This document shows positions 1 to 64,000 of a stretch of 64,000 nucleotides of DNA, in pieces (the stretch's first letter is position 1; each line of letters starts with the position of its first letter). The position numbers and the translations under genes were made by a program. The notes under the pieces were generated by a model that had not been told where the DNA came from, made no database searches, and saw only the letters and a list, made by a program, of their open reading frames with translations. The stretch comes from a virus, in IMG/VR virus record IMGVR_UViG_3300042559_001081, positions 1 to 64,000 of that record; one strand, 5' to 3'.

Positions 1-273
1 AAAATTACACATTCGGTTAACATTTTCGATTTAATTTTAGGAACAAAAATTGAATTGGGTGTGTTATCCGGCGGAAAAATAAGTTTATCAGTTCCAAAGG
101 GAACACAACCCGGAACAGTTATGAGTGTTTCGGGATATGGATTGCCGTGCTATAGAACAGGTATAACTGGTAATTTATATGTTACATTGAAAGGTGTTGT
201 TCCAAAAATTGAAGATAAGAAGTTATTAGAAAGGATTCAAGAATTAAATGATGCAATTAATAAAGGCTCCTAA
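1..273 (+). CDS. DnaJ-like co-chaperone, C-terminal end (partial)
   Basis: The reading frame is open from base 1, so the gene starts before the window. The visible 90 residues match the C-terminal substrate-binding domain of DnaJ/Hsp40: an IFDLILGTKIE-like segment, a GGKISLSVPKGTQPGT segment and a terminal NLYVTLKG strand. DnaJ proteins hand unfolded clients to DnaK. The J domain and any zinc-finger region lie outside the window, so a CbpA-like form cannot be told from a full DnaJ. It overlaps the peptide deformylase gene by 26 bp, and ClpA follows, so three protein-quality-control genes run in series. The family call is firm; the cellular role is inferred. Confidence 0.8.
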   Translation, partial: KITHSVNIFDLILGTKIELGVLSGGKISLSVPKGTQPGTVMSVSGYGLPCYRTGITGNLYVTLKGVVPKIEDKKLLERIQELNDAINKGS

Positions 274-766
274 CTTAATGTTAGAGGCTCCTGTTAAAAA
301 GTTTGATTACGAATTAATGCATCCAGCACCGCTTGCACTCGACATGATAGACATCATGAATAAAGAAAGTGGGCTTGGGTTAAGTGCAAATCAAGTAGGA
401 TTGAACGCACAAATCTTTGTTATGAAAACTATATTAAATAAAACCCACGGCAATCCGTTGGTAGTTATTAACCCTATAATTACAGGTTTGAGCAAAGAGA
501 TAGAAGAAGGTATAGAAGGCTGCTTGAGCCATCCTGATTTATTCTTGAAGGTTAGGAGACCTATATCCTGTACAGTTGAATTTGACACCTTGACAAATGA
601 CCTTAAAAGTGTTATACATGTAGATACAAAGTTCGATGACATAGATGCCCGCATATTCTTACACGAATATGATCATTTGCACGGCATTCAGTTTACTAAC
701 CGAGTCAGTAAATTGAAACTAACAATGGCAGAAAAACGTCGATTAAAAAGGAAAAAGAATGGTTGA
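248..766 (+). CDS. def: Peptide deformylase
   Basis: This 172-residue protein has all three peptide deformylase motifs: GLGLSANQ at residues 42-49 (motif 1, normally GxGLAAxQ), EGCLS at 90-94 with the metal-binding Cys92, and HEYDH at 139-143 with two metal-binding histidines and the catalytic Glu. The enzyme removes the formyl group from N-terminal formyl-methionine of new proteins. Phage-encoded deformylases are known in marine T4-like phages. The gene opens with tandem ATG codons at 248 and 251 inside the end of the DnaJ gene and overlaps clpA by 8 bp, so the three are probably co-translated. Motif 1 has Ser in place of the usual Ala. Confidence 0.93.
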   Translation: MMQLIKAPNLMLEAPVKKFDYELMHPAPLALDMIDIMNKESGLGLSANQVGLNAQIFVMKTILNKTHGNPLVVINPIITGLSKEIEEGIEGCLSHPDLFLKVRRPISCTVEFDTLTNDLKSVIHVDTKFDDIDARIFLHEYDHLHGIQFTNRVSKLKLTMAEKRRLKRKKNG

Positions 767-3017
767 GCCAACTAAACACTTACAATTAGTTTTTGATAAA
801 GCTAACAATGATGCAAAAAAGTTGCAACACGAGTATATTACACTTGAGCATCTTTTGTACGCAATGCTATGTGATGAAAATTTTGAAGGCATTATTACTG
901 GGTACGGTGCAGACCCAGTTCTAATGAAGAAAAATTTAGAAAATTATCTTAAAACTAAGTTAGAAGAAATTAAAGTTACTGATACTAAGTATAAGCCTAA
1001 AAAAACTAGTACAGTTGAAAGAGTGCTTAGTCGTGCGTTTGCACAGGTACTTTTCCAAGGAAGAAATCAAATTGACATCTCTGATGTTTTTATAAGCATC
1101 TTGAGTGAAAAAAGATCACATGCATACTTTATCACTCAGCAAGCTGGCATTGACAAAGATAAATTTGTCATGCACATTAACACAGATGTCGAAGAGTACA
1201 GCGAAGCTACTCAAGAAGTATTTGAAAATCAAGGTATTGCAAGTAAAGCACTAAAAACATTTACTACTGATTTGAATGCTAATGTTAAGGCAAATAAGAT
1301 TGATCCGGTGATTGGTCGAGATGAAGAAATTGAACAAGTTGCATTGGCTCTCGGTCGTCGTACAAAATCTAACGTGCTAATGGTCGGCGATCCGGGTGTT
1401 GGTAAAACTGCAATTGCAGAAGGTCTTGCATGGCGTATTGTTAACAAGCAAGTGCCTAAGTTCTTAGAAGACTATACTGTGTACTCGTTGGACATTGGAA
1501 GTATGCTTGCTGGTTCCAAGTATCGCGGAGACTTTGAAGAACGATTTAAACTTGTGTTGCAAGGCTTAACTACAAAAGGCAACACCATTATGTTTATCGA
1601 CGAAGCACACATGATTTCAGGTGCCGGTGCCGGTAGCGGAAACAGTGCAAACGATCTTGCTAATATGCTAAAACCTGCACTGTCAAAAGGAAATATTAAA
1701 GTAGTTGCATCTACTACTTGGGAAGAATATCGCAAGTATTTCGAAAAAGATCGTGCTCTTATGCGTCGTTTCCAACGTGTAAGTGTTGACGAACCTACGT
1801 CCGAGATGGCAATTGATATTCTTAAAGGAGTTAGAAAATACTACGAAGAGTATCACAAGGTCGAAATTACTGACGCAGCAATTGAAGAAGCTGTTAAGTT
1901 ATCAGTAAAATATCAAGCTGACAAAAAGCTTCCTGATAAAGCGATTGATCTTATCGACGTTGCATGTTCTAGATTTAAAGTTCTAGAACAAGAAGATAAT
2001 AAAGTAGTTGACGTCAAGAATATTCAATTTGAATTGGCAAAGTTAATTAAGATTCCTGAAGAACAAGTTGCTGAAAAAGAAACTGAAAATCTTGCTCACC
2101 TCGAGTCTAATCTTAAAGGAAGTGTATACGGACAAGATTCTGCAATCGAAACTATTGTCGACAAGATTTTAGTAGCACAAGCCGGTCTTAAATCAGAAAA
2201 CAAACCTATTGGGTCGTTTGTGTTTATGGGTCCAACTGGTACAGGTAAGACTGAAACAGCCAAACAACTTGCAAAACATCTCGGAGTAAATCTTGTTAGA
2301 TTTGACATGAGTGAATACCAAGAAAAGCATTCGGTTGCAAAGTTTATCGGTGCACCTCCGGGTTATGTAGGGTTTGAAGACAACGCCGGACAACTTATAG
2401 TTAAGCTACAGGAGAATCCAAATTGCGTTCTTTTGCTTGACGAAATTGAAAAAGCACATCCAGAAGTTAGTGCAGTTTTGTTGCAACTAATGGATAACGG
2501 TAAAGTCACTGGCTCAAACGGCAAAGAAGCAGATGCGAGAAATTGCATACTTATCTTAACTACTAACTTAGGTGCTAAAGAAGCAGAGAAGAACAGTATC
2601 GGATTTGGAGACAGCTTAGAAAGAGATTACGAAGACGGTGAATTAAAGAAATACTTTGCACCAGAATTCCGTAATAGACTTGACGCTATTATTACATTTA
2701 GCAAGCTTGGTAAACCGGTAATGCTCAAGATTGTAGGGAAGTTCTTGTCTGAACTTAGAGATCAGGTTGCTGGAAAAGAAATTAAGATTTCAGTTACCGA
2801 CGAAGCTCTTGACTATCTTGTTGACAAAGGTTTTGATACTAAGATGGGAGCTAGACCGTTGCAACGTGTTATTGACAAAGATATTAAACGTCCACTATCG
2901 AGACTTATGTTGTTCGGAGAGTTAAAGAACGGCGGCAAAGTTAACATCAATTTAAAAAATAATGAGATAACCCTTGAAGTATTTGCAAATGAAGAATCAA
3001 AAATTGCACGAAACTAA
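759..3017 (+). CDS. clpA: ClpA-like AAA+ unfoldase of the Clp protease
   Basis: A 752-residue protein, close to the length of bacterial ClpA. It has an N-terminal Clp repeat domain (residues 1-150), a first AAA+ module with Walker A GDPGVGKT near residue 210, and a second with GPTGTGKT near 490, followed by the Clp C-terminal domain. The sequence EKNSIGFGDS near residue 613 holds an I-G-F tripeptide where ClpA and ClpX carry the IGL/IGF loop that docks on ClpP. No long ClpB-type middle coiled coil is evident. I infer an unfoldase that recruits host ClpP and redirects proteolysis. No clpP or clpS gene is visible in the window. Confidence 0.93.
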   Translation: MVEPTKHLQLVFDKANNDAKKLQHEYITLEHLLYAMLCDENFEGIITGYGADPVLMKKNLENYLKTKLEEIKVTDTKYKPKKTSTVERVLSRAFAQVLFQGRNQIDISDVFISILSEKRSHAYFITQQAGIDKDKFVMHINTDVEEYSEATQEVFENQGIASKALKTFTTDLNANVKANKIDPVIGRDEEIEQVALALGRRTKSNVLMVGDPGVGKTAIAEGLAWRIVNKQVPKFLEDYTVYSLDIGSMLAGSKYRGDFEERFKLVLQGLTTKGNTIMFIDEAHMISGAGAGSGNSANDLANMLKPALSKGNIKVVASTTWEEYRKYFEKDRALMRRFQRVSVDEPTSEMAIDILKGVRKYYEEYHKVEITDAAIEEAVKLSVKYQADKKLPDKAIDLIDVACSRFKVLEQEDNKVVDVKNIQFELAKLIKIPEEQVAEKETENLAHLESNLKGSVYGQDSAIETIVDKILVAQAGLKSENKPIGSFVFMGPTGTGKTETAKQLAKHLGVNLVRFDMSEYQEKHSVAKFIGAPPGYVGFEDNAGQLIVKLQENPNCVLLLDEIEKAHPEVSAVLLQLMDNGKVTGSNGKEADARNCILILTTNLGAKEAEKNSIGFGDSLERDYEDGELKKYFAPEFRNRLDAIITFSKLGKPVMLKIVGKFLSELRDQVAGKEIKISVTDEALDYLVDKGFDTKMGARPLQRVIDKDIKRPLSRLMLFGELKNGGKVNINLKNNEITLEVFANEESKIARN

Positions 3018-3684
3018 AAAACTGCATTACGGAAAATATTTGTACAAGATTAGTATCGAAAATCCTCTGACATATATTTTCCGTACACAGAATCAACGTA
3101 GTGGTAAACTCGGCTATGCTAGAACTAAACTAGAAGAGTTTGTCACTAACAAAAAGCCGAAGTCTTTTGTATTAAATACACGATACAGAAAAACAGTAGT
3201 CGAGCCCGAACACATCAAAGATGCACAATCGATTTATAATATACTCAGAATCGAGGAAGATTATATAATAAGATGTGAGCACAAGAAGTTACTCATTTAT
3301 AGCAATTCTGTAGACTTAATCGACAAAATTTCTAATAAAGTAGTAGGTGAAGTCGAAACCTGGAAGCCAGATGATAAAGCATTATCTACTTTAACAGAAC
3401 AAAAAAACGTTATTATAAGTAACAAACCTACCGACTATCCTTACAAAGTTACGTTTGGTAACAAACCTGCAAAGCCTGAATTAGCTGCGTGGATTGCAAA
3501 AAATACCGATAAAGTATTAGCCGGACCTATCTTGATGAAAAATCTCCAATACGGCCTTCGGTGGATACAAGGACAGTACATATTTGCTAGAGACGAAAAC
3601 ATTATTATGTTATTACAAATGATTGTTGGTGATAACATAGCAAGAATTGATAAAATAATCTATAAGGCTAATATAGATAAATAG
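2989..3684 (+). CDS. Conserved phage protein of unknown function, 231 aa
   Basis: I do not recognise a defined domain. The ATG at 2989 lies inside the 3' end of clpA in another frame (overlap 29 bp); a TTG at 2974 is an alternative start. The protein is basic at the N-terminus (KKLHYGKYLYK) and mixed alpha/beta afterwards, with no signal peptide or membrane segment. Its translational overlap with clpA suggests the same transcript. The compact KYLYKISIENPLTYIFR segment reads like a folded, conserved domain rather than a chance frame. Confidence 0.7.
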   Translation: MKNQKLHETKKLHYGKYLYKISIENPLTYIFRTQNQRSGKLGYARTKLEEFVTNKKPKSFVLNTRYRKTVVEPEHIKDAQSIYNILRIEEDYIIRCEHKKLLIYSNSVDLIDKISNKVVGEVETWKPDDKALSTLTEQKNVIISNKPTDYPYKVTFGNKPAKPELAAWIAKNTDKVLAGPILMKNLQYGLRWIQGQYIFARDENIIMLLQMIVGDNIARIDKIIYKANIDK

Positions 3685-3688
3685 TTAT

Positions 3689-4054
3689 ATGTCAGTAACT
3701 AGCGAAATTATTTTATCAGTGCAAACTCATCCTGTCGGTAACAGTGAAGAATCTGTTACCGGCAATTCCTTTAAAGGCGACGGATATTACAATAGATCCG
3801 ACGGATTTCATACTGTGCAGTACAGTGTTATTGGATTTGTTGGTACTATCAAGATGCAAGCCACACTGTCTACTAGTCCAGCCGAAGGCGATTGGTTCAC
3901 AGTATCTGATTCAGTTCATACAAGTGCTAACACTAATGCAACTGAAAGTAATGGTTCATTTATTAAAAATTTTACAGGTAACTATGTGTGGGTTAGAGCA
4001 GTCATATCCGGTTGGACTGCTGGCACTGTTTCGTCGATATTGTTAAATCACTAA
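3689..4054 (+). CDS. Putative virion-associated beta-sandwich protein
   Basis: A 121-residue protein rich in Ser, Thr, Gly and Val with alternating polar and hydrophobic strands, ending in GNYVWVRAVISGW. That pattern is typical of small phage head- or tail-decoration domains. There is no signal peptide or catalytic motif. It starts 5 bp after the previous gene and ends 10 bp before the next, so it looks like part of one operon. The structural role is an inference from composition and neighbours; no specific family is recognised. Confidence 0.6.
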   Translation: MSVTSEIILSVQTHPVGNSEESVTGNSFKGDGYYNRSDGFHTVQYSVIGFVGTIKMQATLSTSPAEGDWFTVSDSVHTSANTNATESNGSFIKNFTGNYVWVRAVISGWTAGTVSSILLNH

Positions 4055-4063
4055 GGAAGTATT

Positions 4064-4660
4064 ATGAAAAATTTTATAAGTATAATTTGGGAAGAAGGCA
4101 ACGTAAATAAAGACAAGCTAGTCGAATCTGTAATTAATACTAACAATCTTCCACTAAATGAGAGTAATGTAAAATACATATCCGGCAAAACCGAACAGGG
4201 TGCTAACTTATTACGTATAGCTATTACTAAAAATTTATCAGAAAGCGAATGCGATATACTTGCAGATAAAATTGCAGATAAAGTATTTGAAATGGGCCTA
4301 GATGACTTCGATCTCGAATTTACTACTGAAGATGAAGTAGTGGATGAAGAAACCTACGATGGCGATGAATTCTACGAAGCATACGGAGTTATGTGGTTCA
4401 ACGAAGACGAAATATTAGACGAAGCAGAATATCAAGGACGCAAAGTACCGCTAGGAAAACCTATGCGTGGTGACGTTAAAAAATTTAAAGTGTATGTAAG
4501 AAACCCAAGTGGCAACGTAGTTAAAGTAAACTTCGGCGATCCTAACATGAAAATTAAAAAGTCTAACCCAGCAAGACGCAGAAGTTTCCGTGCAAGACAC
4601 AATTGTGATAATCCTGGACCTAGAACTAAGGCAAGATATTGGAGTTGCAGGGCTTGGTGA
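4064..4660 (+). CDS. Phage protein with acidic middle and basic cysteine-containing C-terminus
   Basis: This 198-residue protein begins MKNFISIIWEEG, which contains an I-W-E site like those cut by the T4 prohead protease (I/L-x-E). Residues 20-130 are acidic. The last 60 residues are basic (GDVKKFKVYVRNPSGN..., NPARRRSFRARHNC..., RYWSC) and resemble a small conserved phage domain whose distant relative may end the 505-residue protein further on. AAGGAAGT lies upstream of the ATG. I infer a packaged or core-associated protein; no enzymatic function is apparent. Confidence 0.65.
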   Translation: MKNFISIIWEEGNVNKDKLVESVINTNNLPLNESNVKYISGKTEQGANLLRIAITKNLSESECDILADKIADKVFEMGLDDFDLEFTTEDEVVDEETYDGDEFYEAYGVMWFNEDEILDEAEYQGRKVPLGKPMRGDVKKFKVYVRNPSGNVVKVNFGDPNMKIKKSNPARRRSFRARHNCDNPGPRTKARYWSCRAW

Positions 4661-4770
4661 TGCATTACAATACTTTACATTGGAAAAAAAGCATGGGTAA
4701 GCACATTAGTAGAGGAAAACATAAAAACTTCCTAGTCGAACAACTAAGTACATATAAGGATTTGACATAA
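4660..4770 (+). CDS. Small basic phage protein, 36 aa
   Basis: A short ORF linked by overlapping codons on both sides: its ATG shares a base with the upstream TGA (TGATG) and its TAA shares a base with the next ATG (TAATG). The product is rich in Lys and His at first (HWKKSMGKHISRGKHKNF) and ends LVEQLSTYKDLT. The exact fit between neighbours is the main support for a real gene. Function unknown. Confidence 0.55.
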   Translation: MHYNTLHWKKSMGKHISRGKHKNFLVEQLSTYKDLT

Positions 4771-5126
4771 TGGTAAAAATAGTCGAATTTACCGATCTTG
4801 CATTAAATGCACACACCAATGAACCTAATGGAGCACTTCCTTGGGATGTAGTAGAAGATTTGGTTGTGTATATGCGTAACGAGCCAAACTTTTACAGACA
4901 AAAGTTATACCCTACAATGTTAGAAGTTCAAAAAACTGTTAAAAAAGGCGGCAAGTTTAATAAAAGAAAAATGATACCTCTTGTAGACGAAGCTGTTTTG
5001 TCGTATATTAAAAAGTATAACATCAAAAAAACACCAGAAGAATTGCTATCAGATTCTGAAAAAATGGATTGCATTTCTAAAATTTTAGAAGACGAAGTAG
5101 AAAACTTTAAAAAAGGATCTTATTAA
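4770..5126 (+). CDS. Conserved phage protein, 118 aa
   Basis: A soluble, helix-rich protein with no recognised domain. It begins MVKIVEFTDLAL and contains a lysine-rich stretch (KKGGKFNKRK) in the middle. It is joined by 1-bp overlaps to the 36-residue gene before it and the nucleotidyltransferase gene after it, so it is probably translated with them. It could be an accessory protein of the 505-residue multidomain enzyme, but nothing in the sequence proves this. Confidence 0.65.
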   Translation: MVKIVEFTDLALNAHTNEPNGALPWDVVEDLVVYMRNEPNFYRQKLYPTMLEVQKTVKKGGKFNKRKMIPLVDEAVLSYIKKYNIKKTPEELLSDSEKMDCISKILEDEVENFKKGSY

Positions 5127-6643
5127 TGCAACTAAGAGAACTGTTTAATCAAAATAAGACAACAGCAGTTCTTGCATTTGGAAGAATGAATCCAATTACT
5201 ATTGGACATCGCAAATTAGCTGAAACAATAAAAAGTATACCCGGCGACGGTTATATTTTTCTTTCTCATAAACAAAATTCTAAAACCGATCCTTTAAGTT
5301 TTGAAACAAAACTTAAGTTTGCAAAAGAATACTTTCCAGGGATAACTGTTGGTGATTCGTCGGTAAGAACTATTATCGAAGCTATTAAAAAAGTAAATTC
5401 ACTAGGTTACACAAAACTGGTTTATGTAGCAGGTTCGGACAGAGTTAACGAATTTACACAACTACTAAATGCATATAACAATAAAGAATACTTCTTCGAG
5501 AGTATTGAAATAGTTAATGCAGGAGCACGAGATCCTGACGCCGAAGGTGTCGAAGGCATTAGTGCAAGCAAACTTAGAGAAGCTGCTATAAAAAATGATG
5601 TTAAAACATTTCTAGCAGGAACTCCTAACAACAAGTTTTCTTTAGAAATGTTTGAAGCTGTTCGTAAAAATATGACCGATGTTACGTCCGAGCCCAAGCA
5701 TAGCAATGTAAAAAAAAATGATTTAATACCAGCATTGGAAAAATTTCTTCCAATTGCTATGGAAGTATTAAACATTGAAAAACTTCCAAAAATTAAACTA
5801 GAAAAACATATAGAAACAAAAGATCAGCCATCATTTGGCAGATTTGTAAATGACAAAGTTGTTATCCACCTAGGAATTCAAAATCGTCATCCTATAGATA
5901 TTCTAAGAACATTGGCTCATGAACTTGTACATTTTAAACAATTACTAGATGGAAAACTAGACAAAAATAGTGGCATGACAGGAAGCCCTGAAGAAAACGA
6001 AGCACACATTAAAGCAGGCATCGTTATGCGTCTGTTTGACAAAAAATATCCAGAATATTTTAAAGAACCAGCAGTTAATTTTTCAGAATCAAAAGTAATG
6101 TATGTCGAACCGCAGTTCGACGTAGAATGGGATGAGGCAAAAAGATATCCCGAATTTGCTAAGTTAGGATTCGAAGGATGGCTCAACCTTGTTAAAAAAG
6201 GCAAAGCTGTAACTATTAAATCGGCAAAGGGTATAAACAACACCGATGCTAATGAGCCTGATAGTTTTAAATCTTTAGATCAAAACAAACAAAAACGAGC
6301 AATGTCGCAAATACAAAGCGGCAAAGTAGAAATGCCAATAATAGCAGTTTACCCAGATGGTTGGAAAGAGCTTATTGGCGGAAATACTCGTTTAACAGGG
6401 ATGTTAGCAACACAAAGCAAAGCAACTGTTTGGGTCTTTAAAGTTCCTAATGAAATTCTAGATGAAAACTTTGCAGATGGTAAAGTAAAAGGTAAAAGCA
6501 GACCAGGACGTGTAAAACGTGCAGGTGCTAGTTGCAACGGTAGTGTTACAGCACTACGTAAAAGAGCAAAAAACAGTTCAGGTGAAAAAGCGAGGATGTA
6601 TCATTGGTGTGCAAACATGAAGAGTGGACGCAAGAAGAACTAG
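5126..6643 (+). CDS. Multidomain protein: nucleotidyltransferase, HExxH peptidase-like, ParB-like and basic tail
   Basis: A 505-residue fusion. Residues 10-150 form a cytidylyltransferase/NMNAT-type domain: AFGRMNPITIGH carries the T/HxGH nucleotide-binding signature at 25-28, and GISASKLREAA resembles the second ISxTxxR motif. Residues 200-320 contain LAHELVHFKQ with HELVH at 265-269, a zinc-peptidase-like HExxH. Residues 390-440 (GGNTRLTGMLATQSK) resemble a ParB/sulfiredoxin-type nuclease or nucleotide-binding motif. The last 55 residues are basic with paired cysteines. Each domain call rests on short motifs, so the activities are not certain. Its place among capsid-tag-like proteins suggests it could be packaged. 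Confidence 0.7.
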   Translation: MQLRELFNQNKTTAVLAFGRMNPITIGHRKLAETIKSIPGDGYIFLSHKQNSKTDPLSFETKLKFAKEYFPGITVGDSSVRTIIEAIKKVNSLGYTKLVYVAGSDRVNEFTQLLNAYNNKEYFFESIEIVNAGARDPDAEGVEGISASKLREAAIKNDVKTFLAGTPNNKFSLEMFEAVRKNMTDVTSEPKHSNVKKNDLIPALEKFLPIAMEVLNIEKLPKIKLEKHIETKDQPSFGRFVNDKVVIHLGIQNRHPIDILRTLAHELVHFKQLLDGKLDKNSGMTGSPEENEAHIKAGIVMRLFDKKYPEYFKEPAVNFSESKVMYVEPQFDVEWDEAKRYPEFAKLGFEGWLNLVKKGKAVTIKSAKGINNTDANEPDSFKSLDQNKQKRAMSQIQSGKVEMPIIAVYPDGWKELIGGNTRLTGMLATQSKATVWVFKVPNEILDENFADGKVKGKSRPGRVKRAGASCNGSVTALRKRAKNSSGEKARMYHWCANMKSGRKKN

Positions 6644-6762
6644 AGCATTATGTTCGTGTTTTAAAAGAACACGAACTACGTAGGGCAAGTACCGACGAGA
6701 GGAACAAGTATTGGTATGAATATAGAAGATCTAAAGAGATTAGCAGGAATAACAGAATTTAA
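6607..6762 (+). CDS. Possible small protein, 51 aa (GTG start)
   Basis: In the frame between the multidomain gene and the next small gene, a GTG at 6607 (or TTG at 6604) opens a charged reading frame (EEWTQEELEHYVRVLKEHEL, then RRASTDERNKYWYEYRR). It overlaps the upstream gene by 37 bp and the downstream one by 47 bp. The sequence reads like a real amphipathic protein and covers an otherwise empty 70-bp gap, but there is no ATG and no clear ribosome-binding site. Confidence 0.35.
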   Translation: MCKHEEWTQEELEHYVRVLKEHELRRASTDERNKYWYEYRRSKEISRNNRI

Positions 6763-6943
6763 AGGTTATACACCTTACGAAGGTTCTAACATTTCTGTAA
6801 CCGGGACTGAAAAGCGTCGTATAGAACGAGAAAAAAACATTAAACCTGGAGACAAAGAATGGTTTGAATTGTGGTTTAATCTTCCATACATGACAGGTTC
6901 GCTAAATACAAAGCCGGGCTTTAGAGGACGAAAGAAAAAATGA
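6716..6943 (+). CDS. Small phage protein with capsid-tag-like N-terminus, 75 aa
   Basis: It begins MNIEDLKRLAGITE, a short amphipathic helix followed by an I-T-E site, as in the following genes. The remainder is basic and ends FRGRKKK. No domain is recognised. The ATG has a weak upstream purine stretch, and the stop overlaps the next gene's ATG. Its basic tail and N-terminus fit a DNA-associated or head-packaged protein, but this is inference. Confidence 0.6.
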   Translation: MNIEDLKRLAGITEFKGYTPYEGSNISVTGTEKRRIEREKNIKPGDKEWFELWFNLPYMTGSLNTKPGFRGRKKK

Positions 6944-7335
6944 GATTCAAAGATATTATTTCCGAAGCATCCAAGCCAAAAGATTATGGAATTCCAGCTG
7001 CTATAGATCCTGATGTTGAACGATCAATTCCGGGAACTTTTGTTATACCCGAATTAAGAAACACAGATCCCTACATGCAATATCGTATGGGATTAGCACT
7101 TGCAGTTGCACAAGCAACTAAAAGCAGAGAAGTTAAGTTTGATCAAGAAACAGCTTGGGCTGAAAATTTTATTACTACTGCATATGCCGAAGAAGAACAA
7201 GAAACTATTAAACTAGCAGCAAAGTTAATGGGAGTTAGTACAAGGCAAGTTACCAGTACTAAAAGTCAAGAGATCGACAGCGTTAACAAAACAAGTCCAG
7301 TTGCTAAACCAAAACGCAACAAATACGGAGTTTAA
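6940..7335 (+). CDS. Small phage protein, paralogue-tailed, capsid-tag-like N-terminus, 131 aa
   Basis: It begins MRFKDIISEAS, with an I-S-E/A site matching the T4 prohead protease rule. It ends NKTSPVAKPKRNKYGV, a tail repeated exactly at the end of the next protein because the DNA is duplicated. The middle has no recognised domain, although YMQYRMGLALAVAQA resembles DYGQYRLMMALACS in the neighbour, so the two are likely diverged paralogues. Role unknown; packaging into the capsid is inferred. Confidence 0.65.
   Translation: MRFKDIISEASKPKDYGIPAAIDPDVERSIPGTFVIPELRNTDPYMQYRMGLALAVAQATKSREVKFDQETAWAENFITTAYAEEEQETIKLAAKLMGVSTRQVTSTKSQEIDSVNKTSPVAKPKRNKYGV
7285..7322 (+). repeat. 38-bp direct repeat, copy 1
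   Basis: This 38-base segment at the 3' end of the 131-residue gene is identical to bases 7673-7710 at the 3' end of the next gene, 388 bp away. Both copies are read in the same frame and give the tail NKTSPVAKPKRNKYGV together with the following codons, which differ only at synonymous sites. It points to recent duplication or gene conversion of the tail. Confidence 0.9.
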
Positions 7336-7336
7336 C

Positions 7337-7723
7337 ATGAAAGTAAGAGAAATTGTAAGCGAAGCTGCTGGAAGCAAATTATCAAAAAGAGAACAAGAAG
7401 CAACTGTAGGATTGCATACATACGACGATGGCCCAAATCTTGGAGCATTCGGCAGTGACTACGGACAATACAGATTAATGATGGCTCTTGCTTGTTCCGA
7501 CGGAAAGACTCCGCCTGATATAGATGCATTAAGCTGGATCGGGAAGAAGAAAACTGCACACCCTTATACCGATGTTGAAGCAGAAATGCTTAAGCAAGGT
7601 TATAAAGTAATCGGTCTAAAATACGACGACTTAAATAAAGGTGATACAAAAAGCAAAGAGCTTGATAGCACAAACAAAACAAGTCCAGTTGCTAAACCAA
7701 AACGCAACAAGTATGGTGTATAA
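7337..7723 (+). CDS. Small phage protein, paralogue of the preceding gene, 128 aa
   Basis: It begins MKVREIVSEAAGSK, again a capsid-tag-like N-terminus with a V-S-E/A site, and ends with the same NKTSPVAKPKRNKYGV tail as the gene before. The region YGQYRLMMALACSDGK resembles the neighbour's central region, supporting tandem duplication and divergence. It starts 1 bp after the upstream stop and overlaps the next ATG by 1 bp. No catalytic motif is seen. Confidence 0.65.
   Translation: MKVREIVSEAAGSKLSKREQEATVGLHTYDDGPNLGAFGSDYGQYRLMMALACSDGKTPPDIDALSWIGKKKTAHPYTDVEAEMLKQGYKVIGLKYDDLNKGDTKSKELDSTNKTSPVAKPKRNKYGV
7673..7710 (+). repeat. 38-bp direct repeat, copy 2
   Basis: Second copy of the 38-base identical segment described at 7285-7322. 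It encodes the shared basic C-terminal tail of the 128-residue protein. Confidence 0.9.
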
Positions 7724-8175
7724 TGAAAATTGAAGACCTATTCGAAGAAAAAGGAACAAAAGCTGAAGCAGGTTATCAGCCCGATCCTAAGAATGGTCAA
7801 AAATGTATTAATTGTACAATGTGGAGAGATCCAAACAAGTGTACAGCAGTTGCAGGTAATATTAGTCCAAACGGTTGGTGCAAATGGTATGCCGGCGGTG
7901 CTTACGGTAAGCGTGGCAAAAAAATCGACGAAGACGGACGTATTGTGAAAGGTGTTAACACTACTATTGACGTAGGTCCGGACGAAATTAAAAAGCAAAG
8001 TGCAAAGTTTGGAAACTCAGTAACAAAAGATGGATTACCTCCATTTTTAAGAACAAACGGTAAGGTAAACGAAGAAGCCAAGTATACTTTGCGTGAATGG
8101 GCAGCAATTCAAGGTGGACATACTTTAGAAGATGAACCAATAAAACCTAAGTTATTTGATTGGAATAAATATTAA
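7723..8175 (+). CDS. HiPIP-like four-cysteine protein with capsid-tag-like N-terminus
   Basis: A 150-residue protein beginning MKIEDLFEEKG (possible L-F-E cleavage site). Residues 26-60 contain KCINCTMW, NKCTAV and NGWCKWYAGG, giving a C-x2-C...C...GWCxxY pattern like that of high-potential iron-sulfur proteins, which bind a 4Fe-4S cluster. The C-terminal half (LREWAAIQGG) has no known domain. HiPIPs normally act as electron carriers in the periplasm, but no signal peptide is present here, so the role is unclear. A simple zinc site is the alternative. Confidence 0.6.
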   Translation: MKIEDLFEEKGTKAEAGYQPDPKNGQKCINCTMWRDPNKCTAVAGNISPNGWCKWYAGGAYGKRGKKIDEDGRIVKGVNTTIDVGPDEIKKQSAKFGNSVTKDGLPPFLRTNGKVNEEAKYTLREWAAIQGGHTLEDEPIKPKLFDWNKY

Positions 8176-8176
8176 T

Positions 8177-8368
8177 ATGCTAATTCGCGAGTTACAAGAT
8201 ACAAAAGTTTTTTCAATATTTGTTGCAACTGTACAAGTTAAACAAAACTTTTATAGTCAATGGATCCCTGTGCAGGTGTCGGCCCGTAACATGCAAGAAG
8301 CAAAACAGCAGATTCTAGCCCAATATGGAAAAGATTCAAAAATTAGCGGATTAAAAAAAGCAAAATGA
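8177..8368 (+). CDS. Small phage protein, 63 aa
   Basis: It starts MLIRELQDTKVFSIFVATVQ at the ATG at 8177, just after the stop of the HiPIP-like gene. The sequence alternates beta-strand and helix (MQEAKQQILAQYG) and ends in lysines. Its stop overlaps the next ATG (ATGA). No domain is recognised; the operon position suggests the same role class as its neighbours. Confidence 0.55.
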   Translation: MLIRELQDTKVFSIFVATVQVKQNFYSQWIPVQVSARNMQEAKQQILAQYGKDSKISGLKKAK

Positions 8369-8538
8369 AAATTGTAGAGATAACTGAAAAAGCTTTATTA
8401 AAAACTCCATTGGGTAGAGAAAAAATAAAAGCAGACCAAGCTAGAGGAAATGATCCTTGGCCTAAAAAAAGTAAGCCTACACTTGGCCCTACACAAAAAC
8501 ATCCACTGCGTGGAAAATTAGTTGGAGGCGGCTTATAA
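8365..8538 (+). CDS. Small phage protein with capsid-tag-like N-terminus, 57 aa
   Basis: An ATGA overlap with the gene before and a TAATG overlap with the gene after support this short ORF. It begins MKIVEITEKALLKTPLGRE, with an I-T-E site, and continues as a basic, proline- and glycine-rich, probably unstructured chain ending KLVGGGL. It resembles T4 internal-head proteins in size and charge only; no homology can be claimed. Confidence 0.55.
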   Translation: MKIVEITEKALLKTPLGREKIKADQARGNDPWPKKSKPTLGPTQKHPLRGKLVGGGL

Positions 8539-8714
8539 TGAAAATACTTGAAATAATTGAGTCTGCATCAGCAGGAGCCACTGGTGCAAGTGGAATAGCA
8601 ACTGTTGTTAATCCATCTAAAAAATCTAAAAAGTCTAAAACATGGAAACCTACTGATAATGCATTAGACATGAAAAATACAAGTTTGTTTGGCACAACTC
8701 TAATAAAACGATAA
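8538..8714 (+). CDS. Small phage protein with capsid-tag-like N-terminus, 58 aa
   Basis: It begins MKILEIIESASAGATGASG, with an I-I-E/S site followed by a low-complexity linker, then a basic run (SKKSKKSKTWK). Its ATG overlaps the upstream TAA. The short tag, linker and basic tail match the plan of several neighbours. Function unknown. Confidence 0.55.
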   Translation: MKILEIIESASAGATGASGIATVVNPSKKSKKSKTWKPTDNALDMKNTSLFGTTLIKR

Positions 8715-8717
8715 ATA
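8710..8717 (+). promoter_or_regulatory. T4 late-promoter-like box
   Basis: GATAAATA differs from the T4 late consensus TATAAATA at one position. It lies 24 bp before the ATG at 8741, with a GGAGA ribosome-binding site in between. That spacing suits a late promoter driving the core-like gene that follows. Confidence 0.45.
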
Positions 8718-8740
8718 TAATAAATATTCCGGAGATTACA

Positions 8741-9256
8741 ATGAGAAATAAAAAGATTAGCGAAGGACTATCAGAGTTAGCAGACACAACAGATCGTGAT
8801 CATGAAATTCAGATGGCTCGTGCAGAATTATATAAAATTGCAGATTATGCTATCCAACTACATAATCTATTAAGAAATATTTCAGAAGAAGAAGGTCTAG
8901 AAGCCTGGCAACAATCAAAAATAACAAAAGCAGCCGATTATGTTGGCTCTGTATTCCATGCACTATCATACGATAAGAAAGTTCAACCTTCAGTCGGATC
9001 ACCTACACCGCCAATGGCATCAAGTCCTGCACAGCTAGGAATGTCAGAATCCGATATCAAAAACTATAAGTCGTTGCTTGAAAAAGCAAAGTCAAGAGCA
9101 CAACAAAAGTTTATGGGCATGGTTTATGCTGCAAAGAAAGGCGAAAAGCCTGCTAGTCCAGAAGTTGCTAAAGTTGCAAAAGGCATGAGTAAGAGTGATG
9201 CAAAAGACTTTGCAAAAACAAAGCACAAAGGTAAACCAGAGCACGTCAAGAAATAA
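8741..9256 (+). CDS. Phage core-like protein with DUF3008-type C-terminus
   Basis: A 171-residue helical protein. It begins MRNKKISEGLSELAD (I-S-E site). Residues 25-80 form a helical domain (ARAELYKIADYAIQLHNLL). A Pro/Ser linker follows, and the C-terminal 65 residues (QQKFMGMVYAAKKGEKPAS, then EVAKVAKGMSKSDAKDFAKT) match the DUF3008 family of small lysine-rich bacterial proteins. GGAGA lies before the start and a late-promoter-like box just upstream. I infer a late, virion-associated or DNA-binding protein. DUF3008 itself has no known function. Confidence 0.7.
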   Translation: MRNKKISEGLSELADTTDRDHEIQMARAELYKIADYAIQLHNLLRNISEEEGLEAWQQSKITKAADYVGSVFHALSYDKKVQPSVGSPTPPMASSPAQLGMSESDIKNYKSLLEKAKSRAQQKFMGMVYAAKKGEKPASPEVAKVAKGMSKSDAKDFAKTKHKGKPEHVKK

Positions 9257-9852
9257 TGGAATATGCCGAGAATCTAGTTTGGAAAAATATTGATCCGGAC
9301 CATATGTGGATTCTTGATAAGCTAATACTGTCTAAAAAATTAAATTATACTAGTGGCCCGGTTGGTTTAGACGTACCAAAGCCGGGCCACTATATTGTTA
9401 GACCCTGTGTCAATATGCAAGGCTTAGGGTTAGGAGCACAACGAGTTTGGCTTGAAAAATCTACAAAGCATTTGCCTGTGGGATACTTTTGGTGTGAGTG
9501 GTTCGAAGGCAGACACTTGAGTATAGACTATCATCATGGTAAACAGGTTTTAGCAGTCGAAGGGCATAAACCTGATAACACATTTACACGATGGGATAGT
9601 TGGATTAAAGTTTCTGATAGACTAAAGATGCCCGATGTAATAAAACCTTTTGCTGAAATATACGAATGGATTAACATAGAGTATATCGGAAAGAAATGTA
9701 TAGAAGTACATTTTAGACACAATCAAGATTTTGAAAATAATATAACACATTTTATTCCTGTGTGGGAGGGCGACAGTACTGAGCCACCAGAAGGCTATTC
9801 TTACAAAGTGTATCCGGATGTACACGGAAGAATAGGTGCGTTTGTAAAATAA
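9256..9852 (+). CDS. ATP-grasp-like protein
   Basis: A 198-residue protein whose motifs resemble a shortened ATP-grasp fold: GHYIVRPCVNMQGLGLGAQ near residue 45, a central GYFWCEWFEGRHLSIDYHHG segment with acidic and histidine residues, and IGKKCIEVHFRHNQDF near 150 where ATP-grasp enzymes place the metal-binding E/N residues. The N-terminal pre-ATP-grasp domain is missing. ATP-grasp enzymes join carboxylates to amines or thiols. The substrate cannot be guessed. The ATG overlaps the upstream TAA. Confidence 0.5.
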   Translation: MEYAENLVWKNIDPDHMWILDKLILSKKLNYTSGPVGLDVPKPGHYIVRPCVNMQGLGLGAQRVWLEKSTKHLPVGYFWCEWFEGRHLSIDYHHGKQVLAVEGHKPDNTFTRWDSWIKVSDRLKMPDVIKPFAEIYEWINIEYIGKKCIEVHFRHNQDFENNITHFIPVWEGDSTEPPEGYSYKVYPDVHGRIGAFVK

Positions 9853-9855
9853 AAA

Positions 9856-9884
9856 TTGACTTTTTTGGTATCTTGTATTACATT
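9856..9884 (+). promoter_or_regulatory. Sigma70-like promoter before dsbA
   Basis: TTGACT at 9856-9861 is separated by 17 bp from TACATT at 9879-9884. An AAGGAG ribosome-binding site follows at 9891, before the ATG at 9903. The -35 element is strong and the -10 element weak. The same TTGAC-type element recurs before the clamp, folE and MoxR genes. Confidence 0.5.
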
Positions 9885-9902
9885 TACATAAAGGAGTACA
9901 CA

Positions 9903-10169
9903 ATGAGTGATAGAGTTTACGGACCAGAAGAAAAAGCTAAATTAGAAAGACTAGTAAAAGAAGGCGTTAGTGTTATGCAAGAAGTTGACGACCTTACTAG
10001 TAGTCTTAAAGACACAATTAAAAGTGTTGCAGAAGAATTAAATATAAAACCTACAATTATTAACAAAGCAATCAAAGTTGCAATGAAGCGTGATTGGAAT
10101 AAACATCAAGACGCATTCGAGGATCTAGAAACCCTTGTTTCTACCTTGGGCTACGACAAAGATGCTTGA
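9903..10169 (+). CDS. dsbA: DsbA-like late-transcription DNA-binding protein
   Basis: An 88-residue acidic/basic helical protein. The segment SSLKDTIKSVAEELNIKPTI and the following KAIKVAMKRDWNKHQDAFED match T4 DsbA (double-strand binding protein), which binds DNA near late promoters and helps late transcription. DsbA in T4 is of nearly identical length. AAGGAG sits 6 bp before the ATG at 9903. The gene precedes the polymerase block and has its own promoter. Confidence 0.75.
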   Translation: MSDRVYGPEEKAKLERLVKEGVSVMQEVDDLTSSLKDTIKSVAEELNIKPTIINKAIKVAMKRDWNKHQDAFEDLETLVSTLGYDKDA

Positions 10170-10395
10170 ACCGATAATACATAAAGATATTTTAGGAAAT
10201 GAAATTAAACTAGGGGATACTGTTGTATACCCTAGTCATAACTCTTTAAAAATAGCAGTTGTAAAAAAAATTAATCCTAAAATGATAAATGTTGTAGCAG
10301 TAGGACGTAGCTGGCCTGACAGAAAGTATTCCACTGATCTGTTGGTTGTTAACGATCCTAAAATTACAATATACATTTTAAAAAATACTAAGTAA
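10162..10395 (+). CDS. Small KOW/SH3-like phage protein, 77 aa
   Basis: It begins MLEPIIHKDILGNEIKLGDT inside the end of dsbA (8-bp overlap). The pattern GNEIKLGDTVVYP followed by IAVVKKINPKMINVVAVG is a small beta-barrel of the KOW/SH3 type often seen in T4-like phages. Such domains bind nucleic acid or protein. The call is by pattern only. Confidence 0.55.
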   Translation: MLEPIIHKDILGNEIKLGDTVVYPSHNSLKIAVVKKINPKMINVVAVGRSWPDRKYSTDLLVVNDPKITIYILKNTK

Positions 10396-10406
10396 TCTAT
10401 AGAGTC

Positions 10407-10420
10407 GCTCACTTAAGAGC
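10407..10420 (+). other. Small hairpin in the DNA polymerase leader
   Basis: GCTC and GAGC form a 4-bp stem around a 6-base loop, 44 bp upstream of the gene 43 start. T4 gp43 represses its own translation by binding a leader hairpin, but that operator lies at the ribosome-binding site, while this one is further away. Treat it as a weak candidate. Confidence 0.2.
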
Positions 10421-10463
10421 ATGTAGATGGTAAGTTGGCCAAGAAACAACAAAGGAGTAATAA

Positions 10464-13130
10464 GTGCCGTACGTTGACGCAATGTTCGATAGAGATAATG
10501 ATATTATCCGATTAGTCGAACGAAAAGATGGTAAAAGAATTTATCAAGAATATCCAGTAAAATATACTTTCTATTACGGTGATCCTAAAGGCAAATATAA
10601 AAGCGTTTATGGTGATCCGCTTAGTAGAATAGTCTGCAAGAATACTAAAGACTATAGAAAAGAACTTGCAATTAACAAAAATAAAACACTATTCGAGTCT
10701 GACATTAATCCTATTTTTCAATGCTTAAGTGAAAATTATGAAAATCAAGATGCACCAAAGTTAAACGTTGCATTTTTTGACATCGAGACCGACTTTGATC
10801 CTGAGAGAGGATTCGCTCCAACAAACGATCCCTTCATGCCAATTACGGCAATTACAGTTCATTTGCAATGGTTAGATGCATTAATTACGCTGGCTGTTCC
10901 TCCAAAAACTCTCACAATGGAACAAGCTAAAGAACTTTGCGTTGAATGGGGTGACTCATGTATACTGTTCGAAAAAGAAGCAGACATGCTTGATACATTT
11001 CTTGACTTAATACAAGACGCTGACATTTTAAGCGGTTGGAACTCAGAAGGGTATGACGTTCCTTATACTGTAAATAGAGTAGCTCGTGTACTAAGTAAGA
11101 ACGACACTAGAAGATTCTGTTTGTGGGATCAACATCCCAAAAAACGAGAATACGAAAAATATGGAAAAACTTCTGAGACATATGATTTTGTAGGCCGTGT
11201 GCATATTGACTCGCTAGAGCTTTATAGAAAATACACATACGAAGAACGTCATAGCTATAGACTTGACGCGATCGGCGAAATGGAGATCGGCGAAAACAAA
11301 ACTGTTTACGAAGGTACGCTAGATCAACTGTATAACAACGACTTTAGAACTTTTATTGAATACAACAGACAAGACGTTGCACTACTCGACAAACTAGATA
11401 AAAAACTTCGTTTTATTGATCTAGCAAATGAAATTGCACATGATAATACAGTTCTATTGCAAACTATTATGGGTGCCGTAGCTGTTACTGAACAAGCTAT
11501 TATTAACGAAGCACACAGACGAGGTATGCAAGTTCCTAACAGACGTGATCACGGCGGTAACACTCAAGCTGCCGGTGCGTATGTTGCATATCCTAAAAAA
11601 GGGTTGCATCAGTGGATTGGTTCTATGGACTTAAACAGTTTGTATCCATCTGTTATTAGAGCGTTGAACATGGCGCCAGAAAGTATCGTTGGGCAATTAA
11701 GACCTGAATATACAGATCAATATATCTACGAACAAATGACGTTGCATAAAAAGAGTTTTGCGGCAGCATGGGAAGGCCTATTTGGTACTTTTGAATATAT
11801 GTGGGTTATGGAACAGCGTAGAGATAAAACAATTACAATCGACTGGGAAGACGGAAGATCGGATGTTTTAAGCGGTGCTGAAATTTATAAATTAATGTTT
11901 GACAGCAACATGCCGTGGATGATTAGTGCCAATGGCACTATATTTACACACGAGTTTGAATCTGTTATTCCTGGATTGTTAGCTCGCTGGTATAAAGAAC
12001 GTAAAGAACTACAAGCAATGCTTAAAAAAGCAAAGGATGCAGGAAACGAAACAGAAATTTCGTTCTGGGATAAGCGACAGCTAGTTAAGAAAATTAACCT
12101 TAATAGTTTATATGGTGCTATTCTAAATCCAGGTTGCAGATTCTTTGATAAAAGAATAGGTCAGTCAACTACACTCACCGGTAGACAGATTGCAAAACAC
12201 ATGGCTGGAAAAGTAAATGAAATAGTTACTGGCGATTATAACCATGTTGGACAAGCTGTAATCTACGGTGATACAGACTCTGTATATTTTAGTGCGTATC
12301 CAACACTTAAAAACGAGATCAATGCAGGAAAAATACCGTGGAGTAAAGAAAACGTTGTTACATTGTATGATCAGATTGCCAACGAAGTAAACAAAACATT
12401 TAGTGATTTTATGGGAAGTGCATTCCATTGCCCAAAAACTCGTGCCGAAGTTATTAAAGCAGGTCGCGAAATTGTAGGCGAAACTGGATTGTTTATTACT
12501 AAGAAACGCTATGCTGTTCTAGTGTATGACGAAGAAGGCAAGCGTAAAGATATCGACGGTAAGCCAGGTAAAATAAAAGCAATGGGTCTTGATCTTAAAC
12601 GCTCCGATACGCCAGTATTCATGCAAGACTTTTTGTATGATCTTTTAACTATGGTATTGCTACAAGAACCTGAAAAAGCAATTCTCGATAGTATTACAAA
12701 ATTTAGAAGAGACTTTAAATCTAGACCTGGTTACGAAAAAGGTTCTCCTAAACGTGCTAATAACATTCAAGCATATCAACGAGAAGAAGCAAAACTCGGA
12801 AGAGCTAACATGCCTGGACATGTTAGGGCAAGTATTAACTGGAATACATTAAAACGCATGAACGGTGATCGATATTCACAAGAGATTGTTGACGGTATGA
12901 AAGTTATTGTTTGCAAGGTAAAACAAAATCCTCTAGGATTTACCAGTGTCGCATATCCAACTGACGAACTGCGTTTACCTCAGTGGTTTAAAGAATTGCC
13001 GTTTGATGATAGTGCAATGGAAGAAGTTATCATTGATAACAAGCTTGATAACCTAATCGGAGTTCTAGATTACGATTTGCAGTCAACAAAGCAAAACACA
13101 ACTTTTAATTCTTTATTTGAATGGGAATAA
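10464..13130 (+). CDS. 43: DNA polymerase, family B (T4 gp43-like)
   Basis: An 888-residue replicative polymerase, close to the 898 residues of T4 gp43. The 3'-5' exonuclease motif FFDIETDFD is at residues 104-112. Polymerase motif A (DLNSLYPS) is near 389, motif B (KKINLNSLYG) near 541, and motif C (YGDTDS) at 601-606 with both catalytic aspartates. The gene is not split and has no intein. It starts with GTG at 10464 behind AAGGAG. It should act with the gp45-like clamp encoded nearby; clamp loader and helicase genes are not in the window. Confidence 0.97.
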   Translation: MPYVDAMFDRDNDIIRLVERKDGKRIYQEYPVKYTFYYGDPKGKYKSVYGDPLSRIVCKNTKDYRKELAINKNKTLFESDINPIFQCLSENYENQDAPKLNVAFFDIETDFDPERGFAPTNDPFMPITAITVHLQWLDALITLAVPPKTLTMEQAKELCVEWGDSCILFEKEADMLDTFLDLIQDADILSGWNSEGYDVPYTVNRVARVLSKNDTRRFCLWDQHPKKREYEKYGKTSETYDFVGRVHIDSLELYRKYTYEERHSYRLDAIGEMEIGENKTVYEGTLDQLYNNDFRTFIEYNRQDVALLDKLDKKLRFIDLANEIAHDNTVLLQTIMGAVAVTEQAIINEAHRRGMQVPNRRDHGGNTQAAGAYVAYPKKGLHQWIGSMDLNSLYPSVIRALNMAPESIVGQLRPEYTDQYIYEQMTLHKKSFAAAWEGLFGTFEYMWVMEQRRDKTITIDWEDGRSDVLSGAEIYKLMFDSNMPWMISANGTIFTHEFESVIPGLLARWYKERKELQAMLKKAKDAGNETEISFWDKRQLVKKINLNSLYGAILNPGCRFFDKRIGQSTTLTGRQIAKHMAGKVNEIVTGDYNHVGQAVIYGDTDSVYFSAYPTLKNEINAGKIPWSKENVVTLYDQIANEVNKTFSDFMGSAFHCPKTRAEVIKAGREIVGETGLFITKKRYAVLVYDEEGKRKDIDGKPGKIKAMGLDLKRSDTPVFMQDFLYDLLTMVLLQEPEKAILDSITKFRRDFKSRPGYEKGSPKRANNIQAYQREEAKLGRANMPGHVRASINWNTLKRMNGDRYSQEIVDGMKVIVCKVKQNPLGFTSVAYPTDELRLPQWFKELPFDDSAMEEVIIDNKLDNLIGVLDYDLQSTKQNTTFNSLFEWE

Positions 13131-13131
13131 T

Positions 13132-13566
13132 ATGAAAGTAGGTATAGTATTTTCAACATTTGATCTTCTTCATGCCGGGCATATAGGAATGCTGCGTGAA
13201 GCAAAACAACATTGCGATTATCTTATTGTAGGATTACAAACAGATCCTACAATAGATAGGCCTACTACAAAAAATAAACCTGTGCAAACATTGGTAGAAC
13301 GTTATGCACAATTAAATGCTGTTAAGTTTGTTGATGAAATTGTTCCATATCAAACCGAAGAAGACGTGATTGATATATTAGAACTTTTTGAAATTGATAT
13401 AAGATTTTTAGGTGAAGAGTATCGAGAACAAGACTTTACAGGTAAAGACGTATGTCGAAAGCGTGGTATCGAACTACACTTTAATAAACGAGATCATAGA
13501 TTCAGCAGTAGTGGTTTGCGTCGCAGAGTAGCAGAGGCAGAAAAAGATGCACGACAAGGATCTTGA
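13132..13566 (+). CDS. Glycerol-3-phosphate cytidylyltransferase-like nucleotidyltransferase
   Basis: A 144-residue protein of the TagD/RfaE type. HAGH at residues 14-17 is the nucleotide-binding HxGH signature, and RFSSSGLRRR at 123-132 is the second signature (RxSTTxIxxR). Such enzymes activate sugar or polyol phosphates with CTP or ATP. It begins at the ATG at 13132, 1 bp after the polymerase stop, and overlaps a coiled-coil gene. With the HAD, dehydrogenase, glycosyltransferase and epimerase genes nearby it suggests a surface-sugar or glycan pathway. The exact substrate is unknown. Confidence 0.85.
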   Translation: MKVGIVFSTFDLLHAGHIGMLREAKQHCDYLIVGLQTDPTIDRPTTKNKPVQTLVERYAQLNAVKFVDEIVPYQTEEDVIDILELFEIDIRFLGEEYREQDFTGKDVCRKRGIELHFNKRDHRFSSSGLRRRVAEAEKDARQGS

Positions 13567-13744
13567 GATTTACAACTTAATAGCACGTCTAGAAGAAAAG
13601 ATTAACAATTTAATCAACTCTACTGAAAGACAAGAGCAAGAATTAACTTTGCTTAGAAATGAATTCGAACTTGTTAAAAACGAAGGTTGTTGGCTTTCTA
13701 AACAAAATCCAGATCATGTACACGGAGATTTTAAACATGAATAA
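13547..13744 (+). CDS. Small coiled-coil protein, 65 aa
   Basis: The chain MHDKDLEIYNLIARLEEKIN continues with heptad-like Leu/Ile spacing up to residue 45, then a short tail with NPDHVHGDF. It overlaps the genes on both sides (20 bp and 8 bp). This is likely a small oligomeric accessory protein. No family is recognised. Confidence 0.6.
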   Translation: MHDKDLEIYNLIARLEEKINNLINSTERQEQELTLLRNEFELVKNEGCWLSKQNPDHVHGDFKHE

Positions 13745-14459
13745 ATTTATCTTTGATGTTGATGGAACATTAACTCCTAGCAGAATGCCAATTGACAAAA
13801 ACTTTGCTGAATACTTTATATCTTTTTGCAATGATAATTCTGTTTATCTAGTTACCGGTTCTGACTATGCTAAAACTCTTGAACAATTAGGAGAAGACAT
13901 TTGTCTTTCTGTAAAAAAAGTATACAATTGTTCCGGAAACGAAGTACGAGAAAAAGAAACATTGGTTAAATCAAGCGATTGGTCTTTATCCAAAAATGCA
14001 AAAGAATGGCTGTTAAATCAACTGTCTCAAAGTTCTTTTCCTTTAAGAACTGGCAATCATATTGAAGAACGTACCGGAACTGTGAATTTTAGCGTTGTTG
14101 GTAGAAATGCAACTTTAAAAGAAAGAATGATGTATGTTCAATACGACCGTATGACTAATGAACGAGAATTGATTGCAACAGATTTTAATCTTACATTTGA
14201 CACATTGGATGCAAAGGTCGGTGGTGAAACAGGAATCGATATCTTTTTAAAAGGACACGACAAACGTCAGATTATTAAAGATTTTAGTAAGCAACATAAA
14301 CTTATCTTTTTTGGAGATAGGATGGATATTAAAGGAAATGATTATCCTTTAAAGAATGAAATTGAAACTAATAACCGAGGTATTTGTTATAACGTTAAAG
14401 ATTGGCAAGATACTTACGAACGGTTAATGTATTTGCAGGAGGCCAAGATAGCAGCATGA
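13737..14459 (+). CDS. HAD hydrolase, phosphomannomutase-like
   Basis: A 240-residue HAD-superfamily protein. FIFDVDGTLTPSR at the N-terminus carries the catalytic DxD (residues 7-9) and the eukaryotic-PMM-like TLTP. GDRMDIKGND near residue 192 is the acidic metal-binding motif, and the cap-region placement matches the phosphomannomutase/Cof type. PMMs interconvert mannose-6-P and mannose-1-P. Length and order fit PMM, but a plain sugar phosphatase is possible. It lies between the cytidylyltransferase and the UDP-sugar dehydrogenase with 3-8 bp overlaps, so these form one sugar module. Confidence 0.8.
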   Translation: MNKFIFDVDGTLTPSRMPIDKNFAEYFISFCNDNSVYLVTGSDYAKTLEQLGEDICLSVKKVYNCSGNEVREKETLVKSSDWSLSKNAKEWLLNQLSQSSFPLRTGNHIEERTGTVNFSVVGRNATLKERMMYVQYDRMTNERELIATDFNLTFDTLDAKVGGETGIDIFLKGHDKRQIIKDFSKQHKLIFFGDRMDIKGNDYPLKNEIETNNRGICYNVKDWQDTYERLMYLQEAKIAA

Positions 14460-15211
14460 TAGTAATTGCAGGATTTGGATTTGTTGGCAAAGCGTATTAC
14501 AACGCTTTTAAATCATATAGAAGCATCGAAATTGTAGACCCTAAGTATAACAACAATAAAATAAAAGACATGGAAAAACTTAGAGGCGTAATAGTTTGTG
14601 TATCAACGCCGCAAGGAGACGACGGAAGTTGTTATATGGATAATGTTTACAATGTTGTCTCTGACGTTCCTGAACATGTTCCTATAATGATAAAAAGTAC
14701 AATTAGTTTAGAGGGATGGGATCAACTAGCAGAAAAATTTCCCAATCATCAAATAACATTTAGCCCAGAGTTTTTACGAGCAGCAACAGCCGATGCTGAT
14801 GTAAAGAATACAACTCATGTCTTTTTAGCAGGAGGAAATACTGATTACTGGAGAGACTTTTATAGTTTTGCCTTTCCTGAAGCTAAAATTACAATATGTT
14901 TGCCACAAGAAGCAATTGCAATTAAATATTTTAGGAATTCATTTTTAGCAACAAAGTGTAGTTTCTTTAATGAAGTATACGATTTTTGTCAAGCTATTGG
15001 GCTAGATTACAACAACGTTCGCTACGGTATTGCAGCAGATTCTAGAATAGGCGATAGTCATACATTTATTGAACCACTTGCACGTGGTTGGGGCGGATAT
15101 TGTTTTCCTAAAGACACTTCTGCTCTTCTAAAAATGGCAGAGAATAATAACGTAAATCTAAATACACTTGATGCGGCAGTTAAATCTAATGATATAATTA
15201 GAAAAAAATAA
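14456..15211 (+). CDS. UDP-glucose/GDP-mannose dehydrogenase-like protein, short form
   Basis: A 251-residue NAD-dependent nucleotide-sugar dehydrogenase. The Rossmann motif GFGFVGKAY is at residues 6-14, STPQGDDGS near 45, the central helix YFRNSFLATKCSFFNE near 160, and GGYCFPKD carries the catalytic Cys (about residue 216). Family members oxidise UDP-glucose to UDP-glucuronate and usually have 390-450 residues; here the C-terminal UDP-binding domain is missing. The catalytic core is complete, so activity is possible with another substrate. The ATG overlaps the upstream stop and is preceded by GCAGGAGG. Confidence 0.85.
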   Translation: MIVIAGFGFVGKAYYNAFKSYRSIEIVDPKYNNNKIKDMEKLRGVIVCVSTPQGDDGSCYMDNVYNVVSDVPEHVPIMIKSTISLEGWDQLAEKFPNHQITFSPEFLRAATADADVKNTTHVFLAGGNTDYWRDFYSFAFPEAKITICLPQEAIAIKYFRNSFLATKCSFFNEVYDFCQAIGLDYNNVRYGIAADSRIGDSHTFIEPLARGWGGYCFPKDTSALLKMAENNNVNLNTLDAAVKSNDIIRKK

Positions 15212-15239
15212 TTGACTTTTAGGCAATATAATATAAAAT
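15212..15239 (+). promoter_or_regulatory. Sigma70-like promoter before the sliding clamp
   Basis: TTGACT at 15212-15217 and TAAAAT at 15234-15239 are separated by 16 bp, 20 bp before the ATG at 15260 with GGAGA between. The TATAAT at 15227 is only 9 bp from the -35 element, so I prefer the downstream -10 box. Confidence 0.55.
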
Positions 15240-15259
15240 AAAACAAATTGGAGAAAAAT

Positions 15260-15988
15260 ATGAAAGACATTTTACAAGACATCGTTTCGCACACATATAG
15301 CTTAGGCTTTATTACTACACTTAAAGTTACAGCAGATAATAACACATCAATTGATAGTATGGCAGATGACAGATCTGTTATCATAACCGGAGTTACACAC
15401 AAACCGGTTGCAGAATTTACTGGTGTTTTTGGTATGCCAGATCTCGGCAAACTTGCATATCACTTAAAGAATCCTGAATACAAAGAAAAAGCCAAGATCG
15501 ACGTTAAACAAGAAGATCGTAATGGCGAACTTATTCCAACACACATTCATTTTGAGAATTCTGCAGGAGACTTTCAAAACGATTACAGATTTATGAATCG
15601 TGCAGTTATTGAAGAAAAACTTAAATCAGTTAAGTTTAAGGGAAATAGCTGGGATGTTGAGATAGAGCCATCTATGGCATCAATATCAAGAATGAAATTA
15701 ATGGCCGGTGCCCATTCAGAAGAACTTGTTTTTTATGTTAAAACAGAAAATGGAGATCTTAATTTTTACTTCGGTGATGCAAGTACACACGCTGGTAAGT
15801 TTACATTCCAACATGGAATTACAGGAAAACTTACACATAGCTGGGCGTGGCCTGTTTCGCAAACTATTGCAATTTTAAATCTCGACGGCGACAAAAAGCT
15901 ATCAATTACTGACCAAGGTGCTATGAAAATTACAGTTGATAGCGGTATGGCTAAGTACGATTATATACTTCCGGCACAACAAAAATAA
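15260..15988 (+). CDS. 45: DNA polymerase sliding clamp (T4 gp45-like)
   Basis: A 242-residue protein (T4 gp45 has 228). The segment VTHKPVAEFTGVFGMPDLGK and the following AYHLKNPEY are characteristic of the gp45 clamps of marine T4-like phages; the acidic, strand-rich C-terminal half fits the second clamp domain. The clamp forms a trimeric ring that tethers gp43 and, in T4, also activates late transcription. GGAGA precedes the ATG at 15260, and a sigma70-like promoter lies directly upstream. Confidence 0.9.
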   Translation: MKDILQDIVSHTYSLGFITTLKVTADNNTSIDSMADDRSVIITGVTHKPVAEFTGVFGMPDLGKLAYHLKNPEYKEKAKIDVKQEDRNGELIPTHIHFENSAGDFQNDYRFMNRAVIEEKLKSVKFKGNSWDVEIEPSMASISRMKLMAGAHSEELVFYVKTENGDLNFYFGDASTHAGKFTFQHGITGKLTHSWAWPVSQTIAILNLDGDKKLSITDQGAMKITVDSGMAKYDYILPAQQK

Positions 15989-15998
15989 GGAGTTAGCT

Positions 15999-16406
15999 AT
16001 GGATCAGTTTGATATTACTGAATTTGCTAAAATGTTTGACGCAGCACTTGCGTCAGACAACCCAGCAGTTAAAAAAGCACTGCGTAACTTTATGATGGTA
16101 GCTGCCATTGTTCATGCTCAAGAATTAAATGAAGATGAACGACTAATGGGTCCATTCGAGGCATTGCTTAAAAAAGTACAATCTCTTGAGAGCATGGTGC
16201 GAGAATTACAAAACAATCGTACATACAAAGACCAATATAAAGATTATTATAATTCCAATCCAACTTGGGTATATCAACCTACCACAAGCATAAGCACTAC
16301 TAGCGGTACTTCCAGTGACGCTAAAACTTGGAAAGGTACGTACAACGGCCAACCAATCGACCCTTCTGAGATCTATGAGTTATTGAAAGATTTAAAATTT
16401 AAATGA
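15999..16406 (+). CDS. Conserved phage protein, 135 aa
   Basis: It starts MDQFDITEFAKMFDAALAS behind an AAGGAG site 11 bp after the clamp gene. Residues 40-70 are helical with a heptad-like run (LLKKVQSLESMVRELQNN), followed by a Ser/Thr-rich linker (TTSISTTSGTSS) and a short helical end with YELLKDLKFK. The linker-plus-helix plan recalls the proteins encoded at 21.6-22.6 kb. Co-transcription with the clamp is likely. Function unknown. Confidence 0.65.
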   Translation: MDQFDITEFAKMFDAALASDNPAVKKALRNFMMVAAIVHAQELNEDERLMGPFEALLKKVQSLESMVRELQNNRTYKDQYKDYYNSNPTWVYQPTTSISTTSGTSSDAKTWKGTYNGQPIDPSEIYELLKDLKFK

Positions 16407-17968
16407 AAACAAATCTAACAGAAACACAAAACGACTACGCTGTATTCTTGCCTAGTATCAGCGGCTTTTACGCTACATTCGTAGGCAAACAACGTTATGG
16501 AGAATATGTAGATCCGACTCGTGTTCCTGAAGGCATTGGTGAAGTAGAAGCATTAAACTTTTTAAACCCAAGCAAAGGAGCCTTCCATTATAAGTGGGCT
16601 CTTTATAGTGCTGGACATGCGGAACTTGATACTGCTAAATTTAGTGAAAAAGAAGATATGCTACGCAACCGTGATAGAAACAACAGTTGGTTGCTAGGAG
16701 ACTCGGGCGGGTTCCAGATTGCTAAAGGACTTTGGGAGGGCGACTGGACTGATCCAAACTGCCCTAAAGCACAAAAGAAACGTGAATTAGTTGTAAACTG
16801 GATGGAAGCATACATGGACTATGGCATGATGCTGGATATTCCAACTTGGACTTTCCAAGATAAGAAAGCTGCAAAAGCAGCCAATATTCACAGTTATCAA
16901 GATGCAGTTGATGCTACTCACATTAACGCAAGATATTACATGGCTAATCGTCGTGGTAACTTTAAAGTGCTGAACGTATTGCAAGGCAGCAATCATGCAG
17001 ATGCCGACAACTGGTATAACGAATTTAAAGATTATTGTGATCCTAAAAAATATCCAGAAACACATTTTAATGGGTGGGCTATGGGTGGCCAGAACATGTG
17101 TGATGTACATTTAATTTTACGTCGACTTGTACACATGATACACGATGGGTTGCTTGAGACTGGCGTTCACGATGTTATGCACTTCTTAGGCACTAGCAAA
17201 TTAGAATGGGCAGTACTGCTTACTGACATTCAACGTGCTGTTAGAAAATATCACAATCCTAACTTTATGATTACATACGACTGTGCAAGTCCATTCCTTG
17301 CTACTGCAAACGGACAGGTGTATCACAGCATTAGAATCGAAGATCGAGGCAAGTGGAGTTATATGATGAGTCCAAGTGCAGACGACAAGAAATATGCTAC
17401 TGATACAAGACCTTTTAAAGATGCCGTTGAACAAGATGGTATATTAGAAGCATTTGAGGATTCGCCTATAAGCAAGCATCTACAAATCAAAGATGTTTGT
17501 ATCTATAAACCAGGAGACCTAAATAAAGTAGGCAACGAAGGCAGAACCAGCTGGGATAGCTTTAGCTATGCACTGCAAATGGGACACAATGTTTGGATGC
17601 ATATCGAAAGTACGCAACGTGCAAATGAAAAATACGATGAAGGATTATTTCCTTACATGTTAATAAATGAAAAGTTTGAAAGAACTACATTTAAAGATCT
17701 TGTAGATGAAATTTTTAGTCTAAAAGATAGAGCCAAGAGTCTTAAATTAATTGACGACAATAGTAGATTTTGGATGCAGGTGATAGGAACTAGACTTAAC
17801 GTTGGTAAAAAAGCTGTCAATGCTCTTACAAATTATCAAAAATTAACTGAAGAGTCACACACAGAAATTACTAGCGAAATGCTCAGCGAAGAAGAATTAG
17901 CTCGTTGGGAGAAGAAAAAAATCAAAACAAAGTCGTATATGCCAAATGATCTATGGGAGAATAGTTAA
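16403..17968 (+). CDS. DpdA/TGT-like 7-deazaguanine transglycosylase
   Basis: A 521-residue protein of the tRNA-guanine transglycosylase superfamily. LLGDSGGFQIAKG near residue 100 matches the catalytic Asp and base-binding SGGFQ of TGT; MGGQNMCDV near 225 sits at the GGL(A/S)VGE position; MHFLGTSK and TYDCASPF (Asp about residue 293) match the later catalytic Asp region. Phage members called DpdA swap guanine in DNA for a 7-deazaguanine. The length beyond tRNA-TGT (about 375 residues) fits DpdA. FolE, QueD-like and QueE are encoded within 10 kb. I infer DNA rather than tRNA as substrate. Confidence 0.8.
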   Translation: MKTNLTETQNDYAVFLPSISGFYATFVGKQRYGEYVDPTRVPEGIGEVEALNFLNPSKGAFHYKWALYSAGHAELDTAKFSEKEDMLRNRDRNNSWLLGDSGGFQIAKGLWEGDWTDPNCPKAQKKRELVVNWMEAYMDYGMMLDIPTWTFQDKKAAKAANIHSYQDAVDATHINARYYMANRRGNFKVLNVLQGSNHADADNWYNEFKDYCDPKKYPETHFNGWAMGGQNMCDVHLILRRLVHMIHDGLLETGVHDVMHFLGTSKLEWAVLLTDIQRAVRKYHNPNFMITYDCASPFLATANGQVYHSIRIEDRGKWSYMMSPSADDKKYATDTRPFKDAVEQDGILEAFEDSPISKHLQIKDVCIYKPGDLNKVGNEGRTSWDSFSYALQMGHNVWMHIESTQRANEKYDEGLFPYMLINEKFERTTFKDLVDEIFSLKDRAKSLKLIDDNSRFWMQVIGTRLNVGKKAVNALTNYQKLTEESHTEITSEMLSEEELARWEKKKIKTKSYMPNDLWENS

Positions 17969-18193
17969 ATGAGTAATTATGAAGATGAAAACGACAAGTT
18001 AAAAGCCCATCTAGAAGAACTAAAAAGAAAACACAAAGATTTAGATACTTACATTAAATCAGAATTTAATAATCAAAATTTAATTCCAGAAGTATATAAA
18101 TTAAAAACACAAAAGCTATGGCTCAAAGATGAGATACACAGAATTGAAAACAAGTTATTAAATTCCGGTAATATTGTAAATGGTACTGTCTGA
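17969..18193 (+). CDS. YdcH-like (DUF465) small coiled-coil protein
   Basis: A 74-residue charged helix. The pattern LKAHLEELKRKHKDLDTYI followed by VYKLKTQKLWLKDEIHRIE matches the DUF465/YdcH family: two helices joined near residue 38, with a LK..KL.LKDEI core. Its start is directly after the DpdA stop. DUF465 proteins have no established function. It could be a small structural or accessory protein. Confidence 0.65.
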   Translation: MSNYEDENDKLKAHLEELKRKHKDLDTYIKSEFNNQNLIPEVYKLKTQKLWLKDEIHRIENKLLNSGNIVNGTV

Positions 18194-18353
18194 AAAAAGT
18201 TTAAAATTAGAAGCATTAGAAATTGCTTTAAAAGATTTAGATCGTATAATAGAAGCATTAAAATCTCAAGAATATCCGCAAGAACAGATAAACGAATACG
18301 TTAAGAAACGCTGGGCTGTTTGGAATGAAATATATCAGGTAAGAAAATTATGA
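18180..18353 (+). CDS. Small helical protein, 57 aa
   Basis: A short ORF overlapping the DUF465-like gene by 14 bp and the next gene by 4 bp (ATGA). It encodes MVLSEKSLKLEALEIALKDL and ends VWNEIYQVRKL. It is fully helical by composition. The tight overlaps and charged sequence support translation. Function unknown. Confidence 0.5.
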   Translation: MVLSEKSLKLEALEIALKDLDRIIEALKSQEYPQEQINEYVKKRWAVWNEIYQVRKL

Positions 18354-18880
18354 AAAGAATTTATGAACAGGGAATAGAAGAACAAATACAATACTTTTTT
18401 GGTACTGAAGTAGAACACACTCCTGCATTTGGTAAAAAGACTTTGTTTGTAGTAGGAATAAAAGATCCAGACGAAGTCACAGCAATTGCAAATTCAAATA
18501 GCGTTGATCATATCTATCTAGGTGCAAATCAAAGTTTTTCTATAACAGGTGAGCATGGTACTAACGAAGAAATAGAAGGATGGGAGAAACTAGCTATTAG
18601 CCTTTTAAAACAAGGATTTTGGGTTACGTTAGATTTTGATATACGTTATGTTGAATGGATATTAGAATCTGGCTTTACAGAATACAATCGTTTCATTCCA
18701 ATGATATCTGCAAAGTTGCCTTATATTTCGCAACTTGGTTACAATGCATGTCTAAAATTAGACGATAAAGATTTTGATGCAACAAATCCCGGTGTATGGA
18801 CACACAGAGTACACGATTTGTTAGATAAAGATGTATTTACGGATTGGTCTAAGTATACAACTGATACTATTATTAGTTGA
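18350..18880 (+). CDS. Conserved phage protein beside the QueD-like gene, 176 aa
   Basis: An alpha/beta protein with TPAFGKKTLFVVGI (residues 24-37), DHIYLGANQSF near 53, FWVTLDFDIRY near 90 and GYNACLKLDD near 128. The regular strand-helix alternation suggests a Rossmann- or barrel-like fold. I do not recognise the family. It sits between dpdA and the queD-like gene, which makes a role in the DNA-modification pathway possible but unproved. Confidence 0.65.
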   Translation: MKRIYEQGIEEQIQYFFGTEVEHTPAFGKKTLFVVGIKDPDEVTAIANSNSVDHIYLGANQSFSITGEHGTNEEIEGWEKLAISLLKQGFWVTLDFDIRYVEWILESGFTEYNRFIPMISAKLPYISQLGYNACLKLDDKDFDATNPGVWTHRVHDLLDKDVFTDWSKYTTDTIIS

Positions 18881-18903
18881 CAAATGTATACGAGCGTAGT
18901 AGT

Positions 18904-19356
18904 ATGAATTATCAAGAGCATTATTACACTTACATAGCTAGAAAACTAAGAGAAGAGAGAATGAATCAACCATTAAAAAGTATTTGGGTTACCTTCCGAA
19001 AAGAAGGCATACACTTGTATCCTGCCGCAGCAACAGATCCCAAACTTGCAACCGGTGACTGGGACGATGTGTCGTTCCTAGGTGTTCCGCATAGGCACAT
19101 TTTTCACTTTAAAGTTCGTATCGAAGTATTTCACGATGATCGAGATATTGAATTTATTCAATTCAAGCGTTGGCTTGAAAAACTGTACAACGAAGACATT
19201 CTAGAACTTAATCACAAAAGTTGCGAAATGATCAGCGATGACTTGTATCAAGAAATTTCTGCAAGGTATCCGGGCCGCCTTGTCGAAATCGAAGTCTCCG
19301 AAGACGGAGAAAATGGCTCAATAATTTTTTATCCCACTAACAGTAACGCCACTTAA
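18904..19356 (+). CDS. QueD-like (6-pyruvoyl/6-carboxytetrahydropterin synthase fold) protein
   Basis: A 150-residue T-fold candidate. VPHRHIFHFKVRIEV carries the paired histidines (63 and 65) expected for the QueD/PTPS zinc site, DRDIEFIQFKRWLEKLY matches the family's GMV-DF-LK helix, and KSCEMISDDLYQEI plus EIEVSEDGENG match the terminal helix and the glutamate strand. The cysteine usually just before the HxH is not evident, so the chemistry may differ. QueD makes 6-carboxytetrahydropterin for 7-deazaguanine synthesis. An ATG at 18961 is an alternative start behind a better purine-rich site. Assigned by motif and by context with FolE, QueE and DpdA. Confidence 0.6.
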   Translation: MNYQEHYYTYIARKLREERMNQPLKSIWVTFRKEGIHLYPAAATDPKLATGDWDDVSFLGVPHRHIFHFKVRIEVFHDDRDIEFIQFKRWLEKLYNEDILELNHKSCEMISDDLYQEISARYPGRLVEIEVSEDGENGSIIFYPTNSNAT

Positions 19357-19368
19357 AGGAGAAATTAC

Positions 19369-19563
19369 ATGGCAATTACTAACCCTACCGTTAACAAAGT
19401 GTTTTCGGACCTTGAAGAGTTTCGTAACTTTTGTCGATTTGAAGGGCATGTGTTTAACGAAGCAGATTTGTATAAGTCTGACGCTAGAGCGTGGCAGGCA
19501 TTTACAAAGCACAGGAATTGGCTTCGTGCAAAGTCAAGAGTAAAGGTAAAGCGTAATGCGTAA
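19369..19563 (+). CDS. Small basic phage protein, 64 aa
   Basis: It starts MAITNPTVNKVFSDLEEFRN behind AAAGGAGAA and ends in a basic tail (LRAKSRVKVKRNA). The stop overlaps the next gene's ATG. It is helix-rich with several aromatic residues. No domain is recognised. Small basic proteins at this position are common in marine T4-like genomes. Confidence 0.6.
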   Translation: MAITNPTVNKVFSDLEEFRNFCRFEGHVFNEADLYKSDARAWQAFTKHRNWLRAKSRVKVKRNA

Positions 19564-20719
19564 ACTATTCTATATGGGTTTAGAACCATATGAGGGTAGA
19601 TACACACTTCAGTTAGAAGATTGGAGCCGTAAGGTCTTTGAACGCCGTGGCATTGAGTATATCTCGGTGCCCGGTGTTACCATTGATAACACCAAGTCTA
19701 TCCAAGTTGGTCAAGTGCTTGACGCACATGGACGCTCATTCTTTAGTATGAGCCAAATGATGAATCTTGTACAAATGATGCGTAACGGCGAAGTAACTGG
19801 CGAAGATGTAGTATTCTTTGAAGATATGTTTCAACCCGGTATCGAATCTCTTCCTTACATTATGGATCAGATTCCAGTAGAACAGCGTCCAAAGGTTTGG
19901 GTACGTTGTCTAGCACAAACTGTTGACCCTGACGACTTTGTACACGTTTGGGGTATGAGCAAATGGATGAGTTTGTATGAAGCAATGACTAATGAATTTG
20001 TTACTGGCGTTCTTGCTAGTAATGAAGAAATGGTTGCTAATATGAAAATTGCTAACTGGCGAGCTCCTATTTACAACGTTAGCGGGCTTGCTTTTGGCAA
20101 AGAAGAAGTACAAGGTCGTGTGAAAGATATCAAACCTTGGATTGAACGTGCTAATCGTGTGGTATTTGCTGCACGGTGGGATCAAGAAAAACAACCAGAC
20201 TTTTACATGGATATTGTAGAACAATGTGCAAATCACTATGTAGAATTTGCAGTCTTACAAGGTGGCCCTCTACGTTCAAACAATCCTAAATACATTGAAC
20301 GTGCAAGAGCTTTAGAAGCGGCAGGTAAACTTAAGATCTACGAAAATCTTAAGAAAAACGACTACTACAATATTCTAAACGATAGTCGGGTGATGTTTAA
20401 CTGTGCTTTGCAAGACTGGACTAGTAATACTGTTAGTGAAGCAGATGCACTTGGTTGCAATGTTCTGTTTCCTGCTTATCGCAGTTTTCCAGAAATCTTT
20501 GCAAACGATCATACAAGAATGTATGTTCCGTGGAGTAAAGAAGATGCTATGAACAAATTGTATGCATTGCTAAAAGCACCGCATATGGATATTGGAAAGA
20601 TTAGCGATTGGACCGATGCTACTATTGATCGTTACATTGACATTATGCAAGGTAACGGTGAACAATGGCGTCGTGACACTAATCGCTACAGAGACTTTGT
20701 ATCGGAGAAGAAGTATTGA
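19556..20719 (+). CDS. Glycosyltransferase, GT-B type
   Basis: A 387-residue protein with a two-domain GT-B layout. RVVFAARWDQEKQPDFYMDI near residue 203 resembles the start of the donor-binding domain of GT4-type enzymes, and VSEADALGCNVLFPAYRSFP near 290 matches their E-x7-E nucleotide-sugar-binding region. Such enzymes transfer sugars from activated donors to glycans, proteins or modified bases. With the GalE-like epimerase directly after (4-bp overlap), it could glycosylate phage DNA, tail proteins or a host surface glycan. The acceptor is unknown. Confidence 0.75.
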   Translation: MRKLFYMGLEPYEGRYTLQLEDWSRKVFERRGIEYISVPGVTIDNTKSIQVGQVLDAHGRSFFSMSQMMNLVQMMRNGEVTGEDVVFFEDMFQPGIESLPYIMDQIPVEQRPKVWVRCLAQTVDPDDFVHVWGMSKWMSLYEAMTNEFVTGVLASNEEMVANMKIANWRAPIYNVSGLAFGKEEVQGRVKDIKPWIERANRVVFAARWDQEKQPDFYMDIVEQCANHYVEFAVLQGGPLRSNNPKYIERARALEAAGKLKIYENLKKNDYYNILNDSRVMFNCALQDWTSNTVSEADALGCNVLFPAYRSFPEIFANDHTRMYVPWSKEDAMNKLYALLKAPHMDIGKISDWTDATIDRYIDIMQGNGEQWRRDTNRYRDFVSEKKY

Positions 20720-21582
20720 AAGTTTTGGTCACAGGAGCAACTGGTTATATTGGAAGCCACGTTTGCAAAATCTTAAAAGAACACGGGCACTATGTAGAGG
20801 CTTGGGATATTAACTTTTGGGGGGAATATAACGACATTTCTGCATACTGTGATCAATTTTATCATTACGATGTAACTAAAAACGTAAAAGGTGAATTTGA
20901 CGCAGTTGTGCATCTTGCTGGAAGAAGTTTAGTCGAACCTAGTATGCGAACTCCTACAGAATATTATTTTACTAATATTCTCGGTACTTCTAACATGCTC
21001 GACTGTGTAAAAACTGGCCACTTTATTTTTGCTAGTACTAGCAGTGCTTGGGAAATGGCATCGCCTTATGCTCGCAGTAAAGTTGCGGCAGAAGATATTA
21101 TTAAAGAAAAAGCTGCCGGTTATACTATTTTTAGATTTTTTAACGTAAGTGGAACAAATGGCATCCATAGACAGCTATGTGCTCCGTCTCATCTCATACA
21201 TGTAGCTGCCTTAGTTGCAGCAGGTAAACGTCCATATATTAACGTTTACGGAACAGACTATTCTACTCGTGATGGTACTTGTATCCGCGATTACGTACAT
21301 GTAGTCGATCTTGCAACCGCTATTGTAAAGGCAGTGGAAACTGGTCCTAAAAACACTCCTTATGAGTGCCTAGGCAGTAATCACGGGTGGACTGTGTTAG
21401 AAGTATTAGATACCATGGAACGTGTAACTGGTATTAATATTAATAGAATTTACGCAGATCGTCGCCCAGGCGATGCAGTTTCTTCAGTTGTTGATAAACT
21501 AAGCGACTTTATTACTTTAGAAAAAACAATCGAAGATATGTGCTTAGACCAGTATAACTTTGAAAGATCACGAAATGGATAA
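20716..21582 (+). CDS. NAD-dependent sugar-nucleotide epimerase, GalE-like
   Basis: A 288-residue extended short-chain dehydrogenase. GATGYIGSH at residues 7-15 binds NAD(P), VVHLAGRS near 60 is the family's HxAA-like strand, SPYARSK (about residues 116-122) holds the catalytic Tyr-x3-Lys, and IRDYVHVVDLATA is a GalE hallmark. GalE interconverts UDP-glucose and UDP-galactose. It is about 50 residues shorter than bacterial GalE. The start is TTG at 20716, overlapping the glycosyltransferase stop. Substrate specificity cannot be read from sequence. Confidence 0.88.
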   Translation: MKVLVTGATGYIGSHVCKILKEHGHYVEAWDINFWGEYNDISAYCDQFYHYDVTKNVKGEFDAVVHLAGRSLVEPSMRTPTEYYFTNILGTSNMLDCVKTGHFIFASTSSAWEMASPYARSKVAAEDIIKEKAAGYTIFRFFNVSGTNGIHRQLCAPSHLIHVAALVAAGKRPYINVYGTDYSTRDGTCIRDYVHVVDLATAIVKAVETGPKNTPYECLGSNHGWTVLEVLDTMERVTGININRIYADRRPGDAVSSVVDKLSDFITLEKTIEDMCLDQYNFERSRNG

Positions 21583-21904
21583 TGACGAATTTTTAAAACA
21601 GTATGAATTTATATTTTCTAACGAGGACGTTATTAATATTGATTTAAATGATATAACATCAAACACAATTACAGTTTCGACAATTGGCGGAACTGACAAT
21701 GCAGGCCTGGTTATGACCGGCGACGGTTGGCAATGGACAACGCAGTACAACGTAGTGTTTCAAGATATAATGCCAAGCCTGAGTACTTTAAATAGCATGT
21801 GTAAAGAATATCCTGCATTAGAGAAAGCTTATGAAAATTTTAAAACAGTTTACAAAATGGTTGAACAAGACTGGAACGGAAAACAAAAAGACAGCAACGC
21901 TTAA
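21575..21904 (+). CDS. Phage protein with conserved C-terminal helix motif, 109 aa
   Basis: It begins MDNDEFLKQYEFIFSNEDV. A beta-rich middle (GLVMTGDGWQWTTQYNVVF) is followed by a C-terminal helix with YPALEKAYENFKTVYKMVEQ. Similar P-x-(A/L)-x-x-A-x-E-x-(Y/F) helices end the next two proteins, so the three may be related or share a binding partner. It overlaps the epimerase gene by 8 bp. Function unknown. Confidence 0.6.
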   Translation: MDNDEFLKQYEFIFSNEDVINIDLNDITSNTITVSTIGGTDNAGLVMTGDGWQWTTQYNVVFQDIMPSLSTLNSMCKEYPALEKAYENFKTVYKMVEQDWNGKQKDSNA

Positions 21905-22358
21905 AGAAGCATATTCTGGATACAATCCAGAATATGCTTATATGAATCGCAAAAAAACAGAGGCAGAAAAGAAGCGTTTAGAAAAATGGACAAAAGAGCT
22001 AAAAAGTATGAGTACATACAATAGCAATAATACAAATGTTTATAGTGGAGGTGGCTTTGGCGGAACAGGTTACGTGTCTGGTTACACTTTGACAAACAGC
22101 ACTATTACTACTAACACTACAAATTTTTCTGATAGTGCTATTATTATCAATGGCGGACCCAACGGTAGTATGAAGGTTGATGTTCCGTTGATTGTAAATG
22201 GCAGAGACGTTATGAAAGAACTTGACGAAATGCGTGACGCTCTGTTATTATTAAAAAGACACGTAAACATGGAAGAAAAGTATCCGCGGCTAAAAGAATT
22301 AAAAGATGAGTACGAGCAAGCTCTCGAAAAATACCAAACATTTGAGGCATTAAAATGA
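21831..22358 (+). CDS. Phage protein with Gly/Asn/Thr-rich middle and C-terminal helix motif
   Basis: A 175-residue protein overlapping the previous gene by 74 bp if it starts at 21831; an ATG at 21942, just after a perfect hairpin, is an alternative giving 138 residues. The middle is low-complexity (NSNNTNVYSGGGFGGTG), as in virion linkers, and the end carries YPRLKELKDEYEQALEKYQ. I infer a virion-associated or scaffold-like protein. Confidence 0.55.
   Translation: MKILKQFTKWLNKTGTENKKTATLKEAYSGYNPEYAYMNRKKTEAEKKRLEKWTKELKSMSTYNSNNTNVYSGGGFGGTGYVSGYTLTNSTITTNTTNFSDSAIIINGGPNGSMKVDVPLIVNGRDVMKELDEMRDALLLLKRHVNMEEKYPRLKELKDEYEQALEKYQTFEALK
21907..21939 (+). repeat. Perfect inverted repeat: 14-bp stem, 5-base loop
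   Basis: AAGCATATTCTGGA at 21907-21920 is the exact reverse complement of TCCAGAATATGCTT at 21926-21939. It begins 2 bp after the stop of the 109-residue gene and ends 2 bp before the ATG at 21942. No uridine run follows. It may block or pause translation or transcription between the two genes, or mark their true boundary. Confidence 0.75.
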
Positions 22359-22651
22359 TACCGGTACATGTAAACTATCAAATACCATATACTAGCAACG
22401 GGGATGAACGTGCTCACAATGGCGAAGTGCGAGCAATTAATGGACAGTTACAAGTTTACAATGGCTCGTATTTTGTGCCTATACACACTACTGCCTGGGT
22501 TGATAATATTGAACTCGGTACTGTTGTAGAATGGTGTAAGCAGAAAATGCAACAGGAACTGCGTGAACAAGCGTTGGCAGAACGTTTCCCTGCATTTGCT
22601 AAAGCAAAAGAAAACTATGAAATAGTAAAGGCATTAGTTCAACATGAATAA
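22355..22651 (+). CDS. Phage protein with conserved C-terminal helix motif, 98 aa
   Basis: It starts MIPVHVNYQIPYTSNGDERA in an ATGA overlap with the preceding gene. A beta-rich N-terminal half precedes a helix and the C-terminal motif FPAFAKAKENYEIVKALV, which resembles the ends of the two preceding proteins. Function unknown. The overlap with the phosphoribosyltransferase gene suggests a shared transcript. Confidence 0.6.
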   Translation: MIPVHVNYQIPYTSNGDERAHNGEVRAINGQLQVYNGSYFVPIHTTAWVDNIELGTVVEWCKQKMQQELREQALAERFPAFAKAKENYEIVKALVQHE

Positions 22652-23210
22652 AACTTATTACAGTTGGCAAGATGTTGAAACTGCCGCAAGTTGCATTATG
22701 CTCAGTATGCAAAAAGATCCCTGGTACCCAGATTGGATTGTAGGATTAAGTCGAGGCGGATTGCCTCTAGCCACTATTCTAAGTAACCGCCTTGGTGTTC
22801 CTATGCAACCTTTAGTTGTTTCTTTACGTGACGGTGAAGCTGGCTGGCAAACTGAAACTAATTGCTGGCTTCCAGAACTTGCTTTCGGTTATGTCGAAGT
22901 AGAAGAACGTGAAATTTATCGCACCCGTTGGGATATTAGCAAACGAAAAAATATCTTAATCGTTGATGACATTAACGATACTGGTGCTACGTTCAATTGG
23001 ATTAAAAAAGATTGGGAATCGAGTGTATTCCCAAATGAACGTGCTGCATGGGATACAGTATGGGACAAAAACGTTCGATTTGCTGTGATGACACAGAATT
23101 GGGGTAGTAGTTTTGAACCAGATTATTGGTGGCACGAAGTAAACAAAGCAGAAAAAGATTGTTGGTTAGTATACCCTTGGGAGAAGGAATCATGGCTAAA
23201 AAGAACATAA
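22644..23210 (+). CDS. Phosphoribosyltransferase
   Basis: A 188-residue type I phosphoribosyltransferase. ILIVDDINDTGATF at residues 104-117 is the PRPP-binding motif, and GLSRGGLPLATIL near 34 is the PPi-loop region. It resembles xanthine-guanine/hypoxanthine PRTases, which join a base to PRPP. In a phage with 7-deazaguanine genes, salvage of a purine or a modified base is possible, but the base recognised cannot be read here. The gene overlaps the genes on both sides. Confidence 0.85.
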   Translation: MNKTYYSWQDVETAASCIMLSMQKDPWYPDWIVGLSRGGLPLATILSNRLGVPMQPLVVSLRDGEAGWQTETNCWLPELAFGYVEVEEREIYRTRWDISKRKNILIVDDINDTGATFNWIKKDWESSVFPNERAAWDTVWDKNVRFAVMTQNWGSSFEPDYWWHEVNKAEKDCWLVYPWEKESWLKRT

Positions 23211-23587
23211 CCGGACCGTGGACTGATGTAGTTATAGATACAAAAACTTACACTGTATTTAAAGATGGTTTTCCTGTCACAGAAGGACATTTGTTGTTTG
23301 TTCCTAAAGAAGAAACAATGGAATGTTTAATGGCTTGCTACAAAGCAGCATATGCATGGGGCTACGGCTGGATTAATGAAGGTTATTGCGACGGCTACAA
23401 CATAGGTCAAAATGTAGGCAAAAGTGCAGGACAAACAGTTGATTGGCCTCACATTCATTTAATCCCAAGAAGAACCGGCGACATGACAGACCCACGAGGC
23501 GGAGTTAGACATGTAATTCCGGAAAGAGGCAATTATAAAAAACACGAATTTGATTGGGACAATCTGTCTCATGGTCAGGCAGCATAA
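23192..23587 (+). CDS. HIT-family nucleotide hydrolase/transferase
   Basis: A 131-residue HIT-family protein. The strand VTEGHLLFVPKEE (residues 29-41) is the typical GHxLvvPK segment, and WPHIHLIPRR (85-94) carries the H-x-H-x-x histidine-triad region; the third position is Ile-Pro rather than His, so the triad is incomplete or shifted. HIT proteins hydrolyse nucleoside phosphoramidates or dinucleotides. The ATG at 23192 follows GAGAAGGA, inside the PRTase gene's 3' end. Confidence 0.8.
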   Translation: MAKKNITGPWTDVVIDTKTYTVFKDGFPVTEGHLLFVPKEETMECLMACYKAAYAWGYGWINEGYCDGYNIGQNVGKSAGQTVDWPHIHLIPRRTGDMTDPRGGVRHVIPERGNYKKHEFDWDNLSHGQAA

Positions 23588-23599
23588 GGAGATTATACA

Positions 23600-23812
23600 A
23601 TGCAGGAATTAAGAAATACAATGCTTTCAGCTGTTAAGAAACATGCAGAAGCACACATCGAAAAGCACCGTGTTAATATCGAAATTTATCTTCGAAATTC
23701 TGTCGGAGTTGGCGAGCATAGCGATATTATGGATGCAATTGAAAAAGAATTAGCACACATGGCAGAATATGAAGATCATCTTGAAATTCTCGAAAAGTAT
23801 TTCAAGGAATAA
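23600..23812 (+). CDS. Small conserved phage protein, 70 aa
   Basis: It begins MQELRNTMLSAVKKHAEAHI after AAGGAGA and forms a helical, acidic chain (EKELAHMAEYEDHLEILEKY). No domain is recognised. Its position and length suggest a small regulatory or accessory protein. Confidence 0.6.
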   Translation: MQELRNTMLSAVKKHAEAHIEKHRVNIEIYLRNSVGVGEHSDIMDAIEKELAHMAEYEDHLEILEKYFKE

Positions 23813-23817
23813 AGTTA

Positions 23818-24600
23818 GTGACAAGTATAAAATTATTTGATGTTTTATCCGAAGATGCTGTTTATAATCTAATTGGACATTGTAAAGAGTGTTGGGATTA
23901 CACCTATCCTAATAGCCAAGCATTAGAAGAAGCATCATACCGTGCCCTTGCCCCTTTTTTTAAAAATTGTCAGCATTTAGGAGCAGCTAATACAATTGTT
24001 GATGTTCTAATAGATTCAAATGCTCTTGATATTAAAGGATGCAAAAAATTAACACATATAGGAAAAACTAATGAGTCATCGAATCACATTAAAAATAGAT
24101 TTGTAGAGAAAATTTTACCAGATGGATCAAAGATTATTTTTAAGATCCCTAACCAAATCGAAACTATGGTTAAACGACCTAAAAGAGATGTAAACAATTG
24201 GTCCGGTGATCCAAAAGGACTTGTAGAGTTGTGTTTAAAAGATTACAACGATTTTGCATGGTCGACTGCAAAATCTGCAGGATGTAAAAATCTATACAGT
24301 CTTGTAGTATTATACGGGGAAAGCAACGGATACAGATCTATTTATGTTACGTTAAAAGAATTCTCAGTTCCACAAATCGAAACAGCTATACAAAATTCTA
24401 AAAAAAAGTATACTGGCTATGATAAAAACGGAAATGAAGTTTGTTTAATAAAAGTAATAAGCACCGGCAGTATTAATATTCACAAATTTTTTGATACATC
24501 TGAAGGAGTATTACATACCTATCCTGTAAAAAATGGTGTACCTAAATTTTTTAATAAATCAGATCTGTTAATAGATGGACCAATAACAAATATTAAATAA
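23818..24600 (+). CDS. Unrecognised 260-aa protein with PD-(D/E)xK-like motif
   Basis: It starts with GTG at 23818. I do not recognise a family by overall sequence. The segment VDVLIDSNALDIKG (residues 61-74) places Asp62 or Asp66 and Asp71-x-Lys73 as in PD-(D/E)xK nucleases, and the predicted strand-helix context fits. GESNGYRSIYVTLKEF and KKYTGYDKNGNEVC follow. If it is a nuclease, it could degrade host DNA while 7-deazaguanine protects the phage DNA. It is the last gene before a strong promoter. The nuclease call is speculative. Confidence 0.45.
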   Translation: MTSIKLFDVLSEDAVYNLIGHCKECWDYTYPNSQALEEASYRALAPFFKNCQHLGAANTIVDVLIDSNALDIKGCKKLTHIGKTNESSNHIKNRFVEKILPDGSKIIFKIPNQIETMVKRPKRDVNNWSGDPKGLVELCLKDYNDFAWSTAKSAGCKNLYSLVVLYGESNGYRSIYVTLKEFSVPQIETAIQNSKKKYTGYDKNGNEVCLIKVISTGSINIHKFFDTSEGVLHTYPVKNGVPKFFNKSDLLIDGPITNIK

Positions 24601-24631
24601 TTTAAAAAATTACCAAATACTTTAATAAACC

Positions 24632-24660
24632 TTGACAAAAAATCTAAATAATTGTATACT
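24632..24660 (+). promoter_or_regulatory. Strong sigma70-like promoter before folE
   Basis: TTGACA (24632-24637), a 17-bp spacer and TATACT (24655-24660) nearly match the bacterial consensus. It should start transcription near 24667 and drive folE, the small gene, queE and metK as an early transcript. A small GGAC/GTCC hairpin follows in the leader. Confidence 0.8.
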
Positions 24661-24670
24661 TATAAAGATA

Positions 24671-24684
24671 GGACATCCTCGTCC
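24671..24684 (+). other. Small leader hairpin upstream of folE
   Basis: GGAC and GTCC (24671-24674 and 24681-24684) form a 4-bp stem with a 6-base loop just after the promoter; an outer A-T pair extends it to 5 bp. It may stabilise the leader. It is too small to call a riboswitch. Confidence 0.3.
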
Positions 24685-24704
24685 TTGATAACTCGGAGAA
24701 AGAA

Positions 24705-25391
24705 TTGAAAACTAGTAAAAAAATTAAACAACGCATCGAAGAAGCAGGTGCAAGATATTGGGCAGGTGACAATATCAGTGAATATATCAAAGAAGGCGAA
24801 TTAAACGAACTGATCGACGAACTTACAGAAAAGTTCGAAGATGTTCTCGATAGCCTTGTTATCGATCGTAAGAACGATCCAAACAGCATGGACACCGGCA
24901 GACGTCTTGCAAAAATGTATGTCAAAGAACTTATGGCAGGTCGTTACTACCCAATGCCCAACGCAACGGCATTTCCGAATCATACTAATGAACCGTATAA
25001 AGGTATGTTGGTTGTTCGTAGCGAACTAACAAGCATGTGCAGTCATCATCACCAGCCTGTTAAAGGTGTAGCATATATCGGTATTATTGCTGCCGATACG
25101 CTGATTGGCTTGAGCAAGTATACACGTATTGCACAATGGTGTGCTCGTCGTGGAACACTGCAAGAAGAACTTGCAATGGATATTGCTCGTGAAATTAAAT
25201 CAGCAACTGGTTCAAAAGACGTTGCTGTTTATATTCAGGCTACTCACGGCTGTTGTGAGAATAGAGGCATTATGGCACACTCAAGCCTAACACAAACAAC
25301 TGTTCTCGAAGGTGTATTCAAAAGCGATCAAAGTGTTAAAAAAGAATTCTTTGACAACATTAAACTACAACAGGAGTTTGCACCAAGATGA
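24705..25391 (+). CDS. folE: GTP cyclohydrolase I
   Basis: A 228-residue FolE. MCSHHHQPVKG holds the zinc ligands Cys112 and His115, and ATHGCCENRGIM holds Cys183; the HxCxxxRG pattern is typical of GTP cyclohydrolase I. It converts GTP to dihydroneopterin triphosphate, the first step of 7-deazaguanine and folate synthesis. The start is TTG at 24705 behind CGGAGAAA. It begins an operon with a small protein, QueE and MetK under a near-consensus promoter. In this phage the deazaguanine path is the more likely use. Confidence 0.93.
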   Translation: MKTSKKIKQRIEEAGARYWAGDNISEYIKEGELNELIDELTEKFEDVLDSLVIDRKNDPNSMDTGRRLAKMYVKELMAGRYYPMPNATAFPNHTNEPYKGMLVVRSELTSMCSHHHQPVKGVAYIGIIAADTLIGLSKYTRIAQWCARRGTLQEELAMDIAREIKSATGSKDVAVYIQATHGCCENRGIMAHSSLTQTTVLEGVFKSDQSVKKEFFDNIKLQQEFAPR

Positions 25392-25678
25392 AATTTTTGA
25401 AAAGACTTGTAGCTAAATGGGTACAAGAAGCACAAGAAGAACGCTACAGTAACGGTAAAGGCGGAATATTAATTGCAAAAGACGTTGATAGCAACACTGT
25501 TAACGACGAGCCTATTCTAAACTTTAGAATTTACAGTGCTCAAAACGGTAAGATTATCGAGTTTCATAGATATGATAGAAAGACCGACCGAAGCGATAAA
25601 TCTGTTTACATTGTTGAAAAAGACAAAGACTTGTCCGAGTATGTGAATAAGTGCCTAAGCTTGGAGTTGCTGCGATGA
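25388..25678 (+). CDS. Small conserved phage protein, 96 aa
   Basis: It begins MKFLKRLVAKWVQEAQEERY, an amphipathic helix, followed by a beta-rich domain (GGILIAKDVDSN, EPILNFRIYSAQNGKIIEF). The ATGA overlap with folE and the 4-bp overlap with queE place it in the same operon. Function unknown; the position suggests, but does not show, a role in the deazaguanine pathway. Confidence 0.65.
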   Translation: MKFLKRLVAKWVQEAQEERYSNGKGGILIAKDVDSNTVNDEPILNFRIYSAQNGKIIEFHRYDRKTDRSDKSVYIVEKDKDLSEYVNKCLSLELLR

Positions 25679-26550
25679 TGAAACTACGTTATAGCGAAGC
25701 ATTTTATTCAGTGCAAGGCGAAGGCCAGTACGTAGGAGTACCTAGTGTATTCCTACGTACTTTCGGTTGTAACTTTCGTTGTCAAAACTTTGGACTACCT
25801 CGTGGCACACCCAAAGGACGTTATAACCCAGAAGTTGCTAAACTTATCGAAGACGGCGTTCACGAAACTGTAGAAAAGTTTGAAGATTTGCCGCTGGTAT
25901 TTACAGGCTGTGACACTTATGCAAGTATCTACCCTGAGTTTAGACATCTTGTTATGGATAAGACTATCGACGAAGTAGTAGATCATTTGCTAAGTATTAC
26001 TCCAGAAGGTAAATGGACTATGGATAATGGACAGGATGTTCACCTTATCCTCACAGGCGGCGAACCGTTACTTGCTTGGCAACGTCTATATATCGAATTA
26101 TTCGAACATCCAAGAATGGCGGATCTAAAAAATGTTACATTTGAAACAAATACTACACAGTGGTTGCACGATGAGTTTAGAGAATACTTGGGAACTCGTG
26201 CAAGATTTAGAACAACGTTTAGTTGTAGTCCAAAGTTATCCGTTTCGGGAGAGTCTTGGACTGATGCTATTAAGCCTAGCGTTGCTCGTCAGTACTACGA
26301 TATCCCTGGTGTTGATCTTTATCTTAAGTTTGTTGTGGCTGATGACGTGGATGTTGAGGAAGTTGGCAGAGCCGTTGATGCTTATCGCAGCGAAGGTGTT
26401 GAGTGTCCCGTTTATCTCATGCCGATGGGCGGGCGTACAGAAGGCTATAACCTCACTGTTCAAGAAGTTGCAAAACTTGCTATGGCAAAAGGATGGCGGT
26501 TCACCCCAAGACTCCACATTAGTCTATTCGGAAATGCCTGGGGAACTTGA
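25675..26550 (+). CDS. queE: QueE-like 7-carboxy-7-deazaguanine synthase (radical SAM)
   Basis: A 291-residue radical SAM protein. It begins MMKLRYSEAFYSVQGEGQYV, the QueE hallmark. The cluster cysteines are C32 and C36 (GCNFRC) and, after an insertion of about 42 residues, C79 in TGCDTYAS. LTGGEPLL near residue 125 binds SAM. QueE converts 6-carboxytetrahydropterin to 7-carboxy-7-deazaguanine. In usual QueE the third cysteine follows closely (C-x3-C-x2-C), so the insertion is notable; it resembles phage QueE forms that I recall. It follows FolE and precedes MetK. Confidence 0.88.
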   Translation: MMKLRYSEAFYSVQGEGQYVGVPSVFLRTFGCNFRCQNFGLPRGTPKGRYNPEVAKLIEDGVHETVEKFEDLPLVFTGCDTYASIYPEFRHLVMDKTIDEVVDHLLSITPEGKWTMDNGQDVHLILTGGEPLLAWQRLYIELFEHPRMADLKNVTFETNTTQWLHDEFREYLGTRARFRTTFSCSPKLSVSGESWTDAIKPSVARQYYDIPGVDLYLKFVVADDVDVEEVGRAVDAYRSEGVECPVYLMPMGGRTEGYNLTVQEVAKLAMAKGWRFTPRLHISLFGNAWGT

Positions 26551-26620
26551 TAAAACCTCCAAATACTTTAGAGGCATACACACAGAAGAACAATTTAATA
26601 ATCTAAGGAAAGATTTATGA
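26534..26620 (+). CDS. Possible 28-aa leader peptide before metK
   Basis: ATG at 26534 opens MPGELDKTSKYFRGIHTEEQ and a short end, and the TGA overlaps the metK ATG (ATGA). It overlaps the end of queE by 17 bp. Translational coupling to metK is the likely use if it is real. Confidence 0.3.
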   Translation: MPGELDKTSKYFRGIHTEEQFNNLRKDL

Positions 26621-27711
26621 ACTATATTTTTACTAGCGAAAGTGTTAGCGACGGACACCCGGATAAGATTGCAGACCAAATTTCTGACGCACTAGTCGAT
26701 GCTGGATTAAAAGCAGGCGACACTACTACTCGTGTTGCAATCGAGACACTTGTAACTACCAACCACGTTACGTTGGCGGGCGAAGTAAAGAACTTTAATG
26801 TAAGCAAGGACGAAGTAAAAGAAATTGTATGCAATAAAGTTAAAGAGATTGGCTACGAACAGGATGGGTTTCATTGGGATAAACTAAAAATTTACAATGA
26901 AATCCATAGCCAAAGTGCTGATATTGCACTAGGTACAGATACATTCGGTGCAGGCGATCAAGGCATTATGTTTGGTTATGCATGTAATCATACAGATAGT
27001 TACATGCCGGCACCCATTCATTATGCTCATAAAATTTTGCATGAACTCAAAGACCTGCGTAAAACCAACAATATACTCGGGCCCGATGCTAAATCACAAG
27101 TTAGTGTAGAATATAATGGTGCAAGACGTGAGGGTATTATTAAACGTATTGACCAAATTGTTATTAGCACACAACATACAGAAGGTAATGTTAACGAAGC
27201 TCGTGAACTTGCTAAACAAGCTGCATACAATGTATTAGGAGATTTAATTGACGAAAATACAGTATGGCATCTCAATCCTACTGGCAATTTTGTTATCGGT
27301 GGACCCGACGGTGACGCCGGTGTTACTGGACGAAAGATTATCGTTGATACTTATGGCGGCTTTGCTCCTCATGGCGGCGGCGCCTTTAGTGGCAAGGATC
27401 CAACGAAAGTGGATAGAAGTGCAGCGTACATGGCACGATGGTTAGCTAAAAACGTTGTAGCAGACGAAATGGCAGACTGGTGTAATATTCAACTATCATA
27501 TGCTATCGGTGTTAAACAACCTACTAGTATTCTTATTGATAGTAATGGCCATAATCGCAGTATCGAACAGTTTATTCGTAACGAAATTGATTTAAGTCCA
27601 AAAGGTATTATTGATAGATTTGATTTGTTTAACTTTCATAAGTATAGTGAAAATTGTGTATATGGACATTTTGGAGACAAAGATGTGCCGTGGGAAAGAA
27701 TCGGATGGTAA
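26617..27711 (+). CDS. metK: S-adenosylmethionine synthetase
   Basis: A complete 364-residue MetK (E. coli 384). SVSDGHPDKIADQISDAL near residue 10 is the ATP/methionine-binding signature; GAGDQGIMFGYA near 110, GGPDGDAGVTGRK and GGGAFSGKDPTKVDRS near 258 are the P-loop and metal-binding motifs. All catalytic blocks are present. The enzyme makes SAM from ATP and methionine, with release of PPi and Pi. Phages seldom carry it; here it follows the radical SAM gene queE and serves a genome with 14 more radical SAM proteins, so I infer it keeps SAM available during infection. Confidence 0.94.
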   Translation: MNYIFTSESVSDGHPDKIADQISDALVDAGLKAGDTTTRVAIETLVTTNHVTLAGEVKNFNVSKDEVKEIVCNKVKEIGYEQDGFHWDKLKIYNEIHSQSADIALGTDTFGAGDQGIMFGYACNHTDSYMPAPIHYAHKILHELKDLRKTNNILGPDAKSQVSVEYNGARREGIIKRIDQIVISTQHTEGNVNEARELAKQAAYNVLGDLIDENTVWHLNPTGNFVIGGPDGDAGVTGRKIIVDTYGGFAPHGGGAFSGKDPTKVDRSAAYMARWLAKNVVADEMADWCNIQLSYAIGVKQPTSILIDSNGHNRSIEQFIRNEIDLSPKGIIDRFDLFNFHKYSENCVYGHFGDKDVPWERIGW

Positions 27712-27803
27712 TGAAGAAATGTCTTAAAAGAATTACTGGCATAGAATCCGAAGAGCAAGCACTAGAGGCTAGCCGTAAACAGCTCGGAGAAGCTAATCTG
27801 TGA
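27711..27803 (+). CDS. Micropeptide related to the N-terminus of a downstream protein, 30 aa
   Basis: It overlaps the metK stop (TAATG) and encodes MKKCLKRITGIESEEQALEA plus a short end. The start matches that of the 143-residue protein at 27995 (MIKNWLRKITGIDEI), so both may carry the same amphipathic helix. Likely a real small gene; function unknown. Confidence 0.5.
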   Translation: MKKCLKRITGIESEEQALEASRKQLGEANL

Positions 27804-27967
27804 GTCCAAATATTAAGTTAGATGTACAACTAGACGATATGATAAAGGTGATAAAAGAAGAGGCAATAAATTTAAAAAATGCCGGAGATCATCACCGTTC
27901 ATACATCTTAAAAGAAGCAGCCAATTTCTTAACTGTACAAAAAAGAAATGGTGTTAAAAATATCTAA
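27800..27967 (+). CDS. Small protein, 55 aa (GTG start)
   Basis: GTG at 27800 overlaps the micropeptide stop (GTGA). It encodes MSPNIKLDVQLDDMIKVIKE and a helical C-terminus (HRSYILKEAANFLTVQKRNG). Tight packing and a well-formed helix pattern support it. Function unknown. Confidence 0.5.
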   Translation: MSPNIKLDVQLDDMIKVIKEEAINLKNAGDHHRSYILKEAANFLTVQKRNGVKNI

Positions 27968-27994
27968 TCTACTAAAAAATTTAAAAGGGATACA

Positions 27995-28426
27995 ATGATA
28001 AAGAACTGGCTTAGAAAAATTACAGGTATTGACGAAATTAAAGCTGAAGCAGAAGCAGCTAAGGCCGATCTTGTTATGCTTGTTGAGCAAAAGAAAAAAC
28101 TAGAAGAAGAATCAGAACTTGCAAAACTCTCTCCTAAAGATCGTGCTACAAGAAAAGAAGAACCATACATATCTGTTATAGATACTAAAATAAATCCAGA
28201 AAACATTCGTAATGGTTTTTTTGAATTGGATTGGAATGAGTATTTTATTAAAGATCTGATAATGAATGGGTATGGAACTGAAGCCGATCCTGAAGAAGAA
28301 ATTGTAGATAGATGGTTTCGTGATATAGTATATCAAATGCTTTCTGATGAAGGGCTTGACACGCAACGCGGTTCCGGCTATATTAACGTAGTTCCAATCG
28401 CTAAAGGCAAATCAGAGGTATCATGA
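27995..28426 (+). CDS. Conserved phage protein with N-terminal amphipathic helix, 143 aa
   Basis: It begins MIKNWLRKITGIDEIKAEAE, followed by a coiled-coil region (VEQKKKLEEESELAKLS) and a C-terminal alpha/beta part ending GYINVVPIAKGKSEVS. AAAAGGGA precedes the ATG. Such proteins next to the phage RNase H recur in marine T4-like genomes. No catalytic motif is seen. The overlap with the exonuclease gene suggests co-translation. Confidence 0.65.
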   Translation: MIKNWLRKITGIDEIKAEAEAAKADLVMLVEQKKKLEEESELAKLSPKDRATRKEEPYISVIDTKINPENIRNGFFELDWNEYFIKDLIMNGYGTEADPEEEIVDRWFRDIVYQMLSDEGLDTQRGSGYINVVPIAKGKSEVS

Positions 28427-29421
28427 GCACTTACGTTTTAGTAGACACAGCAAATACTTTTTTTCGAGCACGTCATGTTGTTAAAGGCGATGTCGATACT
28501 AAAGTTGGCATGGCTCTACACATTACCCTTAACAGCATTAAAAAAGCGTGGCTCGACTTTAAAGCCGACCACGTTGTTTTTTGTCTTGAGGGCCGCAGCT
28601 GGCGTAAAGATTTTTATCAACCATACAAACGCAATCGTCAAGAAACTCGAAATGCAATGAGTCCGCGTGAAGCCGAGGAAGATCGTGTGTTTTGGGAAAT
28701 CTTTGATGAGTTTAAAGATTTTGTTACTAACAAAACAAATTGCACAGTGATCCAGAATCCCATTCTTGAAGCTGATGACTTGATTGCTGGATGGATTCAA
28801 AGTCATCCTAACGATCATCATATCATTATTTCAACTGACAGTGACTTTGCACAGTTGGTTACACATAATGTAAAACAATATAATGGCGTTCAAAATACTT
28901 TGATTACACACGAAGGGTATTTTGACGACAAAGGCAAACCAATTAAAGATAAAAAAACAAACGAAATTAAAACTGCTCCTAACCCAGAGTGGATGTTGTT
29001 TGAAAAGTGTATGCGTGGCGACACATCAGACAATGTATTTGCAGCATATCCTGGTGTAAGAACAAAAGGCACAAAAAACAAAGTCGGTCTTACTGAAGCA
29101 TTTGCTGACAAAAAGACTAAAGGCTTTTCGTGGAATAATCTTATGCTACAGCGTTGGGTAGATCACAACAATGTTGAACACCGTGTTATTGATGATTATC
29201 AGCGTAATGTTACACTTTGCGATCTAACTGCACAACCCCTTCATATCAGAGATGAAATTAATAAAACTATTGCTAATGTTATTCCAAAAGATGTTACTCA
29301 AGTTGGAATGAAACTTATGAAATTTTGTGCCAAGTGGGATATGAAAAGAATTGCTGATCAAGCTATTGCATTTAGCGAACCTTTAAATGCAAAATATCCT
29401 AAACAGAAAGAACTACAATGA
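28423..29421 (+). CDS. rnh: 5'-3' exonuclease, T4 RNase H/FEN-like
   Basis: A 332-residue FEN-family nuclease. Metal-binding acids are seen at D8 (VLVDTANTFF), E116/D118/D119 (LEADDLIAGW), D139 and D141 (STDSDFAQL) and in RGDTSDN near residue 200. YKRNR near 69 matches the DNA-binding arch residues. T4 RNase H (305 residues) removes lagging-strand primers and flaps, in step with gp43 and gp45, both encoded here. ATGA overlap with the gene before. Confidence 0.9.
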   Translation: MSTYVLVDTANTFFRARHVVKGDVDTKVGMALHITLNSIKKAWLDFKADHVVFCLEGRSWRKDFYQPYKRNRQETRNAMSPREAEEDRVFWEIFDEFKDFVTNKTNCTVIQNPILEADDLIAGWIQSHPNDHHIIISTDSDFAQLVTHNVKQYNGVQNTLITHEGYFDDKGKPIKDKKTNEIKTAPNPEWMLFEKCMRGDTSDNVFAAYPGVRTKGTKNKVGLTEAFADKKTKGFSWNNLMLQRWVDHNNVEHRVIDDYQRNVTLCDLTAQPLHIRDEINKTIANVIPKDVTQVGMKLMKFCAKWDMKRIADQAIAFSEPLNAKYPKQKELQ

Positions 29422-29900
29422 AACATCATATTATTGCAAAAGAAATACTGCATGATAAATTTTGGATAGTCGAAGATGAAGGTGTTAGAGTCGGAACGTT
29501 AACCAAAGACGAAAACTCTTTTATATTGTCAAGCAAGGGTGCTATCAGCTTTTACAAAGATGAAAAGCAACTTAAAAAGAAATTTGGAAAAAACTTTCTA
29601 ACAGCTAAGATTACAACGCCTGTATCAAAAAGTGTCGAACACTCTGTACAAGGATATCCTACTAGAGGAGTACCGTATAACAGCATGTTTGATATTTCTC
29701 GAAAGCTTCCGCTTTTTACTAAGAGCGAAAAGTCAAAAAGTGTTTATTGTGCAGGCTATTATCTCATTAAATTTAATGTTAACTGGCTTAAAAGTTTTTG
29801 TCCAAAGCTAATTACTATAGAAAGGAACCAATACATGGGTCCTTATAAAACAGATATAGAAATGAAAGCTGCATTAAGTAATGTCGATAGAACCAATTAA
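29418..29900 (+). CDS. Conserved phage protein, 160 aa
   Basis: It begins MKHHIIAKEILHDKFWIVED and continues with beta strands and a basic region (DEKQLKKKFGKNFLTAKI). HSVQGYPTRGVPYNSMFD near residue 75 and YCAGYYLIKFN near 115 are compact. It overlaps the exonuclease gene by 4 bp, so it may act in replication. I do not recognise the family. Confidence 0.65.
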   Translation: MKHHIIAKEILHDKFWIVEDEGVRVGTLTKDENSFILSSKGAISFYKDEKQLKKKFGKNFLTAKITTPVSKSVEHSVQGYPTRGVPYNSMFDISRKLPLFTKSEKSKSVYCAGYYLIKFNVNWLKSFCPKLITIERNQYMGPYKTDIEMKAALSNVDRTN

Positions 29901-30123
29901 TACAACACCAATAACACAATTTATACAACAAGTTAAAGGTGCCGATTCAAGTAATTCTAAAGATATTAGACTAGACATAGCTACTGCAAAGTCTCTTGCG
30001 TTTACCCTAGGAATTGTAATGGGTAGATTAAATGGCGATTTAGAAAAATTTGTAAAAGAAAACTCGGGTGGAGGTAACGAAAATATAGTTATTTCCATGG
30101 ACGGCGGTAGCAATTGGAACTGA
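29881..30123 (+). CDS. Small phage protein, 80 aa
   Basis: It starts MSIEPINTTPITQFIQQVKG within the previous gene's last codons. A helix (TAKSLAFTLGIVMGRLNGDL) is followed by a glycine-rich end (SGGGNENIVISMDGGSNWN). It could be a small structural component. Function unknown. Confidence 0.55.
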   Translation: MSIEPINTTPITQFIQQVKGADSSNSKDIRLDIATAKSLAFTLGIVMGRLNGDLEKFVKENSGGGNENIVISMDGGSNWN

Positions 30124-30129
30124 ATCTGT

Positions 30130-30137
30130 CATAAATA
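30130..30137 (+). promoter_or_regulatory. T4 late-promoter-like box
   Basis: CATAAATA, one base from TATAAATA, lies 32 bp before the ATG at 30162 with a CGGAG ribosome-binding site between. This spacing fits a late promoter. Confidence 0.5.
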
Positions 30138-30161
30138 TACGTATATAATACGGAGTATTCC

Positions 30162-30452
30162 ATGAGTAGACCAAAGCCAAGTATATTGCTAGAATTTATA
30201 AACAGTAGAACATACAAGTGTGAGCAAATTTTAAATGCTGATGCAGTGTGGGCAGTATTTTATAAAGGAAAGCCCTTTAATCTAAAAAGTTCAAATTCGT
30301 TAACTAGTTACCCCGGCCCGAAATATAAAAAAACAAGTTTTTCAAATCCTGGACATGCACATAACTTATCAAAAAAGTTAAACAGCATGTTTAAAACTAC
30401 AGACTTTTCCGTGTATAAACTTACAAGCGGCGAAGAAGTTGACGATGAATAA
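30162..30452 (+). CDS. Conserved phage protein, 96 aa
   Basis: It begins MSRPKPSILLEFINSRTYKC. The central region is basic (GPKYKKTSFSNPGHAHNLSK) and the end is acidic (SGEEVDDE). It is the first gene after a late-promoter-like box, which suggests late expression. No domain is recognised. Confidence 0.6.
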   Translation: MSRPKPSILLEFINSRTYKCEQILNADAVWAVFYKGKPFNLKSSNSLTSYPGPKYKKTSFSNPGHAHNLSKKLNSMFKTTDFSVYKLTSGEEVDDE

Positions 30453-30843
30453 AAATATATATACAAAAATTTTTTTACAACAATTAGGAAAATCTGTTTC
30501 AGAAGCAGCTATTGCAGAAGCTTTACCTCTGTGGTGGCAAAACACGAGAGATAAAAAAGAAGGCGGGCTCGGGTTAACCGAAACTGGTTTTAATACTGTC
30601 AAAGAAATAGGTATCGAGTTTTACGAAATACCGTTTCCGTTAGATATGCCACTTACTGCACAAGTTATGATATATCTTGATCGATACATAGACAGTCCAT
30701 ATTACTTAACTAAGAAAAGTGTTTTTGTTACAAATGAAAAAAAGGCTGTAGAACTAACACTGTTTAGTGGCGACATCAGAAAGTATGGACTTGCAAAAGC
30801 AATGAGGCGTCCTAGCGAAGATCAGGATGAACATAATTTATAA
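30445..30843 (+). CDS. Conserved phage protein, 132 aa
   Basis: It begins MNKNIYTKIFLQQLGKSVSE and includes EALPLWWQNTRDKKEGGLGL and MPLTAQVMIYLDRYIDSPYY. The alternation fits an alpha/beta domain. It overlaps the genes on both sides (8 and 17 bp). The family is one I associate with T4-like phages, but no function is known to me. Confidence 0.62.
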   Translation: MNKNIYTKIFLQQLGKSVSEAAIAEALPLWWQNTRDKKEGGLGLTETGFNTVKEIGIEFYEIPFPLDMPLTAQVMIYLDRYIDSPYYLTKKSVFVTNEKKAVELTLFSGDIRKYGLAKAMRRPSEDQDEHNL

Positions 30844-31510
30844 TGAAGAAGAAAAAATTCTTATTTGTGCATTAGCACGTTGCGGAACAAACTTTCTTGC
30901 AGATATTGCTCCACATATCAATTATAAAGTTTTAGATGATTATCATCAAATAAAGAATTTTTCTGAATATACTATTGTTAAGATTGTTCGAGAACCAATG
31001 AACAGATTTGTTAGTTGGTGGTATTCTTTTAAAGCAAATCTTTCTAAAACAGAAGATCACCCCCGTGATTGGACCGAAGAAGAAACTAACAACTGGATTG
31101 AAAAATTTAAAGACGAAATGCACTACGACGAACATACCGGATTACAAAGCATTTTATATTTTCAAAATCCTGATTTAAATCATAACAACTTGTTTATAAA
31201 ACTAGAAGATATAGACATTTTCTTAGGATTTTCTGTTGAAAAATATCGATTAAATCGATATGTCGAAGACATGTATAATAATATCCCAATAATGAACAGG
31301 CTTATTAAAACTGTAAAAAGATTTTATAAAAGAGATCTAGAGTGGTATAATAATTTAGATACTAGGATACCGGGAAATTTTCGTTTAAAGTTTTTTTCTG
31401 TCTTGACAAAATTAGACATGGGTGTTATTGATAGAACTCATCCAATGACTATCGACCTCGGCACAATTAAAAACGATTTGGAAATTGATGTCGATTTTGG
31501 TAAATTTTAG
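30827..31510 (+). CDS. Sulfotransferase-family protein
   Basis: A 227-residue protein with the sulfotransferase plan. ILICALARCGTNFLADIAP near residue 11 is a P-loop-like 5'-phosphosulfate binding motif, and KIVREPMNRFVSWWYSFKAN near 50 matches the 3'-phosphate binding R...S region. Members transfer sulfate from PAPS to glycans or other hydroxyls; some relatives act only as binding proteins. No PAPS synthesis gene is in the window, so the host would supply it. The sequence is shorter than most family members. Confidence 0.7.
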   Translation: MNIIYNEEEKILICALARCGTNFLADIAPHINYKVLDDYHQIKNFSEYTIVKIVREPMNRFVSWWYSFKANLSKTEDHPRDWTEEETNNWIEKFKDEMHYDEHTGLQSILYFQNPDLNHNNLFIKLEDIDIFLGFSVEKYRLNRYVEDMYNNIPIMNRLIKTVKRFYKRDLEWYNNLDTRIPGNFRLKFFSVLTKLDMGVIDRTHPMTIDLGTIKNDLEIDVDFGKF

Positions 31511-31513
31511 TAG

Positions 31514-31542
31514 TTGACTTCACGAGTGTTTTGCATTATGTT
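31514..31542 (+). promoter_or_regulatory. Sigma70-like promoter before the MoxR gene
   Basis: TTGACT (31514-31519), 17 bp, then TATGTT (31537-31542). It begins a segment also found before the VWA gene at 32716 with the same architecture. Confidence 0.6.
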
Positions 31543-31547
31543 ACGTA

Positions 31548-31561
31548 TATAGGCACTGAAC
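31548..31561 (+). repeat. Shared leader repeat, copy 1
   Basis: TATAGGCACTGAAC is identical at 32749-32762. Both copies start just after a -10 box and 19-26 bp before an ATG, so they lie at the mRNA 5' ends of the MoxR and VWA genes. Confidence 0.75.
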
Positions 31562-31579
31562 AACACGAAAGGATACAGT

Positions 31580-32662
31580 ATGTCTGACAATACTCGCACC
31601 GTTAGCCCGAACAAGGCTAAGACTGGCATTAAACATGCATTGCTTAAAAAACGTCCAATTTTCCTGTGGGGTCCTCCTGGTATTGGAAAATCCGACGTAG
31701 TTCACCAGATTGGTGAACTTATTGACGCTCACGTTATTGACGTCCGCTTGTCGCTTTGGGAACCTACTGACATCAAAGGTATTCCGTACTTTGATTCCAA
31801 TGAAAGCAAAATGGTTTGGGCACCGCCGAGCGAACTTCCGGACGAAGCTCTTGCTGCAAAACACAAAAATATCATTTTGTTCCTTGACGAAATGAACAGT
31901 GCTGCACCTGCTGTGCAAGCTGCTGCGTATCAGCTGATTCTTAACCGTAAAGTTGGCACTTATCGACTGCCCGACAACGTTATGATTGTTGCTGCCGGTA
32001 ACCGTGAAGCTGACAAAGGTGTTACTTATCGTATGCCGGCGCCGCTTGCTAACCGCTTTGTTCACCTCGAAATGCAGGTTAACTTCGACGACTGGTTCCA
32101 GTGGGCAGTTGACAACAAAATTCACAAAGATGTAGTTGGTTTCCTTAACTTCTCAAAGAAGGACCTCTACGACTTTGATCCTAAATCGCCAAGCCGTTCT
32201 TTTGCAACTCCGCGTTCGTGGTCGTTTGTTAGCGAACTGCTTTCCGATAATCTTGACGACGGTACTACCACTGACCTGGTTGCAGGTGCAGTTGGTGAAG
32301 GACTTGCCGTTAAGTTCATGGCTCACCGCAAGGTTGCTGCTAGTATGCCTGACCCAACTGACATTCTTGCCGGTAAGGTCAAAGAGATGAAGACTAAAGA
32401 AATCAGTGCCATGTATTCCTTGACAGTCTCGCTCTGCTACGAGCTCAAAGATGCATCCGACAAAGGCGATAAGAAGTTTGACGATAAAGTCAACAACTTC
32501 CTTCGGTTTGCGATGGATAATTTCGACACTGAACTTGTTGTAATGGGCATTAAACTTGCTCTTACTCAGTATCAACTGCCGATCGATCCTGATGCTGTTG
32601 AATGCTTTGACGAGTTCCACAATCGCTACGGCAAATACATTAAAGCAGCTCAGTCTGCTTAA
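31580..32662 (+). CDS. MoxR-type AAA+ ATPase
   Basis: A 360-residue AAA+ protein. Walker A GPPGIGKS is at residues 31-38, Walker B (LFLDEMNSA) near 97, and the MoxR-type sensor region (MIVAAGNREADK) near 135. MoxR ATPases act as chaperones on VWA-domain partners; one is encoded directly downstream. The gene is more GC-rich than most of the window. A promoter lies upstream and a strong hairpin terminator 12 bp downstream, so it is its own unit. Confidence 0.88.
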   Translation: MSDNTRTVSPNKAKTGIKHALLKKRPIFLWGPPGIGKSDVVHQIGELIDAHVIDVRLSLWEPTDIKGIPYFDSNESKMVWAPPSELPDEALAAKHKNIILFLDEMNSAAPAVQAAAYQLILNRKVGTYRLPDNVMIVAAGNREADKGVTYRMPAPLANRFVHLEMQVNFDDWFQWAVDNKIHKDVVGFLNFSKKDLYDFDPKSPSRSFATPRSWSFVSELLSDNLDDGTTTDLVAGAVGEGLAVKFMAHRKVAASMPDPTDILAGKVKEMKTKEISAMYSLTVSLCYELKDASDKGDKKFDDKVNNFLRFAMDNFDTELVVMGIKLALTQYQLPIDPDAVECFDEFHNRYGKYIKAAQSA

Positions 32663-32674
32663 GGTGAGAAATAA

Positions 32675-32705
32675 AGTGGGCGGGTTGAACTCCGCCCACT
32701 TTTTC
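32675..32705 (+). terminator. Rho-independent terminator after the MoxR gene
   Basis: AGTGGGCGG (32675-32683) and CCGCCCACT (32692-32700) form a perfect 9-bp stem with an 8-base loop, followed by TTTTCT. It is the clearest terminator in the window. Confidence 0.92.
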
Positions 32706-32715
32706 TATCCACTGG

Positions 32716-32744
32716 TTGACATCTAACGTAAATACTGTTACATT
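32716..32744 (+). promoter_or_regulatory. Sigma70-like promoter before the VWA gene
   Basis: TTGACA (32716-32721), 17 bp, then TACATT (32739-32744). It lies just after the terminator and before the second leader repeat. Confidence 0.62.
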
Positions 32745-32748
32745 ACAG

Positions 32749-32762
32749 TATAGGCACTGAAC
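32749..32762 (+). repeat. Shared leader repeat, copy 2
   Basis: Exact copy of the 14-base leader TATAGGCACTGAAC at 31548-31561. Confidence 0.75.
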
Positions 32763-32774
32763 ACGAGGTATACT

Positions 32775-34061
32775 ATGTCTGTTAAACAAACTGCGTCCAA
32801 GACTAAAAAAAACTGGAAGCCTAATCCGAATCTTACAGAAGCAGAACTTAAAAAAATGCGAGAAGATGTTCTCGATCGCATTATTGTTGCTCGAGTTGGA
32901 TTGCTCTTGCGCCATCCGTTCTTTGGTAATATGGCCACTCGACTTCGTATCGAGCCAGCCGATGACTGGCTTCCTACTGCGGCAACTGACGGGCGTCATC
33001 TTTACTTTAACACTCAGTTCTTTAATGCTATGGACAATAAAGAAATTGAGTTTGTTATTGCACACGAAATTCTTCACTGTGTATACGATCACCTTACTCG
33101 TCGTGAAAGCAGAGATCCTAAACTTTACAACATCGCAGCAGACTACGTTGTAAACAACTTGCTGGTCCGTGACCGAATTGGTGCTAAACCCAAGGTTGTT
33201 GATTGTTTCCAAGATTTTAAATATGACAAGTGGACTTCAGAAGAAGTTTACGACGATCTATTTAAGAACGCTAAGAAGATCGATCTTGATTCGCTCGGCG
33301 AATTGCTCGATGAGCATATTGACTGGAACGACGAGGATGATAGCGACAACGACGGCGACAAAGAGGGTAAGGGCGGCAGACCGCGTTTGAGTAAAGAAGA
33401 TTTGCGTCAGATTCGTGACGAAATCAAAGAAGCAATGATTCAAGCTGCCCAAAGTGCTGGTGCTGGTAACGTTCCTGGAGAAATTCAGCGAATGATTAAA
33501 GAGCTAACAGAGCCAAAAATGAATTGGCGTCAACTGTTGCGTCAGCAAATCCAGAGCACTATTCGTAATGACTACACTTTTGCTCGACCGTCTCGCAAAG
33601 GTTGGCATACCGGTGCTGTATTGCCAGGTATGAACTTCGACCAACAAATTGACATTTGTGTGTCTATTGACATGTCAGGTTCTATTAGCAACGAACAAGG
33701 ATCCGACTTCCTTGGCGAGATCAAAGGTATTATGGAAGAATTTAAAAGCTATAATATCAAGGTTTGGTGTTTCGATACTAAGGTTTACAACGAAGATGAC
33801 TTTAGTGCAGACAACGGCAAAGACATCAGCGAATATCAGGTTGTTGGCGGTGGCGGCACCGACTTTGAATGCAACTGGGCATACATGAAGAAACATGATA
33901 TTCAGCCTAAAAAGTTTATCATGTTTACTGATGGATATCCGTTTGGTAGCTGGGGTGATGAATCCTATTGCGATACAATCTTCATTATCCACAGCAATCA
34001 TAATAAAAATCTCGAAGCACCGTTCGGCATTACTGCCCACTACGAGAAAGCAAATGGCTAA
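32775..34061 (+). CDS. Metallopeptidase-like protein with VWA domain (MoxR partner)
   Basis: A 428-residue protein of the DUF2201/VWA-like type. The N-terminal domain has IAHEILHCVYDH with HEILH at residues 97-101, a zinc-peptidase motif. An acidic linker (DEDDSDNDGDKEGKGG) follows, and the C-terminal VWA-like domain has VSIDMSGSISNEQG near 298, with the DxSxS metal-binding site. Such proteins pair with MoxR ATPases; the preceding gene encodes one under a similar promoter. I infer a MoxR-VWA remodelling pair acting on a phage or host target. The peptidase activity is not proven. Confidence 0.85.
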   Translation: MSVKQTASKTKKNWKPNPNLTEAELKKMREDVLDRIIVARVGLLLRHPFFGNMATRLRIEPADDWLPTAATDGRHLYFNTQFFNAMDNKEIEFVIAHEILHCVYDHLTRRESRDPKLYNIAADYVVNNLLVRDRIGAKPKVVDCFQDFKYDKWTSEEVYDDLFKNAKKIDLDSLGELLDEHIDWNDEDDSDNDGDKEGKGGRPRLSKEDLRQIRDEIKEAMIQAAQSAGAGNVPGEIQRMIKELTEPKMNWRQLLRQQIQSTIRNDYTFARPSRKGWHTGAVLPGMNFDQQIDICVSIDMSGSISNEQGSDFLGEIKGIMEEFKSYNIKVWCFDTKVYNEDDFSADNGKDISEYQVVGGGGTDFECNWAYMKKHDIQPKKFIMFTDGYPFGSWGDESYCDTIFIIHSNHNKNLEAPFGITAHYEKANG

Positions 34062-34338
34062 AAAAGAAAGTGTTAATCCACTTAATGTTTTAGATGCAAG
34101 GAGGGTAGATTTCTGCCCTCCTTATTTTGAATCAACAACTATTGCACCAACTTATAACTTAGCAAAAGCGTTGGATGAGTGGATATACGAAAACTTATCC
34201 GGTAGATACTACATCGGATCTGCTGTTGATCTAGAAAGTTCTAGACCTTTTAAATCTAAGATTAAAATAGGATTTGAAAATCCTACAGAAATGAGTTTTT
34301 TCATGTTGGCTTGTCCAATTCTGAAATACAACAAATAA
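34054..34338 (+). CDS. Small phage protein, 94 aa
   Basis: It starts MAKKESVNPLNVLDARRVDF 8 bp before the end of the VWA gene. It is an alpha/beta sequence with ALDEWIYENLSGRYYIG and a final MLACPILKYNK. It may belong to the MoxR-VWA unit. No domain is recognised. Confidence 0.62.
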   Translation: MAKKESVNPLNVLDARRVDFCPPYFESTTIAPTYNLAKALDEWIYENLSGRYYIGSAVDLESSRPFKSKIKIGFENPTEMSFFMLACPILKYNK

Positions 34339-34373
34339 TTTAAAAATATATAATATACAAGGAGAAATACAAA

Positions 34374-34613
34374 ATGTCTACACAAAAACCAGAAACCAAC
34401 CCTACCGATCTAAACATCCAAGATCTTGCAACTATGAAAAGTATCATCGAAATTGCAAGCGAACGCAGTGCATTTAAGCCTGCTGAGATGGCTGCGGTTG
34501 GTATTGTTTATAACAAACTCGACATGTTTTTAAAAGCTGTTGAAGAACAACAAAAGCAAGCACAAGCTGCCGCTGCACAAGCGACACCTGCTGCTACCGA
34601 GGAAAGCGAATAA
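34374..34613 (+). CDS. Small phage protein with Ala/Gln-rich tail, 79 aa
   Basis: It begins MSTQKPETNPTDLNIQDLAT behind AAGGAGA, has one helical domain (MKSIIEIASERSAFK, then YNKLDMFLKAVEEQQKQ) and ends in an Ala/Gln/Thr-rich tail. The TAATG overlap with the next gene suggests co-translation. Such short proteins occur before tail genes in marine T4-like phages. Confidence 0.62.
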   Translation: MSTQKPETNPTDLNIQDLATMKSIIEIASERSAFKPAEMAAVGIVYNKLDMFLKAVEEQQKQAQAAAAQATPAATEESE

Positions 34614-35224
34614 TGGCTAATTTAAAACATGTAGGACGTTTAAAAAACAACAAAAAAAGAACGATTGTAGCCTACAGAACCTTGCCTGGAGATCCGTACA
34701 GTTGTTTGGTTGTTCTTACGGAATCTTTGCCAGCTGATGAACACGATGTGTTAATTAAGTTGGTAGAATCGCCTGCTGGGCAACAAGCAAATGAGCTTGC
34801 CGAAGCAATGGCAAGGTCGTATCTACCGGATGGCAGAAACATGCTTGCTGGATTTCATGCCACCGGTAAATTAAAAAAATTACGCACAGTTGATGTTGAA
34901 ATGACTCCTGATACAAAAAGTGTAGTCGGGCTAGATCAGCTAAATGAACTCATTGCAACTCAGCGTGGTATTGCAATCGAGGATCTTGCTATAAAGCCTA
35001 CTAATCAGGCACCGGCTGCTAAACCAGAGAAAGTATCCGAAGCGGTTCAAGAGTTTGAACAAATTCCCGACAACAATCAACATGTAGTTCTTACAGACGA
35101 AGAACGTGCTACACAACTTAGGGGTCAAGCCGACAGGTTGTATAAGGAAGCTAAACGTTTGAGAGATGAGGCTGAAGAAATTTCCCCGACTAAGAAAAAG
35201 GCAAGCTCTAAAGAAAGTGTCTAA
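34613..35224 (+). CDS. Conserved phage protein, 203 aa
   Basis: The N-terminal 90 residues have a compact alpha/beta pattern (RTIVAYRTLPGDPYSCLVVL and LPADEHDVLIKLVES). A proline/alanine-rich linker precedes a C-terminal coiled coil (RLYKEAKRLRDEAEEIS) with a basic end. It could be a scaffold or adaptor. It overlaps the genes on both sides. No enzyme motif is seen. Confidence 0.62.
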   Translation: MANLKHVGRLKNNKKRTIVAYRTLPGDPYSCLVVLTESLPADEHDVLIKLVESPAGQQANELAEAMARSYLPDGRNMLAGFHATGKLKKLRTVDVEMTPDTKSVVGLDQLNELIATQRGIAIEDLAIKPTNQAPAAKPEKVSEAVQEFEQIPDNNQHVVLTDEERATQLRGQADRLYKEAKRLRDEAEEISPTKKKASSKESV

Positions 35225-35534
35225 GAAAAAAATAACACATACTGAGCATAGCGAAGAGCATTGGCAGGAAATATTTGACTCTATTGACATGGAGTATCTT
35301 CCTTTAGAATACATTAATCGTATTGTTATTACATTTCAAGACGGTGCTGTTTGGGATATTGATATCGACGACAGTAGAAAAAAACAACCTATCGAATACA
35401 TAGAAGATCAACTTGATCAACTATTTGAAGAATACGATACAAAAATTGAAACTATAGACTTTAGATTAGATTTAGAACGTGTTAAAAACGACCTAAGTAA
35501 AAGAGTATATAGATTTCTCAAATTGAATAAGTGA
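35217..35534 (+). CDS. Conserved phage protein, 105 aa (GTG start)
   Basis: Starting at GTG 35217 gives MSKKKITHTEHSEEHWQEIF; an ATG at 35166 would add 17 basic residues read from inside the previous gene. The segment EYLPLEYINRIVITFQDGAV, then DIDIDDS, is a conserved feature I associate with marine T4-like phages. It lies directly before a large hairpin and the fibre-like gene. Confidence 0.62.
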   Translation: MSKKKITHTEHSEEHWQEIFDSIDMEYLPLEYINRIVITFQDGAVWDIDIDDSRKKQPIEYIEDQLDQLFEEYDTKIETIDFRLDLERVKNDLSKRVYRFLKLNK

Positions 35535-35537
35535 TTC

Positions 35538-35584
35538 ATCCCCTAGTGTGATAAATATATATAATTAATATCACACTAGGGGAT
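35538..35584 (+). repeat. 15-bp perfect inverted repeat with a late-promoter-like loop
   Basis: ATCCCCTAGTGTGAT (35538-35552) and ATCACACTAGGGGAT (35570-35584) are perfect reverse complements around a 17-base AT-only loop. The loop and stem edge hold GATAAATA (35550-35557), one base from the T4 late box, 34 bp before the fibre gene ATG. It may be both a terminator for the upstream genes and a late promoter. Confidence 0.8.
35550..35557 (+). promoter_or_regulatory. T4 late-promoter-like box inside the hairpin
   Basis: GATAAATA sits across the stem-loop boundary of the 35538-35584 inverted repeat and 34 bp before the ATG at 35592. Only sequence similarity supports it. Confidence 0.45.
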
Positions 35585-35591
35585 TTCTAAT

Positions 35592-37037
35592 ATGACATTG
35601 CGACTAAGACGCGGAACTGATCTTGCAAGACAATCTATCGTTTTTCAGGAAGGCGAGCTCGTTTACATAACCGACACAAAAGACTTGTACGCCGGGGACG
35701 GTACCACTGTAGGTGGTATAAAAGTATCTAACATTGGGTCGCCTAGTAGTCTAACACAAAATTTAAATCTTAACGGTTATAGTATTCAAGGTAGTGGTAC
35801 AATAAGTGCTACTTCGTTTGTTGGTGACGGTTCTGGACTAACTGGCATAGACATCGGTGTACAGTCGGGACAAGAATATGATATTAGCATACGCGGTGCT
35901 GTTAGAGGATATGACAGTACTGTATTAGTAGATCCGGCTAGTAACACAATATTCGGCAACTTTTTTGGGGATGGAACAAATTTAGTAAATGTTCCCGGTA
36001 CTATTGTGCCAAGTGGTGAATATACTATAAACGTTACAGGATACATTAGAGCATTTGATAACGATATTCTTGTTGATGCAGAAACAAAAACTATGTATGG
36101 CGATTTTATAGGAACTCATCAGGGATCGCTAAGAGCCGAAGATAGTACACTGTTAATCGATTCAAATTCTAGTTCTTTCTTTGGAACATTTATCGGAGAC
36201 GGAAGTCTCTTATCAAATATATCATTAACTCAAATAGCCGAAGTTGGAATAGTTAATCCAACTTTTAATGATGTACTATTTTATGACGGAAGTAGTTGGG
36301 TTAATTTATCGGCTTCTGACATAGGAATTTCTGAAGGCGGTAATTATAAAATTAGTGTTGTAGGTCTTGACAGCACAATTATAGTTGATGCTACAACAGG
36401 AACGGTAACAGCTGATCGAACAAATACTTCTAGAATTTTTCACAGTAGTGGCGATGTTCTTATTGTAACTTCCGCTGAGAGCGGTGAATCTACTGTTCTA
36501 ATGACTGATTCCGTTGATAACACATCAGAACTTCGTTTACGTAGAACATCCAACTCGGCTATTACCGATGACATGGTTTACGGAAAACTTACTTTTGAAA
36601 AGACTGAGAATTTCCTTACTACTACATCCGCTATTATCGGGGCTGACAACCTCGGGCTGTTTTTCTCGTACAATTCTAACGGAGTAGATTTTGACGAATC
36701 TACATATATAACATACTCGTTTGAAAATAAGCTTGGTATAGGAACCTTTAGTCCTACTGAGCGTCTAGATGTTCGTGGAAATGCAGTAGTTACAGGAACT
36801 GTTACTGCTGCATCATTTAACGGTTCGGTTGTGGCAGACGACAGCACTACTATAATTGATGCAATTAACGGATCAATTGTTGCAAGTAATTATGTAATGT
36901 TTGGTCGGTTAACTACTTCTGAACGCGATGCCCTATTTCCAGAAAATGGAATGGTTATTTATAACACCACAGCAAATAGATTTCAGGGCTATCAAAACAA
37001 TTCTTGGATCAATATCGACGACGGCACAAGTGCGTAA
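35592..37037 (+). CDS. Tail-fibre-like structural protein with repeats
   Basis: A 481-residue structural protein. It begins MTLRLRRGTDLARQSIVFQE, continuing with GELVYITDTKDLYAGDGTTV, an N-terminal module of phage fibre and tropism-type proteins. Five or so degenerate repeats follow with the core DST(V/L/I)LVD..(S/T)...G.F.GDG..L (residues 110-250, 280-300 and 410-440). The end (MVIYNTTANRFQGYQNNSWI) is typical of fibre tips. It is probably late and virion-bound. The radical SAM cluster starts just after it, so it is a possible target of modification. Confidence 0.8.
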   Translation: MTLRLRRGTDLARQSIVFQEGELVYITDTKDLYAGDGTTVGGIKVSNIGSPSSLTQNLNLNGYSIQGSGTISATSFVGDGSGLTGIDIGVQSGQEYDISIRGAVRGYDSTVLVDPASNTIFGNFFGDGTNLVNVPGTIVPSGEYTINVTGYIRAFDNDILVDAETKTMYGDFIGTHQGSLRAEDSTLLIDSNSSSFFGTFIGDGSLLSNISLTQIAEVGIVNPTFNDVLFYDGSSWVNLSASDIGISEGGNYKISVVGLDSTIIVDATTGTVTADRTNTSRIFHSSGDVLIVTSAESGESTVLMTDSVDNTSELRLRRTSNSAITDDMVYGKLTFEKTENFLTTTSAIIGADNLGLFFSYNSNGVDFDESTYITYSFENKLGIGTFSPTERLDVRGNAVVTGTVTAASFNGSVVADDSTTIIDAINGSIVASNYVMFGRLTTSERDALFPENGMVIYNTTANRFQGYQNNSWINIDDGTSA

Positions 37038-37042
37038 TACTA

Positions 37043-37075
37043 ATTACTTTACAAGAGAATCTCTTGTAAAGTAAT
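37043..37075 (+). terminator. 15-bp perfect hairpin after the fibre-like gene
   Basis: ATTACTTTACAAGAG and CTCTTGTAAAGTAAT enclose a 3-base loop. It starts 6 bp after the fibre-gene stop. There is no long uridine run, so termination is likely but not of the classical type. Confidence 0.65.
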
Positions 37076-37103
37076 GTTTACTCAATAAGCTTAAAGTTGT
37101 AAA

Positions 37104-37673
37104 ATGAAAATTAAGAATGTAATAATTCACGGAAAAATTTCCGACCCGTCCTACTTTGATAAAATGATGTCGCTGCTATCTGCAGATGAAAGTAAGAGAA
37201 ATGAAAATTATACATATGAAAATATGGATTTTAAAAATCATTTAACTTATGACTTGCTGCTTACCGACGACGACGAAATCATTTGTTTTAGCGGACTTTA
37301 TTCTAGACCCGGTTGGGGTGAACGCATTTATAGAAGTTCCAACAGAACTTACGTAAATCCTAAATTTAGAAATAATGCATACAACTTTTATAATCCAATG
37401 TACATTGTTCCTCATCAGGTAACTAAGTTTCAATCACACATAGATATTGTTTTTAGTTCTAGAGAGCATTATAAATCAGAATTTTTTTTTAAAAAAGCAA
37501 AGACTGTGGTTGACTTTTACAAAGATTGGGATATAATGGATAATATGATAAAAGTTGTGCCCACGTCAACTAAAAAATCTGCATATCAAAAAGTTATAGT
37601 AAAATCTTTTACTGGTGCTAAATTGCCATTTGCATCTATAACAAAAGATGAATGGAATATGTTGCCCGATTAA
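37104..37673 (+). CDS. Possible GNAT-like protein at the start of the cluster
   Basis: A 189-residue protein with a beta-strand DDDEIICFSGLYSRPGWG, then YRSSNRTYVNPKFRNNAYN, which resembles the V/YVxPxYRxxG region where GNAT acetyltransferases bind acetyl-CoA. The classical R/QxxGxG/A loop is not clear, so this is only a candidate. It lies between the fibre-like gene and the PP-loop gene. It could acetylate or otherwise modify a product of the cluster. Confidence 0.4.
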   Translation: MKIKNVIIHGKISDPSYFDKMMSLLSADESKRNENYTYENMDFKNHLTYDLLLTDDDEIICFSGLYSRPGWGERIYRSSNRTYVNPKFRNNAYNFYNPMYIVPHQVTKFQSHIDIVFSSREHYKSEFFFKKAKTVVDFYKDWDIMDNMIKVVPTSTKKSAYQKVIVKSFTGAKLPFASITKDEWNMLPD

Positions 37674-37761
37674 GCTGTGTTTTAAATTTTATAAAACAAC
37701 TGCCCAATCAAGTAATAGATAAACATAGAAAATTATGTAAGTTGAAAGAAATTAAAAAATA

Positions 37762-39033
37762 ATGGGTAGATTATACATAAACGATGTAGAAAAATTTATT
37801 TTACAAAAACTAAAAAAACCAGATATAACACACCCAGCAATTTATGTTAATCCAGGAATAGTAGACTTATCCACTATTCCTTATAAAATTTATAATAAGG
37901 ATCAAGATTTCTTATTACTTAAAAACGATGTAAGTAACATTTCTATAAAAGTAGAAGTTAACAACAAAATACATGATTTTTATATTATAAATAAACAATT
38001 TGTTAGCACAAATACTTGTAAGTTTTCTAAAGATTCTAATTTATCATTTGGATACGGTTTAACTGCTTTACCTAATTTGCCTTTGCTTCCTTTTATAGAA
38101 AAGTTTAAAATTCCTAAAGACATTGAAGTTATGTCATGGTGGGATGAATGTGTAAACAGTGCAAAACATATAAAAGAAAGATATAAAGATATCTTTCTTT
38201 GTTTAAGTGGAGGATTAGATTCTGAACTTATGGCTCTTGCATTTATCGATGCTAATGTTAAATTTACGGCATTTTCTTTAGTTTATAAGCATAAAGATAA
38301 AATATTAAACGAACACGATATTAAACACGCTGTTGATTTATGTAAAAAATATAACATAAAACTTGTTACCAAAGATGTGAATATTCTAGAAGATCTATAT
38401 AACAACAGACATAGAGAATATTTTATAAACGGAGTTTATGAAACTTATTTTATTCTGCCATATCTTTATACTCAACAACTTATGATCGAACACATAAACA
38501 AGTTAGGCGGCGTTCCGATCATGGCCTCAGATCAGGTCGAAATGAAACTGAATAAAGATGGCGAAGTATGCATCGGAGACTGTTCTTATTCTATAGGCCT
38601 TTCTGCTCCTACGTGGGCACACTTGACTAACAACACATGCATTTATGATTTTTTTATGTATAGTCCAGAGCAAATATATGCATTTTTAAAACTAGAAGAT
38701 GTGCAATCAACCAAGACAGTCGATTATAATTTTAAAAGAAAAGTTAGTATGATGCATGGATCTCAAAAATTAAAATTTTATGAGAAAATAACAGGCTACG
38801 AATACATCAAGGAATCACTATTAATATACTATAAAAAAGAAATGCACGAAATTACATTTAACACAATCGAAGATATTGACTGGACTAAAAAACCAATGGC
38901 ACAGTTTATACATCCAATAAAAGATATAATTTCTGAAAATGAATTTAACAACTGGCAAATTATTAGAACAACATCAAATGACTTTTTAGCAAGAGGATTT
39001 AAAGAAAATGACCCACTATACTACGACATATAA
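37762..39033 (+). CDS. Asparagine-synthetase-like PP-loop protein
   Basis: A 423-residue protein with SGGLDS at residues 149-154 (FLCLSGGLDSELMALAF), the ATP-PPi (PP-loop) signature. PP-loop enzymes adenylate carboxylates or tRNA bases. The N-terminal 120 residues are not a glutaminase domain, so the ammonia source is unknown. It overlaps the homospermidine synthase-like gene by 26 bp. It differs from the three QueC-like PP-loop proteins by length and lacks their C-terminal CxxCxxR motif. Confidence 0.7.
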   Translation: MGRLYINDVEKFILQKLKKPDITHPAIYVNPGIVDLSTIPYKIYNKDQDFLLLKNDVSNISIKVEVNNKIHDFYIINKQFVSTNTCKFSKDSNLSFGYGLTALPNLPLLPFIEKFKIPKDIEVMSWWDECVNSAKHIKERYKDIFLCLSGGLDSELMALAFIDANVKFTAFSLVYKHKDKILNEHDIKHAVDLCKKYNIKLVTKDVNILEDLYNNRHREYFINGVYETYFILPYLYTQQLMIEHINKLGGVPIMASDQVEMKLNKDGEVCIGDCSYSIGLSAPTWAHLTNNTCIYDFFMYSPEQIYAFLKLEDVQSTKTVDYNFKRKVSMMHGSQKLKFYEKITGYEYIKESLLIYYKKEMHEITFNTIEDIDWTKKPMAQFIHPIKDIISENEFNNWQIIRTTSNDFLARGFKENDPLYYDI

Positions 39034-40357
39034 AAATTTTAAAAAAATAATTATCCTCGGTGCAGGTAGCATTTCTAATGCACTGTTACCGTTAATATAC
39101 AAACACATCGAAAATCCTAATGTTACAATTATTTCTGAAGATAACCGAAATAGTGACATCACTGAACAATACAATCTTACTAGAATTTTAAAAAAAATTG
39201 AGAAAGATTCTTACAAAGAGCTTCTGTCAAATTATACATCCGACGGTGATCTAGTAATTAACTTAACAGTCGACGTGTCTTCACAAGATTTAATCGATTA
39301 TTGCATGTTAAACAATTTAAATTATATAGATACATGTATTCAACCGTGGCCAGGATTTTTTGACAACTCTTCGATGTCAGACAGTGAAAGATCAAATTAT
39401 GGATTAAGAAACAAACTAATCAGTACAAAAAACGATAGAAAAAATAAATCTACAGCTATTGTATCGCACGGTGCTAATCCCGGGTTAGTAAACCACATAG
39501 TTAAAGACGGAATTTTAAGAATATCAAAAATTCTTGGATACGAAGATACACCCACAAATAAAATTGAATGGGCAGAGCTTTCTAAAAAAATAGGACTTAA
39601 AACAATACACGTATCTGAGAGAGATTCGCAATTTGACTTATCCGAAAAAAAGAAAAACGAATTCGTGAATACTTGGAGCGTTGATGGTTTTATTGCCGAG
39701 GGAATATTGCCTGCAGAACTCGGTTGGGGTACACACGAACTAGAAATGCCATCGCAAGGCTGCAACCACGAATACGGAACAAAGTCATCCATTTTCTTAA
39801 AAACTCCCGGATGTTCTACAAAAGTAAAAACATGGACGCCAAGTCATAAAAGTATCGTAGGCTATTTAATAACACATCAGGAATCTATGTCAATTGCAGA
39901 ATTTTTAACAACTGATCACTATAGACCGACTGTGCATTATGCATATTGTCCGTGTGATGTAGCATCCGAAAGTCTTGAAGAATTAGTTAAAAGAAACTTA
40001 AAAGGTCAAGATAATGCAAGAATAATGACAGACTCTCTAGTCGGCGGTATGGACGAGTTAGGAGTTTTGTTTATGGGAGATTTTGGTGCATACTGGCTAG
40101 GAAGTCAACTAAGCATCGACGAAACTAGATCATTGATTAGTCATAATAATGCAACTAGTCTACAAGTAGTTGCACCGTTGTTTGCTGCAATGCTCTGGGT
40201 TAACGAGAACACACATTGCGGATTACTAGAACCTGATGATTTGCCCTATGACTTTATTTTAGACAAGTCGATGCCGTATCTCGGTAAGTATGTATTTGTA
40301 AAATCAGACTTTACTGTGAAAGATTGGCAATTTGTAAATTTTCTAGTAAGTGAGTAA
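39008..40357 (+). CDS. Homospermidine synthase-like NAD-dependent enzyme
   Basis: A 449-residue protein of the homospermidine synthase/saccharopine dehydrogenase family. IILGAGSISNALLPLIYKHI (residues 15-34) binds NAD, and HGANPGLVNHIVKDGIL near 153-169 is a hallmark of bacterial homospermidine synthase. The length fits. It forms sym-homospermidine from putrescine or spermidine. Unusual for a phage. It could serve a polyamine-related pathway with the neighbours; the substrate link is inferred. It ends within a palindrome shared with the convergent oxygenase gene. Confidence 0.8.
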   Translation: MTHYTTTYKNFKKIIILGAGSISNALLPLIYKHIENPNVTIISEDNRNSDITEQYNLTRILKKIEKDSYKELLSNYTSDGDLVINLTVDVSSQDLIDYCMLNNLNYIDTCIQPWPGFFDNSSMSDSERSNYGLRNKLISTKNDRKNKSTAIVSHGANPGLVNHIVKDGILRISKILGYEDTPTNKIEWAELSKKIGLKTIHVSERDSQFDLSEKKKNEFVNTWSVDGFIAEGILPAELGWGTHELEMPSQGCNHEYGTKSSIFLKTPGCSTKVKTWTPSHKSIVGYLITHQESMSIAEFLTTDHYRPTVHYAYCPCDVASESLEELVKRNLKGQDNARIMTDSLVGGMDELGVLFMGDFGAYWLGSQLSIDETRSLISHNNATSLQVVAPLFAAMLWVNENTHCGLLEPDDLPYDFILDKSMPYLGKYVFVKSDFTVKDWQFVNFLVSE

Positions 40358-40371
40358 TCACTTACTAGAAA
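40340..40371 (+). terminator. 14-bp perfect hairpin at convergent gene ends
   Basis: TTTCTAGTAAGTGA (40340-40353) and TCACTTACTAGAAA (40358-40371) enclose GTAA. The stem covers the last codons and stops of both convergent genes. It could end transcription from both sides, with short U tracts. Confidence 0.75.
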
Positions 40372-40939
40372 TAATTGTTGCAACTAAATGTATTCTTTCT
40401 TTTGTACTAGCATTAAACGCTGTATGCTTTTTCTGAGTTTCTGTATACCACCATTTATTTTTTTCTAAGTGACACACTTGATCTTCTATTACCATTAAGC
40501 ATCCTTCTTGAGTTTGCATAGGATAATGAACTCTTACATTATGGTCAACATGCCACGACAAGCATGTTTTTGGTCTTGATTTCATTATTCTAACTCTGCC
40601 CAAGACAAACATACTGTCTAATGCGTTATATGCAGTTTCAAAAAGTGTTCCATGAAATCTTGTGCATAGGTGTTTAAAATCTTCTTCTTTTAAAGGATTT
40701 TCTCGTACAACAGGATTAGTTGGAATTCCTGATTTAATATCTATCCCTGCTTTGTCCCAATCTAAATCTAAACTACCAACTCCGTGATGTATATTGTCCG
40801 GTTGATCGTCTGTAGTATTTAAACAGATTTGGTTTGGTTCTCTTGGAGAAAAATTAATAATATTCATATCTAATAATCTGTTATACTCTTCTATTAAATT
40901 AAGTATAGGCAATCCAGATATTTCGCGAAAGTTTTCCAT
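40358..40939 (-). CDS. Aspartyl/asparaginyl beta-hydroxylase-like 2-oxoglutarate oxygenase
   Basis: A 193-residue Fe(II)/2OG-dependent oxygenase candidate. LSWHVDHNVRVHYPMQT (residues 127-143) supplies the HxD pair (H130, D132); H172 in KKHTAFNAS is the third metal ligand and R182 in KERIHLV likely binds 2-oxoglutarate. The layout is that of the aspartyl/asparaginyl hydroxylase domain. Such enzymes hydroxylate protein or peptide residues. It lies at the 3' end of a minus-strand unit with the dehydrogenase and radical SAM genes. A strong AAGGAAA precedes the ATG. Confidence 0.82.
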   Translation of the reverse strand: MENFREISGLPILNLIEEYNRLLDMNIINFSPREPNQICLNTTDDQPDNIHHGVGSLDLDWDKAGIDIKSGIPTNPVVRENPLKEEDFKHLCTRFHGTLFETAYNALDSMFVLGRVRIMKSRPKTCLSWHVDHNVRVHYPMQTQEGCLMVIEDQVCHLEKNKWWYTETQKKHTAFNASTKERIHLVATIISSK

Positions 40940-40952
40940 TTTTTCCTTTTTA

Positions 40953-41483
40953 TTACTTTGGCAATATTGTCATTGATGTCAATCTATAACTACGAGTCAT
41001 ATTCACAGAATCTATAATAAATTGTGCAGCATCATTAGTATTTATAAAGCTAGATGGATTGACCATACTTAAAATCCGTTCAGTGCCTATATAACCAAAT
41101 CTAAACATAGTAACCTTGCACGGTTTGTTCATATTAGCTAACTGCTCGTTGGCTTTTTCTAAGCTTGCTTTTTGTGCTGAATATTCGTGAGGATGGCGTT
41201 TGATTCCATCTGTAGTATTACTACCAATGTTTATAATAATTTTGTCAAGTTCTGCCCATCTATCCCACAATTCATATAGTAACTGTGTTTGAGCATATCC
41301 ATCATGTGCATTATTAATAAACACATCGCAATGTATAGATTTGTCGATAATGCACTGTCTACTTAACGGATCTGTTATATCATATCCGGTTGATGTACTA
41401 AATCCTACAACTTTGTCATTGCCTACTAAATTAACAATTGCTTTTCCTAAACCATTAGTATGACCTGTTATTGCAATATTCAT
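40953..41483 (-). CDS. Short-chain dehydrogenase
   Basis: A 176-residue SDR. TGHTNGLG at residues 6-13 binds the cofactor (TGxxxGxG), NNAH near 57-60 is the NNAG-like strand, and YSAQK at 101-105 is the catalytic Tyr-x3-Lys. It is shorter than classical SDRs (about 250). It may oxidise or reduce an intermediate of the pathway. It is followed by the 2OG oxygenase gene. Confidence 0.85.
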   Translation of the reverse strand: MNIAITGHTNGLGKAIVNLVGNDKVVGFSTSTGYDITDPLSRQCIIDKSIHCDVFINNAHDGYAQTQLLYELWDRWAELDKIIINIGSNTTDGIKRHPHEYSAQKASLEKANEQLANMNKPCKVTMFRFGYIGTERILSMVNPSSFINTNDAAQFIIDSVNMTRSYRLTSMTILPK

Positions 41484-41500
41484 AATTTTATAATTTCCTT

Positions 41501-42553
41501 TTATTTTTTTAATACATCCGATAACTCTGGGATATACTTATCTATACTTTTTTTCAATATAAGATCTTGGTACTTTGTTTTTTCCACTAACATCTTATTA
41601 AGTTTGTAATTATATTTGTAATCTTTTATAAAACTAGAATTGTAATTGTTTTTATGTTTTTCTATATATTCCGGTGGCAATGAGTTTAGCGTAAATTCTA
41701 CAGGATCTTTTATAAGAACAGGATTATGTTCTAAATTAAACTCTTTACTAAAATTATTTAATTGTTCTATATTATGAAAATTATATGCCTGCACTACTGT
41801 ATGAATGTATCTCATACTTTTCTTGTTGTTGTTTTTAAAAAAATCTTCCCATTTTTCTAAATTTTTAACTACCGAGTCCCATTTACATCCATCACGTATA
41901 AATTCGTTAACTCTTTCAGTGCCGTCTATACTGTACCCAACAAAAATTTCATCTGCATTAAGTAGTTGTGTTTCGAACTTTTCTGGTGATACAGTCAGAT
42001 TTGTGTTAATGTAAAATTTTATTTTATTATCACTATGATTTTTAATAAAATTAAAAATGTTTTCTATTTCATCTGTAAGTAATGGCTCTCCACCAAGGTA
42101 TTTTATTGTATTAACCTGTGTTCCAGTAATGCTTTTTAATAATTTTTCTATATTATAGGAAACTACTCCAGCAGTTTTTAAATTATCTTCAGTTTTCTTC
42201 CAAAGACTGCTATGTTTCGGATCGCACATGCGACACCGGCTATTGCATTTATTGCTTACCGCAATTTCTAACATATCAAAGACATTTATGTCAGACTGAC
42301 AATAAAAACTATAGCTATCTCTAACAGAATGCATCCCTAGCATTTCTGTTTTCTTACACGATAAGCACCCTTTGTCCCATGAATCTCCTTCCATATTTTT
42401 TCTTATAGAAGCAATATAATCCGAATTTAAAAATTCTAAAGGTGTTAAATCATCTACTGTGTACGGACTTGTTTCAGGATATTCGCAGCAAGGTCTATAT
42501 TTTCCACTAATTTCTACACATACTTGATTATATAACGCTTTACATAAGGGCAT
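41501..42553 (-). CDS. Radical SAM protein with N-terminal twitch-like domain (family A)
   Basis: A 350-residue radical SAM protein. The N-terminal segment carries auxiliary-cluster cysteines (C4, C12, C22, C23, C63, C66; GCLSC), in the style of N-terminal twitch proteins (NF033640-type). The radical SAM cluster is C103-x3-C107-x2-C110 (NKCNSRCRMC) and KYLGGEPLL near 151-159 binds SAM. The conserved YSIDGTERVNEFIR segment is shared by all family A members in the window. Substrate unknown. Translation is coupled to the upstream radical SAM gene (TAATG). Confidence 0.88.
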   Translation of the reverse strand: MPLCKALYNQVCVEISGKYRPCCEYPETSPYTVDDLTPLEFLNSDYIASIRKNMEGDSWDKGCLSCKKTEMLGMHSVRDSYSFYCQSDINVFDMLEIAVSNKCNSRCRMCDPKHSSLWKKTEDNLKTAGVVSYNIEKLLKSITGTQVNTIKYLGGEPLLTDEIENIFNFIKNHSDNKIKFYINTNLTVSPEKFETQLLNADEIFVGYSIDGTERVNEFIRDGCKWDSVVKNLEKWEDFFKNNNKKSMRYIHTVVQAYNFHNIEQLNNFSKEFNLEHNPVLIKDPVEFTLNSLPPEYIEKHKNNYNSSFIKDYKYNYKLNKMLVEKTKYQDLILKKSIDKYIPELSDVLKK

Positions 42554-43671
42554 TATAATTCTTTCTTAAACTTTGGAATTTTACTATCTGCACTGCTTAC
42601 ACAACTAGATGTTATGCACGGCATAGGTTTGTCAAACAATTTAAATCCTGTTTCGATATTACCCAACGGAACATCGTGGCATGAATACGAACGTTTAACC
42701 GATCCATCCGGCTCTCTAATAATTATGCCCTGGTATCCTGCATTGCAACTCCAACCTTTAAAGTTATTGAAGTTAAACGCATTAAATCGTTCGGCCTGAT
42801 CCATATACCATTTTTCGCCTTTAGAGTCGGTAAACTCTACTTGCATGTGCCACGGCACAGTAGCATCATTACGTCCTATTGTGTAGTCAGGAAGTTCAAA
42901 TGTCGGAGTCGGTCTGTTTGCCCAGATACGTTTGTTTTCTGTATATGCTCGTTGTGGCATTCCGTTCCACAGTCTCTTAAGCATATCAGGAGTATAACCA
43001 TCTACTACCCTGCTAGCAGTAGGATCACTTTGTGGCTTGAGTGTAACGTTAATTCCCTGTTCGTGGAAGAATAAAGCATTTTCCCAATCCTTTTCGAACC
43101 ATTCTGGAACCATAACCATATTGATTGTAATTTGTATATCATATTCTTGACACAGGATTAACTTGTCTGCAAAATCCTGCATCTTTTCCTTTGTGTCTAA
43201 ATGTTCTGTATGCAAGCTAGCAGTAATACTTGCACGATGAAAGGGCTTAGAATATTCTACGTATTGTTCAAACCATTTCATTGGCCTTGAACAATTTGAT
43301 GTCATATGAATGGAAGTGTAATTAGTATTAGAAACATCATCAGCAAGATATTTGAGAATATCCAAATACCCAGGGTGAAAAGTAGGCTCGCCACCAGATA
43401 AACTAAAATGAAAGCTATTAAAACCGTTATCACGTGCTTGACGTTTTATTTCGTCGATTGTTTTGAGACATAGCTCTGTAGGTCGATGATCTTTTGTGTT
43501 GGATCTTGCGTACGGCCAACAATAGCTGCATCTGTAGTTGCAGAATCTTCCAAGGAGCCAAGATACAGTAAATAAGTCTCTATATAAGAGTGTCCGTTGG
43601 CCGACTTGGACAATGTCGTCAAACGGGATTTTGGTAAAGTCATAATTGCTCCATTTTAAATCTTCGGTCAT
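42553..43671 (-). CDS. Radical SAM protein with C-terminal SPASM-like cysteines
   Basis: A 372-residue radical SAM enzyme. The cluster motif is C44-x3-C48-x2-C51 (RFCNYRCSYC) and LSGGEPTF at 91-98 binds SAM. The C-terminal region has cysteines at about 309, 331, 352 and 357, suited to one SPASM/twitch auxiliary cluster. SPASM proteins usually modify peptides or proteins. The gene is first in a minus-strand unit and begins almost at the predicted transcription start, which suggests a leaderless message or a different promoter. Confidence 0.87.
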   Translation of the reverse strand: MTEDLKWSNYDFTKIPFDDIVQVGQRTLLYRDLFTVSWLLGRFCNYRCSYCWPYARSNTKDHRPTELCLKTIDEIKRQARDNGFNSFHFSLSGGEPTFHPGYLDILKYLADDVSNTNYTSIHMTSNCSRPMKWFEQYVEYSKPFHRASITASLHTEHLDTKEKMQDFADKLILCQEYDIQITINMVMVPEWFEKDWENALFFHEQGINVTLKPQSDPTASRVVDGYTPDMLKRLWNGMPQRAYTENKRIWANRPTPTFELPDYTIGRNDATVPWHMQVEFTDSKGEKWYMDQAERFNAFNFNNFKGWSCNAGYQGIIIREPDGSVKRSYSCHDVPLGNIETGFKLFDKPMPCITSSCVSSADSKIPKFKKEL

Positions 43672-43677
43672 ATTTTT

Positions 43678-43705
43678 AGTATAACACCTTTCTCGTATTT
43701 GTCAA
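43678..43705 (-). promoter_or_regulatory. Sigma70-like promoter, minus strand
   Basis: On the minus strand TTGACA (plus 43700-43705) and TATACT (plus 43678-43683) are separated by 16 bp. The start of transcription would lie at about 43671, the ATG itself. Confidence 0.6.
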
Positions 43706-43736
43706 TTATGTTTATATTTAACAGATAAGTATTAGC

Positions 43737-44699
43737 ATGATTTATGACGAGCTCACTCATTTTAAAAACTATGTATTTGTAGATTGGGATATAAGTAGTC
43801 GCTGCAATTACAATTGCTATTACTGCACACCCGAGTCACATGACGGAAAAATAAATTTTCCCGATATAACTGTTGCAAAAAAAGTAGTCGAAAAAATAGA
43901 GAAAGAATACAGTTCTTGTAAAGAATTTGCAGTGTATAATCTTTTAGGTGGAGAACCTACTATATGGAATGATTTGCCAGAATTTAGCAAATATATCAAA
44001 TCTATTAACAACAAAAATATATTACAATTGTTGACAAACGGCAATAGAACACTAAGATGGTGGGAAAATTCTGCACCATACATAGATAAAATTATTGTTA
44101 GTGTGCATGTTGCACAAACCGATATTGTTAAATTAGTAGAAAAGTTTAACAAGCTAGCAGATAAAATCTATATAGACTTTCAATTTGCAATGGATGTTGC
44201 AGTGTTTGATCAAGCCGTTGAAGATTATTATTATGCTTATAACAACCTGCATGAAAATATTTGTTTATATTCTAAGCCTTTACGGAAAGTGTTAAATAAC
44301 ACCGAATTGATGCCATATACAGAATTGCAAATTGAAACTATTAAAAAGTTACCATCTAAATGGAGCAGATCTATCGAAATATTCGAAACTCCTATGGTTA
44401 AAAAGCTTAACGGAACAGTTGTAGACCCTGCTGTTAATATTGGTAAATTAGTTTTATCAAAAGAAAACAACTGGTACGGATGGGCTTGTTGGATTGGCAT
44501 AGATACTATTACTATTAATCGATACGGAAATGTTAAAATAGGTTCTGGTTGCAACCCCGACCTAGTGCTCGGTAATATAAATTCTTTAGATTTTAAATTT
44601 CCACTGATTCCTGTCAAGTGTAAATATACTACTTGTGGATGTTTTGCTGATATATCTACAACAAAAAAATTAAACTACACAGGACCTATGATTCTTTAA
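43737..44699 (+). CDS. Radical SAM protein with SPASM-like C-terminus
   Basis: A 320-residue radical SAM protein divergent from the previous one. The cluster motif is C23-x3-C27-x2-C30 (SSRCNYNCYYC) and LLGGEPTIW at 69-77. Cysteines at about 251, 272, 295, 300 and 302 could hold an auxiliary cluster. It lacks the twitch N-terminus and the family A middle motif. The 3' end overlaps the convergent B12-type gene by 4 bp. Role unknown. Confidence 0.87.
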   Translation: MIYDELTHFKNYVFVDWDISSRCNYNCYYCTPESHDGKINFPDITVAKKVVEKIEKEYSSCKEFAVYNLLGGEPTIWNDLPEFSKYIKSINNKNILQLLTNGNRTLRWWENSAPYIDKIIVSVHVAQTDIVKLVEKFNKLADKIYIDFQFAMDVAVFDQAVEDYYYAYNNLHENICLYSKPLRKVLNNTELMPYTELQIETIKKLPSKWSRSIEIFETPMVKKLNGTVVDPAVNIGKLVLSKENNWYGWACWIGIDTITINRYGNVKIGSGCNPDLVLGNINSLDFKFPLIPVKCKYTTCGCFADISTTKKLNYTGPMIL

Positions 44700-46174
44700 T
44701 ATAGCTTATTAAATTTTTCTAAATGTGCATTTACGATTTTTTCCATATGTGAATTTTTGCCATATACTTCGTTTATTAAATTCCATATTTCCGATATTCT
44801 CTTCTTTCTGACTTCCGGAGAATTGTCTTTATACTTCCAATTAAGAGAACTATTATAATATTCTAAATCGTCCTTTATAGTCTCATAAATTATAGAATCC
44901 TTATCTAATATCAATGTATTTCCGAATCCAAAATGAATTAGTGGAGTTTGCGAGTAATCGCCGACCTTTGTATCAAGATATCCTATCTCTTTTAATTTTC
45001 TAATAGTGTCTAATGTTATCTTGTGATCTTCATCTGTTTCAGTTGGATATCCAACTATCATTAGCAAACTGTGTTGTATTCTATTTTTTTGAAGTTGTTC
45101 AAGGCAAAACCACATATCTTCATCTTTGATCTTTTTACCCATATGAAATCTAACACTTTCACTAAAGCTTTCTAGTCCAACATCAAGTCCGTGACATCCG
45201 CTATCTTTCATTAACTGAAAATCCTCTGCTGTACACTGTGATTGAGGTCGCATAATCCATTGACTGCTCCAAGTAAAACCAGGGTCTGTTTTTCTATATT
45301 CTTTTAATAAATTTAGTAATTCTCTAAATGTTTTCATACTTCCGTTTATTAAGCTATCGGTAAAATGAAAATCTGTTCGGTTCCAGAGTTTACGAATTTC
45401 TACTATCTCAGTAAAAATACTTTTAGCAGATCTAAATTTATACTTCGGCCAAAGTCGATGTATATCGCAAAATGTACAATTTTTAACACACCCTCTACTT
45501 CCAGTTATGTAAACAGTTTTTCCGTTTTTAAACCTGTTAGGATATAAAGTCCATTCTATATCGCTATAGTCAGGTATTAGTACAGTTGACAAATCTTCAA
45601 CTTGGTGTGCTTCGTCTGAGTTAATTCCAGGAGCAGACACATTACCTTTTAATAATTCAACTAAAGAAAATTCTGCATCTCCGTGTATAAAAAAATCAAT
45701 CAAACCTCTATTGAGCGGATACTGAGCTCGATAACCACGAACGTCGGCGCCGCCCCAAATAATCTTTGTGTTAGGTAAGTATTTTTTTATTAACATAGAA
45801 AAGTAAATTGCAAAAGTTCTACTATACTCAGTTAGCAAACTCATGCCTACAAATCTTGGTTTTAATTTTTTTAAATCGTTAATAACACTATTTGTCCAAT
45901 TTTTATATTTTTTAAGAAAAATTTTATGTTCTTTTTCTAAAGAATAATCCCACTCGGTTACAAATATTTTATCATCATTTTTAAAGAAATACTTTTCTTT
46001 TTCCTCATCGGACATTATATTATACAATTGTATATTTAGGTCTATTATTTTGCATGAAAATCCTTCTGCAGAAAGATGACTTTTAAGAATTGCCGGACCT
46101 ACTGTAGGAGCATATGGATCTATTTTTGGTATTACTAATATTGCTATATCTACCATTTTATATATCTTTTCCAT
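44696..46174 (-). CDS. B12-binding-type radical SAM protein (family C)
   Basis: A 492-residue protein. The N-terminal 200 residues have the layout of a cobalamin-binding domain (AYAPTVGPAILKSHLSAEGF-like region, a GGADVRGY turn and HGDAEFSLVELLKG), without an obvious DxHxxG ligand motif. The radical SAM cluster is C229-x3-C233-x2-C236 (GSRGCVKNCTFC), followed by DIHRLWPKYKFRS. B12-dependent members perform methylations or ring rearrangements. A close paralogue is at 47966. The start overlaps the end of the gene upstream on this strand. Confidence 0.85.
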   Translation of the reverse strand: MEKIYKMVDIAILVIPKIDPYAPTVGPAILKSHLSAEGFSCKIIDLNIQLYNIMSDEEKEKYFFKNDDKIFVTEWDYSLEKEHKIFLKKYKNWTNSVINDLKKLKPRFVGMSLLTEYSRTFAIYFSMLIKKYLPNTKIIWGGADVRGYRAQYPLNRGLIDFFIHGDAEFSLVELLKGNVSAPGINSDEAHQVEDLSTVLIPDYSDIEWTLYPNRFKNGKTVYITGSRGCVKNCTFCDIHRLWPKYKFRSAKSIFTEIVEIRKLWNRTDFHFTDSLINGSMKTFRELLNLLKEYRKTDPGFTWSSQWIMRPQSQCTAEDFQLMKDSGCHGLDVGLESFSESVRFHMGKKIKDEDMWFCLEQLQKNRIQHSLLMIVGYPTETDEDHKITLDTIRKLKEIGYLDTKVGDYSQTPLIHFGFGNTLILDKDSIIYETIKDDLEYYNSSLNWKYKDNSPEVRKKRISEIWNLINEVYGKNSHMEKIVNAHLEKFNKLY

Positions 46175-46781
46175 TATTTAATAAGCTATGATACCACCCG
46201 TTTGGTCGGAGACACCCTCTTCTATTTGTATAGTCTATATTATGTAAATCTAAAAATTGTTTTATTTGTAAACATAATTCGTTGTATTTGTCTTGATTAT
46301 TTGCAAAAAATAAAAATCCCTTGTATAATAATACAGGATATAGTTCTTTGTTATTTATGCACACACTAATGTCAACAGTTCGTGTTAGTTCTGCACCGAA
46401 CCCACATATTGCCATACAAGTTTTTTTAAATTGTTTGTTTAAAAAATATGTTTTGTAATCTATGTTATAGGCATCAGTAAATAAAAAATCAAGAGAATTG
46501 CTATTAAGATTAGAAGTTCCATCTCCTATGTCTATAGTCAGATTCGGTATTTTTTGTTTCCACGACTCGTATAAAACTAATAATCTTTCTTTTTCTACTT
46601 GTTGCTGAGAATCTTGAAAGTTTTCATAAAAGCTTAACGTGTTAAGAAATTTTGCTTTATTTAAAAAACAACTGCATATATCTTGCCCATCGTATATTCC
46701 AATCATTGCTGAATTTTTAAACAATTCTGATTTGGATTCGATTAAATTTGCTATTAAATTATATTTTATTGTTGGTATCAT
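46158..46781 (-). CDS. Unrecognised 207-aa protein in the radical SAM cluster
   Basis: It begins MIPTIKYNLIANLIESKSEL at the ATG at 46781. A strand DFLFTDAYNIDYKTYF near residue 100, with several cysteines (about 6), suggests a possible methyltransferase-like Rossmann region, but no SAM motif is visible. It may instead be a substrate-carrying or scaffold protein. It lies between two radical SAM genes on the minus strand. Function unknown. Confidence 0.5.
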   Translation of the reverse strand: MIPTIKYNLIANLIESKSELFKNSAMIGIYDGQDICSCFLNKAKFLNTLSFYENFQDSQQQVEKERLLVLYESWKQKIPNLTIDIGDGTSNLNSNSLDFLFTDAYNIDYKTYFLNKQFKKTCMAICGFGAELTRTVDISVCINNKELYPVLLYKGFLFFANNQDKYNELCLQIKQFLDLHNIDYTNRRGCLRPNGWYHSLLNNGKDI

Positions 46782-46792
46782 TTTAAAGTTTT

Positions 46793-47902
46793 TTATAAAT
46801 TTACTTTCATGTTTTGTTCTTGTTCTCGTTTTACAATGCCACATGTTTTAATGCACCTAGGTATTACATTATCATCACCCCAAGATTTTTCTAACTCTTC
46901 AGAAAAGAATTTATGCAATAATATTTCTGCCCATGATTTATCTTTCAAAGACAACTCTGTAAGAGGATATTTTAATTCGGCTTCTGAAAATTTTCTAAAA
47001 GATTCGTTGTCATCACTTATATAACAACACGGAAATACTTCTAGTCTGCTATTTACATATATCTTTTTTGCTTCTTGATATATGCAAGATATTTTCCATT
47101 TGGAGAGTTTTTCAACCGGATTGTAATTTCCTGTGGTAAATTCAGTTACTGATAGTTGGTTGTTTAGTGATTCCATAATTTCATCATGAGAATGTGTACT
47201 TTTAGATCTAACTATAGATTTCATAGTGTCATGACTAGGATGTCGCAAATCTTTTTGAATAGGAGGTTCGAGATAGTGTGTAATTTCTTTTTTAGAATTC
47301 ATAACAGGAAAAGGATCAAAGTTATCAAACCGCGGAGTTCGACGTATTCTAAAATCGTTAACACCAATTTCGGATGCTATATTTTTACATTTTTCAATCT
47401 CATGTTCGTTATGCTTAAATGCTAAAAAGTCCCATCGTACTTTTACAGAACCTTTGCAGCATATTTTCATATGAGAAAGTATTTTATTAATATGAGTATT
47501 TTGTCTGTACAAATGGTTAGTTTCTATACCATCAACCCCGAAAGTTATTCTATCATTTTTATCTAAAATTTCTACTAATTTTTCCCACCAGCTATCTGTT
47601 TTGAGACTTCCATTTGTAAATATTTCAATGTTTAGATTTCTGCTTTTAGCTTTATATATTGCTTCAAATAAATATCTCGAAGCAATAGGATCACCGTGTG
47701 TTCCGCAAAAATAAACACGTTTTAGATTTGGCAACTCTTCGGAAAATACTTTGTCTATGTCCTCTAACGACCACTCCGTTAATCCAAGTCCTGGTCGGTC
47801 TACGGATCCAAATATATTTCTATTACACATAGGACAGGATGCGTTACATTTGTTTGTAATCTCTACATGCATCTCTTCTATTGTGTCAGTTCTTAAAAAC
47901 AT
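46793..47902 (-). CDS. Radical SAM protein, MoaA/SPASM-like (family B)
   Basis: A 369-residue protein. The cluster motif is C19-x3-C23-x2-C26 (NKCNASCPMC). In place of GGE it has CGTHGDPIAS. The middle GVDGIETNHLYRQN is shared with the other B members. The C-terminal half has VFPCCYI and C350-x3-C354 (RCIKTCG) for an auxiliary cluster. MoaA/SPASM-like enzymes often modify peptides or purine-derived substrates. This member has no A partner next to it; its nearest neighbour is a B12-type gene. Confidence 0.87.
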   Translation of the reverse strand: MFLRTDTIEEMHVEITNKCNASCPMCNRNIFGSVDRPGLGLTEWSLEDIDKVFSEELPNLKRVYFCGTHGDPIASRYLFEAIYKAKSRNLNIEIFTNGSLKTDSWWEKLVEILDKNDRITFGVDGIETNHLYRQNTHINKILSHMKICCKGSVKVRWDFLAFKHNEHEIEKCKNIASEIGVNDFRIRRTPRFDNFDPFPVMNSKKEITHYLEPPIQKDLRHPSHDTMKSIVRSKSTHSHDEIMESLNNQLSVTEFTTGNYNPVEKLSKWKISCIYQEAKKIYVNSRLEVFPCCYISDDNESFRKFSEAELKYPLTELSLKDKSWAEILLHKFFSEELEKSWGDDNVIPRCIKTCGIVKREQEQNMKVNL

Positions 47903-47915
47903 GTTTTTTAAATCC

Positions 47916-47923
47916 TATAAATA
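47916..47923 (+). promoter_or_regulatory. T4 late promoter box (exact consensus)
   Basis: TATAAATA matches the T4 late consensus exactly, 43 bp before the ATG at 47966 in the divergent gap. It would drive the plus-strand unit 47966-52939 late in infection. Confidence 0.6.
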
Positions 47924-47965
47924 TATGCATGTATTTAACTTTAACAGAGAGATAAAGATTTATAT

Positions 47966-49480
47966 ATGACTGATATAGTCTTTCTTACTTTACCAAGATT
48001 AGAACTTAGAGCACCGATAACTGCTCCTGCATTGTTAAAATCGATGGTTGAAAAGCATGGATATACTGCATTTTGCTATGATTTAAATCTAGATTTGTGG
48101 CACAGTATAGATGCATCTACCTACGGACATGTTTGGTTTGACACTGATCTAACATTTAGATACGAAGACAAGTTTAAAGATTTTTGGAATTCGCATATCT
48201 TGCCGTGTGTACCAAGATGGATTGAAACTATTAAATCTAAAAATACATCGTGGGTTGGGATTACTATTTTTAGTCAAAGAAGTAAGTGGATTAGTATTGC
48301 AATATGCGAATTATTACGTAAAGAATTGCCTGAAGTAAAGATTGTAGCAGGTGGTCCTTTTTGCGAATTTACCGGGCCGCTGCTATATGAAAAAAATCTA
48401 GTTGATGCTTATGTAGTTGGCGAAGGCGAACTTGCTATTTTAGATATCCTTAGAGGAAATTTTTCAAATCCTGGAATAAATGGCAATGATCCTGTACAAA
48501 TTGAAGATTTAGATACTATTCCTATTCCGGATTATAGTGATTTTCCAATGGAATTATATCCAAAAACTTGGTATGATCCAAGAATAAAAGATCACGACAA
48601 ATTAGGAACAGAATTTGTATACATCACTGGCAGTAGAGGATGTGTAAGAAAGTGTACATTTTGTGATATACAAAGTGTTTGGCCAAAGTTTAGATTTAGA
48701 AGTGGTATTAGTATAGCAACAGAAATGTTAGAACAAAATCAAAAATACGGAAGTAAAAGATTCTTGTTTACTGACAGCTTGCTAAATGGAAGTGTTAAAC
48801 AGTTAAAGGATATATGCACAACTCTTATAAAAAATAAAAAATCAGGGCGTATGACTCATGTAAATTGGCAGGGACAGTTTATTGCACGTCCAGAACATCA
48901 AATGTCAGAAGAAGTTTATTCATTAATGTACGAAGCGGGCCTTAGATTTGTAAGCATCGGAGTCGAAAGTGGTAGCGAAAAAGTTCGAAACGATATGAAA
49001 AAAATGTTCGACGATTCTGCTATGGACTTTACATTTAACATGTGTGCAAAGTATAAAATAGAAATGGCCTGGTTATTGCTTGTGGGGTATCCGACTGAAA
49101 CAGAGGAAGAGTTTCAAAAAACACTTACTATGCTAGAAAAGTACCAATGGATTAACCAACAAGGGCTAATACGTAGCATTGCGTTAGGTCCAACGTTAGA
49201 TATAGTTCCAGGATCGCCACTTTACAAAAATCAAGAAAAATTAGGAATTACTTGGGACTCAAACAATCATTGGGTATATAAAGATAATACTCGAGAGATT
49301 AGAATTAAGAGATGGCTTAGATTAAAAGAAAAATGCATAGAGCTCGGATATCCAGTCGTAGAAAAAGCAACAGATCATCTTTTAGCCGAATTAGAAAAGA
49401 TAACTGCACAAAAAAGTCAAGTAAACCATATTTACGATCATTATAATGAATTATCTGGAGCAATGGGGCCTAGCGTATAA
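47966..49480 (+). CDS. B12-binding-type radical SAM protein (family C)
   Basis: A 504-residue paralogue of the 44696 gene. The N-terminus (MTDIVFLTLPRLELRAPITA) and GEGELAILDILRGN near 152-165 fit a cobalamin-binding-like domain, and the cluster is C226-x3-C230-x2-C233 (GSRGCVRKCTFC) with DIQSVWPKFRFRS following. The first gene of a plus-strand unit with an oxygenase, two QueC-like proteins and a family A radical SAM gene. Confidence 0.86.
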   Translation: MTDIVFLTLPRLELRAPITAPALLKSMVEKHGYTAFCYDLNLDLWHSIDASTYGHVWFDTDLTFRYEDKFKDFWNSHILPCVPRWIETIKSKNTSWVGITIFSQRSKWISIAICELLRKELPEVKIVAGGPFCEFTGPLLYEKNLVDAYVVGEGELAILDILRGNFSNPGINGNDPVQIEDLDTIPIPDYSDFPMELYPKTWYDPRIKDHDKLGTEFVYITGSRGCVRKCTFCDIQSVWPKFRFRSGISIATEMLEQNQKYGSKRFLFTDSLLNGSVKQLKDICTTLIKNKKSGRMTHVNWQGQFIARPEHQMSEEVYSLMYEAGLRFVSIGVESGSEKVRNDMKKMFDDSAMDFTFNMCAKYKIEMAWLLLVGYPTETEEEFQKTLTMLEKYQWINQQGLIRSIALGPTLDIVPGSPLYKNQEKLGITWDSNNHWVYKDNTREIRIKRWLRLKEKCIELGYPVVEKATDHLLAELEKITAQKSQVNHIYDHYNELSGAMGPSV

Positions 49481-49488
49481 GGAAAAAC

Positions 49489-50199
49489 ATGGAAGATTAT
49501 ATTGTACTTAAAAATGTGTTAACTCCCGAAGATATAAAAAATCTAAATGACATAAAAAGTCTGCTAAAGGACGATCCAGAATCTCATAGACCAAGAGCAT
49601 CAAACGGAAAAAGACACAATAATGTATATAACATAACTGACAAAACAGTATACACATTGGATCAGATTACCAAATGGCTCGATAACTATATGCCTTGGGA
49701 TAAAGAAATTTATGAATACTGGGGAGTAAATTTTTACGACTTGCAAAATCCGTATGCATTACACAGTGACGGAAACGATACTAGACGGGCGTTTTATCAA
49801 GGAATTATTCCACTTTCAGTAGAACCGAGCGACAAAGATGCATATACTATAATTTTTGATCAAACAGCAGATACCAACACTGAATGGATTTCGTCTGTGT
49901 ATAATAAACCGGATGATTACGAACCGTTTTATAATAAGGGTATTCGAGATCCTAGTTACTTCGGAGGCTGGTCAGACGAATATAAAATAGACGACGAAGT
50001 AGGATACAAACACTGGGGTAAAAAATGGAATACCACATTTAAAGAGGCCTACAAAGGTTTTAGCATAAAATATGAATATAAGTGGGAAGTTGGAGACATT
50101 TTCTTTTTTGATAGTAAGTTTACTCACTGTGCAACTGAATTAGCAGAAAAAGAAATAAATCAAAAAACAGGCTTGCTTTTTTGTTTAAATAGGAAATAA
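49489..50199 (+). CDS. 2-oxoglutarate/Fe(II)-dependent oxygenase
   Basis: A 236-residue dioxygenase. HSDGND gives the HxD pair (H92, D94), VGDIFFFDSKFTHCATE holds the distal His213, and KTGLLFCL near 226 resembles the 2OG-binding strand. It is a different type from the beta-hydroxylase-like gene. It could hydroxylate, desaturate or demethylate a cluster intermediate. It starts 8 bp after the radical SAM gene and 1 bp separates it from the QueC-like gene. Confidence 0.8.
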   Translation: MEDYIVLKNVLTPEDIKNLNDIKSLLKDDPESHRPRASNGKRHNNVYNITDKTVYTLDQITKWLDNYMPWDKEIYEYWGVNFYDLQNPYALHSDGNDTRRAFYQGIIPLSVEPSDKDAYTIIFDQTADTNTEWISSVYNKPDDYEPFYNKGIRDPSYFGGWSDEYKIDDEVGYKHWGKKWNTTFKEAYKGFSIKYEYKWEVGDIFFFDSKFTHCATELAEKEINQKTGLLFCLNRK

Positions 50200-50200
50200 A

Positions 50201-51007
50201 ATGCGTGTAGAAGAACTTAACAGATACTTTTCAACTGCTGTACCGTTTGCAAGTGTTGAAGATGTCGAAATAAAACAATATTATTATACAGACTTAGATA
50301 AAATAGAAATTGCTGTTCCAAGAAACGGTGCACCAATGGGAATGTTTTTGTCAGGCGGCCCTGATAGTGCCCTTACAGCCTACTTGTTAGTAAAAACAAT
50401 TAAAGAATTTGGATTTAACAACCCTGTTTATCCTATAACTACTGAATTTCTTGCAAGGCCTTACAATATAAAATACGCTTGGGGAGTGTTAAGAAAAATA
50501 GAAGAACTATTAGATTTTAAATTTGAACAGCATCTTATTTTTCCTATGCCTAACCATGCACTACCAATTAGTGACGAAGATAAAAAAGTAATCATGTCAT
50601 TTAATATACAAGAATACCATGATAGATACAATCTAAGTTGTATTGTAAATGGACTAACTGCAAATCCACCTATATCTGAAGTCGGAGATACAAAATACGG
50701 CGATAGTTCTAAAGAGCGTGACGAAGCAGAAGTTATTTTAAAAAAATTAAAAAGCAAGCGTGTGCAATATCCATTCTTATTTTCTAATAAAAGAGTAGTT
50801 TCATATTTTTATAATCATTTTGACTTGCTCGAAACCCTTTTCCCTATCACTCGTTCGTGTGAAGCTGAGATGCACGAAACCGAATATTTTACAAAAGATT
50901 GCTTTCAAGTAAGACGAGAAGAAAGATATTGCTGGTGGTGCAGAGAAAGACAATGGGGATTTGAAAAATACAGACCTGACGATTTTGTAAATAGGTTTAA
51001 AGGATAA
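50201..51007 (+). CDS. QueC-like PP-loop ATPase 1
   Basis: A 268-residue PP-loop protein: SGGPDS at residues 51-56, with MFLSGGPDSALTAYLLV. The C-terminus carries TRSCEAE (C220), C234 and CWWCRERQWGF (C244, C247). QueC, which makes 7-cyano-7-deazaguanine, ends in SCY..HCGxCxxCxxR with a zinc ion, so the resemblance is good but not complete: the spacing is longer and one HCG step is missing. It may activate a carboxylate for amidation. Confidence 0.75.
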   Translation: MRVEELNRYFSTAVPFASVEDVEIKQYYYTDLDKIEIAVPRNGAPMGMFLSGGPDSALTAYLLVKTIKEFGFNNPVYPITTEFLARPYNIKYAWGVLRKIEELLDFKFEQHLIFPMPNHALPISDEDKKVIMSFNIQEYHDRYNLSCIVNGLTANPPISEVGDTKYGDSSKERDEAEVILKKLKSKRVQYPFLFSNKRVVSYFYNHFDLLETLFPITRSCEAEMHETEYFTKDCFQVRREERYCWWCRERQWGFEKYRPDDFVNRFKG

Positions 51008-51015
51008 GATTAATC

Positions 51016-51771
51016 ATGAAACCAAAACACCCAAATGTCGAATTTGAGGAAATGTGGGAAGTATCTGATGGCAGTGCAACTATAATTCCTATGAATAGTA
51101 AATGGAAAGCAATAGGCGTTCAAGTATCAGGAGGTTTAGACAGTGCTGTTCTCCTGTACTTAACTGTCAAAACAATACAAAAACATAATCTAGATGTAAA
51201 AGTTGTTCCTATTAGTTTAGAAATTTACAATAAAGCAAAGAATTTAGAGAGTTCTAGAGCAGTAATACAAAAAGTTAAAGACATTACAGGATTTAAAAAC
51301 TGGGGAGAATCGGTAGAAGCTATTGGAAAACCTTCTCAAGCAGAATTTATCGGAAAAAACAGTTTTTTTAGTTCTGTTATTAATACACTATTTTTAAAAA
51401 AAGCAATAGATTTTGAAATTAACGGAGTGACTAAAAACCCTCCTTTAGAAGTGTGTAAAGATTTTAAATTTAACGAATACAGAGAATTTGCAAGAGACAA
51501 TCCGCGAACTATATACAACGGAATGCGAAATGCTAGTCCACACGCTTTTGTAGATAAAAAAGGAATAGTAGAACATTATATCAATCATAATCTAGTTGAT
51601 GAAATAATTCCGCTAACGCTCTCTTGTGATGAAAAATTAGATATAATAATAAAAAATGATTGGCCAATTCCTTGTGGCACCTGTTGGTGGTGCAGAGAAA
51701 GAAGATGGGGCCTCGAATCTCACAATCTTGATTATCAAAAATATAGTCCGTTAAATGCATATACCAAGTAA
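51016..51771 (+). CDS. QueC-like PP-loop ATPase 2
   Basis: A 251-residue PP-loop protein with SGGLDS at residues 38-43 and a C-terminal TLSCDEK (C204), CGTCWWCRERRWG (C220, C223, C226). This matches the zinc motif of QueC well (CGxCxxCxxR). It follows the first QueC-like gene by 8 bp and overlaps the next radical SAM gene by 17 bp. It probably forms a paralogous pair with its neighbour, with a different acceptor specificity. Confidence 0.78.
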   Translation: MKPKHPNVEFEEMWEVSDGSATIIPMNSKWKAIGVQVSGGLDSAVLLYLTVKTIQKHNLDVKVVPISLEIYNKAKNLESSRAVIQKVKDITGFKNWGESVEAIGKPSQAEFIGKNSFFSSVINTLFLKKAIDFEINGVTKNPPLEVCKDFKFNEYREFARDNPRTIYNGMRNASPHAFVDKKGIVEHYINHNLVDEIIPLTLSCDEKLDIIIKNDWPIPCGTCWWCRERRWGLESHNLDYQKYSPLNAYTK

Positions 51772-52939
51772 AACTTTTTGCAGCATGGCTTGGAACCATC
51801 AGTTTATCGATCCTACAGGACGAGTTAAGCCGTGTTGCAGATTTGCAGAAAAATTTAGACCAGTAGAAAACAATCTTAACAATAAAACATTGAGTGAAGT
51901 GTTTTATGGCGAGTGGATGACTGATATTCGACAAAAAATGCTAGCCGGAGACACTGTGCCGGGCTGCATTAGATGCTATCAAGAAGAAGCAGCCGGTAAA
52001 AAAAGTCTGCGAGAACGTTACCACGAAAACAAAGATCTTCCTATAGACGAGCTAGTTAATCTAACAAATCCAACTATTCGTTGGATAGAGCTTGCTATTA
52101 GCAACGATTGTAATCTTGCATGTAGGATGTGCGACAGTCGTTATGCGTGGAAATGGTTTAAAGAAGAAAAAGAGATGTACGGGTCCACTCTTAACACTGT
52201 TGAACACAGCAAAAGTGACATATCAAACATCTTTCCATTTATAAACGATCTAGTACATATAAAATTTACAGGCGGAGAACCATTATTAACAAAAGATCAA
52301 TGGCTATTAGTTGATAAAATGCTTGAGGAAAGAGACTGTAGTGACATTTTATTAAATTATTCAACTAATTGTACAATAATGCCAAAAGACAGTTGGGTTG
52401 AAAAATGGAAAAAATTTAAACAAGTTGAATTTGCATTAAGTTTTGATAGTGCAAATCCTGCAGAATCTGAATATATACGTTGGCCTGCAAAATTTGAAAC
52501 AACCGAAGCAGTTACAAAAAGATTTTTAGAACTTAAAAAAGAACATGGATTTCATGTATTTTTAAGAAGTACTATAAGTTTATTGAATGTTTGGTACATG
52601 CCAGAAAGTATGCAATGGTGGCACGACAACGATCCTTCGTCAGTTAAAATAATGAATCCTACACACTTGACATATCCCGAAAACTTATCTGTTACAGTAT
52701 TACCACAGCATATTAAAGAAAGAATCACTTTAAAATTTGTTGATTATCAAAAAAATTGTAATATTAAAAAGATAAATGAAAGTTTAGAATACATCAAAAA
52801 TTACATGAATAGCAAGGATGACAGTCATTTACTTCCGAGTTTAAAATCATATATAACTCAGACCGATGCTTATAGAAATCAAGATTTTTTTAAAAACTAT
52901 CCTCAATTTTCAGATATATTTGAACAATTGTGTGTTTGA
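51755..52939 (+). CDS. Radical SAM protein with N-terminal twitch-like domain (family A)
   Basis: A 394-residue family A protein. Auxiliary-cluster cysteines: C9, C27, C28, C71, C74 (GCIRCYQEE). The radical SAM cluster is C119-x3-C123-x2-C126 (NDCNLACRMC), FTGGEPLL at 171-178. The middle motif SFDSANPAESEYIRWP matches the other A members. It is the last gene of a plus-strand unit and converges with a family B gene, overlapping its 3' end by 37 bp. Confidence 0.9.
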   Translation: MHIPSKTFCSMAWNHQFIDPTGRVKPCCRFAEKFRPVENNLNNKTLSEVFYGEWMTDIRQKMLAGDTVPGCIRCYQEEAAGKKSLRERYHENKDLPIDELVNLTNPTIRWIELAISNDCNLACRMCDSRYAWKWFKEEKEMYGSTLNTVEHSKSDISNIFPFINDLVHIKFTGGEPLLTKDQWLLVDKMLEERDCSDILLNYSTNCTIMPKDSWVEKWKKFKQVEFALSFDSANPAESEYIRWPAKFETTEAVTKRFLELKKEHGFHVFLRSTISLLNVWYMPESMQWWHDNDPSSVKIMNPTHLTYPENLSVTVLPQHIKERITLKFVDYQKNCNIKKINESLEYIKNYMNSKDDSHLLPSLKSYITQTDAYRNQDFFKNYPQFSDIFEQLCV

Positions 52940-54012
52940 TATTGTTTATACATATAAGAATCTTTTTTGCAATTTATTATGCAACTAGTACAAACATTAT
53001 CAGATTTCCATGTTTCTTTGATCTTTTTAAAAATTTTAACTTGATCTAATATCCTATCTATCGGATTTAATATTACATTGTTAAAAAAATAATCCTTTCT
53101 TATAGAATCTTTAAAAATTTCAACTATACTATCATATAGTATATTTTGTTTATAGTCTTGTTCGAATCCTATTGCAGTATGACAACACGGCCAAAGTCTC
53201 TGATCGTACGATAAAAACACACTGTTTTCATTTAAAGCATTACAAGATATTTTTCCTTTTCTCACTATCTTAGGACTTTCTAAACTATTTGCATACCCAA
53301 CATCGGCACCATAATATTTGTGCCATTTTTTATCAAAGTGTTTAGTATCTCGTACAATGTCGTTATTTTTAATATTATATGGTTCTAAAAAGTATGAATG
53401 TTCTAAATTTTTATCTACTACTGATAATTTTTTTTCTTTAAATCTTGTTGATTCTCTTGTAGCAAATTCGGTAAACTTGAGGTCAAATGCTAGTTTTTTG
53501 CATTCATCTATTTGATGTGCATTGTGTTTAAAAAGAGTCATCTCCCATCTAGCTATACCACCAGATTCAATGTATGCTTTTGCATTTTGTATAACTCGCG
53601 AAAAAGAAGTATTTCTTCTATACAAATGATGGGTATCTTCTAATCCATCAATACCAAATCTTACTTCAACATTTGGCTGTTCGCCTAACCATTTCCAAAA
53701 TTCTAATGATTGTGCTCCGCCGTTTGTATGTATATTGATTTTAAAATTTAATTCAACAAATACTTCTATTATCGATTTTGGATTAGTGTGCATTACAATA
53801 TCTCCAAAATTTCCATTTATTAGTACCGTTTCGATGTCTTTAAAGAAAGGATGAGCTAATGTATTTTTTAAGTCAACTGCATTCCACTCTGAAATATTTA
53901 AGCGTGGATAAGTTTCTAGACTAGTTTCAAACGTCCTAGGACATTGCGGACATCTTGCATTACACGCACTAGTCGGTTCAAAATGAAGCATAGTTATAGG
54001 TGATGAATACAT
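52903..54012 (-). CDS. Radical SAM protein, MoaA/SPASM-like (family B)
   Basis: A 369-residue family B protein: C17-x3-C21-x2-C24 (SACNARCPQC), NGNFGDIVMH replacing GGE, GIDGLEDTHHLYRRN in the middle and C341-x2-C344-x3-C348 near the end, plus WPCCHTA. It converges with the family A gene at 51755. The gene is the last of the long minus-strand operon. Confidence 0.88.
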   Translation of the reverse strand: MYSSPITMLHFEPTSACNARCPQCPRTFETSLETYPRLNISEWNAVDLKNTLAHPFFKDIETVLINGNFGDIVMHTNPKSIIEVFVELNFKINIHTNGGAQSLEFWKWLGEQPNVEVRFGIDGLEDTHHLYRRNTSFSRVIQNAKAYIESGGIARWEMTLFKHNAHQIDECKKLAFDLKFTEFATRESTRFKEKKLSVVDKNLEHSYFLEPYNIKNNDIVRDTKHFDKKWHKYYGADVGYANSLESPKIVRKGKISCNALNENSVFLSYDQRLWPCCHTAIGFEQDYKQNILYDSIVEIFKDSIRKDYFFNNVILNPIDRILDQVKIFKKIKETWKSDNVCTSCIINCKKDSYMYKQYQTHNCSNISEN

Positions 54013-54014
54013 GT

Positions 54015-55238
54015 TTACTCCTCGTAATATTCGTAGTATTTTAATTTTTCGTTAATATAGTCTTGTAATAATGGGTTTACATCTTTTAGTGACAGTTTTC
54101 TTACTTTGCTAAAATACTCAATTGCTTCACTAAATTGTTTAATTCTACGTAATGTTATATCTGAGCCGATTGTATTATATACTACTTGCAAATTTTCAAT
54201 AATTTCTTCGTAGTTATCAAATCGATTTCTAAATTTATTTACAATTTTTATAGATCTTTTAACATACTTTTTAAATCTGTCGTCAAGAAATCCTACTGTT
54301 ATACCCGGAGTGTAAACAATATTGGCTTTTACATCAATTTTAATTTTGTATTTCATAGTAATATAAATTAAAAAATTAAAATAGTCAGGCAACATTGTTA
54401 TAGATATTGGATTTATTGCCATGTTTGTACTCATTAAATATCCTGTATTTGCCCACTTTTTAAAATTTTCAACAAATCTATCGTAAGAGCATCCATATCT
54501 AATATATTCAAAATTTTGTCCAACACTTTCAGCACTGATAGATATTAAGTAATTTAAATTTGGATATTTTTGTTTGTAAAAACTCATTTTTTCTAAACAC
54601 TTATCCATTATCTTAGGAGGAGTATTTGCATTTGTTTGTATAGTTAATAAGAGATATGTATTCGGATCTGTATTTTTATAAAAACTCTCAATGGTCAAAT
54701 CCAACAGTTCTTTTTTGTTTATACTCATTAGTAAAGGCTCTCCTCCTAAGAGTATTATTTCGTAATAGTCATCTTCTTTTTTATTTTTAGCAACTTCGGA
54801 AATATAATTAAAAACATAGTCAGCATATTTTTTAGGAGTATGTTTATTTTTTATTTCTCTGTCAGCCCACGTTGGCGGCTCAACACTTGTATTTAATATT
54901 TCTTGTTCCCATTTACTACTGTAAATTCTACTACAATAGACACAAGCAGAATCACAGGTATTGTCAAAGTAAAGTTCAATTTGATATTTGTTCGGTCGTT
55001 TTTCGTAATGTTCGTTGCCGTGCATTCTCCACGATTTATTTTTAGAAAACTCAGCTTTCCAACAAGTATTACAAGAATTATTTTTTATACCATTTTGCAA
55101 ATCTGTTTTTATTTTTTCAAGGTCGTCTGTAAACATTTCTGCACCAGGATGCATTTTACAACAAAGACATACTGTATTTTCTAACGGTCTGAATACTATT
55201 TCATGAGAACTTCTTTTACATCCAAGATTATCTTGCAT
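54015..55238 (-). CDS. Radical SAM protein with N-terminal twitch-like domain (family A)
   Basis: A 407-residue family A member. N-terminal cysteines: C7, C24, C26, C27, C56, C59 (SCNTCWKAE). The radical SAM cluster is C95-x3-C99-x2-C102 (NTCDSACVYC), LLGGEPLL at 163-170. The middle SAESVGQNFEYIRYGC is the A motif with Glu in place of Asp. It is most like the 41501 gene in the YIRxGC form. It overlaps the next upstream gene by 11 bp. Confidence 0.88.
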   Translation of the reverse strand: MQDNLGCKRSSHEIVFRPLENTVCLCCKMHPGAEMFTDDLEKIKTDLQNGIKNNSCNTCWKAEFSKNKSWRMHGNEHYEKRPNKYQIELYFDNTCDSACVYCSRIYSSKWEQEILNTSVEPPTWADREIKNKHTPKKYADYVFNYISEVAKNKKEDDYYEIILLGGEPLLMSINKKELLDLTIESFYKNTDPNTYLLLTIQTNANTPPKIMDKCLEKMSFYKQKYPNLNYLISISAESVGQNFEYIRYGCSYDRFVENFKKWANTGYLMSTNMAINPISITMLPDYFNFLIYITMKYKIKIDVKANIVYTPGITVGFLDDRFKKYVKRSIKIVNKFRNRFDNYEEIIENLQVVYNTIGSDITLRRIKQFSEAIEYFSKVRKLSLKDVNPLLQDYINEKLKYYEYYEE

Positions 55239-56448
55239 TTTGTTTTACCTTAGTTGCCCAATTTGCTAATTCTGGATTATAATCATAAATGTTAAATCCT
55301 CTTAGAGAATTAATATAATCGATCCATCGCAATGCATGAGAATTGTCTTCATCAGTTGCCGAATATTTTAAAGTCTTTAATCTTTCTGTTCTTTCAAAAA
55401 TTATAGGATTTTTTAAATATTCTGTATTGTTAAAAAAATCATTTACTAATCTATCTATGTCGTTTTGTGGAACGATACTATATGCAGAATACTTTGGAAG
55501 AAAAACATAGTAATAAGCAAATACATCTACTAATCCTGTTTTTAACAACTCGTTTGCTGATTCCTTAAGAGTCCATAATGTATAGAGTGAAACTGTACTA
55601 CTTGCTATAACTCTTTTTCCTGTTCTTCTTAAATATGTTTCCATATTTTCAAGTGTTTGTTCATAAGGAGTACTACGTATCCATTCGTAGATTTTTCCTG
55701 TGCCGTCAAGACTTGCAGTAACTAATAATTCAACATTGGGATTTTTATTTAACTTTTCTAAAATGTCCCAAATTTCTTCTGTAATTACTGCCCAATTAGA
55801 AACAATTAAAATACGCATTTCGTATTTTTTATCTACAATTTCTTTTAAAACTCTTATATTTCTTGGATCTGCAAAGGGCTCGCCCCCTTTAATAAGTAAA
55901 AACTTAATCGACGGTAACACTTCTAAAATCTTTTTCATGTCGTCGTCGGTGGCCTGGAAAGCCTTTGTATGTAAGTTTGATAATCCAGAATTTTCTCTAA
56001 ATTCTAAACCTTCTTTTTTTGCACGTTTATCTAGTCCTATCCATTTACTGCTATAGATACTTCCGCACATAGCACAGCTTTGATTACATAAGTTACTTGG
56101 AGTATACTCTAGTGATAAAATTTGCTTTCTCGAAGAATTAAAATTTTCATCCGACCAAGGAAGATTAACATAATGATCGTTGTCTATATGGGCAGGAATT
56201 CCATTTTCTCTATTGTCTTTGCAAGCTACACATGCACTTGGCCATTCACCTTTTTTAAATTTATTACGAATGCCATTTATTATGTCATTGTTGTAATAGT
56301 CAGTTAATGATGCTACCTCGCTAATATATGACCCGTGTTTTTTGCCAACTGTGCATAATTTTAAATCTCCCAATGGACCAATGTTAAGTTGGCTCCACGG
56401 GGCTTTACACATCATCGGTCTACGAGATTGATATTCTTTATCAGACAT
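55228..56448 (-). CDS. Radical SAM protein with N-terminal twitch-like domain (family A)
   Basis: A 406-residue family A protein from MSDKEYQSRRPMMCKAPWSQ. N-terminal cysteines C14, C32, C73 and C76 (SACVACKDN). The radical SAM cluster is C121-x3-C125-x2-C128 (NLCNQSCAMC); LIKGGEPFA follows. The middle ASLDGTGKIYEWIRST fits family A. An alternative ATG at 56478 would add 10 residues inside the PLP gene. Confidence 0.87.
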   Translation of the reverse strand: MSDKEYQSRRPMMCKAPWSQLNIGPLGDLKLCTVGKKHGSYISEVASLTDYYNNDIINGIRNKFKKGEWPSACVACKDNRENGIPAHIDNDHYVNLPWSDENFNSSRKQILSLEYTPSNLCNQSCAMCGSIYSSKWIGLDKRAKKEGLEFRENSGLSNLHTKAFQATDDDMKKILEVLPSIKFLLIKGGEPFADPRNIRVLKEIVDKKYEMRILIVSNWAVITEEIWDILEKLNKNPNVELLVTASLDGTGKIYEWIRSTPYEQTLENMETYLRRTGKRVIASSTVSLYTLWTLKESANELLKTGLVDVFAYYYVFLPKYSAYSIVPQNDIDRLVNDFFNNTEYLKNPIIFERTERLKTLKYSATDEDNSHALRWIDYINSLRGFNIYDYNPELANWATKVKQNAR

Positions 56449-57316
56449 TATATCCCCTTGCGTCAAATCTATTATCAACTAGCATTCTTAAAGGAGTTCT
56501 AACACTTACAAAAGTTCCATTATGAGATGCAATATTTATAGAATCAGTTTCTTCTAATTTAAAATCTTTGCAAACTTTTGTATATTCTTTATTATAATTT
56601 TTCCACCAAAAGTCCGAGCCAAACCTGTCTATCATATTACACCCAATCCACATGTCGCTTACGTTATTATATCCAAAGTTATTCATAATATTTATAGGAC
56701 CATCGATTTGTTCTTTACTGTATCGAACACCAATTCTTTGAGATCCCATCGAAAAGGCTTTACTTAGGCTAATTGAAAACGTCTTGATAGCAGAATGTGA
56801 CAAATCTATATCAATGTTTTTACACTGTCCTAGCCATGCTGCATCTATGTGAACGTCGATAGAGTTTTTGTAACAAAAGTCTAAGAGTCGATCTATGTCG
56901 GGTATATTCCCTGCTGTTTTAACAGAAGGATAAGAAATAACTAGAACTGATCCTGACGGTATTGCAGAATAATGTGTTACTTTTAAAATTTTTGGATTTA
57001 ATCTCCAATGATATGCATACTCGCCTTCGAATATTACTAACTTATTACTGTATCTGTAATGCAGTTCGTCTATTTGCTGTGAAACACCTAATATAGCATC
57101 AGTAAATTTAAAAGACTCTAAATTTTTAATATTATTTAATTTAGAATTTTTAATCCAAGCTGTAACTTTTTCTATAAAGTATTTTGTATATTGATTGCTA
57201 TCTGTTGGATATTCTTTCATATCTAGAGAATCTCGAAACCCAATAATTTTACCAACTAACATAGGAGGAATTCTAGATGTTAAAAACTTTTCTACACTTA
57301 AGTTATTATAATCCAT
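56441..57316 (-). CDS. PLP-dependent aminotransferase-like protein
   Basis: A 291-residue fold-type I PLP enzyme candidate. VHIDAAWLGQ holds the cofactor-binding Asp (about residue 158) and SISLSKAFSMGSQR the Schiff-base Lys (about 186). It is shorter than usual (about 400), with a short N-terminal part. It might aminate, decarboxylate or desulfurate a pathway intermediate. It lies between two family A genes with overlaps of 8 and 11 bp. Confidence 0.78.
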   Translation of the reverse strand: MDYNNLSVEKFLTSRIPPMLVGKIIGFRDSLDMKEYPTDSNQYTKYFIEKVTAWIKNSKLNNIKNLESFKFTDAILGVSQQIDELHYRYSNKLVIFEGEYAYHWRLNPKILKVTHYSAIPSGSVLVISYPSVKTAGNIPDIDRLLDFCYKNSIDVHIDAAWLGQCKNIDIDLSHSAIKTFSISLSKAFSMGSQRIGVRYSKEQIDGPINIMNNFGYNNVSDMWIGCNMIDRFGSDFWWKNYNKEYTKVCKDFKLEETDSINIASHNGTFVSVRTPLRMLVDNRFDARGYNV

Positions 57317-58673
57317 ATACATCGCCTTTTAACAATGCCCATGTTTTTTCGCATACATCTTTTAGTTTTTCTTTTCTTGACTTATCTAATGTATTTGTAT
57401 AATACCAAAACTTTTCTAAATCTTTAGAATGATCTTCTGAGTTCATAAATTTTATATATTGATCTAATATCTTACAAAAATACTTAAAGTTTTCCGATTT
57501 TTCTTTTTCGGTTAAATCTAGCAACGAAATCTCTGCTTTAGCTTCAATCTTTTTTTGTTCAAAGTAATTTTCTATCCACTGCTTACTTTCTTTTGGAAAT
57601 ATTTGAATATTTAAGAACTTTGGATTATGTAAAGGATGCGGACTTATTACCGGCTTGTGTTGCACCTCAACATTAATTCTTTTAAATTTTTGTTTGATTT
57701 TCCAAAGCATCATATCAGGCAAGTGAACTAGATTATATGCTTGTATAGTAGCAGCCCACCATATTTTAAAATCTCCTTCAGCAGCGTCTAATTTTCGCAT
57801 ATTTTCTTCTATCTTGTGCCATTTGCTAGGATTTCTTATATAATCGTTTATTGGTCCTACAGCATCAACACTCATTCCAATTTGTATACGTTCAAAATGC
57901 TTCCAAATATTCCAAGCACGTTCTGGAATATTAGTAATATTTGTATTGTATTCTATCACAATAGATTTAGATCTTCCGGCATCTATGCACTTTTGTAAAA
58001 ACTCGTAATGTTGGTCTATTAATAAAGGTTCCCCTCCAACGATGTATAATCGTTCTATTGTAGGAATTTCTTGTTCCATTTCCTTCCAAAAAGCAGGCTT
58101 TTCGTACCAAGAATAGATATCAACTTCGGGTTTATGCTTTCCGTTTGCTGTTTTTATTAATTTTACAGTTTGCCCGCTATCTTTATATTGATTTCCCCAA
58201 AGCAATACGTTGTCATCGTACCACTGACTGCTATCTGTAGGCCCACACATTCTACATTTTAAATTGCAAAGATTTCCAAAACGAAGATCCATGTATTTTA
58301 TAGGATTTTCTTCTAAATCAATTGATCCATCTTGCTTCGTTTTTGATATGGCATCTTCTTTATTAATTACATGAGCCCATATATCTCTTTCCCAACTAGC
58401 TCTACTTTCCATTCCTGATTCTGCTTCACGTTTACATCTAATGCATGATTCGTGATATTCATTATTTAACATAGCTAATCTAACTTCTTTCATTAGATTG
58501 CTGTTTCTAAATCCGTGTATAGTTTCAGTTGATAGGTTGTAATTCGATCCTGTTTCTGTTTTTACTAATCCCTGATTAATACTAACATTTGCATTACAAC
58601 ATATTCTTACATCGCCGTTATTTCTTACATTTAAACTCATCCACGGCAGTGGACAAAATGCGTTATTTTCCAT
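57306..58673 (-). CDS. Radical SAM protein with N-terminal twitch-like domain (family A)
   Basis: A 455-residue family A member. N-terminal cysteines: C7, C25, C26, C77, C80 (SCIRCKREAE). The radical SAM cluster is C136-x3-C140-x2-C143 (NLCNLKCRMC), IVGGEPLL at 211-218. The middle motif SVDAVGPINDYIRNPSKW is shared closely with the 60384 protein (SIDAHGEHNDYIRYPSQW). It forms a tight A-B pair with the 58688 gene (14-bp gap). Confidence 0.9.
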   Translation of the reverse strand: MENNAFCPLPWMSLNVRNNGDVRICCNANVSINQGLVKTETGSNYNLSTETIHGFRNSNLMKEVRLAMLNNEYHESCIRCKREAESGMESRASWERDIWAHVINKEDAISKTKQDGSIDLEENPIKYMDLRFGNLCNLKCRMCGPTDSSQWYDDNVLLWGNQYKDSGQTVKLIKTANGKHKPEVDIYSWYEKPAFWKEMEQEIPTIERLYIVGGEPLLIDQHYEFLQKCIDAGRSKSIVIEYNTNITNIPERAWNIWKHFERIQIGMSVDAVGPINDYIRNPSKWHKIEENMRKLDAAEGDFKIWWAATIQAYNLVHLPDMMLWKIKQKFKRINVEVQHKPVISPHPLHNPKFLNIQIFPKESKQWIENYFEQKKIEAKAEISLLDLTEKEKSENFKYFCKILDQYIKFMNSEDHSKDLEKFWYYTNTLDKSRKEKLKDVCEKTWALLKGDVYGL

Positions 58674-58687
58674 TTATAAATCCTATA

Positions 58688-59737
58688 TTAAGAAAGTTGC
58701 TTATCGTTTTTATTTTTTCCATGTCCGCTACTAAACTCAAATTTTTTGCCACAAGTTCTACCGCATGTATATATTCTTTTAAATGTATCGTCTTGATTAT
58801 TCCAGGAATTGTGTAAATATGAATTAAAAAAGTCATGTTTTAGTACATCCCAACCGTGTATTCTCATATCATTAAAACTTTCCCCATAAAGATTTTTTAT
58901 ATGATCAAAGCTAGGTTGTTGTTTGTTTTTATGATGGAAGTAACTTGGGGCCCCAAGCCAACAACACGGCCAAAGTTTCATCGTCATATCAACAAAAACA
59001 GTTTTATCAATTTTATATTTACAGCTAATCGGTGTTGTTAAAACATAATTTTCAAAATCTTTAATTGAATCTTTATCTTTCTTGTTATGATTAGTAGGAG
59101 TATCCTCAACAACGTTGCCTTTTTTTGTAACAGTATTTTTTTGATCTTGATCTGCAAAACGAGCAGTATATTTAACTGTGAATTTTTTAAATCCAAGACT
59201 GTTTGCTAAGTTTTGTGCTTGTTCAATTTGATGATAGTTGTGTTGAAACTCTATAAATGCCCATTCTGCATGGCCCCCGGCCGAAATAAATGCTTCTGCA
59301 TTTTTAATTATTTTATTAAAATCACTACCAACTCTGTATAATTGATTTGTGTCTTCTAATCCGTCAATACTAAAAATAATTGACAACTTTTCTGCTGACT
59401 TTTTGGCTAATTCTGCCCACCATTCTGGCTTACGCATACTTCCATTTGTTGCAATTCTTACATGCTTTACATTTTTTGTTAAGCAATATTCATGAGCTGC
59501 GTCAAAGGTAGGACTTGCAATCACATCGCCGTAATTTCCGCAATGAAAGATTGTTACCTGATTCTCTTTGAAAGGTTGCAAAATTATCTCATAGTCTGAT
59601 ACAGTTAGATCAGTTATTGGCATGCTAGGATTTAATGTATTGTTAAACATCCTAGCACATTGAGGACATGCACAATTACATCTACTTGTATGATCTATTT
59701 GTATTTTTTGAATTTCTTCTAAATTTAAATAGTTCAC
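58688..59737 (-). CDS. Radical SAM protein, MoaA/SPASM-like (family B)
   Basis: A 349-residue family B member: C20-x3-C24-x2-C27 (SRCNCACPQC), CGNYGDVIAS in the GGE position, SIDGLEDTNQLYRVG, LWPCCWLG and a C325-x3-C329 end (YTCGRTCG). It lies between the A member at 57306 and the QueC-like gene (4-bp overlap). Confidence 0.9.
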   Translation of the reverse strand: MNYLNLEEIQKIQIDHTSRCNCACPQCARMFNNTLNPSMPITDLTVSDYEIILQPFKENQVTIFHCGNYGDVIASPTFDAAHEYCLTKNVKHVRIATNGSMRKPEWWAELAKKSAEKLSIIFSIDGLEDTNQLYRVGSDFNKIIKNAEAFISAGGHAEWAFIEFQHNYHQIEQAQNLANSLGFKKFTVKYTARFADQDQKNTVTKKGNVVEDTPTNHNKKDKDSIKDFENYVLTTPISCKYKIDKTVFVDMTMKLWPCCWLGAPSYFHHKNKQQPSFDHIKNLYGESFNDMRIHGWDVLKHDFFNSYLHNSWNNQDDTFKRIYTCGRTCGKKFEFSSGHGKNKNDKQLS

Positions 59738-60387
59738 AGTCTATCAAATCCCCATCGACGTTCAGCACAAAACCAGCAATTACCACAATGTTTTTCAAAG
59801 TTGTCAGTGTATTTCTCACAACTTCTAGTCATAGGAAATAATGTATCAAAGACATTAAAATAACGGTACAATTCTGCTACATCTCTTTTATTAAAGTTAA
59901 TCAATGGATGACATGCCGTTCCTTCGTAGATGTTTTTTAGTCTTTCTCTGTCTGGTGGATCAGTCCATCCTCGCCAATATACACTTCTCGGTATTGCGTT
60001 TTTTGGAGGATTTTGTGTTATTCCAGCAAAATGAAATTGAATTTTATTGTTTTTATATAAGTTATTAGTTAATAGTTGTTGTGTTTTAATATAATTTTCA
60101 TCTTCTGGCAAAGGGCTATATGCTGTCTCGTGTTCCAAAAAAATATCGCCAAACTCTTTTTTATAAAACTCGACTATTTTTTTAGCAAACTGAATTTGAA
60201 AAGCTTTGCCTTCTTGATCAACAGTTATTGGAACAATTTTTAAGTCAGGCCTTTCTTCAACTACATATTTAGATAGTATGTATCCTGTAATTGCACTATC
60301 TGCACCCCCTGAGATTTTTAATCCCACAGATGAAACATTATTAAAAACTACAATATTTAGATTGTGTTTGCTATGAGGAATTATCAT
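59734..60387 (-). CDS. QueC-like PP-loop ATPase 3
   Basis: A 217-residue protein, very near the length of QueC (about 220-230). SGGADS at residues 26-31, KISGGADSAITGYIL. The C-terminal TRSCEKYTD (C190) and HCGNCWFCAERRWGF (C201, C204, C207) match the QueC zinc motif, including the HCGxCxxCxxR spacing. It is the best QueC candidate of the three. The overlap with its neighbours (4 bp on both sides) suggests that it is translated together with the two radical SAM genes. Confidence 0.82.
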   Translation of the reverse strand: MIIPHSKHNLNIVVFNNVSSVGLKISGGADSAITGYILSKYVVEERPDLKIVPITVDQEGKAFQIQFAKKIVEFYKKEFGDIFLEHETAYSPLPEDENYIKTQQLLTNNLYKNNKIQFHFAGITQNPPKNAIPRSVYWRGWTDPPDRERLKNIYEGTACHPLINFNKRDVAELYRYFNVFDTLFPMTRSCEKYTDNFEKHCGNCWFCAERRWGFDRL

Positions 60388-61799
60388 TGTAAAATCTCGG
60401 TAAAGATAGGAAAAACTTTTAAAAATTTATCTTCCCATTGTCGTTGTTTGTTAATAAGAGATATGTATTCTTTTGTTTCTGGTAATCTTTCCGACCAATC
60501 TTCACTGTTCATAAAATTTATAATACCTTTGAATCTTTTAATTCCGTAAGGATTTTCTAAAAACTGTTCTTTAGAAATGTTGTTTTCTTTTACTCCAGTA
60601 AACTGTTGCCAATTGTCTTCTATCCATGGATAAAAATCGTTTTCGTATTTGTCTGTAATTTGTTTTTTAACATTTTTCGGCAATACTTTTACATTTAATT
60701 GAGGAGGCCAGTACGCAAAGTGCATGTTTATGCCGCCGGCTCCTAGTGGCCAAGAATTTATCTTTTTAAAACCTTGTTGAGTTTTCCATTTTACAAACTC
60801 CGGTATATAAGCAATATTAAGAGCCATTATAGTAGTTGCCGTTGTTACTTCAACTTGAGGTGCAGTATTGTCTAGTTTCCAAAACACTTCTTCCTGGTGT
60901 TGCCACTGACTAGGATATCGAATATAATCATTGTGTTCTCCGTGTGCATCTATACTATAATGAAATCTAACACGTTTAAACTCTGCCCATAGATCAAATA
61001 AATCACTACGCCATTCAACTGCATTGCTATTGTAACGTAACTCTATATTCTTTGCATACCCACGTCTAATGCATTCTTCTAATAGATCATAATGTTCATC
61101 TATAATAAGACTTTCGCCTCCGGCAAAGTATAGTTGATACATATGAGGAATTTGTTCAAACAAGTCTTGCCAGAATTTTGGATTATTTTTATGCCAATTA
61201 TAGCTAGCACCGTGTACTCTGCCTTTATTTTCCCACTGACTAGTACCTTTTAATCTTTCATTTGTTATTTGAGGGTACAAAGAATTCCATTCTTTTACCC
61301 AGCCGCTCGAATCGTGAGGACTACACATTACACAAGCAAGCTGACACTTTGTACCCATACGCAAGTCAATATACCGTATTTTCGGGGGTATAGAACCGTC
61401 AGCGGCAGTTTCATTAACTAATTCTTGTAGGTCAAAGCGGCTTGCCCAATAATCGGTTTCCCAATTTCTTTTACTAAGATGTCCAGCTTCTTCTTCTTTG
61501 TAACACTTTAGACAACTAGCAGGCTTTTCGCCACGAAGCATCATCTTACGAACATTACGCATATATCCGCTGTTCCATGCTTCTTCTAGGCTAGTATGAT
61601 TAAAATTAGCAGGAACGCCCGAGTCGTTCTTTACGACTCCAACTTCGCCACCACCGATTTTGTTACTGCTGTCTGGATCTTGAACACTGCTGGCGTTACT
61701 TGTGCAACATGTTCGCATTTTTCCATCCGGTCTACTTGATAAGTGTAGCCACGGCAATGCACAAAAGGTAGGCGAAATATGATTGTATTTTTCTGACAT
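60384..61799 (-). CDS. Radical SAM protein with N-terminal twitch-like domain (family A)
   Basis: A 471-residue family A protein, the longest. N-terminal cysteines: C13, C31, C32, C96, C99 (SCLKCYKEEEAG). The radical SAM cluster is C152-x3-C156-x2-C159 (TKCQLACVMC), FAGGESLI at 225-232: the P of GGEP is replaced by S. The middle SIDAHGEHNDYIRYPSQW matches the A motif. It pairs with the family B gene at 61808 (8-bp gap). Confidence 0.9.
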   Translation of the reverse strand: MSEKYNHISPTFCALPWLHLSSRPDGKMRTCCTSNASSVQDPDSSNKIGGGEVGVVKNDSGVPANFNHTSLEEAWNSGYMRNVRKMMLRGEKPASCLKCYKEEEAGHLSKRNWETDYWASRFDLQELVNETAADGSIPPKIRYIDLRMGTKCQLACVMCSPHDSSGWVKEWNSLYPQITNERLKGTSQWENKGRVHGASYNWHKNNPKFWQDLFEQIPHMYQLYFAGGESLIIDEHYDLLEECIRRGYAKNIELRYNSNAVEWRSDLFDLWAEFKRVRFHYSIDAHGEHNDYIRYPSQWQHQEEVFWKLDNTAPQVEVTTATTIMALNIAYIPEFVKWKTQQGFKKINSWPLGAGGINMHFAYWPPQLNVKVLPKNVKKQITDKYENDFYPWIEDNWQQFTGVKENNISKEQFLENPYGIKRFKGIINFMNSEDWSERLPETKEYISLINKQRQWEDKFLKVFPIFTEILQ

Positions 61800-61807
61800 G
61801 TTAATAC

Positions 61808-62887
61808 TTATTTAAACTGTTCTGCAAAAGGATCAAACTCGATACCACATTTCATAGCACAAACTTTTAATTTTCCATTTTCGTAACTGTTTTCATGCCA
61901 CGACGCTTCTATAAGATCAAAAATTTCTGTAGAAAATACACGTTCTAAACCATGTATCTTAGCATTTATTGCATCTTTGCCGCCGGCAAAATTAATAAAT
62001 TGCCATATTTGTTCTTGTTTAGGATCTTTTTGCCACCATTTGTACATTCGACCAGCAGTCCAACAACAAGGCATTGCTATCCCTTCTGCTGTAATAAACA
62101 AACTGCCTTCGTCTTTTACCTTGCATCTGATAGGAGTTTGTTGATAGTAAGCATCCATGCTTCCGTATTTTATTTCTAACAATGTTTGCTTCTTTAATGC
62201 ATTGTTTACATATTTGTCATCGGGCTTTTTAAGTTCGGTTGTTTGATTACCTTTTCGATCAATTGCTTGGTGTGATTCTTTTTTCTTGCTATCTTGCGTA
62301 ATAAATCTACCAGTTTTTTTAGCAACAAACTTTTCAAAGCCTAATTCCTTTGACAACGCTTCTGCGTCTTCGACCTGATGTTGGTTATGTTCAAATATTA
62401 AAAAATCCCAACGTGCTCTGCCGCCGGCTGCAATAAATGCTCGCATACTACGTTCGACTATATTCCAGTTAACACCTTGACGATACAAATGATTTGTATC
62501 ACCGAGTCCGTCTACACTAAAAATAACAGTACCTGCTCTTCCAAGTATAGTTGCAAGTTCTTGCCACCATTCGGGATCACGGGCGCCAGCATTTGTATTC
62601 ATGCTTAACCACATCTTAGGATTATTTTGTCTAAAATAGCGAAATATTTCTAGTGTGTCTCGAGCAACAATTGGATCTCCTAAATTACCGCACATATACA
62701 TGGTGTTTAGCTGTGCTATAAATTCCGGTGTGAATATTTTTTTACAATCATCGAGTGTTAGTTCACTTAAATCTATATGAGGATTTAGTGCTCCGCCGTT
62801 TTGATTACGGTCACACATAGGGCAACTAGCTTGACAGTTTTGTGTTACTTCTAAGTGTATGGTTTTTATATCTTTATATTCATACAT
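61808..62887 (-). CDS. Radical SAM protein, MoaA/SPASM-like (family B)
   Basis: A 359-residue family B member: C18-x3-C22-x2-C25 (QNCQASCPMC), CGNLGDPIVA replacing GGE, SVDGLGDTNHLYRQG, MPCCWTAGR, and C343-x3-C347 (VCAMKCG). It overlaps the small 62880 gene by 8 bp. Confidence 0.9.
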   Translation of the reverse strand: MYEYKDIKTIHLEVTQNCQASCPMCDRNQNGGALNPHIDLSELTLDDCKKIFTPEFIAQLNTMYMCGNLGDPIVARDTLEIFRYFRQNNPKMWLSMNTNAGARDPEWWQELATILGRAGTVIFSVDGLGDTNHLYRQGVNWNIVERSMRAFIAAGGRARWDFLIFEHNQHQVEDAEALSKELGFEKFVAKKTGRFITQDSKKKESHQAIDRKGNQTTELKKPDDKYVNNALKKQTLLEIKYGSMDAYYQQTPIRCKVKDEGSLFITAEGIAMPCCWTAGRMYKWWQKDPKQEQIWQFINFAGGKDAINAKIHGLERVFSTEIFDLIEASWHENSYENGKLKVCAMKCGIEFDPFAEQFK

Positions 62888-63107
62888 CGTATATTAACTC
62901 TACATCCTTTCCTGGACCTATTTTACTAGGAAGATCACCGTATTGCTCTATGTACCATTTAATTACAGCTATATACCAATTTTGACTATTATGATGTGCC
63001 TGTTTATTAAATTGAAAAATATTATTATTAGTTGCTTGTATTGTGCTTAACGCACGGGCACTTTCTTTTTGTAAATCTCTTAAACTTAACTTTGTTAAAT
63101 CATTCAT
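62880..63107 (-). CDS. Small protein in the radical SAM operon, 75 aa
   Basis: It begins MNDLTKLSLRDLQKESARAL and has a helical middle (QNWYIAVIKWYIEQYG) and an acidic end (GPGKDVELIYDV). Overlaps of 4 and 8 bp with its neighbours. No cysteines and no core peptide pattern. A substrate or adaptor role is possible, but there is no proof. Confidence 0.55.
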   Translation of the reverse strand: MNDLTKLSLRDLQKESARALSTIQATNNNIFQFNKQAHHNSQNWYIAVIKWYIEQYGDLPSKIGPGKDVELIYDV

Positions 63108-63787
63108 TCTAATTCTAACATCCCATTAATGTTTTTAATGCCTTCGCTTGAAAAATTAAACATTCTTTCATTAAAAATTTCTTGTAGTTTGTCTTTATTT
63201 AAAACGTTTATTATTTTATATGGAGTTTTTCCAGGTTCGAATGTAGGACGTGGCGGAGAATCTTCAAATGGTAAATTTAATTTTTTATAATCAGTATAAC
63301 TATCAAAAGAAAGATCTTCAAAATAAATTATGTCGTTATGAATGTTATTTTTTTTTAATTCAGCAAACTTTGTCCAAAGATCAATTTTTCTTTCTAAAAC
63401 TTCTGTAAATTGATACTCGTCTATACTAATAGTTGTTTTTTCGTAAGGAAAATCGTTAAAATTTTGTAATTTATTAGCTACAACATGACTAAATGTATTT
63501 TGAAACAGATCTTTTCTTAAAAGAAAGATTTTATACCAAATGTTGTTATTTAAAAAAAATTTAATAGTCTTAGGTCTCTTAATCTCATATATTTGATTTA
63601 AGTGAGTTTTTAATATAACATTTTTATGTAACAAACAGGTTTTAATTATACCTTTTACATACGTGTCTGGCTGTTCAGTCATAAAGGGTTCTGTAAGAAA
63701 AAACGTATTCCTATAAAAATAACGATAGATGGTTCTAGCAAAATAACTACTTCCTGTTCTTGTACTAGATATTATAAGTATTTTCAT
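63104..63787 (-). CDS. Sulfotransferase-family protein
   Basis: A 227-residue P-loop protein: STRTGSSYFARTIYRYFY (residues 8-25) is the 5'-phosphosulfate loop; FLLRKDLFQNTFSHVVA near 95 is the 3'-phosphate binding part; the end (GKTPYKI) is PAPS-loop-like. It may sulfate a glycan or a product of the cluster. It is a distant relative of the gene at 30827 at most. It joins the small gene and the following partial gene by 1-4-bp overlaps. Confidence 0.75.
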   Translation of the reverse strand: MKILIISSTRTGSSYFARTIYRYFYRNTFFLTEPFMTEQPDTYVKGIIKTCLLHKNVILKTHLNQIYEIKRPKTIKFFLNNNIWYKIFLLRKDLFQNTFSHVVANKLQNFNDFPYEKTTISIDEYQFTEVLERKIDLWTKFAELKKNNIHNDIIYFEDLSFDSYTDYKKLNLPFEDSPPRPTFEPGKTPYKIINVLNKDKLQEIFNERMFNFSSEGIKNINGMLELE

Positions 63788-64000
63788 TATTTTATTCCAA
63801 TTTTCATAAATCTTGTATACTTAGGTAAAACTAATTCACCCTTAAAAAGTGTATTAGTCATAGGTGCTTTTTTATCAAACTCGTCTAAATCTGTTGAACA
63901 ATTAACATGTTCTGCAACTTCAAAATAATTATTTCCTTGTAAAATTACTAATTTTCCTGTTGGAATTTTTTCATACCAATCTTTAAAATTTTCTATATGC
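63787..64000 (-). CDS. Partial C-terminal end of a probable methyltransferase
   Basis: The last 70 or so residues of a gene that begins beyond the window. Read on the minus strand it ends TNTLFKGELVLPKYTRFMKI, with GNNYFEVAEHVNCSTDLDEF before it. This resembles the end of a class I SAM-dependent methyltransferase family seen in marine phages, but the SAM-binding motifs are outside the window. Its stop overlaps the sulfotransferase ATG (TAATG). Confidence 0.45.
   Translation of the reverse strand, partial: HIENFKDWYEKIPTGKLVILQGNNYFEVAEHVNCSTDLDEFDKKAPMTNTLFKGELVLPKYTRFMKIGIK

Follow-up and report, generated by a model that had tools for sequence, protein, structure and literature searches.

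A radical SAM-rich locus in a T4-like jumbo phage and its relatives, with a conserved core, a variable interior and counterparts in Bdellovibrionota

Introduction

Bacterial capsule and O-antigen loci combine an exchangeable interior with fixed flanking genes. Among enzymes of the radical SAM (rSAM) class, we know of no function for the subfamily N_Twi_rSAM (NF033640). Phage genomes rich in rSAM genes have been described: the marine T4-like genome TARA_ERS488813_N000010 is given 12 of them (PMC5332604), and the host recognition clusters (HRC) of pelagimyophages contain rSAM cassettes (PMC7029224). Here we analyze a window of 64,000 nt, positions 1 to 64,000 of the IMG/VR record IMGVR_UViG_3300042559_001081. 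This record covers part of the genome of a T4-like jumbo phage; a marine origin is suggested by its relatives, not by sample data.

Results

Composition of the locus

The first-pass annotation had read fourteen proteins with CxxxCxxC motifs between positions 41,501 and 62,887, and all fourteen are confirmed: each ORF (named below by its first coordinate) contains exactly one such motif and matches PF04055 with E ≤ 3.9e-4, and together they occupy 16,923 of 21,387 bp. The features of the locus and its edges are as follows.

40358..40939, minus strand: Asp/Arg-hydroxylase-type oxygenase beside the locus (PF05118 5e-10)
40953..41483, minus strand: SDR-like protein beside the locus (PF00106 0.0037, under cut-off)
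41501..42553, minus strand: variable rSAM, family B, N-terminal twitch (PF04055 5e-11; NF033640 200 bits, above cut-off)
42553..43671, minus strand: core C rSAM, C-terminal SPASM/twitch-like cysteines (PF04055 1.2e-15); far bracket of the variable region
43737..44699, plus strand: variable rSAM, family C (PF04055 3.6e-9)
44696..46174, minus strand: variable B12-binding rSAM, family D (PF04055 8e-17, PF02310 3e-8)
46158..46844, minus strand: protein inside the locus, without Pfam match
46793..47902, minus strand: variable rSAM, family A (PF04055 3e-9); groups with a bacterial-bin protein in the tree (100/100)
47966..49480, plus strand: variable B12-binding rSAM, family D (PF04055 2e-15, PF02310 3e-9); 63–68% to Bdellovibrionota proteins
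49489..50199, plus strand: putative oxygenase, without Pfam or convincing PDB match
50201..51007, plus strand: QueC-like PP-loop ATPase, without Pfam match of its own; 29% to 51016 and 59734, E 1e-24
51016..51771, plus strand: QueC-like PP-loop ATPase (PF06508 7.9e-5); 39–44% to Bdellovibrionota proteins
51755..52939, plus strand: variable rSAM, family B, N-terminal SPASM (PF04055 8.7e-13; NF033640 304 bits)
52903..54012, minus strand: variable rSAM, family A (PF04055 2.2e-5, under cut-off); invariant cysteines of family A retained
54015..55238, minus strand: variable rSAM, family B (PF04055 2.6e-8; NF033640 133 bits, under cut-off)
55228..56478, minus strand: variable rSAM, family B (PF04055 5.2e-8; NF033640 195 bits)
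56441..57322, minus strand: putative PLP-type enzyme, without Pfam or PDB match; homologs (33–36%) in Bdellovibrionota loci L102, L125 and L144
57306..58673, minus strand: variable rSAM, family B, SPASM (PF04055 2e-6, under cut-off; NF033640 368 bits)
58688..59737, minus strand: variable rSAM, family A (PF04055 1.8e-6, under cut-off); 54–56% to Bdellovibrionota proteins
59734..60387, minus strand: QueC-like PP-loop ATPase (PF06508 1.5e-6)
60384..61799, minus strand: core B rSAM, N-terminal twitch (NF033640 414 bits); AF2 model retrieves rSAM folds
61808..62887, minus strand: core A rSAM, C-terminal auxiliary-cluster cysteines (PF04055 2e-6, under cut-off)
62880..63107, minus strand: T, 75-aa conserved protein of the phage core (69 of 80 loci; alignment)
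63787..64000, minus strand: C-terminal end of M, putatively methyltransferase-like (by eye), the gene running to 64635 past the window (76 of 80 loci)

Nine of the fourteen exceed the Pfam cut-off for PF04055. Of the five under it, 57306 and 60384 score 368 and 414 bits with the NCBIfam model N_Twi_rSAM, and 52903, 58688 and 61808 are homologous to 46793, itself above the cut-off. Ten of the proteins were scanned with N_Twi_rSAM (curated cut-off 170 bits): five pass (41501, 51755, 55228, 57306, 60384), 54015 remains below (132.6 bits), 42553, 46793 and 61808 score far lower, and 44696 has no match. The profile search proposed in the annotation further yielded SPASM domains in 51755 and 57306 and a B12-binding domain joined to the rSAM domain in 44696 and 47966, as well as in 76485 beyond the window. 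Of the fourteen, 60384 is the one ORF modelled for fold: the AlphaFold (AF2) model (pLDDT 76.5) has a predicted partial TIM barrel and retrieves rSAM enzymes in the top 46 of 50 structure-search rows (Z ≤ 7.9; Foldseek best E 1.5e-3). A PDB sequence search with core B gave no relatives, and weak matches only were obtained for cores A and C. The catalytic cysteines are conserved and the locus is under purifying selection, with dN/dS of 0.007–0.241 over 48 gene pairs (identity window 70–99.5%, three saturated pairs of 51 removed).

Across the 138.7-kb record, PF04055 matches at E ≤ 1e-3 are confined to the window cluster and to 77.3 and 83.4 kb, and 67193-68719, beyond the window, has a weak match (6.5e-4); the total is 17 rSAM ORFs, 14 in the window cluster and three further out. 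Candidate T4-type late promoters (TATAAATA) occur at 11 sites across the record.

The accompanying enzymes of the first-pass annotation fared unevenly. The three QueC-like ATPases are retained, 51016 and 59734 by PF06508 and 50201 by homology only; 37762 is an additional weak PP-loop match. Of two 2OG oxygenases, 40358, just outside the interval, is supported by PF05118, and 49489 is not supported by Pfam or by a convincing PDB match. The same searches give no convincing match for the PLP enzyme (56441), and neither a Pfam nor a convincing PDB match for the sulfotransferase (63104, outside the interval). For the dehydrogenase, 40953 has a weak SDR match and 39008 is a homospermidine synthase; both lie outside the interval. 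The cluster indeed adjoins a tail-fibre-type gene, as had been read: a fibre gene of the Mtd_N type stands on one side of the island, and more fibre-type genes (identified by eye) on the other.

Conserved core and variable interior in related phages

Core A has 292 relatives on viral contigs, of which the best 80 (74–100% identity) provided the loci compared; 20 whole records were drawn from the same 80. Each of the 20 records examined contains 6–22 rSAM matches. The conserved order is G–M–T–core A (61808)–core B (60384), followed by an exchangeable stretch, chiefly other rSAMs and QueC-like ATPases, and then core C (42553). Core B is present in 21 of 21 phage records and core C in 20 of 21, copies or near-copies (G000/G001; G004/G006/G007) included; in all 20 records having both, C lies downstream on the same strand, 2.7–17.7 kb away. 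Among the 80 loci, which are not independent, nor are the records, because L009 and L018 copy the present locus and several others are near-duplicates, A is found in 80 (selection criterion), M in 76, G in 73, B in 70, and T in 69. Both copies were also included in the 37 full loci of the clustering comparison. Counting only members inside set length limits, the 80 loci comprise 18 clusters of family A, 55 of B, 9 of C, 6 of D and 19 of QueC-like proteins, the core one included.

The core is fixed and the interior variable. A fixed linear pathway of 14 steps was rejected, as recurrence is limited to the core and the other genes differ between phages. What stands of the multi-step locus first suggested is a real multi-enzyme rSAM locus that recurs in relatives, rather than one fixed 14-gene pathway. 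The annotation would have been refuted by an unconserved order with scattered genes, and this applies by half: the whole gene order varies, with the genes staying clustered within the conserved bracket.

From 285 unassigned ORFs in the relatives' loci 63 representatives were scanned, at least 40 of them having no Pfam match. The 20 families matched include CTP_transf_3, DegT aminotransferase, FkbM methyltransferase, sulfotransferase, tryptophan halogenase, AMP-binding (one match), amidotransferase, Asp/Arg-hydroxylase and ATE_C, and no ketosynthase or condensation-domain families.

A search for precursor peptides in 27 phage loci returned T (with antisense reads), one antisense-type read (3 loci) and an ORF of about 115 aa on the fibre side (3 loci), and in 19 bacterial loci no small ORF (20–120 aa) is common to three or more. 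Hence, T and the fibre-side ORF aside, these 19 bacterial and 27 phage loci contain no conserved RiPP precursor gene; an unconserved one would escape such a search. T was rejected as a precursor peptide because it is conserved over its full length.

Glycosyltransferase setting

The model of protein G has a predicted GT-A fold, with Z of 9–10.5 to glycosyltransferases among the matches listed; nucleotidyltransferases score nearby (MobA, Z 9.3). G also has a (D/N)GD motif of the DGD type, the second D being invariant across 12 sequences, and sugar transfer is predicted from the fold together with this acidic DxD-like motif. The phage island carries a UDP-sugar dehydrogenase and an epimerase.

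The bacterial setting is likewise glycosyltransferase-rich. In six of eight Bdellovibrionota genomes, family-2 glycosyltransferases (GT2) lie no more than 5 kb from a core rSAM, the expectation being about 0.08 per core within 6 kb if even spacing is assumed; the core contig of the other two has none. In G025 the GT2 is next to core A alone, B and C being about 20 kb distant. GT2 make up 11 of 74 bacterial neighbouring proteins, among the matches listed (first 25 of 85 families), the 74 being drawn from the 10 loci, of 12, that yielded any, with family-assigned proteins excluded and many ordinary chromosomal genes included.

Counterparts in Bdellovibrionota

Bdellovibrionota are a bacterial phylum known for predators. 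Cores A, B and C occur together in all ten core-B genomes of this phylum (eight picked via core-A matches, two from an even draw), and core C in none of 16 comparison genomes without core B (five chosen as orphan family A matches, 11 from the core-B-negative list). The even draw for core B gave 5 positives of 114, three being seeds, and core C is present in 22 of the 368 Bdellovibrionota genomes scanned and in none of 398 Pseudomonadota (the phylum of Defluviimonas) or 193 Myxococcota (the phylum of one bin); in this draw and these scans only the best few candidates were scored in some genomes, and part of the phylum scans ran without a positive control.

Core C is 57–67% identical to its Bdellovibrionota orthologs. 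It is also found on contigs labelled Gammaproteobacteria (L100, 68%) and Acidimicrobiaceae (L105, 62%), which may be phage contigs or reflect a wider range of core C. The family A tree forces at least eight phage/bacterium label changes, a count that may be overstated because L100 and L105, kept as bacterial, may be phage contigs. Tree rows were thinned at 80% identity, and L094, L095, L096, L130 and L133, judged likely to be phage contigs (L130 on little evidence), were dropped from the bacterial side. Homologs of M (34–43%) and of 40953 (28–37%) are present in Bdellovibrionota loci; a PDB sequence search with M gave no match.

Discussion

Our preferred, still tentative, reading is that the locus makes a surface glycoconjugate by means of a conserved core and interchangeable tailoring enzymes. 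Protein G, with its predicted GT-A fold, would act with M, T and the three core rSAMs (A, B and C) to assemble a common scaffold or attach it. The enzymes between cores B and C (SPASM/twitch and B12 rSAMs, and QueC-like ATPases, which probably amidate) would tailor this scaffold phage by phage, and so may the oxygenases, sugar-nucleotide and glycosyl-transfer enzymes around the core. As to product, location and use, we infer display on the infected cell, which would change the receptor and exclude rival phages, or on virion fibres.

SPASM/twitch enzymes of known function act mostly on peptides or proteins, and the rSAMs might instead modify tail-fibre proteins or a ribosomal peptide, by crosslinking, epimerisation or methylation, with the variable set matching variable fibres. 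The SPASM/twitch architecture, the adjoining fibre-type genes, peptide maturases as NCBIfam secondary matches, a PDB sequence match of core C to an anaerobic sulfatase-maturating enzyme (9e-5), and CteB, EpeE and anSME among the nearest solved folds listed for core B all point this way. We still consider it unlikely, as no small ORF is shared by three or more of the 19 bacterial loci, T is conserved over its whole length, Bdellovibrionota have the core without phage fibres, and G and GT2 would be left unexplained. Several of these nearest folds act on peptides, the GT-A fold is common to nucleotidyltransferases such as MobA, and the neighbouring Asp/Arg-hydroxylase and ATE_C families would fit protein modification; these observations count against a glycoconjugate. 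No polysaccharide polymerase, flippase or ligase was identified among the genes scanned.

A diffusible small molecule, antibiotic-like or a signal, made by phage-infected cells and Bdellovibrionota alike would agree with the abundance of tailoring enzymes and with the variable phage neighbours that match tryptophan halogenase, AMP-binding, DegT and amidotransferase families; it is improbable given the glycosyltransferase association and the lack of ketosynthase and condensation domains in the 20 families, where the one AMP-binding match leaves some room. Hypermodification of nucleic acids by QueC-like and rSAM enzymes, similar to 7-deazaguanine phage DNA, seems very improbable. QueC-like ATPases do occur in the phage and among 2 of 74 unassigned bacterial neighbouring proteins, and weak QueE-like rSAM matches exist; against it, the rSAM families fit N_Twi_rSAM or other types better than QueE, and the locus sits with fibre-type genes, away from the DNA polymerase (10.5–13.1 kb). 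Of the folE-queD-queE-queC set, only QueC-like members appear among the proteins scanned (part of the record's genes).

The glycoconjugate reading can be extended to a modular chemistry, where the three core rSAMs make a radical-derived scaffold, dozens of interchangeable rSAMs diversify it combinatorially, and cassettes are exchanged between phages and Bdellovibrionota, perhaps because the phages infect these bacteria or because the two depend on one shared cell-surface product. We regard this extension as possible, if rather doubtful; if true, it would be categorically new, comparable to a serotype locus based on radical chemistry. A surface-diversifying role would explain many rSAM genes of uncultured phages. 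The three rSAMs and the GT-A-fold protein offer a testable core for a large uncharacterised pool of viral radical enzymes, tied to a phylum of bacteria that includes predators; their many natural variants would help assign each change to its enzyme.

Comparison with known systems

As in the first-pass annotation, no characterised counterpart of the locus was found. TARA_ERS488813_N000010 resembles the present phage in being T4-like, marine and rSAM-rich; the source, as far as available, gives its rSAMs as an Fe-S protein count, with no core, bracket or bacterial counterpart (PMC5332604). The HRC of pelagimyophages and cyanomyophages are, in the available part of their description, large hypervariable islands with tail-fibre genes, glycosyltransferases and rSAM cassettes (PMC7029224). 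The present island has these features, its glycosyltransferases being assigned mainly by the predicted fold of G and by eye, and differs in its number of rSAM matches (as many as 22 in a record of its group), in a conserved three-rSAM core that brackets a variable part, and in having Bdellovibrionota orthologs. In Mosig EXVC030M, three genes annotated as molybdenum-cofactor (MoaA-like) lie between fibre and VrlC/baseplate genes. Against the GenBank phage set, core A matches at only about 22% identity, core B at only 24–26%, and core C has no match.

Five of the 14 ORFs belong to N_Twi_rSAM above the cut-off, families A, C and D being other types. Capsule and O-antigen loci share with this locus the fixed flanks and swappable interior; here the interior is mostly rSAM enzymes, and no flippase or polymerase was identified among the genes scanned. 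The three-rSAM core, its bracket and the Bdellovibrionota link were not found in the published literature, where rSAM-rich marine phages had already been described.

Radical SAM genes and their families

All fourteen open reading frames that the first-pass annotation had taken for radical SAM (rSAM) proteins are present at the starts listed below, each with a single CxxxCxxC motif and each with a match to PF04055 (14/14), nine of them passing the curated cut-off. Together they occupy 16,923 of the 21,387 bp in the cluster. The paralogs are mostly 20–37% identical, yet their cysteines are invariant, and the PF04055 scores combined with this invariance make chance untenable as the origin of the matches. 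The whole viral record (138,699 bp, the window being its bases 1–64000) has 16 PF04055 matches, all at 41–84 kb, with a weak 17th in the frame 67193–68719. By BLAST, the fourteen proteins were divided into families A–D; three QueC-like ATPases are interspersed with the rSAM genes.

Families of the rSAM genes (start coordinates)
Family A: 46793, 52903, 58688, 61808 (core A); rSAM, then auxiliary-cluster cysteines
Family B: 41501, 51755, 54015, 55228, 57306, 60384 (core B); N-terminal twitch domain, NCBIfam NF033640 (54015 below its cut-off)
Family C: 42553 (core C), 43737
Family D: 44696, 47966; B12-binding domain

Alignment of 20 family A sequences shows invariant C18, C22, C25, C274 and C343, and that of 24 family B sequences, invariant C13, C31, C96, C99, C152, C156 and C159 and a GGE motif. 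In a structural search with core B as modelled by AlphaFold (pLDDT 76.5), rSAM enzymes fill the top 46 of 50 rows, with Z not exceeding 7.9.

The island extends to about 87 kb in a minus-strand continuation, several proteins of which lack a Pfam match, and is flanked on both sides by fibre-type genes.

Island continuation and flanks
35592: fibre-type gene (Mtd_N, below its cut-off)
Continuation to about 87 kb, minus strand: 2OG oxygenase, UDP-sugar dehydrogenase, epimerase, B12-rSAM
69607–70647 of the source record G000 (L089:7607–8647): amidinotransferase-like protein by eye (PHROG 25854, function unknown)
87.7–95.7 kb: fibre-type genes, by eye

The record encodes a T4-like portal protein, which shares about 49% identity with its counterpart in jumbo phage Atu_ph07, and a 330-kb contig (L018) holds the same genes at 100% identity. 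Upstream of the fibre genes lies a metallopeptidase/VWA-like protein (DUF2201, 32775–34061), and a phage homospermidine synthase at 39008–40357 (PDB 2ph5, E 1e-106) overlaps the end of a PP-loop protein (37762–39033).

Conserved core and variable genes in related phages

A search of viral contigs gave 292 relatives of core A. Among the best 80 of these (74–100% identical) the order G-M-T-A-(...)-B recurs, G, M and T being a predicted GT-A-fold, a methyltransferase-like (by eye) and a 75-aa protein, respectively; A is found in 80 loci, M in 76, G in 73, B in 70 and T in 69, and most remaining genes differ between phages. The 37 loci longer than 21 kb have 6–12 rSAM genes (median 9), and twenty whole records, 6–22 rSAM matches each. 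With the core ones counted, clustering yields 18 clusters in family A (60% identity), 55 in B (50%), 9 in C, 6 in D and 19 of QueC-like proteins.

Core B is present in 21/21 records and core C in 20/21, the source record among them, a contig end cutting it in G018 and G019; the sole record without it, G014, stops about 6 kb beyond core B. By coordinates, the distance from core B downstream to core C is 2.7–17.7 kb in 20/20 records with both, and the two genes share a strand in each. In five locus pairs, dN/dS of rSAM, QueC-like, G and M genes is 0.007–0.241 across the 48 of 51 gene pairs that gave finite values.

Bdellovibrionota counterparts and possible gene exchange

Scanning a genome collection (one genome per species, 84,980 species) with the family A alignment gave 250 relatives, of which the best 79 distinct loci were retained. 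Bdellovibrionota have orthologs of core A (44–50% identity to phage), core B (52–61%) and core C (57–67%), often clustered with G- and M-like genes; one contig (L098, 493 kb) carries ordinary chromosomal genes. All ten genomes with core B have cores A and C, counting one with a partial core A (G026), two with a split core C (G028, G130) and two with core A located apart (G025, G072). Genomes without core B have no core C (0/16), and six of the 16 have a lower-scoring family A gene.

Core C was found in 22/368 Bdellovibrionota genomes, and scans run without a positive control gave 0/398 in Pseudomonadota, the phylum of G031 (Defluviimonas), and 0/193 in Myxococcota, that of the bin G033. That core C also occurs on sequence assigned to Gammaproteobacteria (L100) and to Acidimicrobiaceae (L105) speaks against strict restriction to Bdellovibrionota; these may be misbinned phage contigs. 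Both carry core A along with core C. Loci L094–L096, filed under bacterial MAGs, show the phage order G-M-T-A-B and resemble phage sequence misassigned during binning.

On the family A tree the phage label requires 12 changes, at least eight of which well-supported branches make unavoidable. The phage core A sequences are monophyletic (100/100) and fall together with Bdellovibrionota core A in a larger group (98/92). The tree topology suggests repeated exchange of these genes between phages and bacteria.

Filamentous cyanobacteria carry orphan family A rSAMs with neither core B nor core C in the locus (L137, L139, L140, L142, L143, L146–L149, L152, L153, L157–L159, L161), in most cases directly preceded by a 242-aa ORF. 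In Bdellovibrionota, polytopic membrane proteins, HTTM-like by eye, adjoin rSAM genes (L141, L163, L101, L144); a Pfam scan of the 319-aa one in L163 gave zero matches.

Possible function

We tentatively favor, at slightly under an even chance, a surface glycoconjugate in which a common scaffold is altered by swappable tailoring enzymes, because of the fold and motif of protein G, the proximity of GT2 genes and the Pfam families of the neighbors. The model of G (pLDDT 87.9) has a GT-A fold, with Z of 9–10.5 against glycosyltransferases and nucleotidyltransferases close behind, and the (D/N)GD motif is conserved. Gene G (64616–67189 of the source record, beyond the window; L089:2616–5189) encodes seven TEMFW-type motifs, acidic pairs being retained in the first and last copies only; protein length (about 226 to 1250 aa) and copy number differ between phages. 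In six of eight Bdellovibrionota genomes a core rSAM has a GT2 gene no more than 5 kb away, the expectation being about 0.08 per core within 6 kb (134 GT2 matches in 26.5 Mb), and 11 of 74 neighboring bacterial proteins have GT2. Among 63 representatives of unassigned phage neighbors, Pfam matches point to three Asp/Arg hydroxylases and two cytidylyltransferases, and there are single matches to Trp halogenase, DegT aminotransferase, FkbM methyltransferase, sulfotransferase, ATE_C and others; Pfam gives nothing for at least 40.

The main rival is modification of a protein or peptide, which the known chemistry of SPASM/twitch enzymes suits well, but a search for a precursor found none.

Comparison with known systems

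The locus is real, widespread and variable among phages, with a conserved core of which we found no published description. The passages of PMC9301287, PMC9902471 and PMC11317156 consulted here do not describe the present system, nor did searches of open-licence papers yield a description of the three-rSAM core or its sharing with Bdellovibrionota. The chemistry of the locus may be categorically new. Its genomic kind has already been noticed, as rSAM cassettes in host recognition clusters: according to PMC7029224, that of pelagimyophages is hypervariable, averages 44.6 kb and holds glycosyltransferases and rSAM cassettes, with O-chain modification against co-infection proposed. A 183-kb T4-like genome has 12 rSAM genes (PMC5332604), and Mosig EXVC030M has an analogous, smaller cluster.
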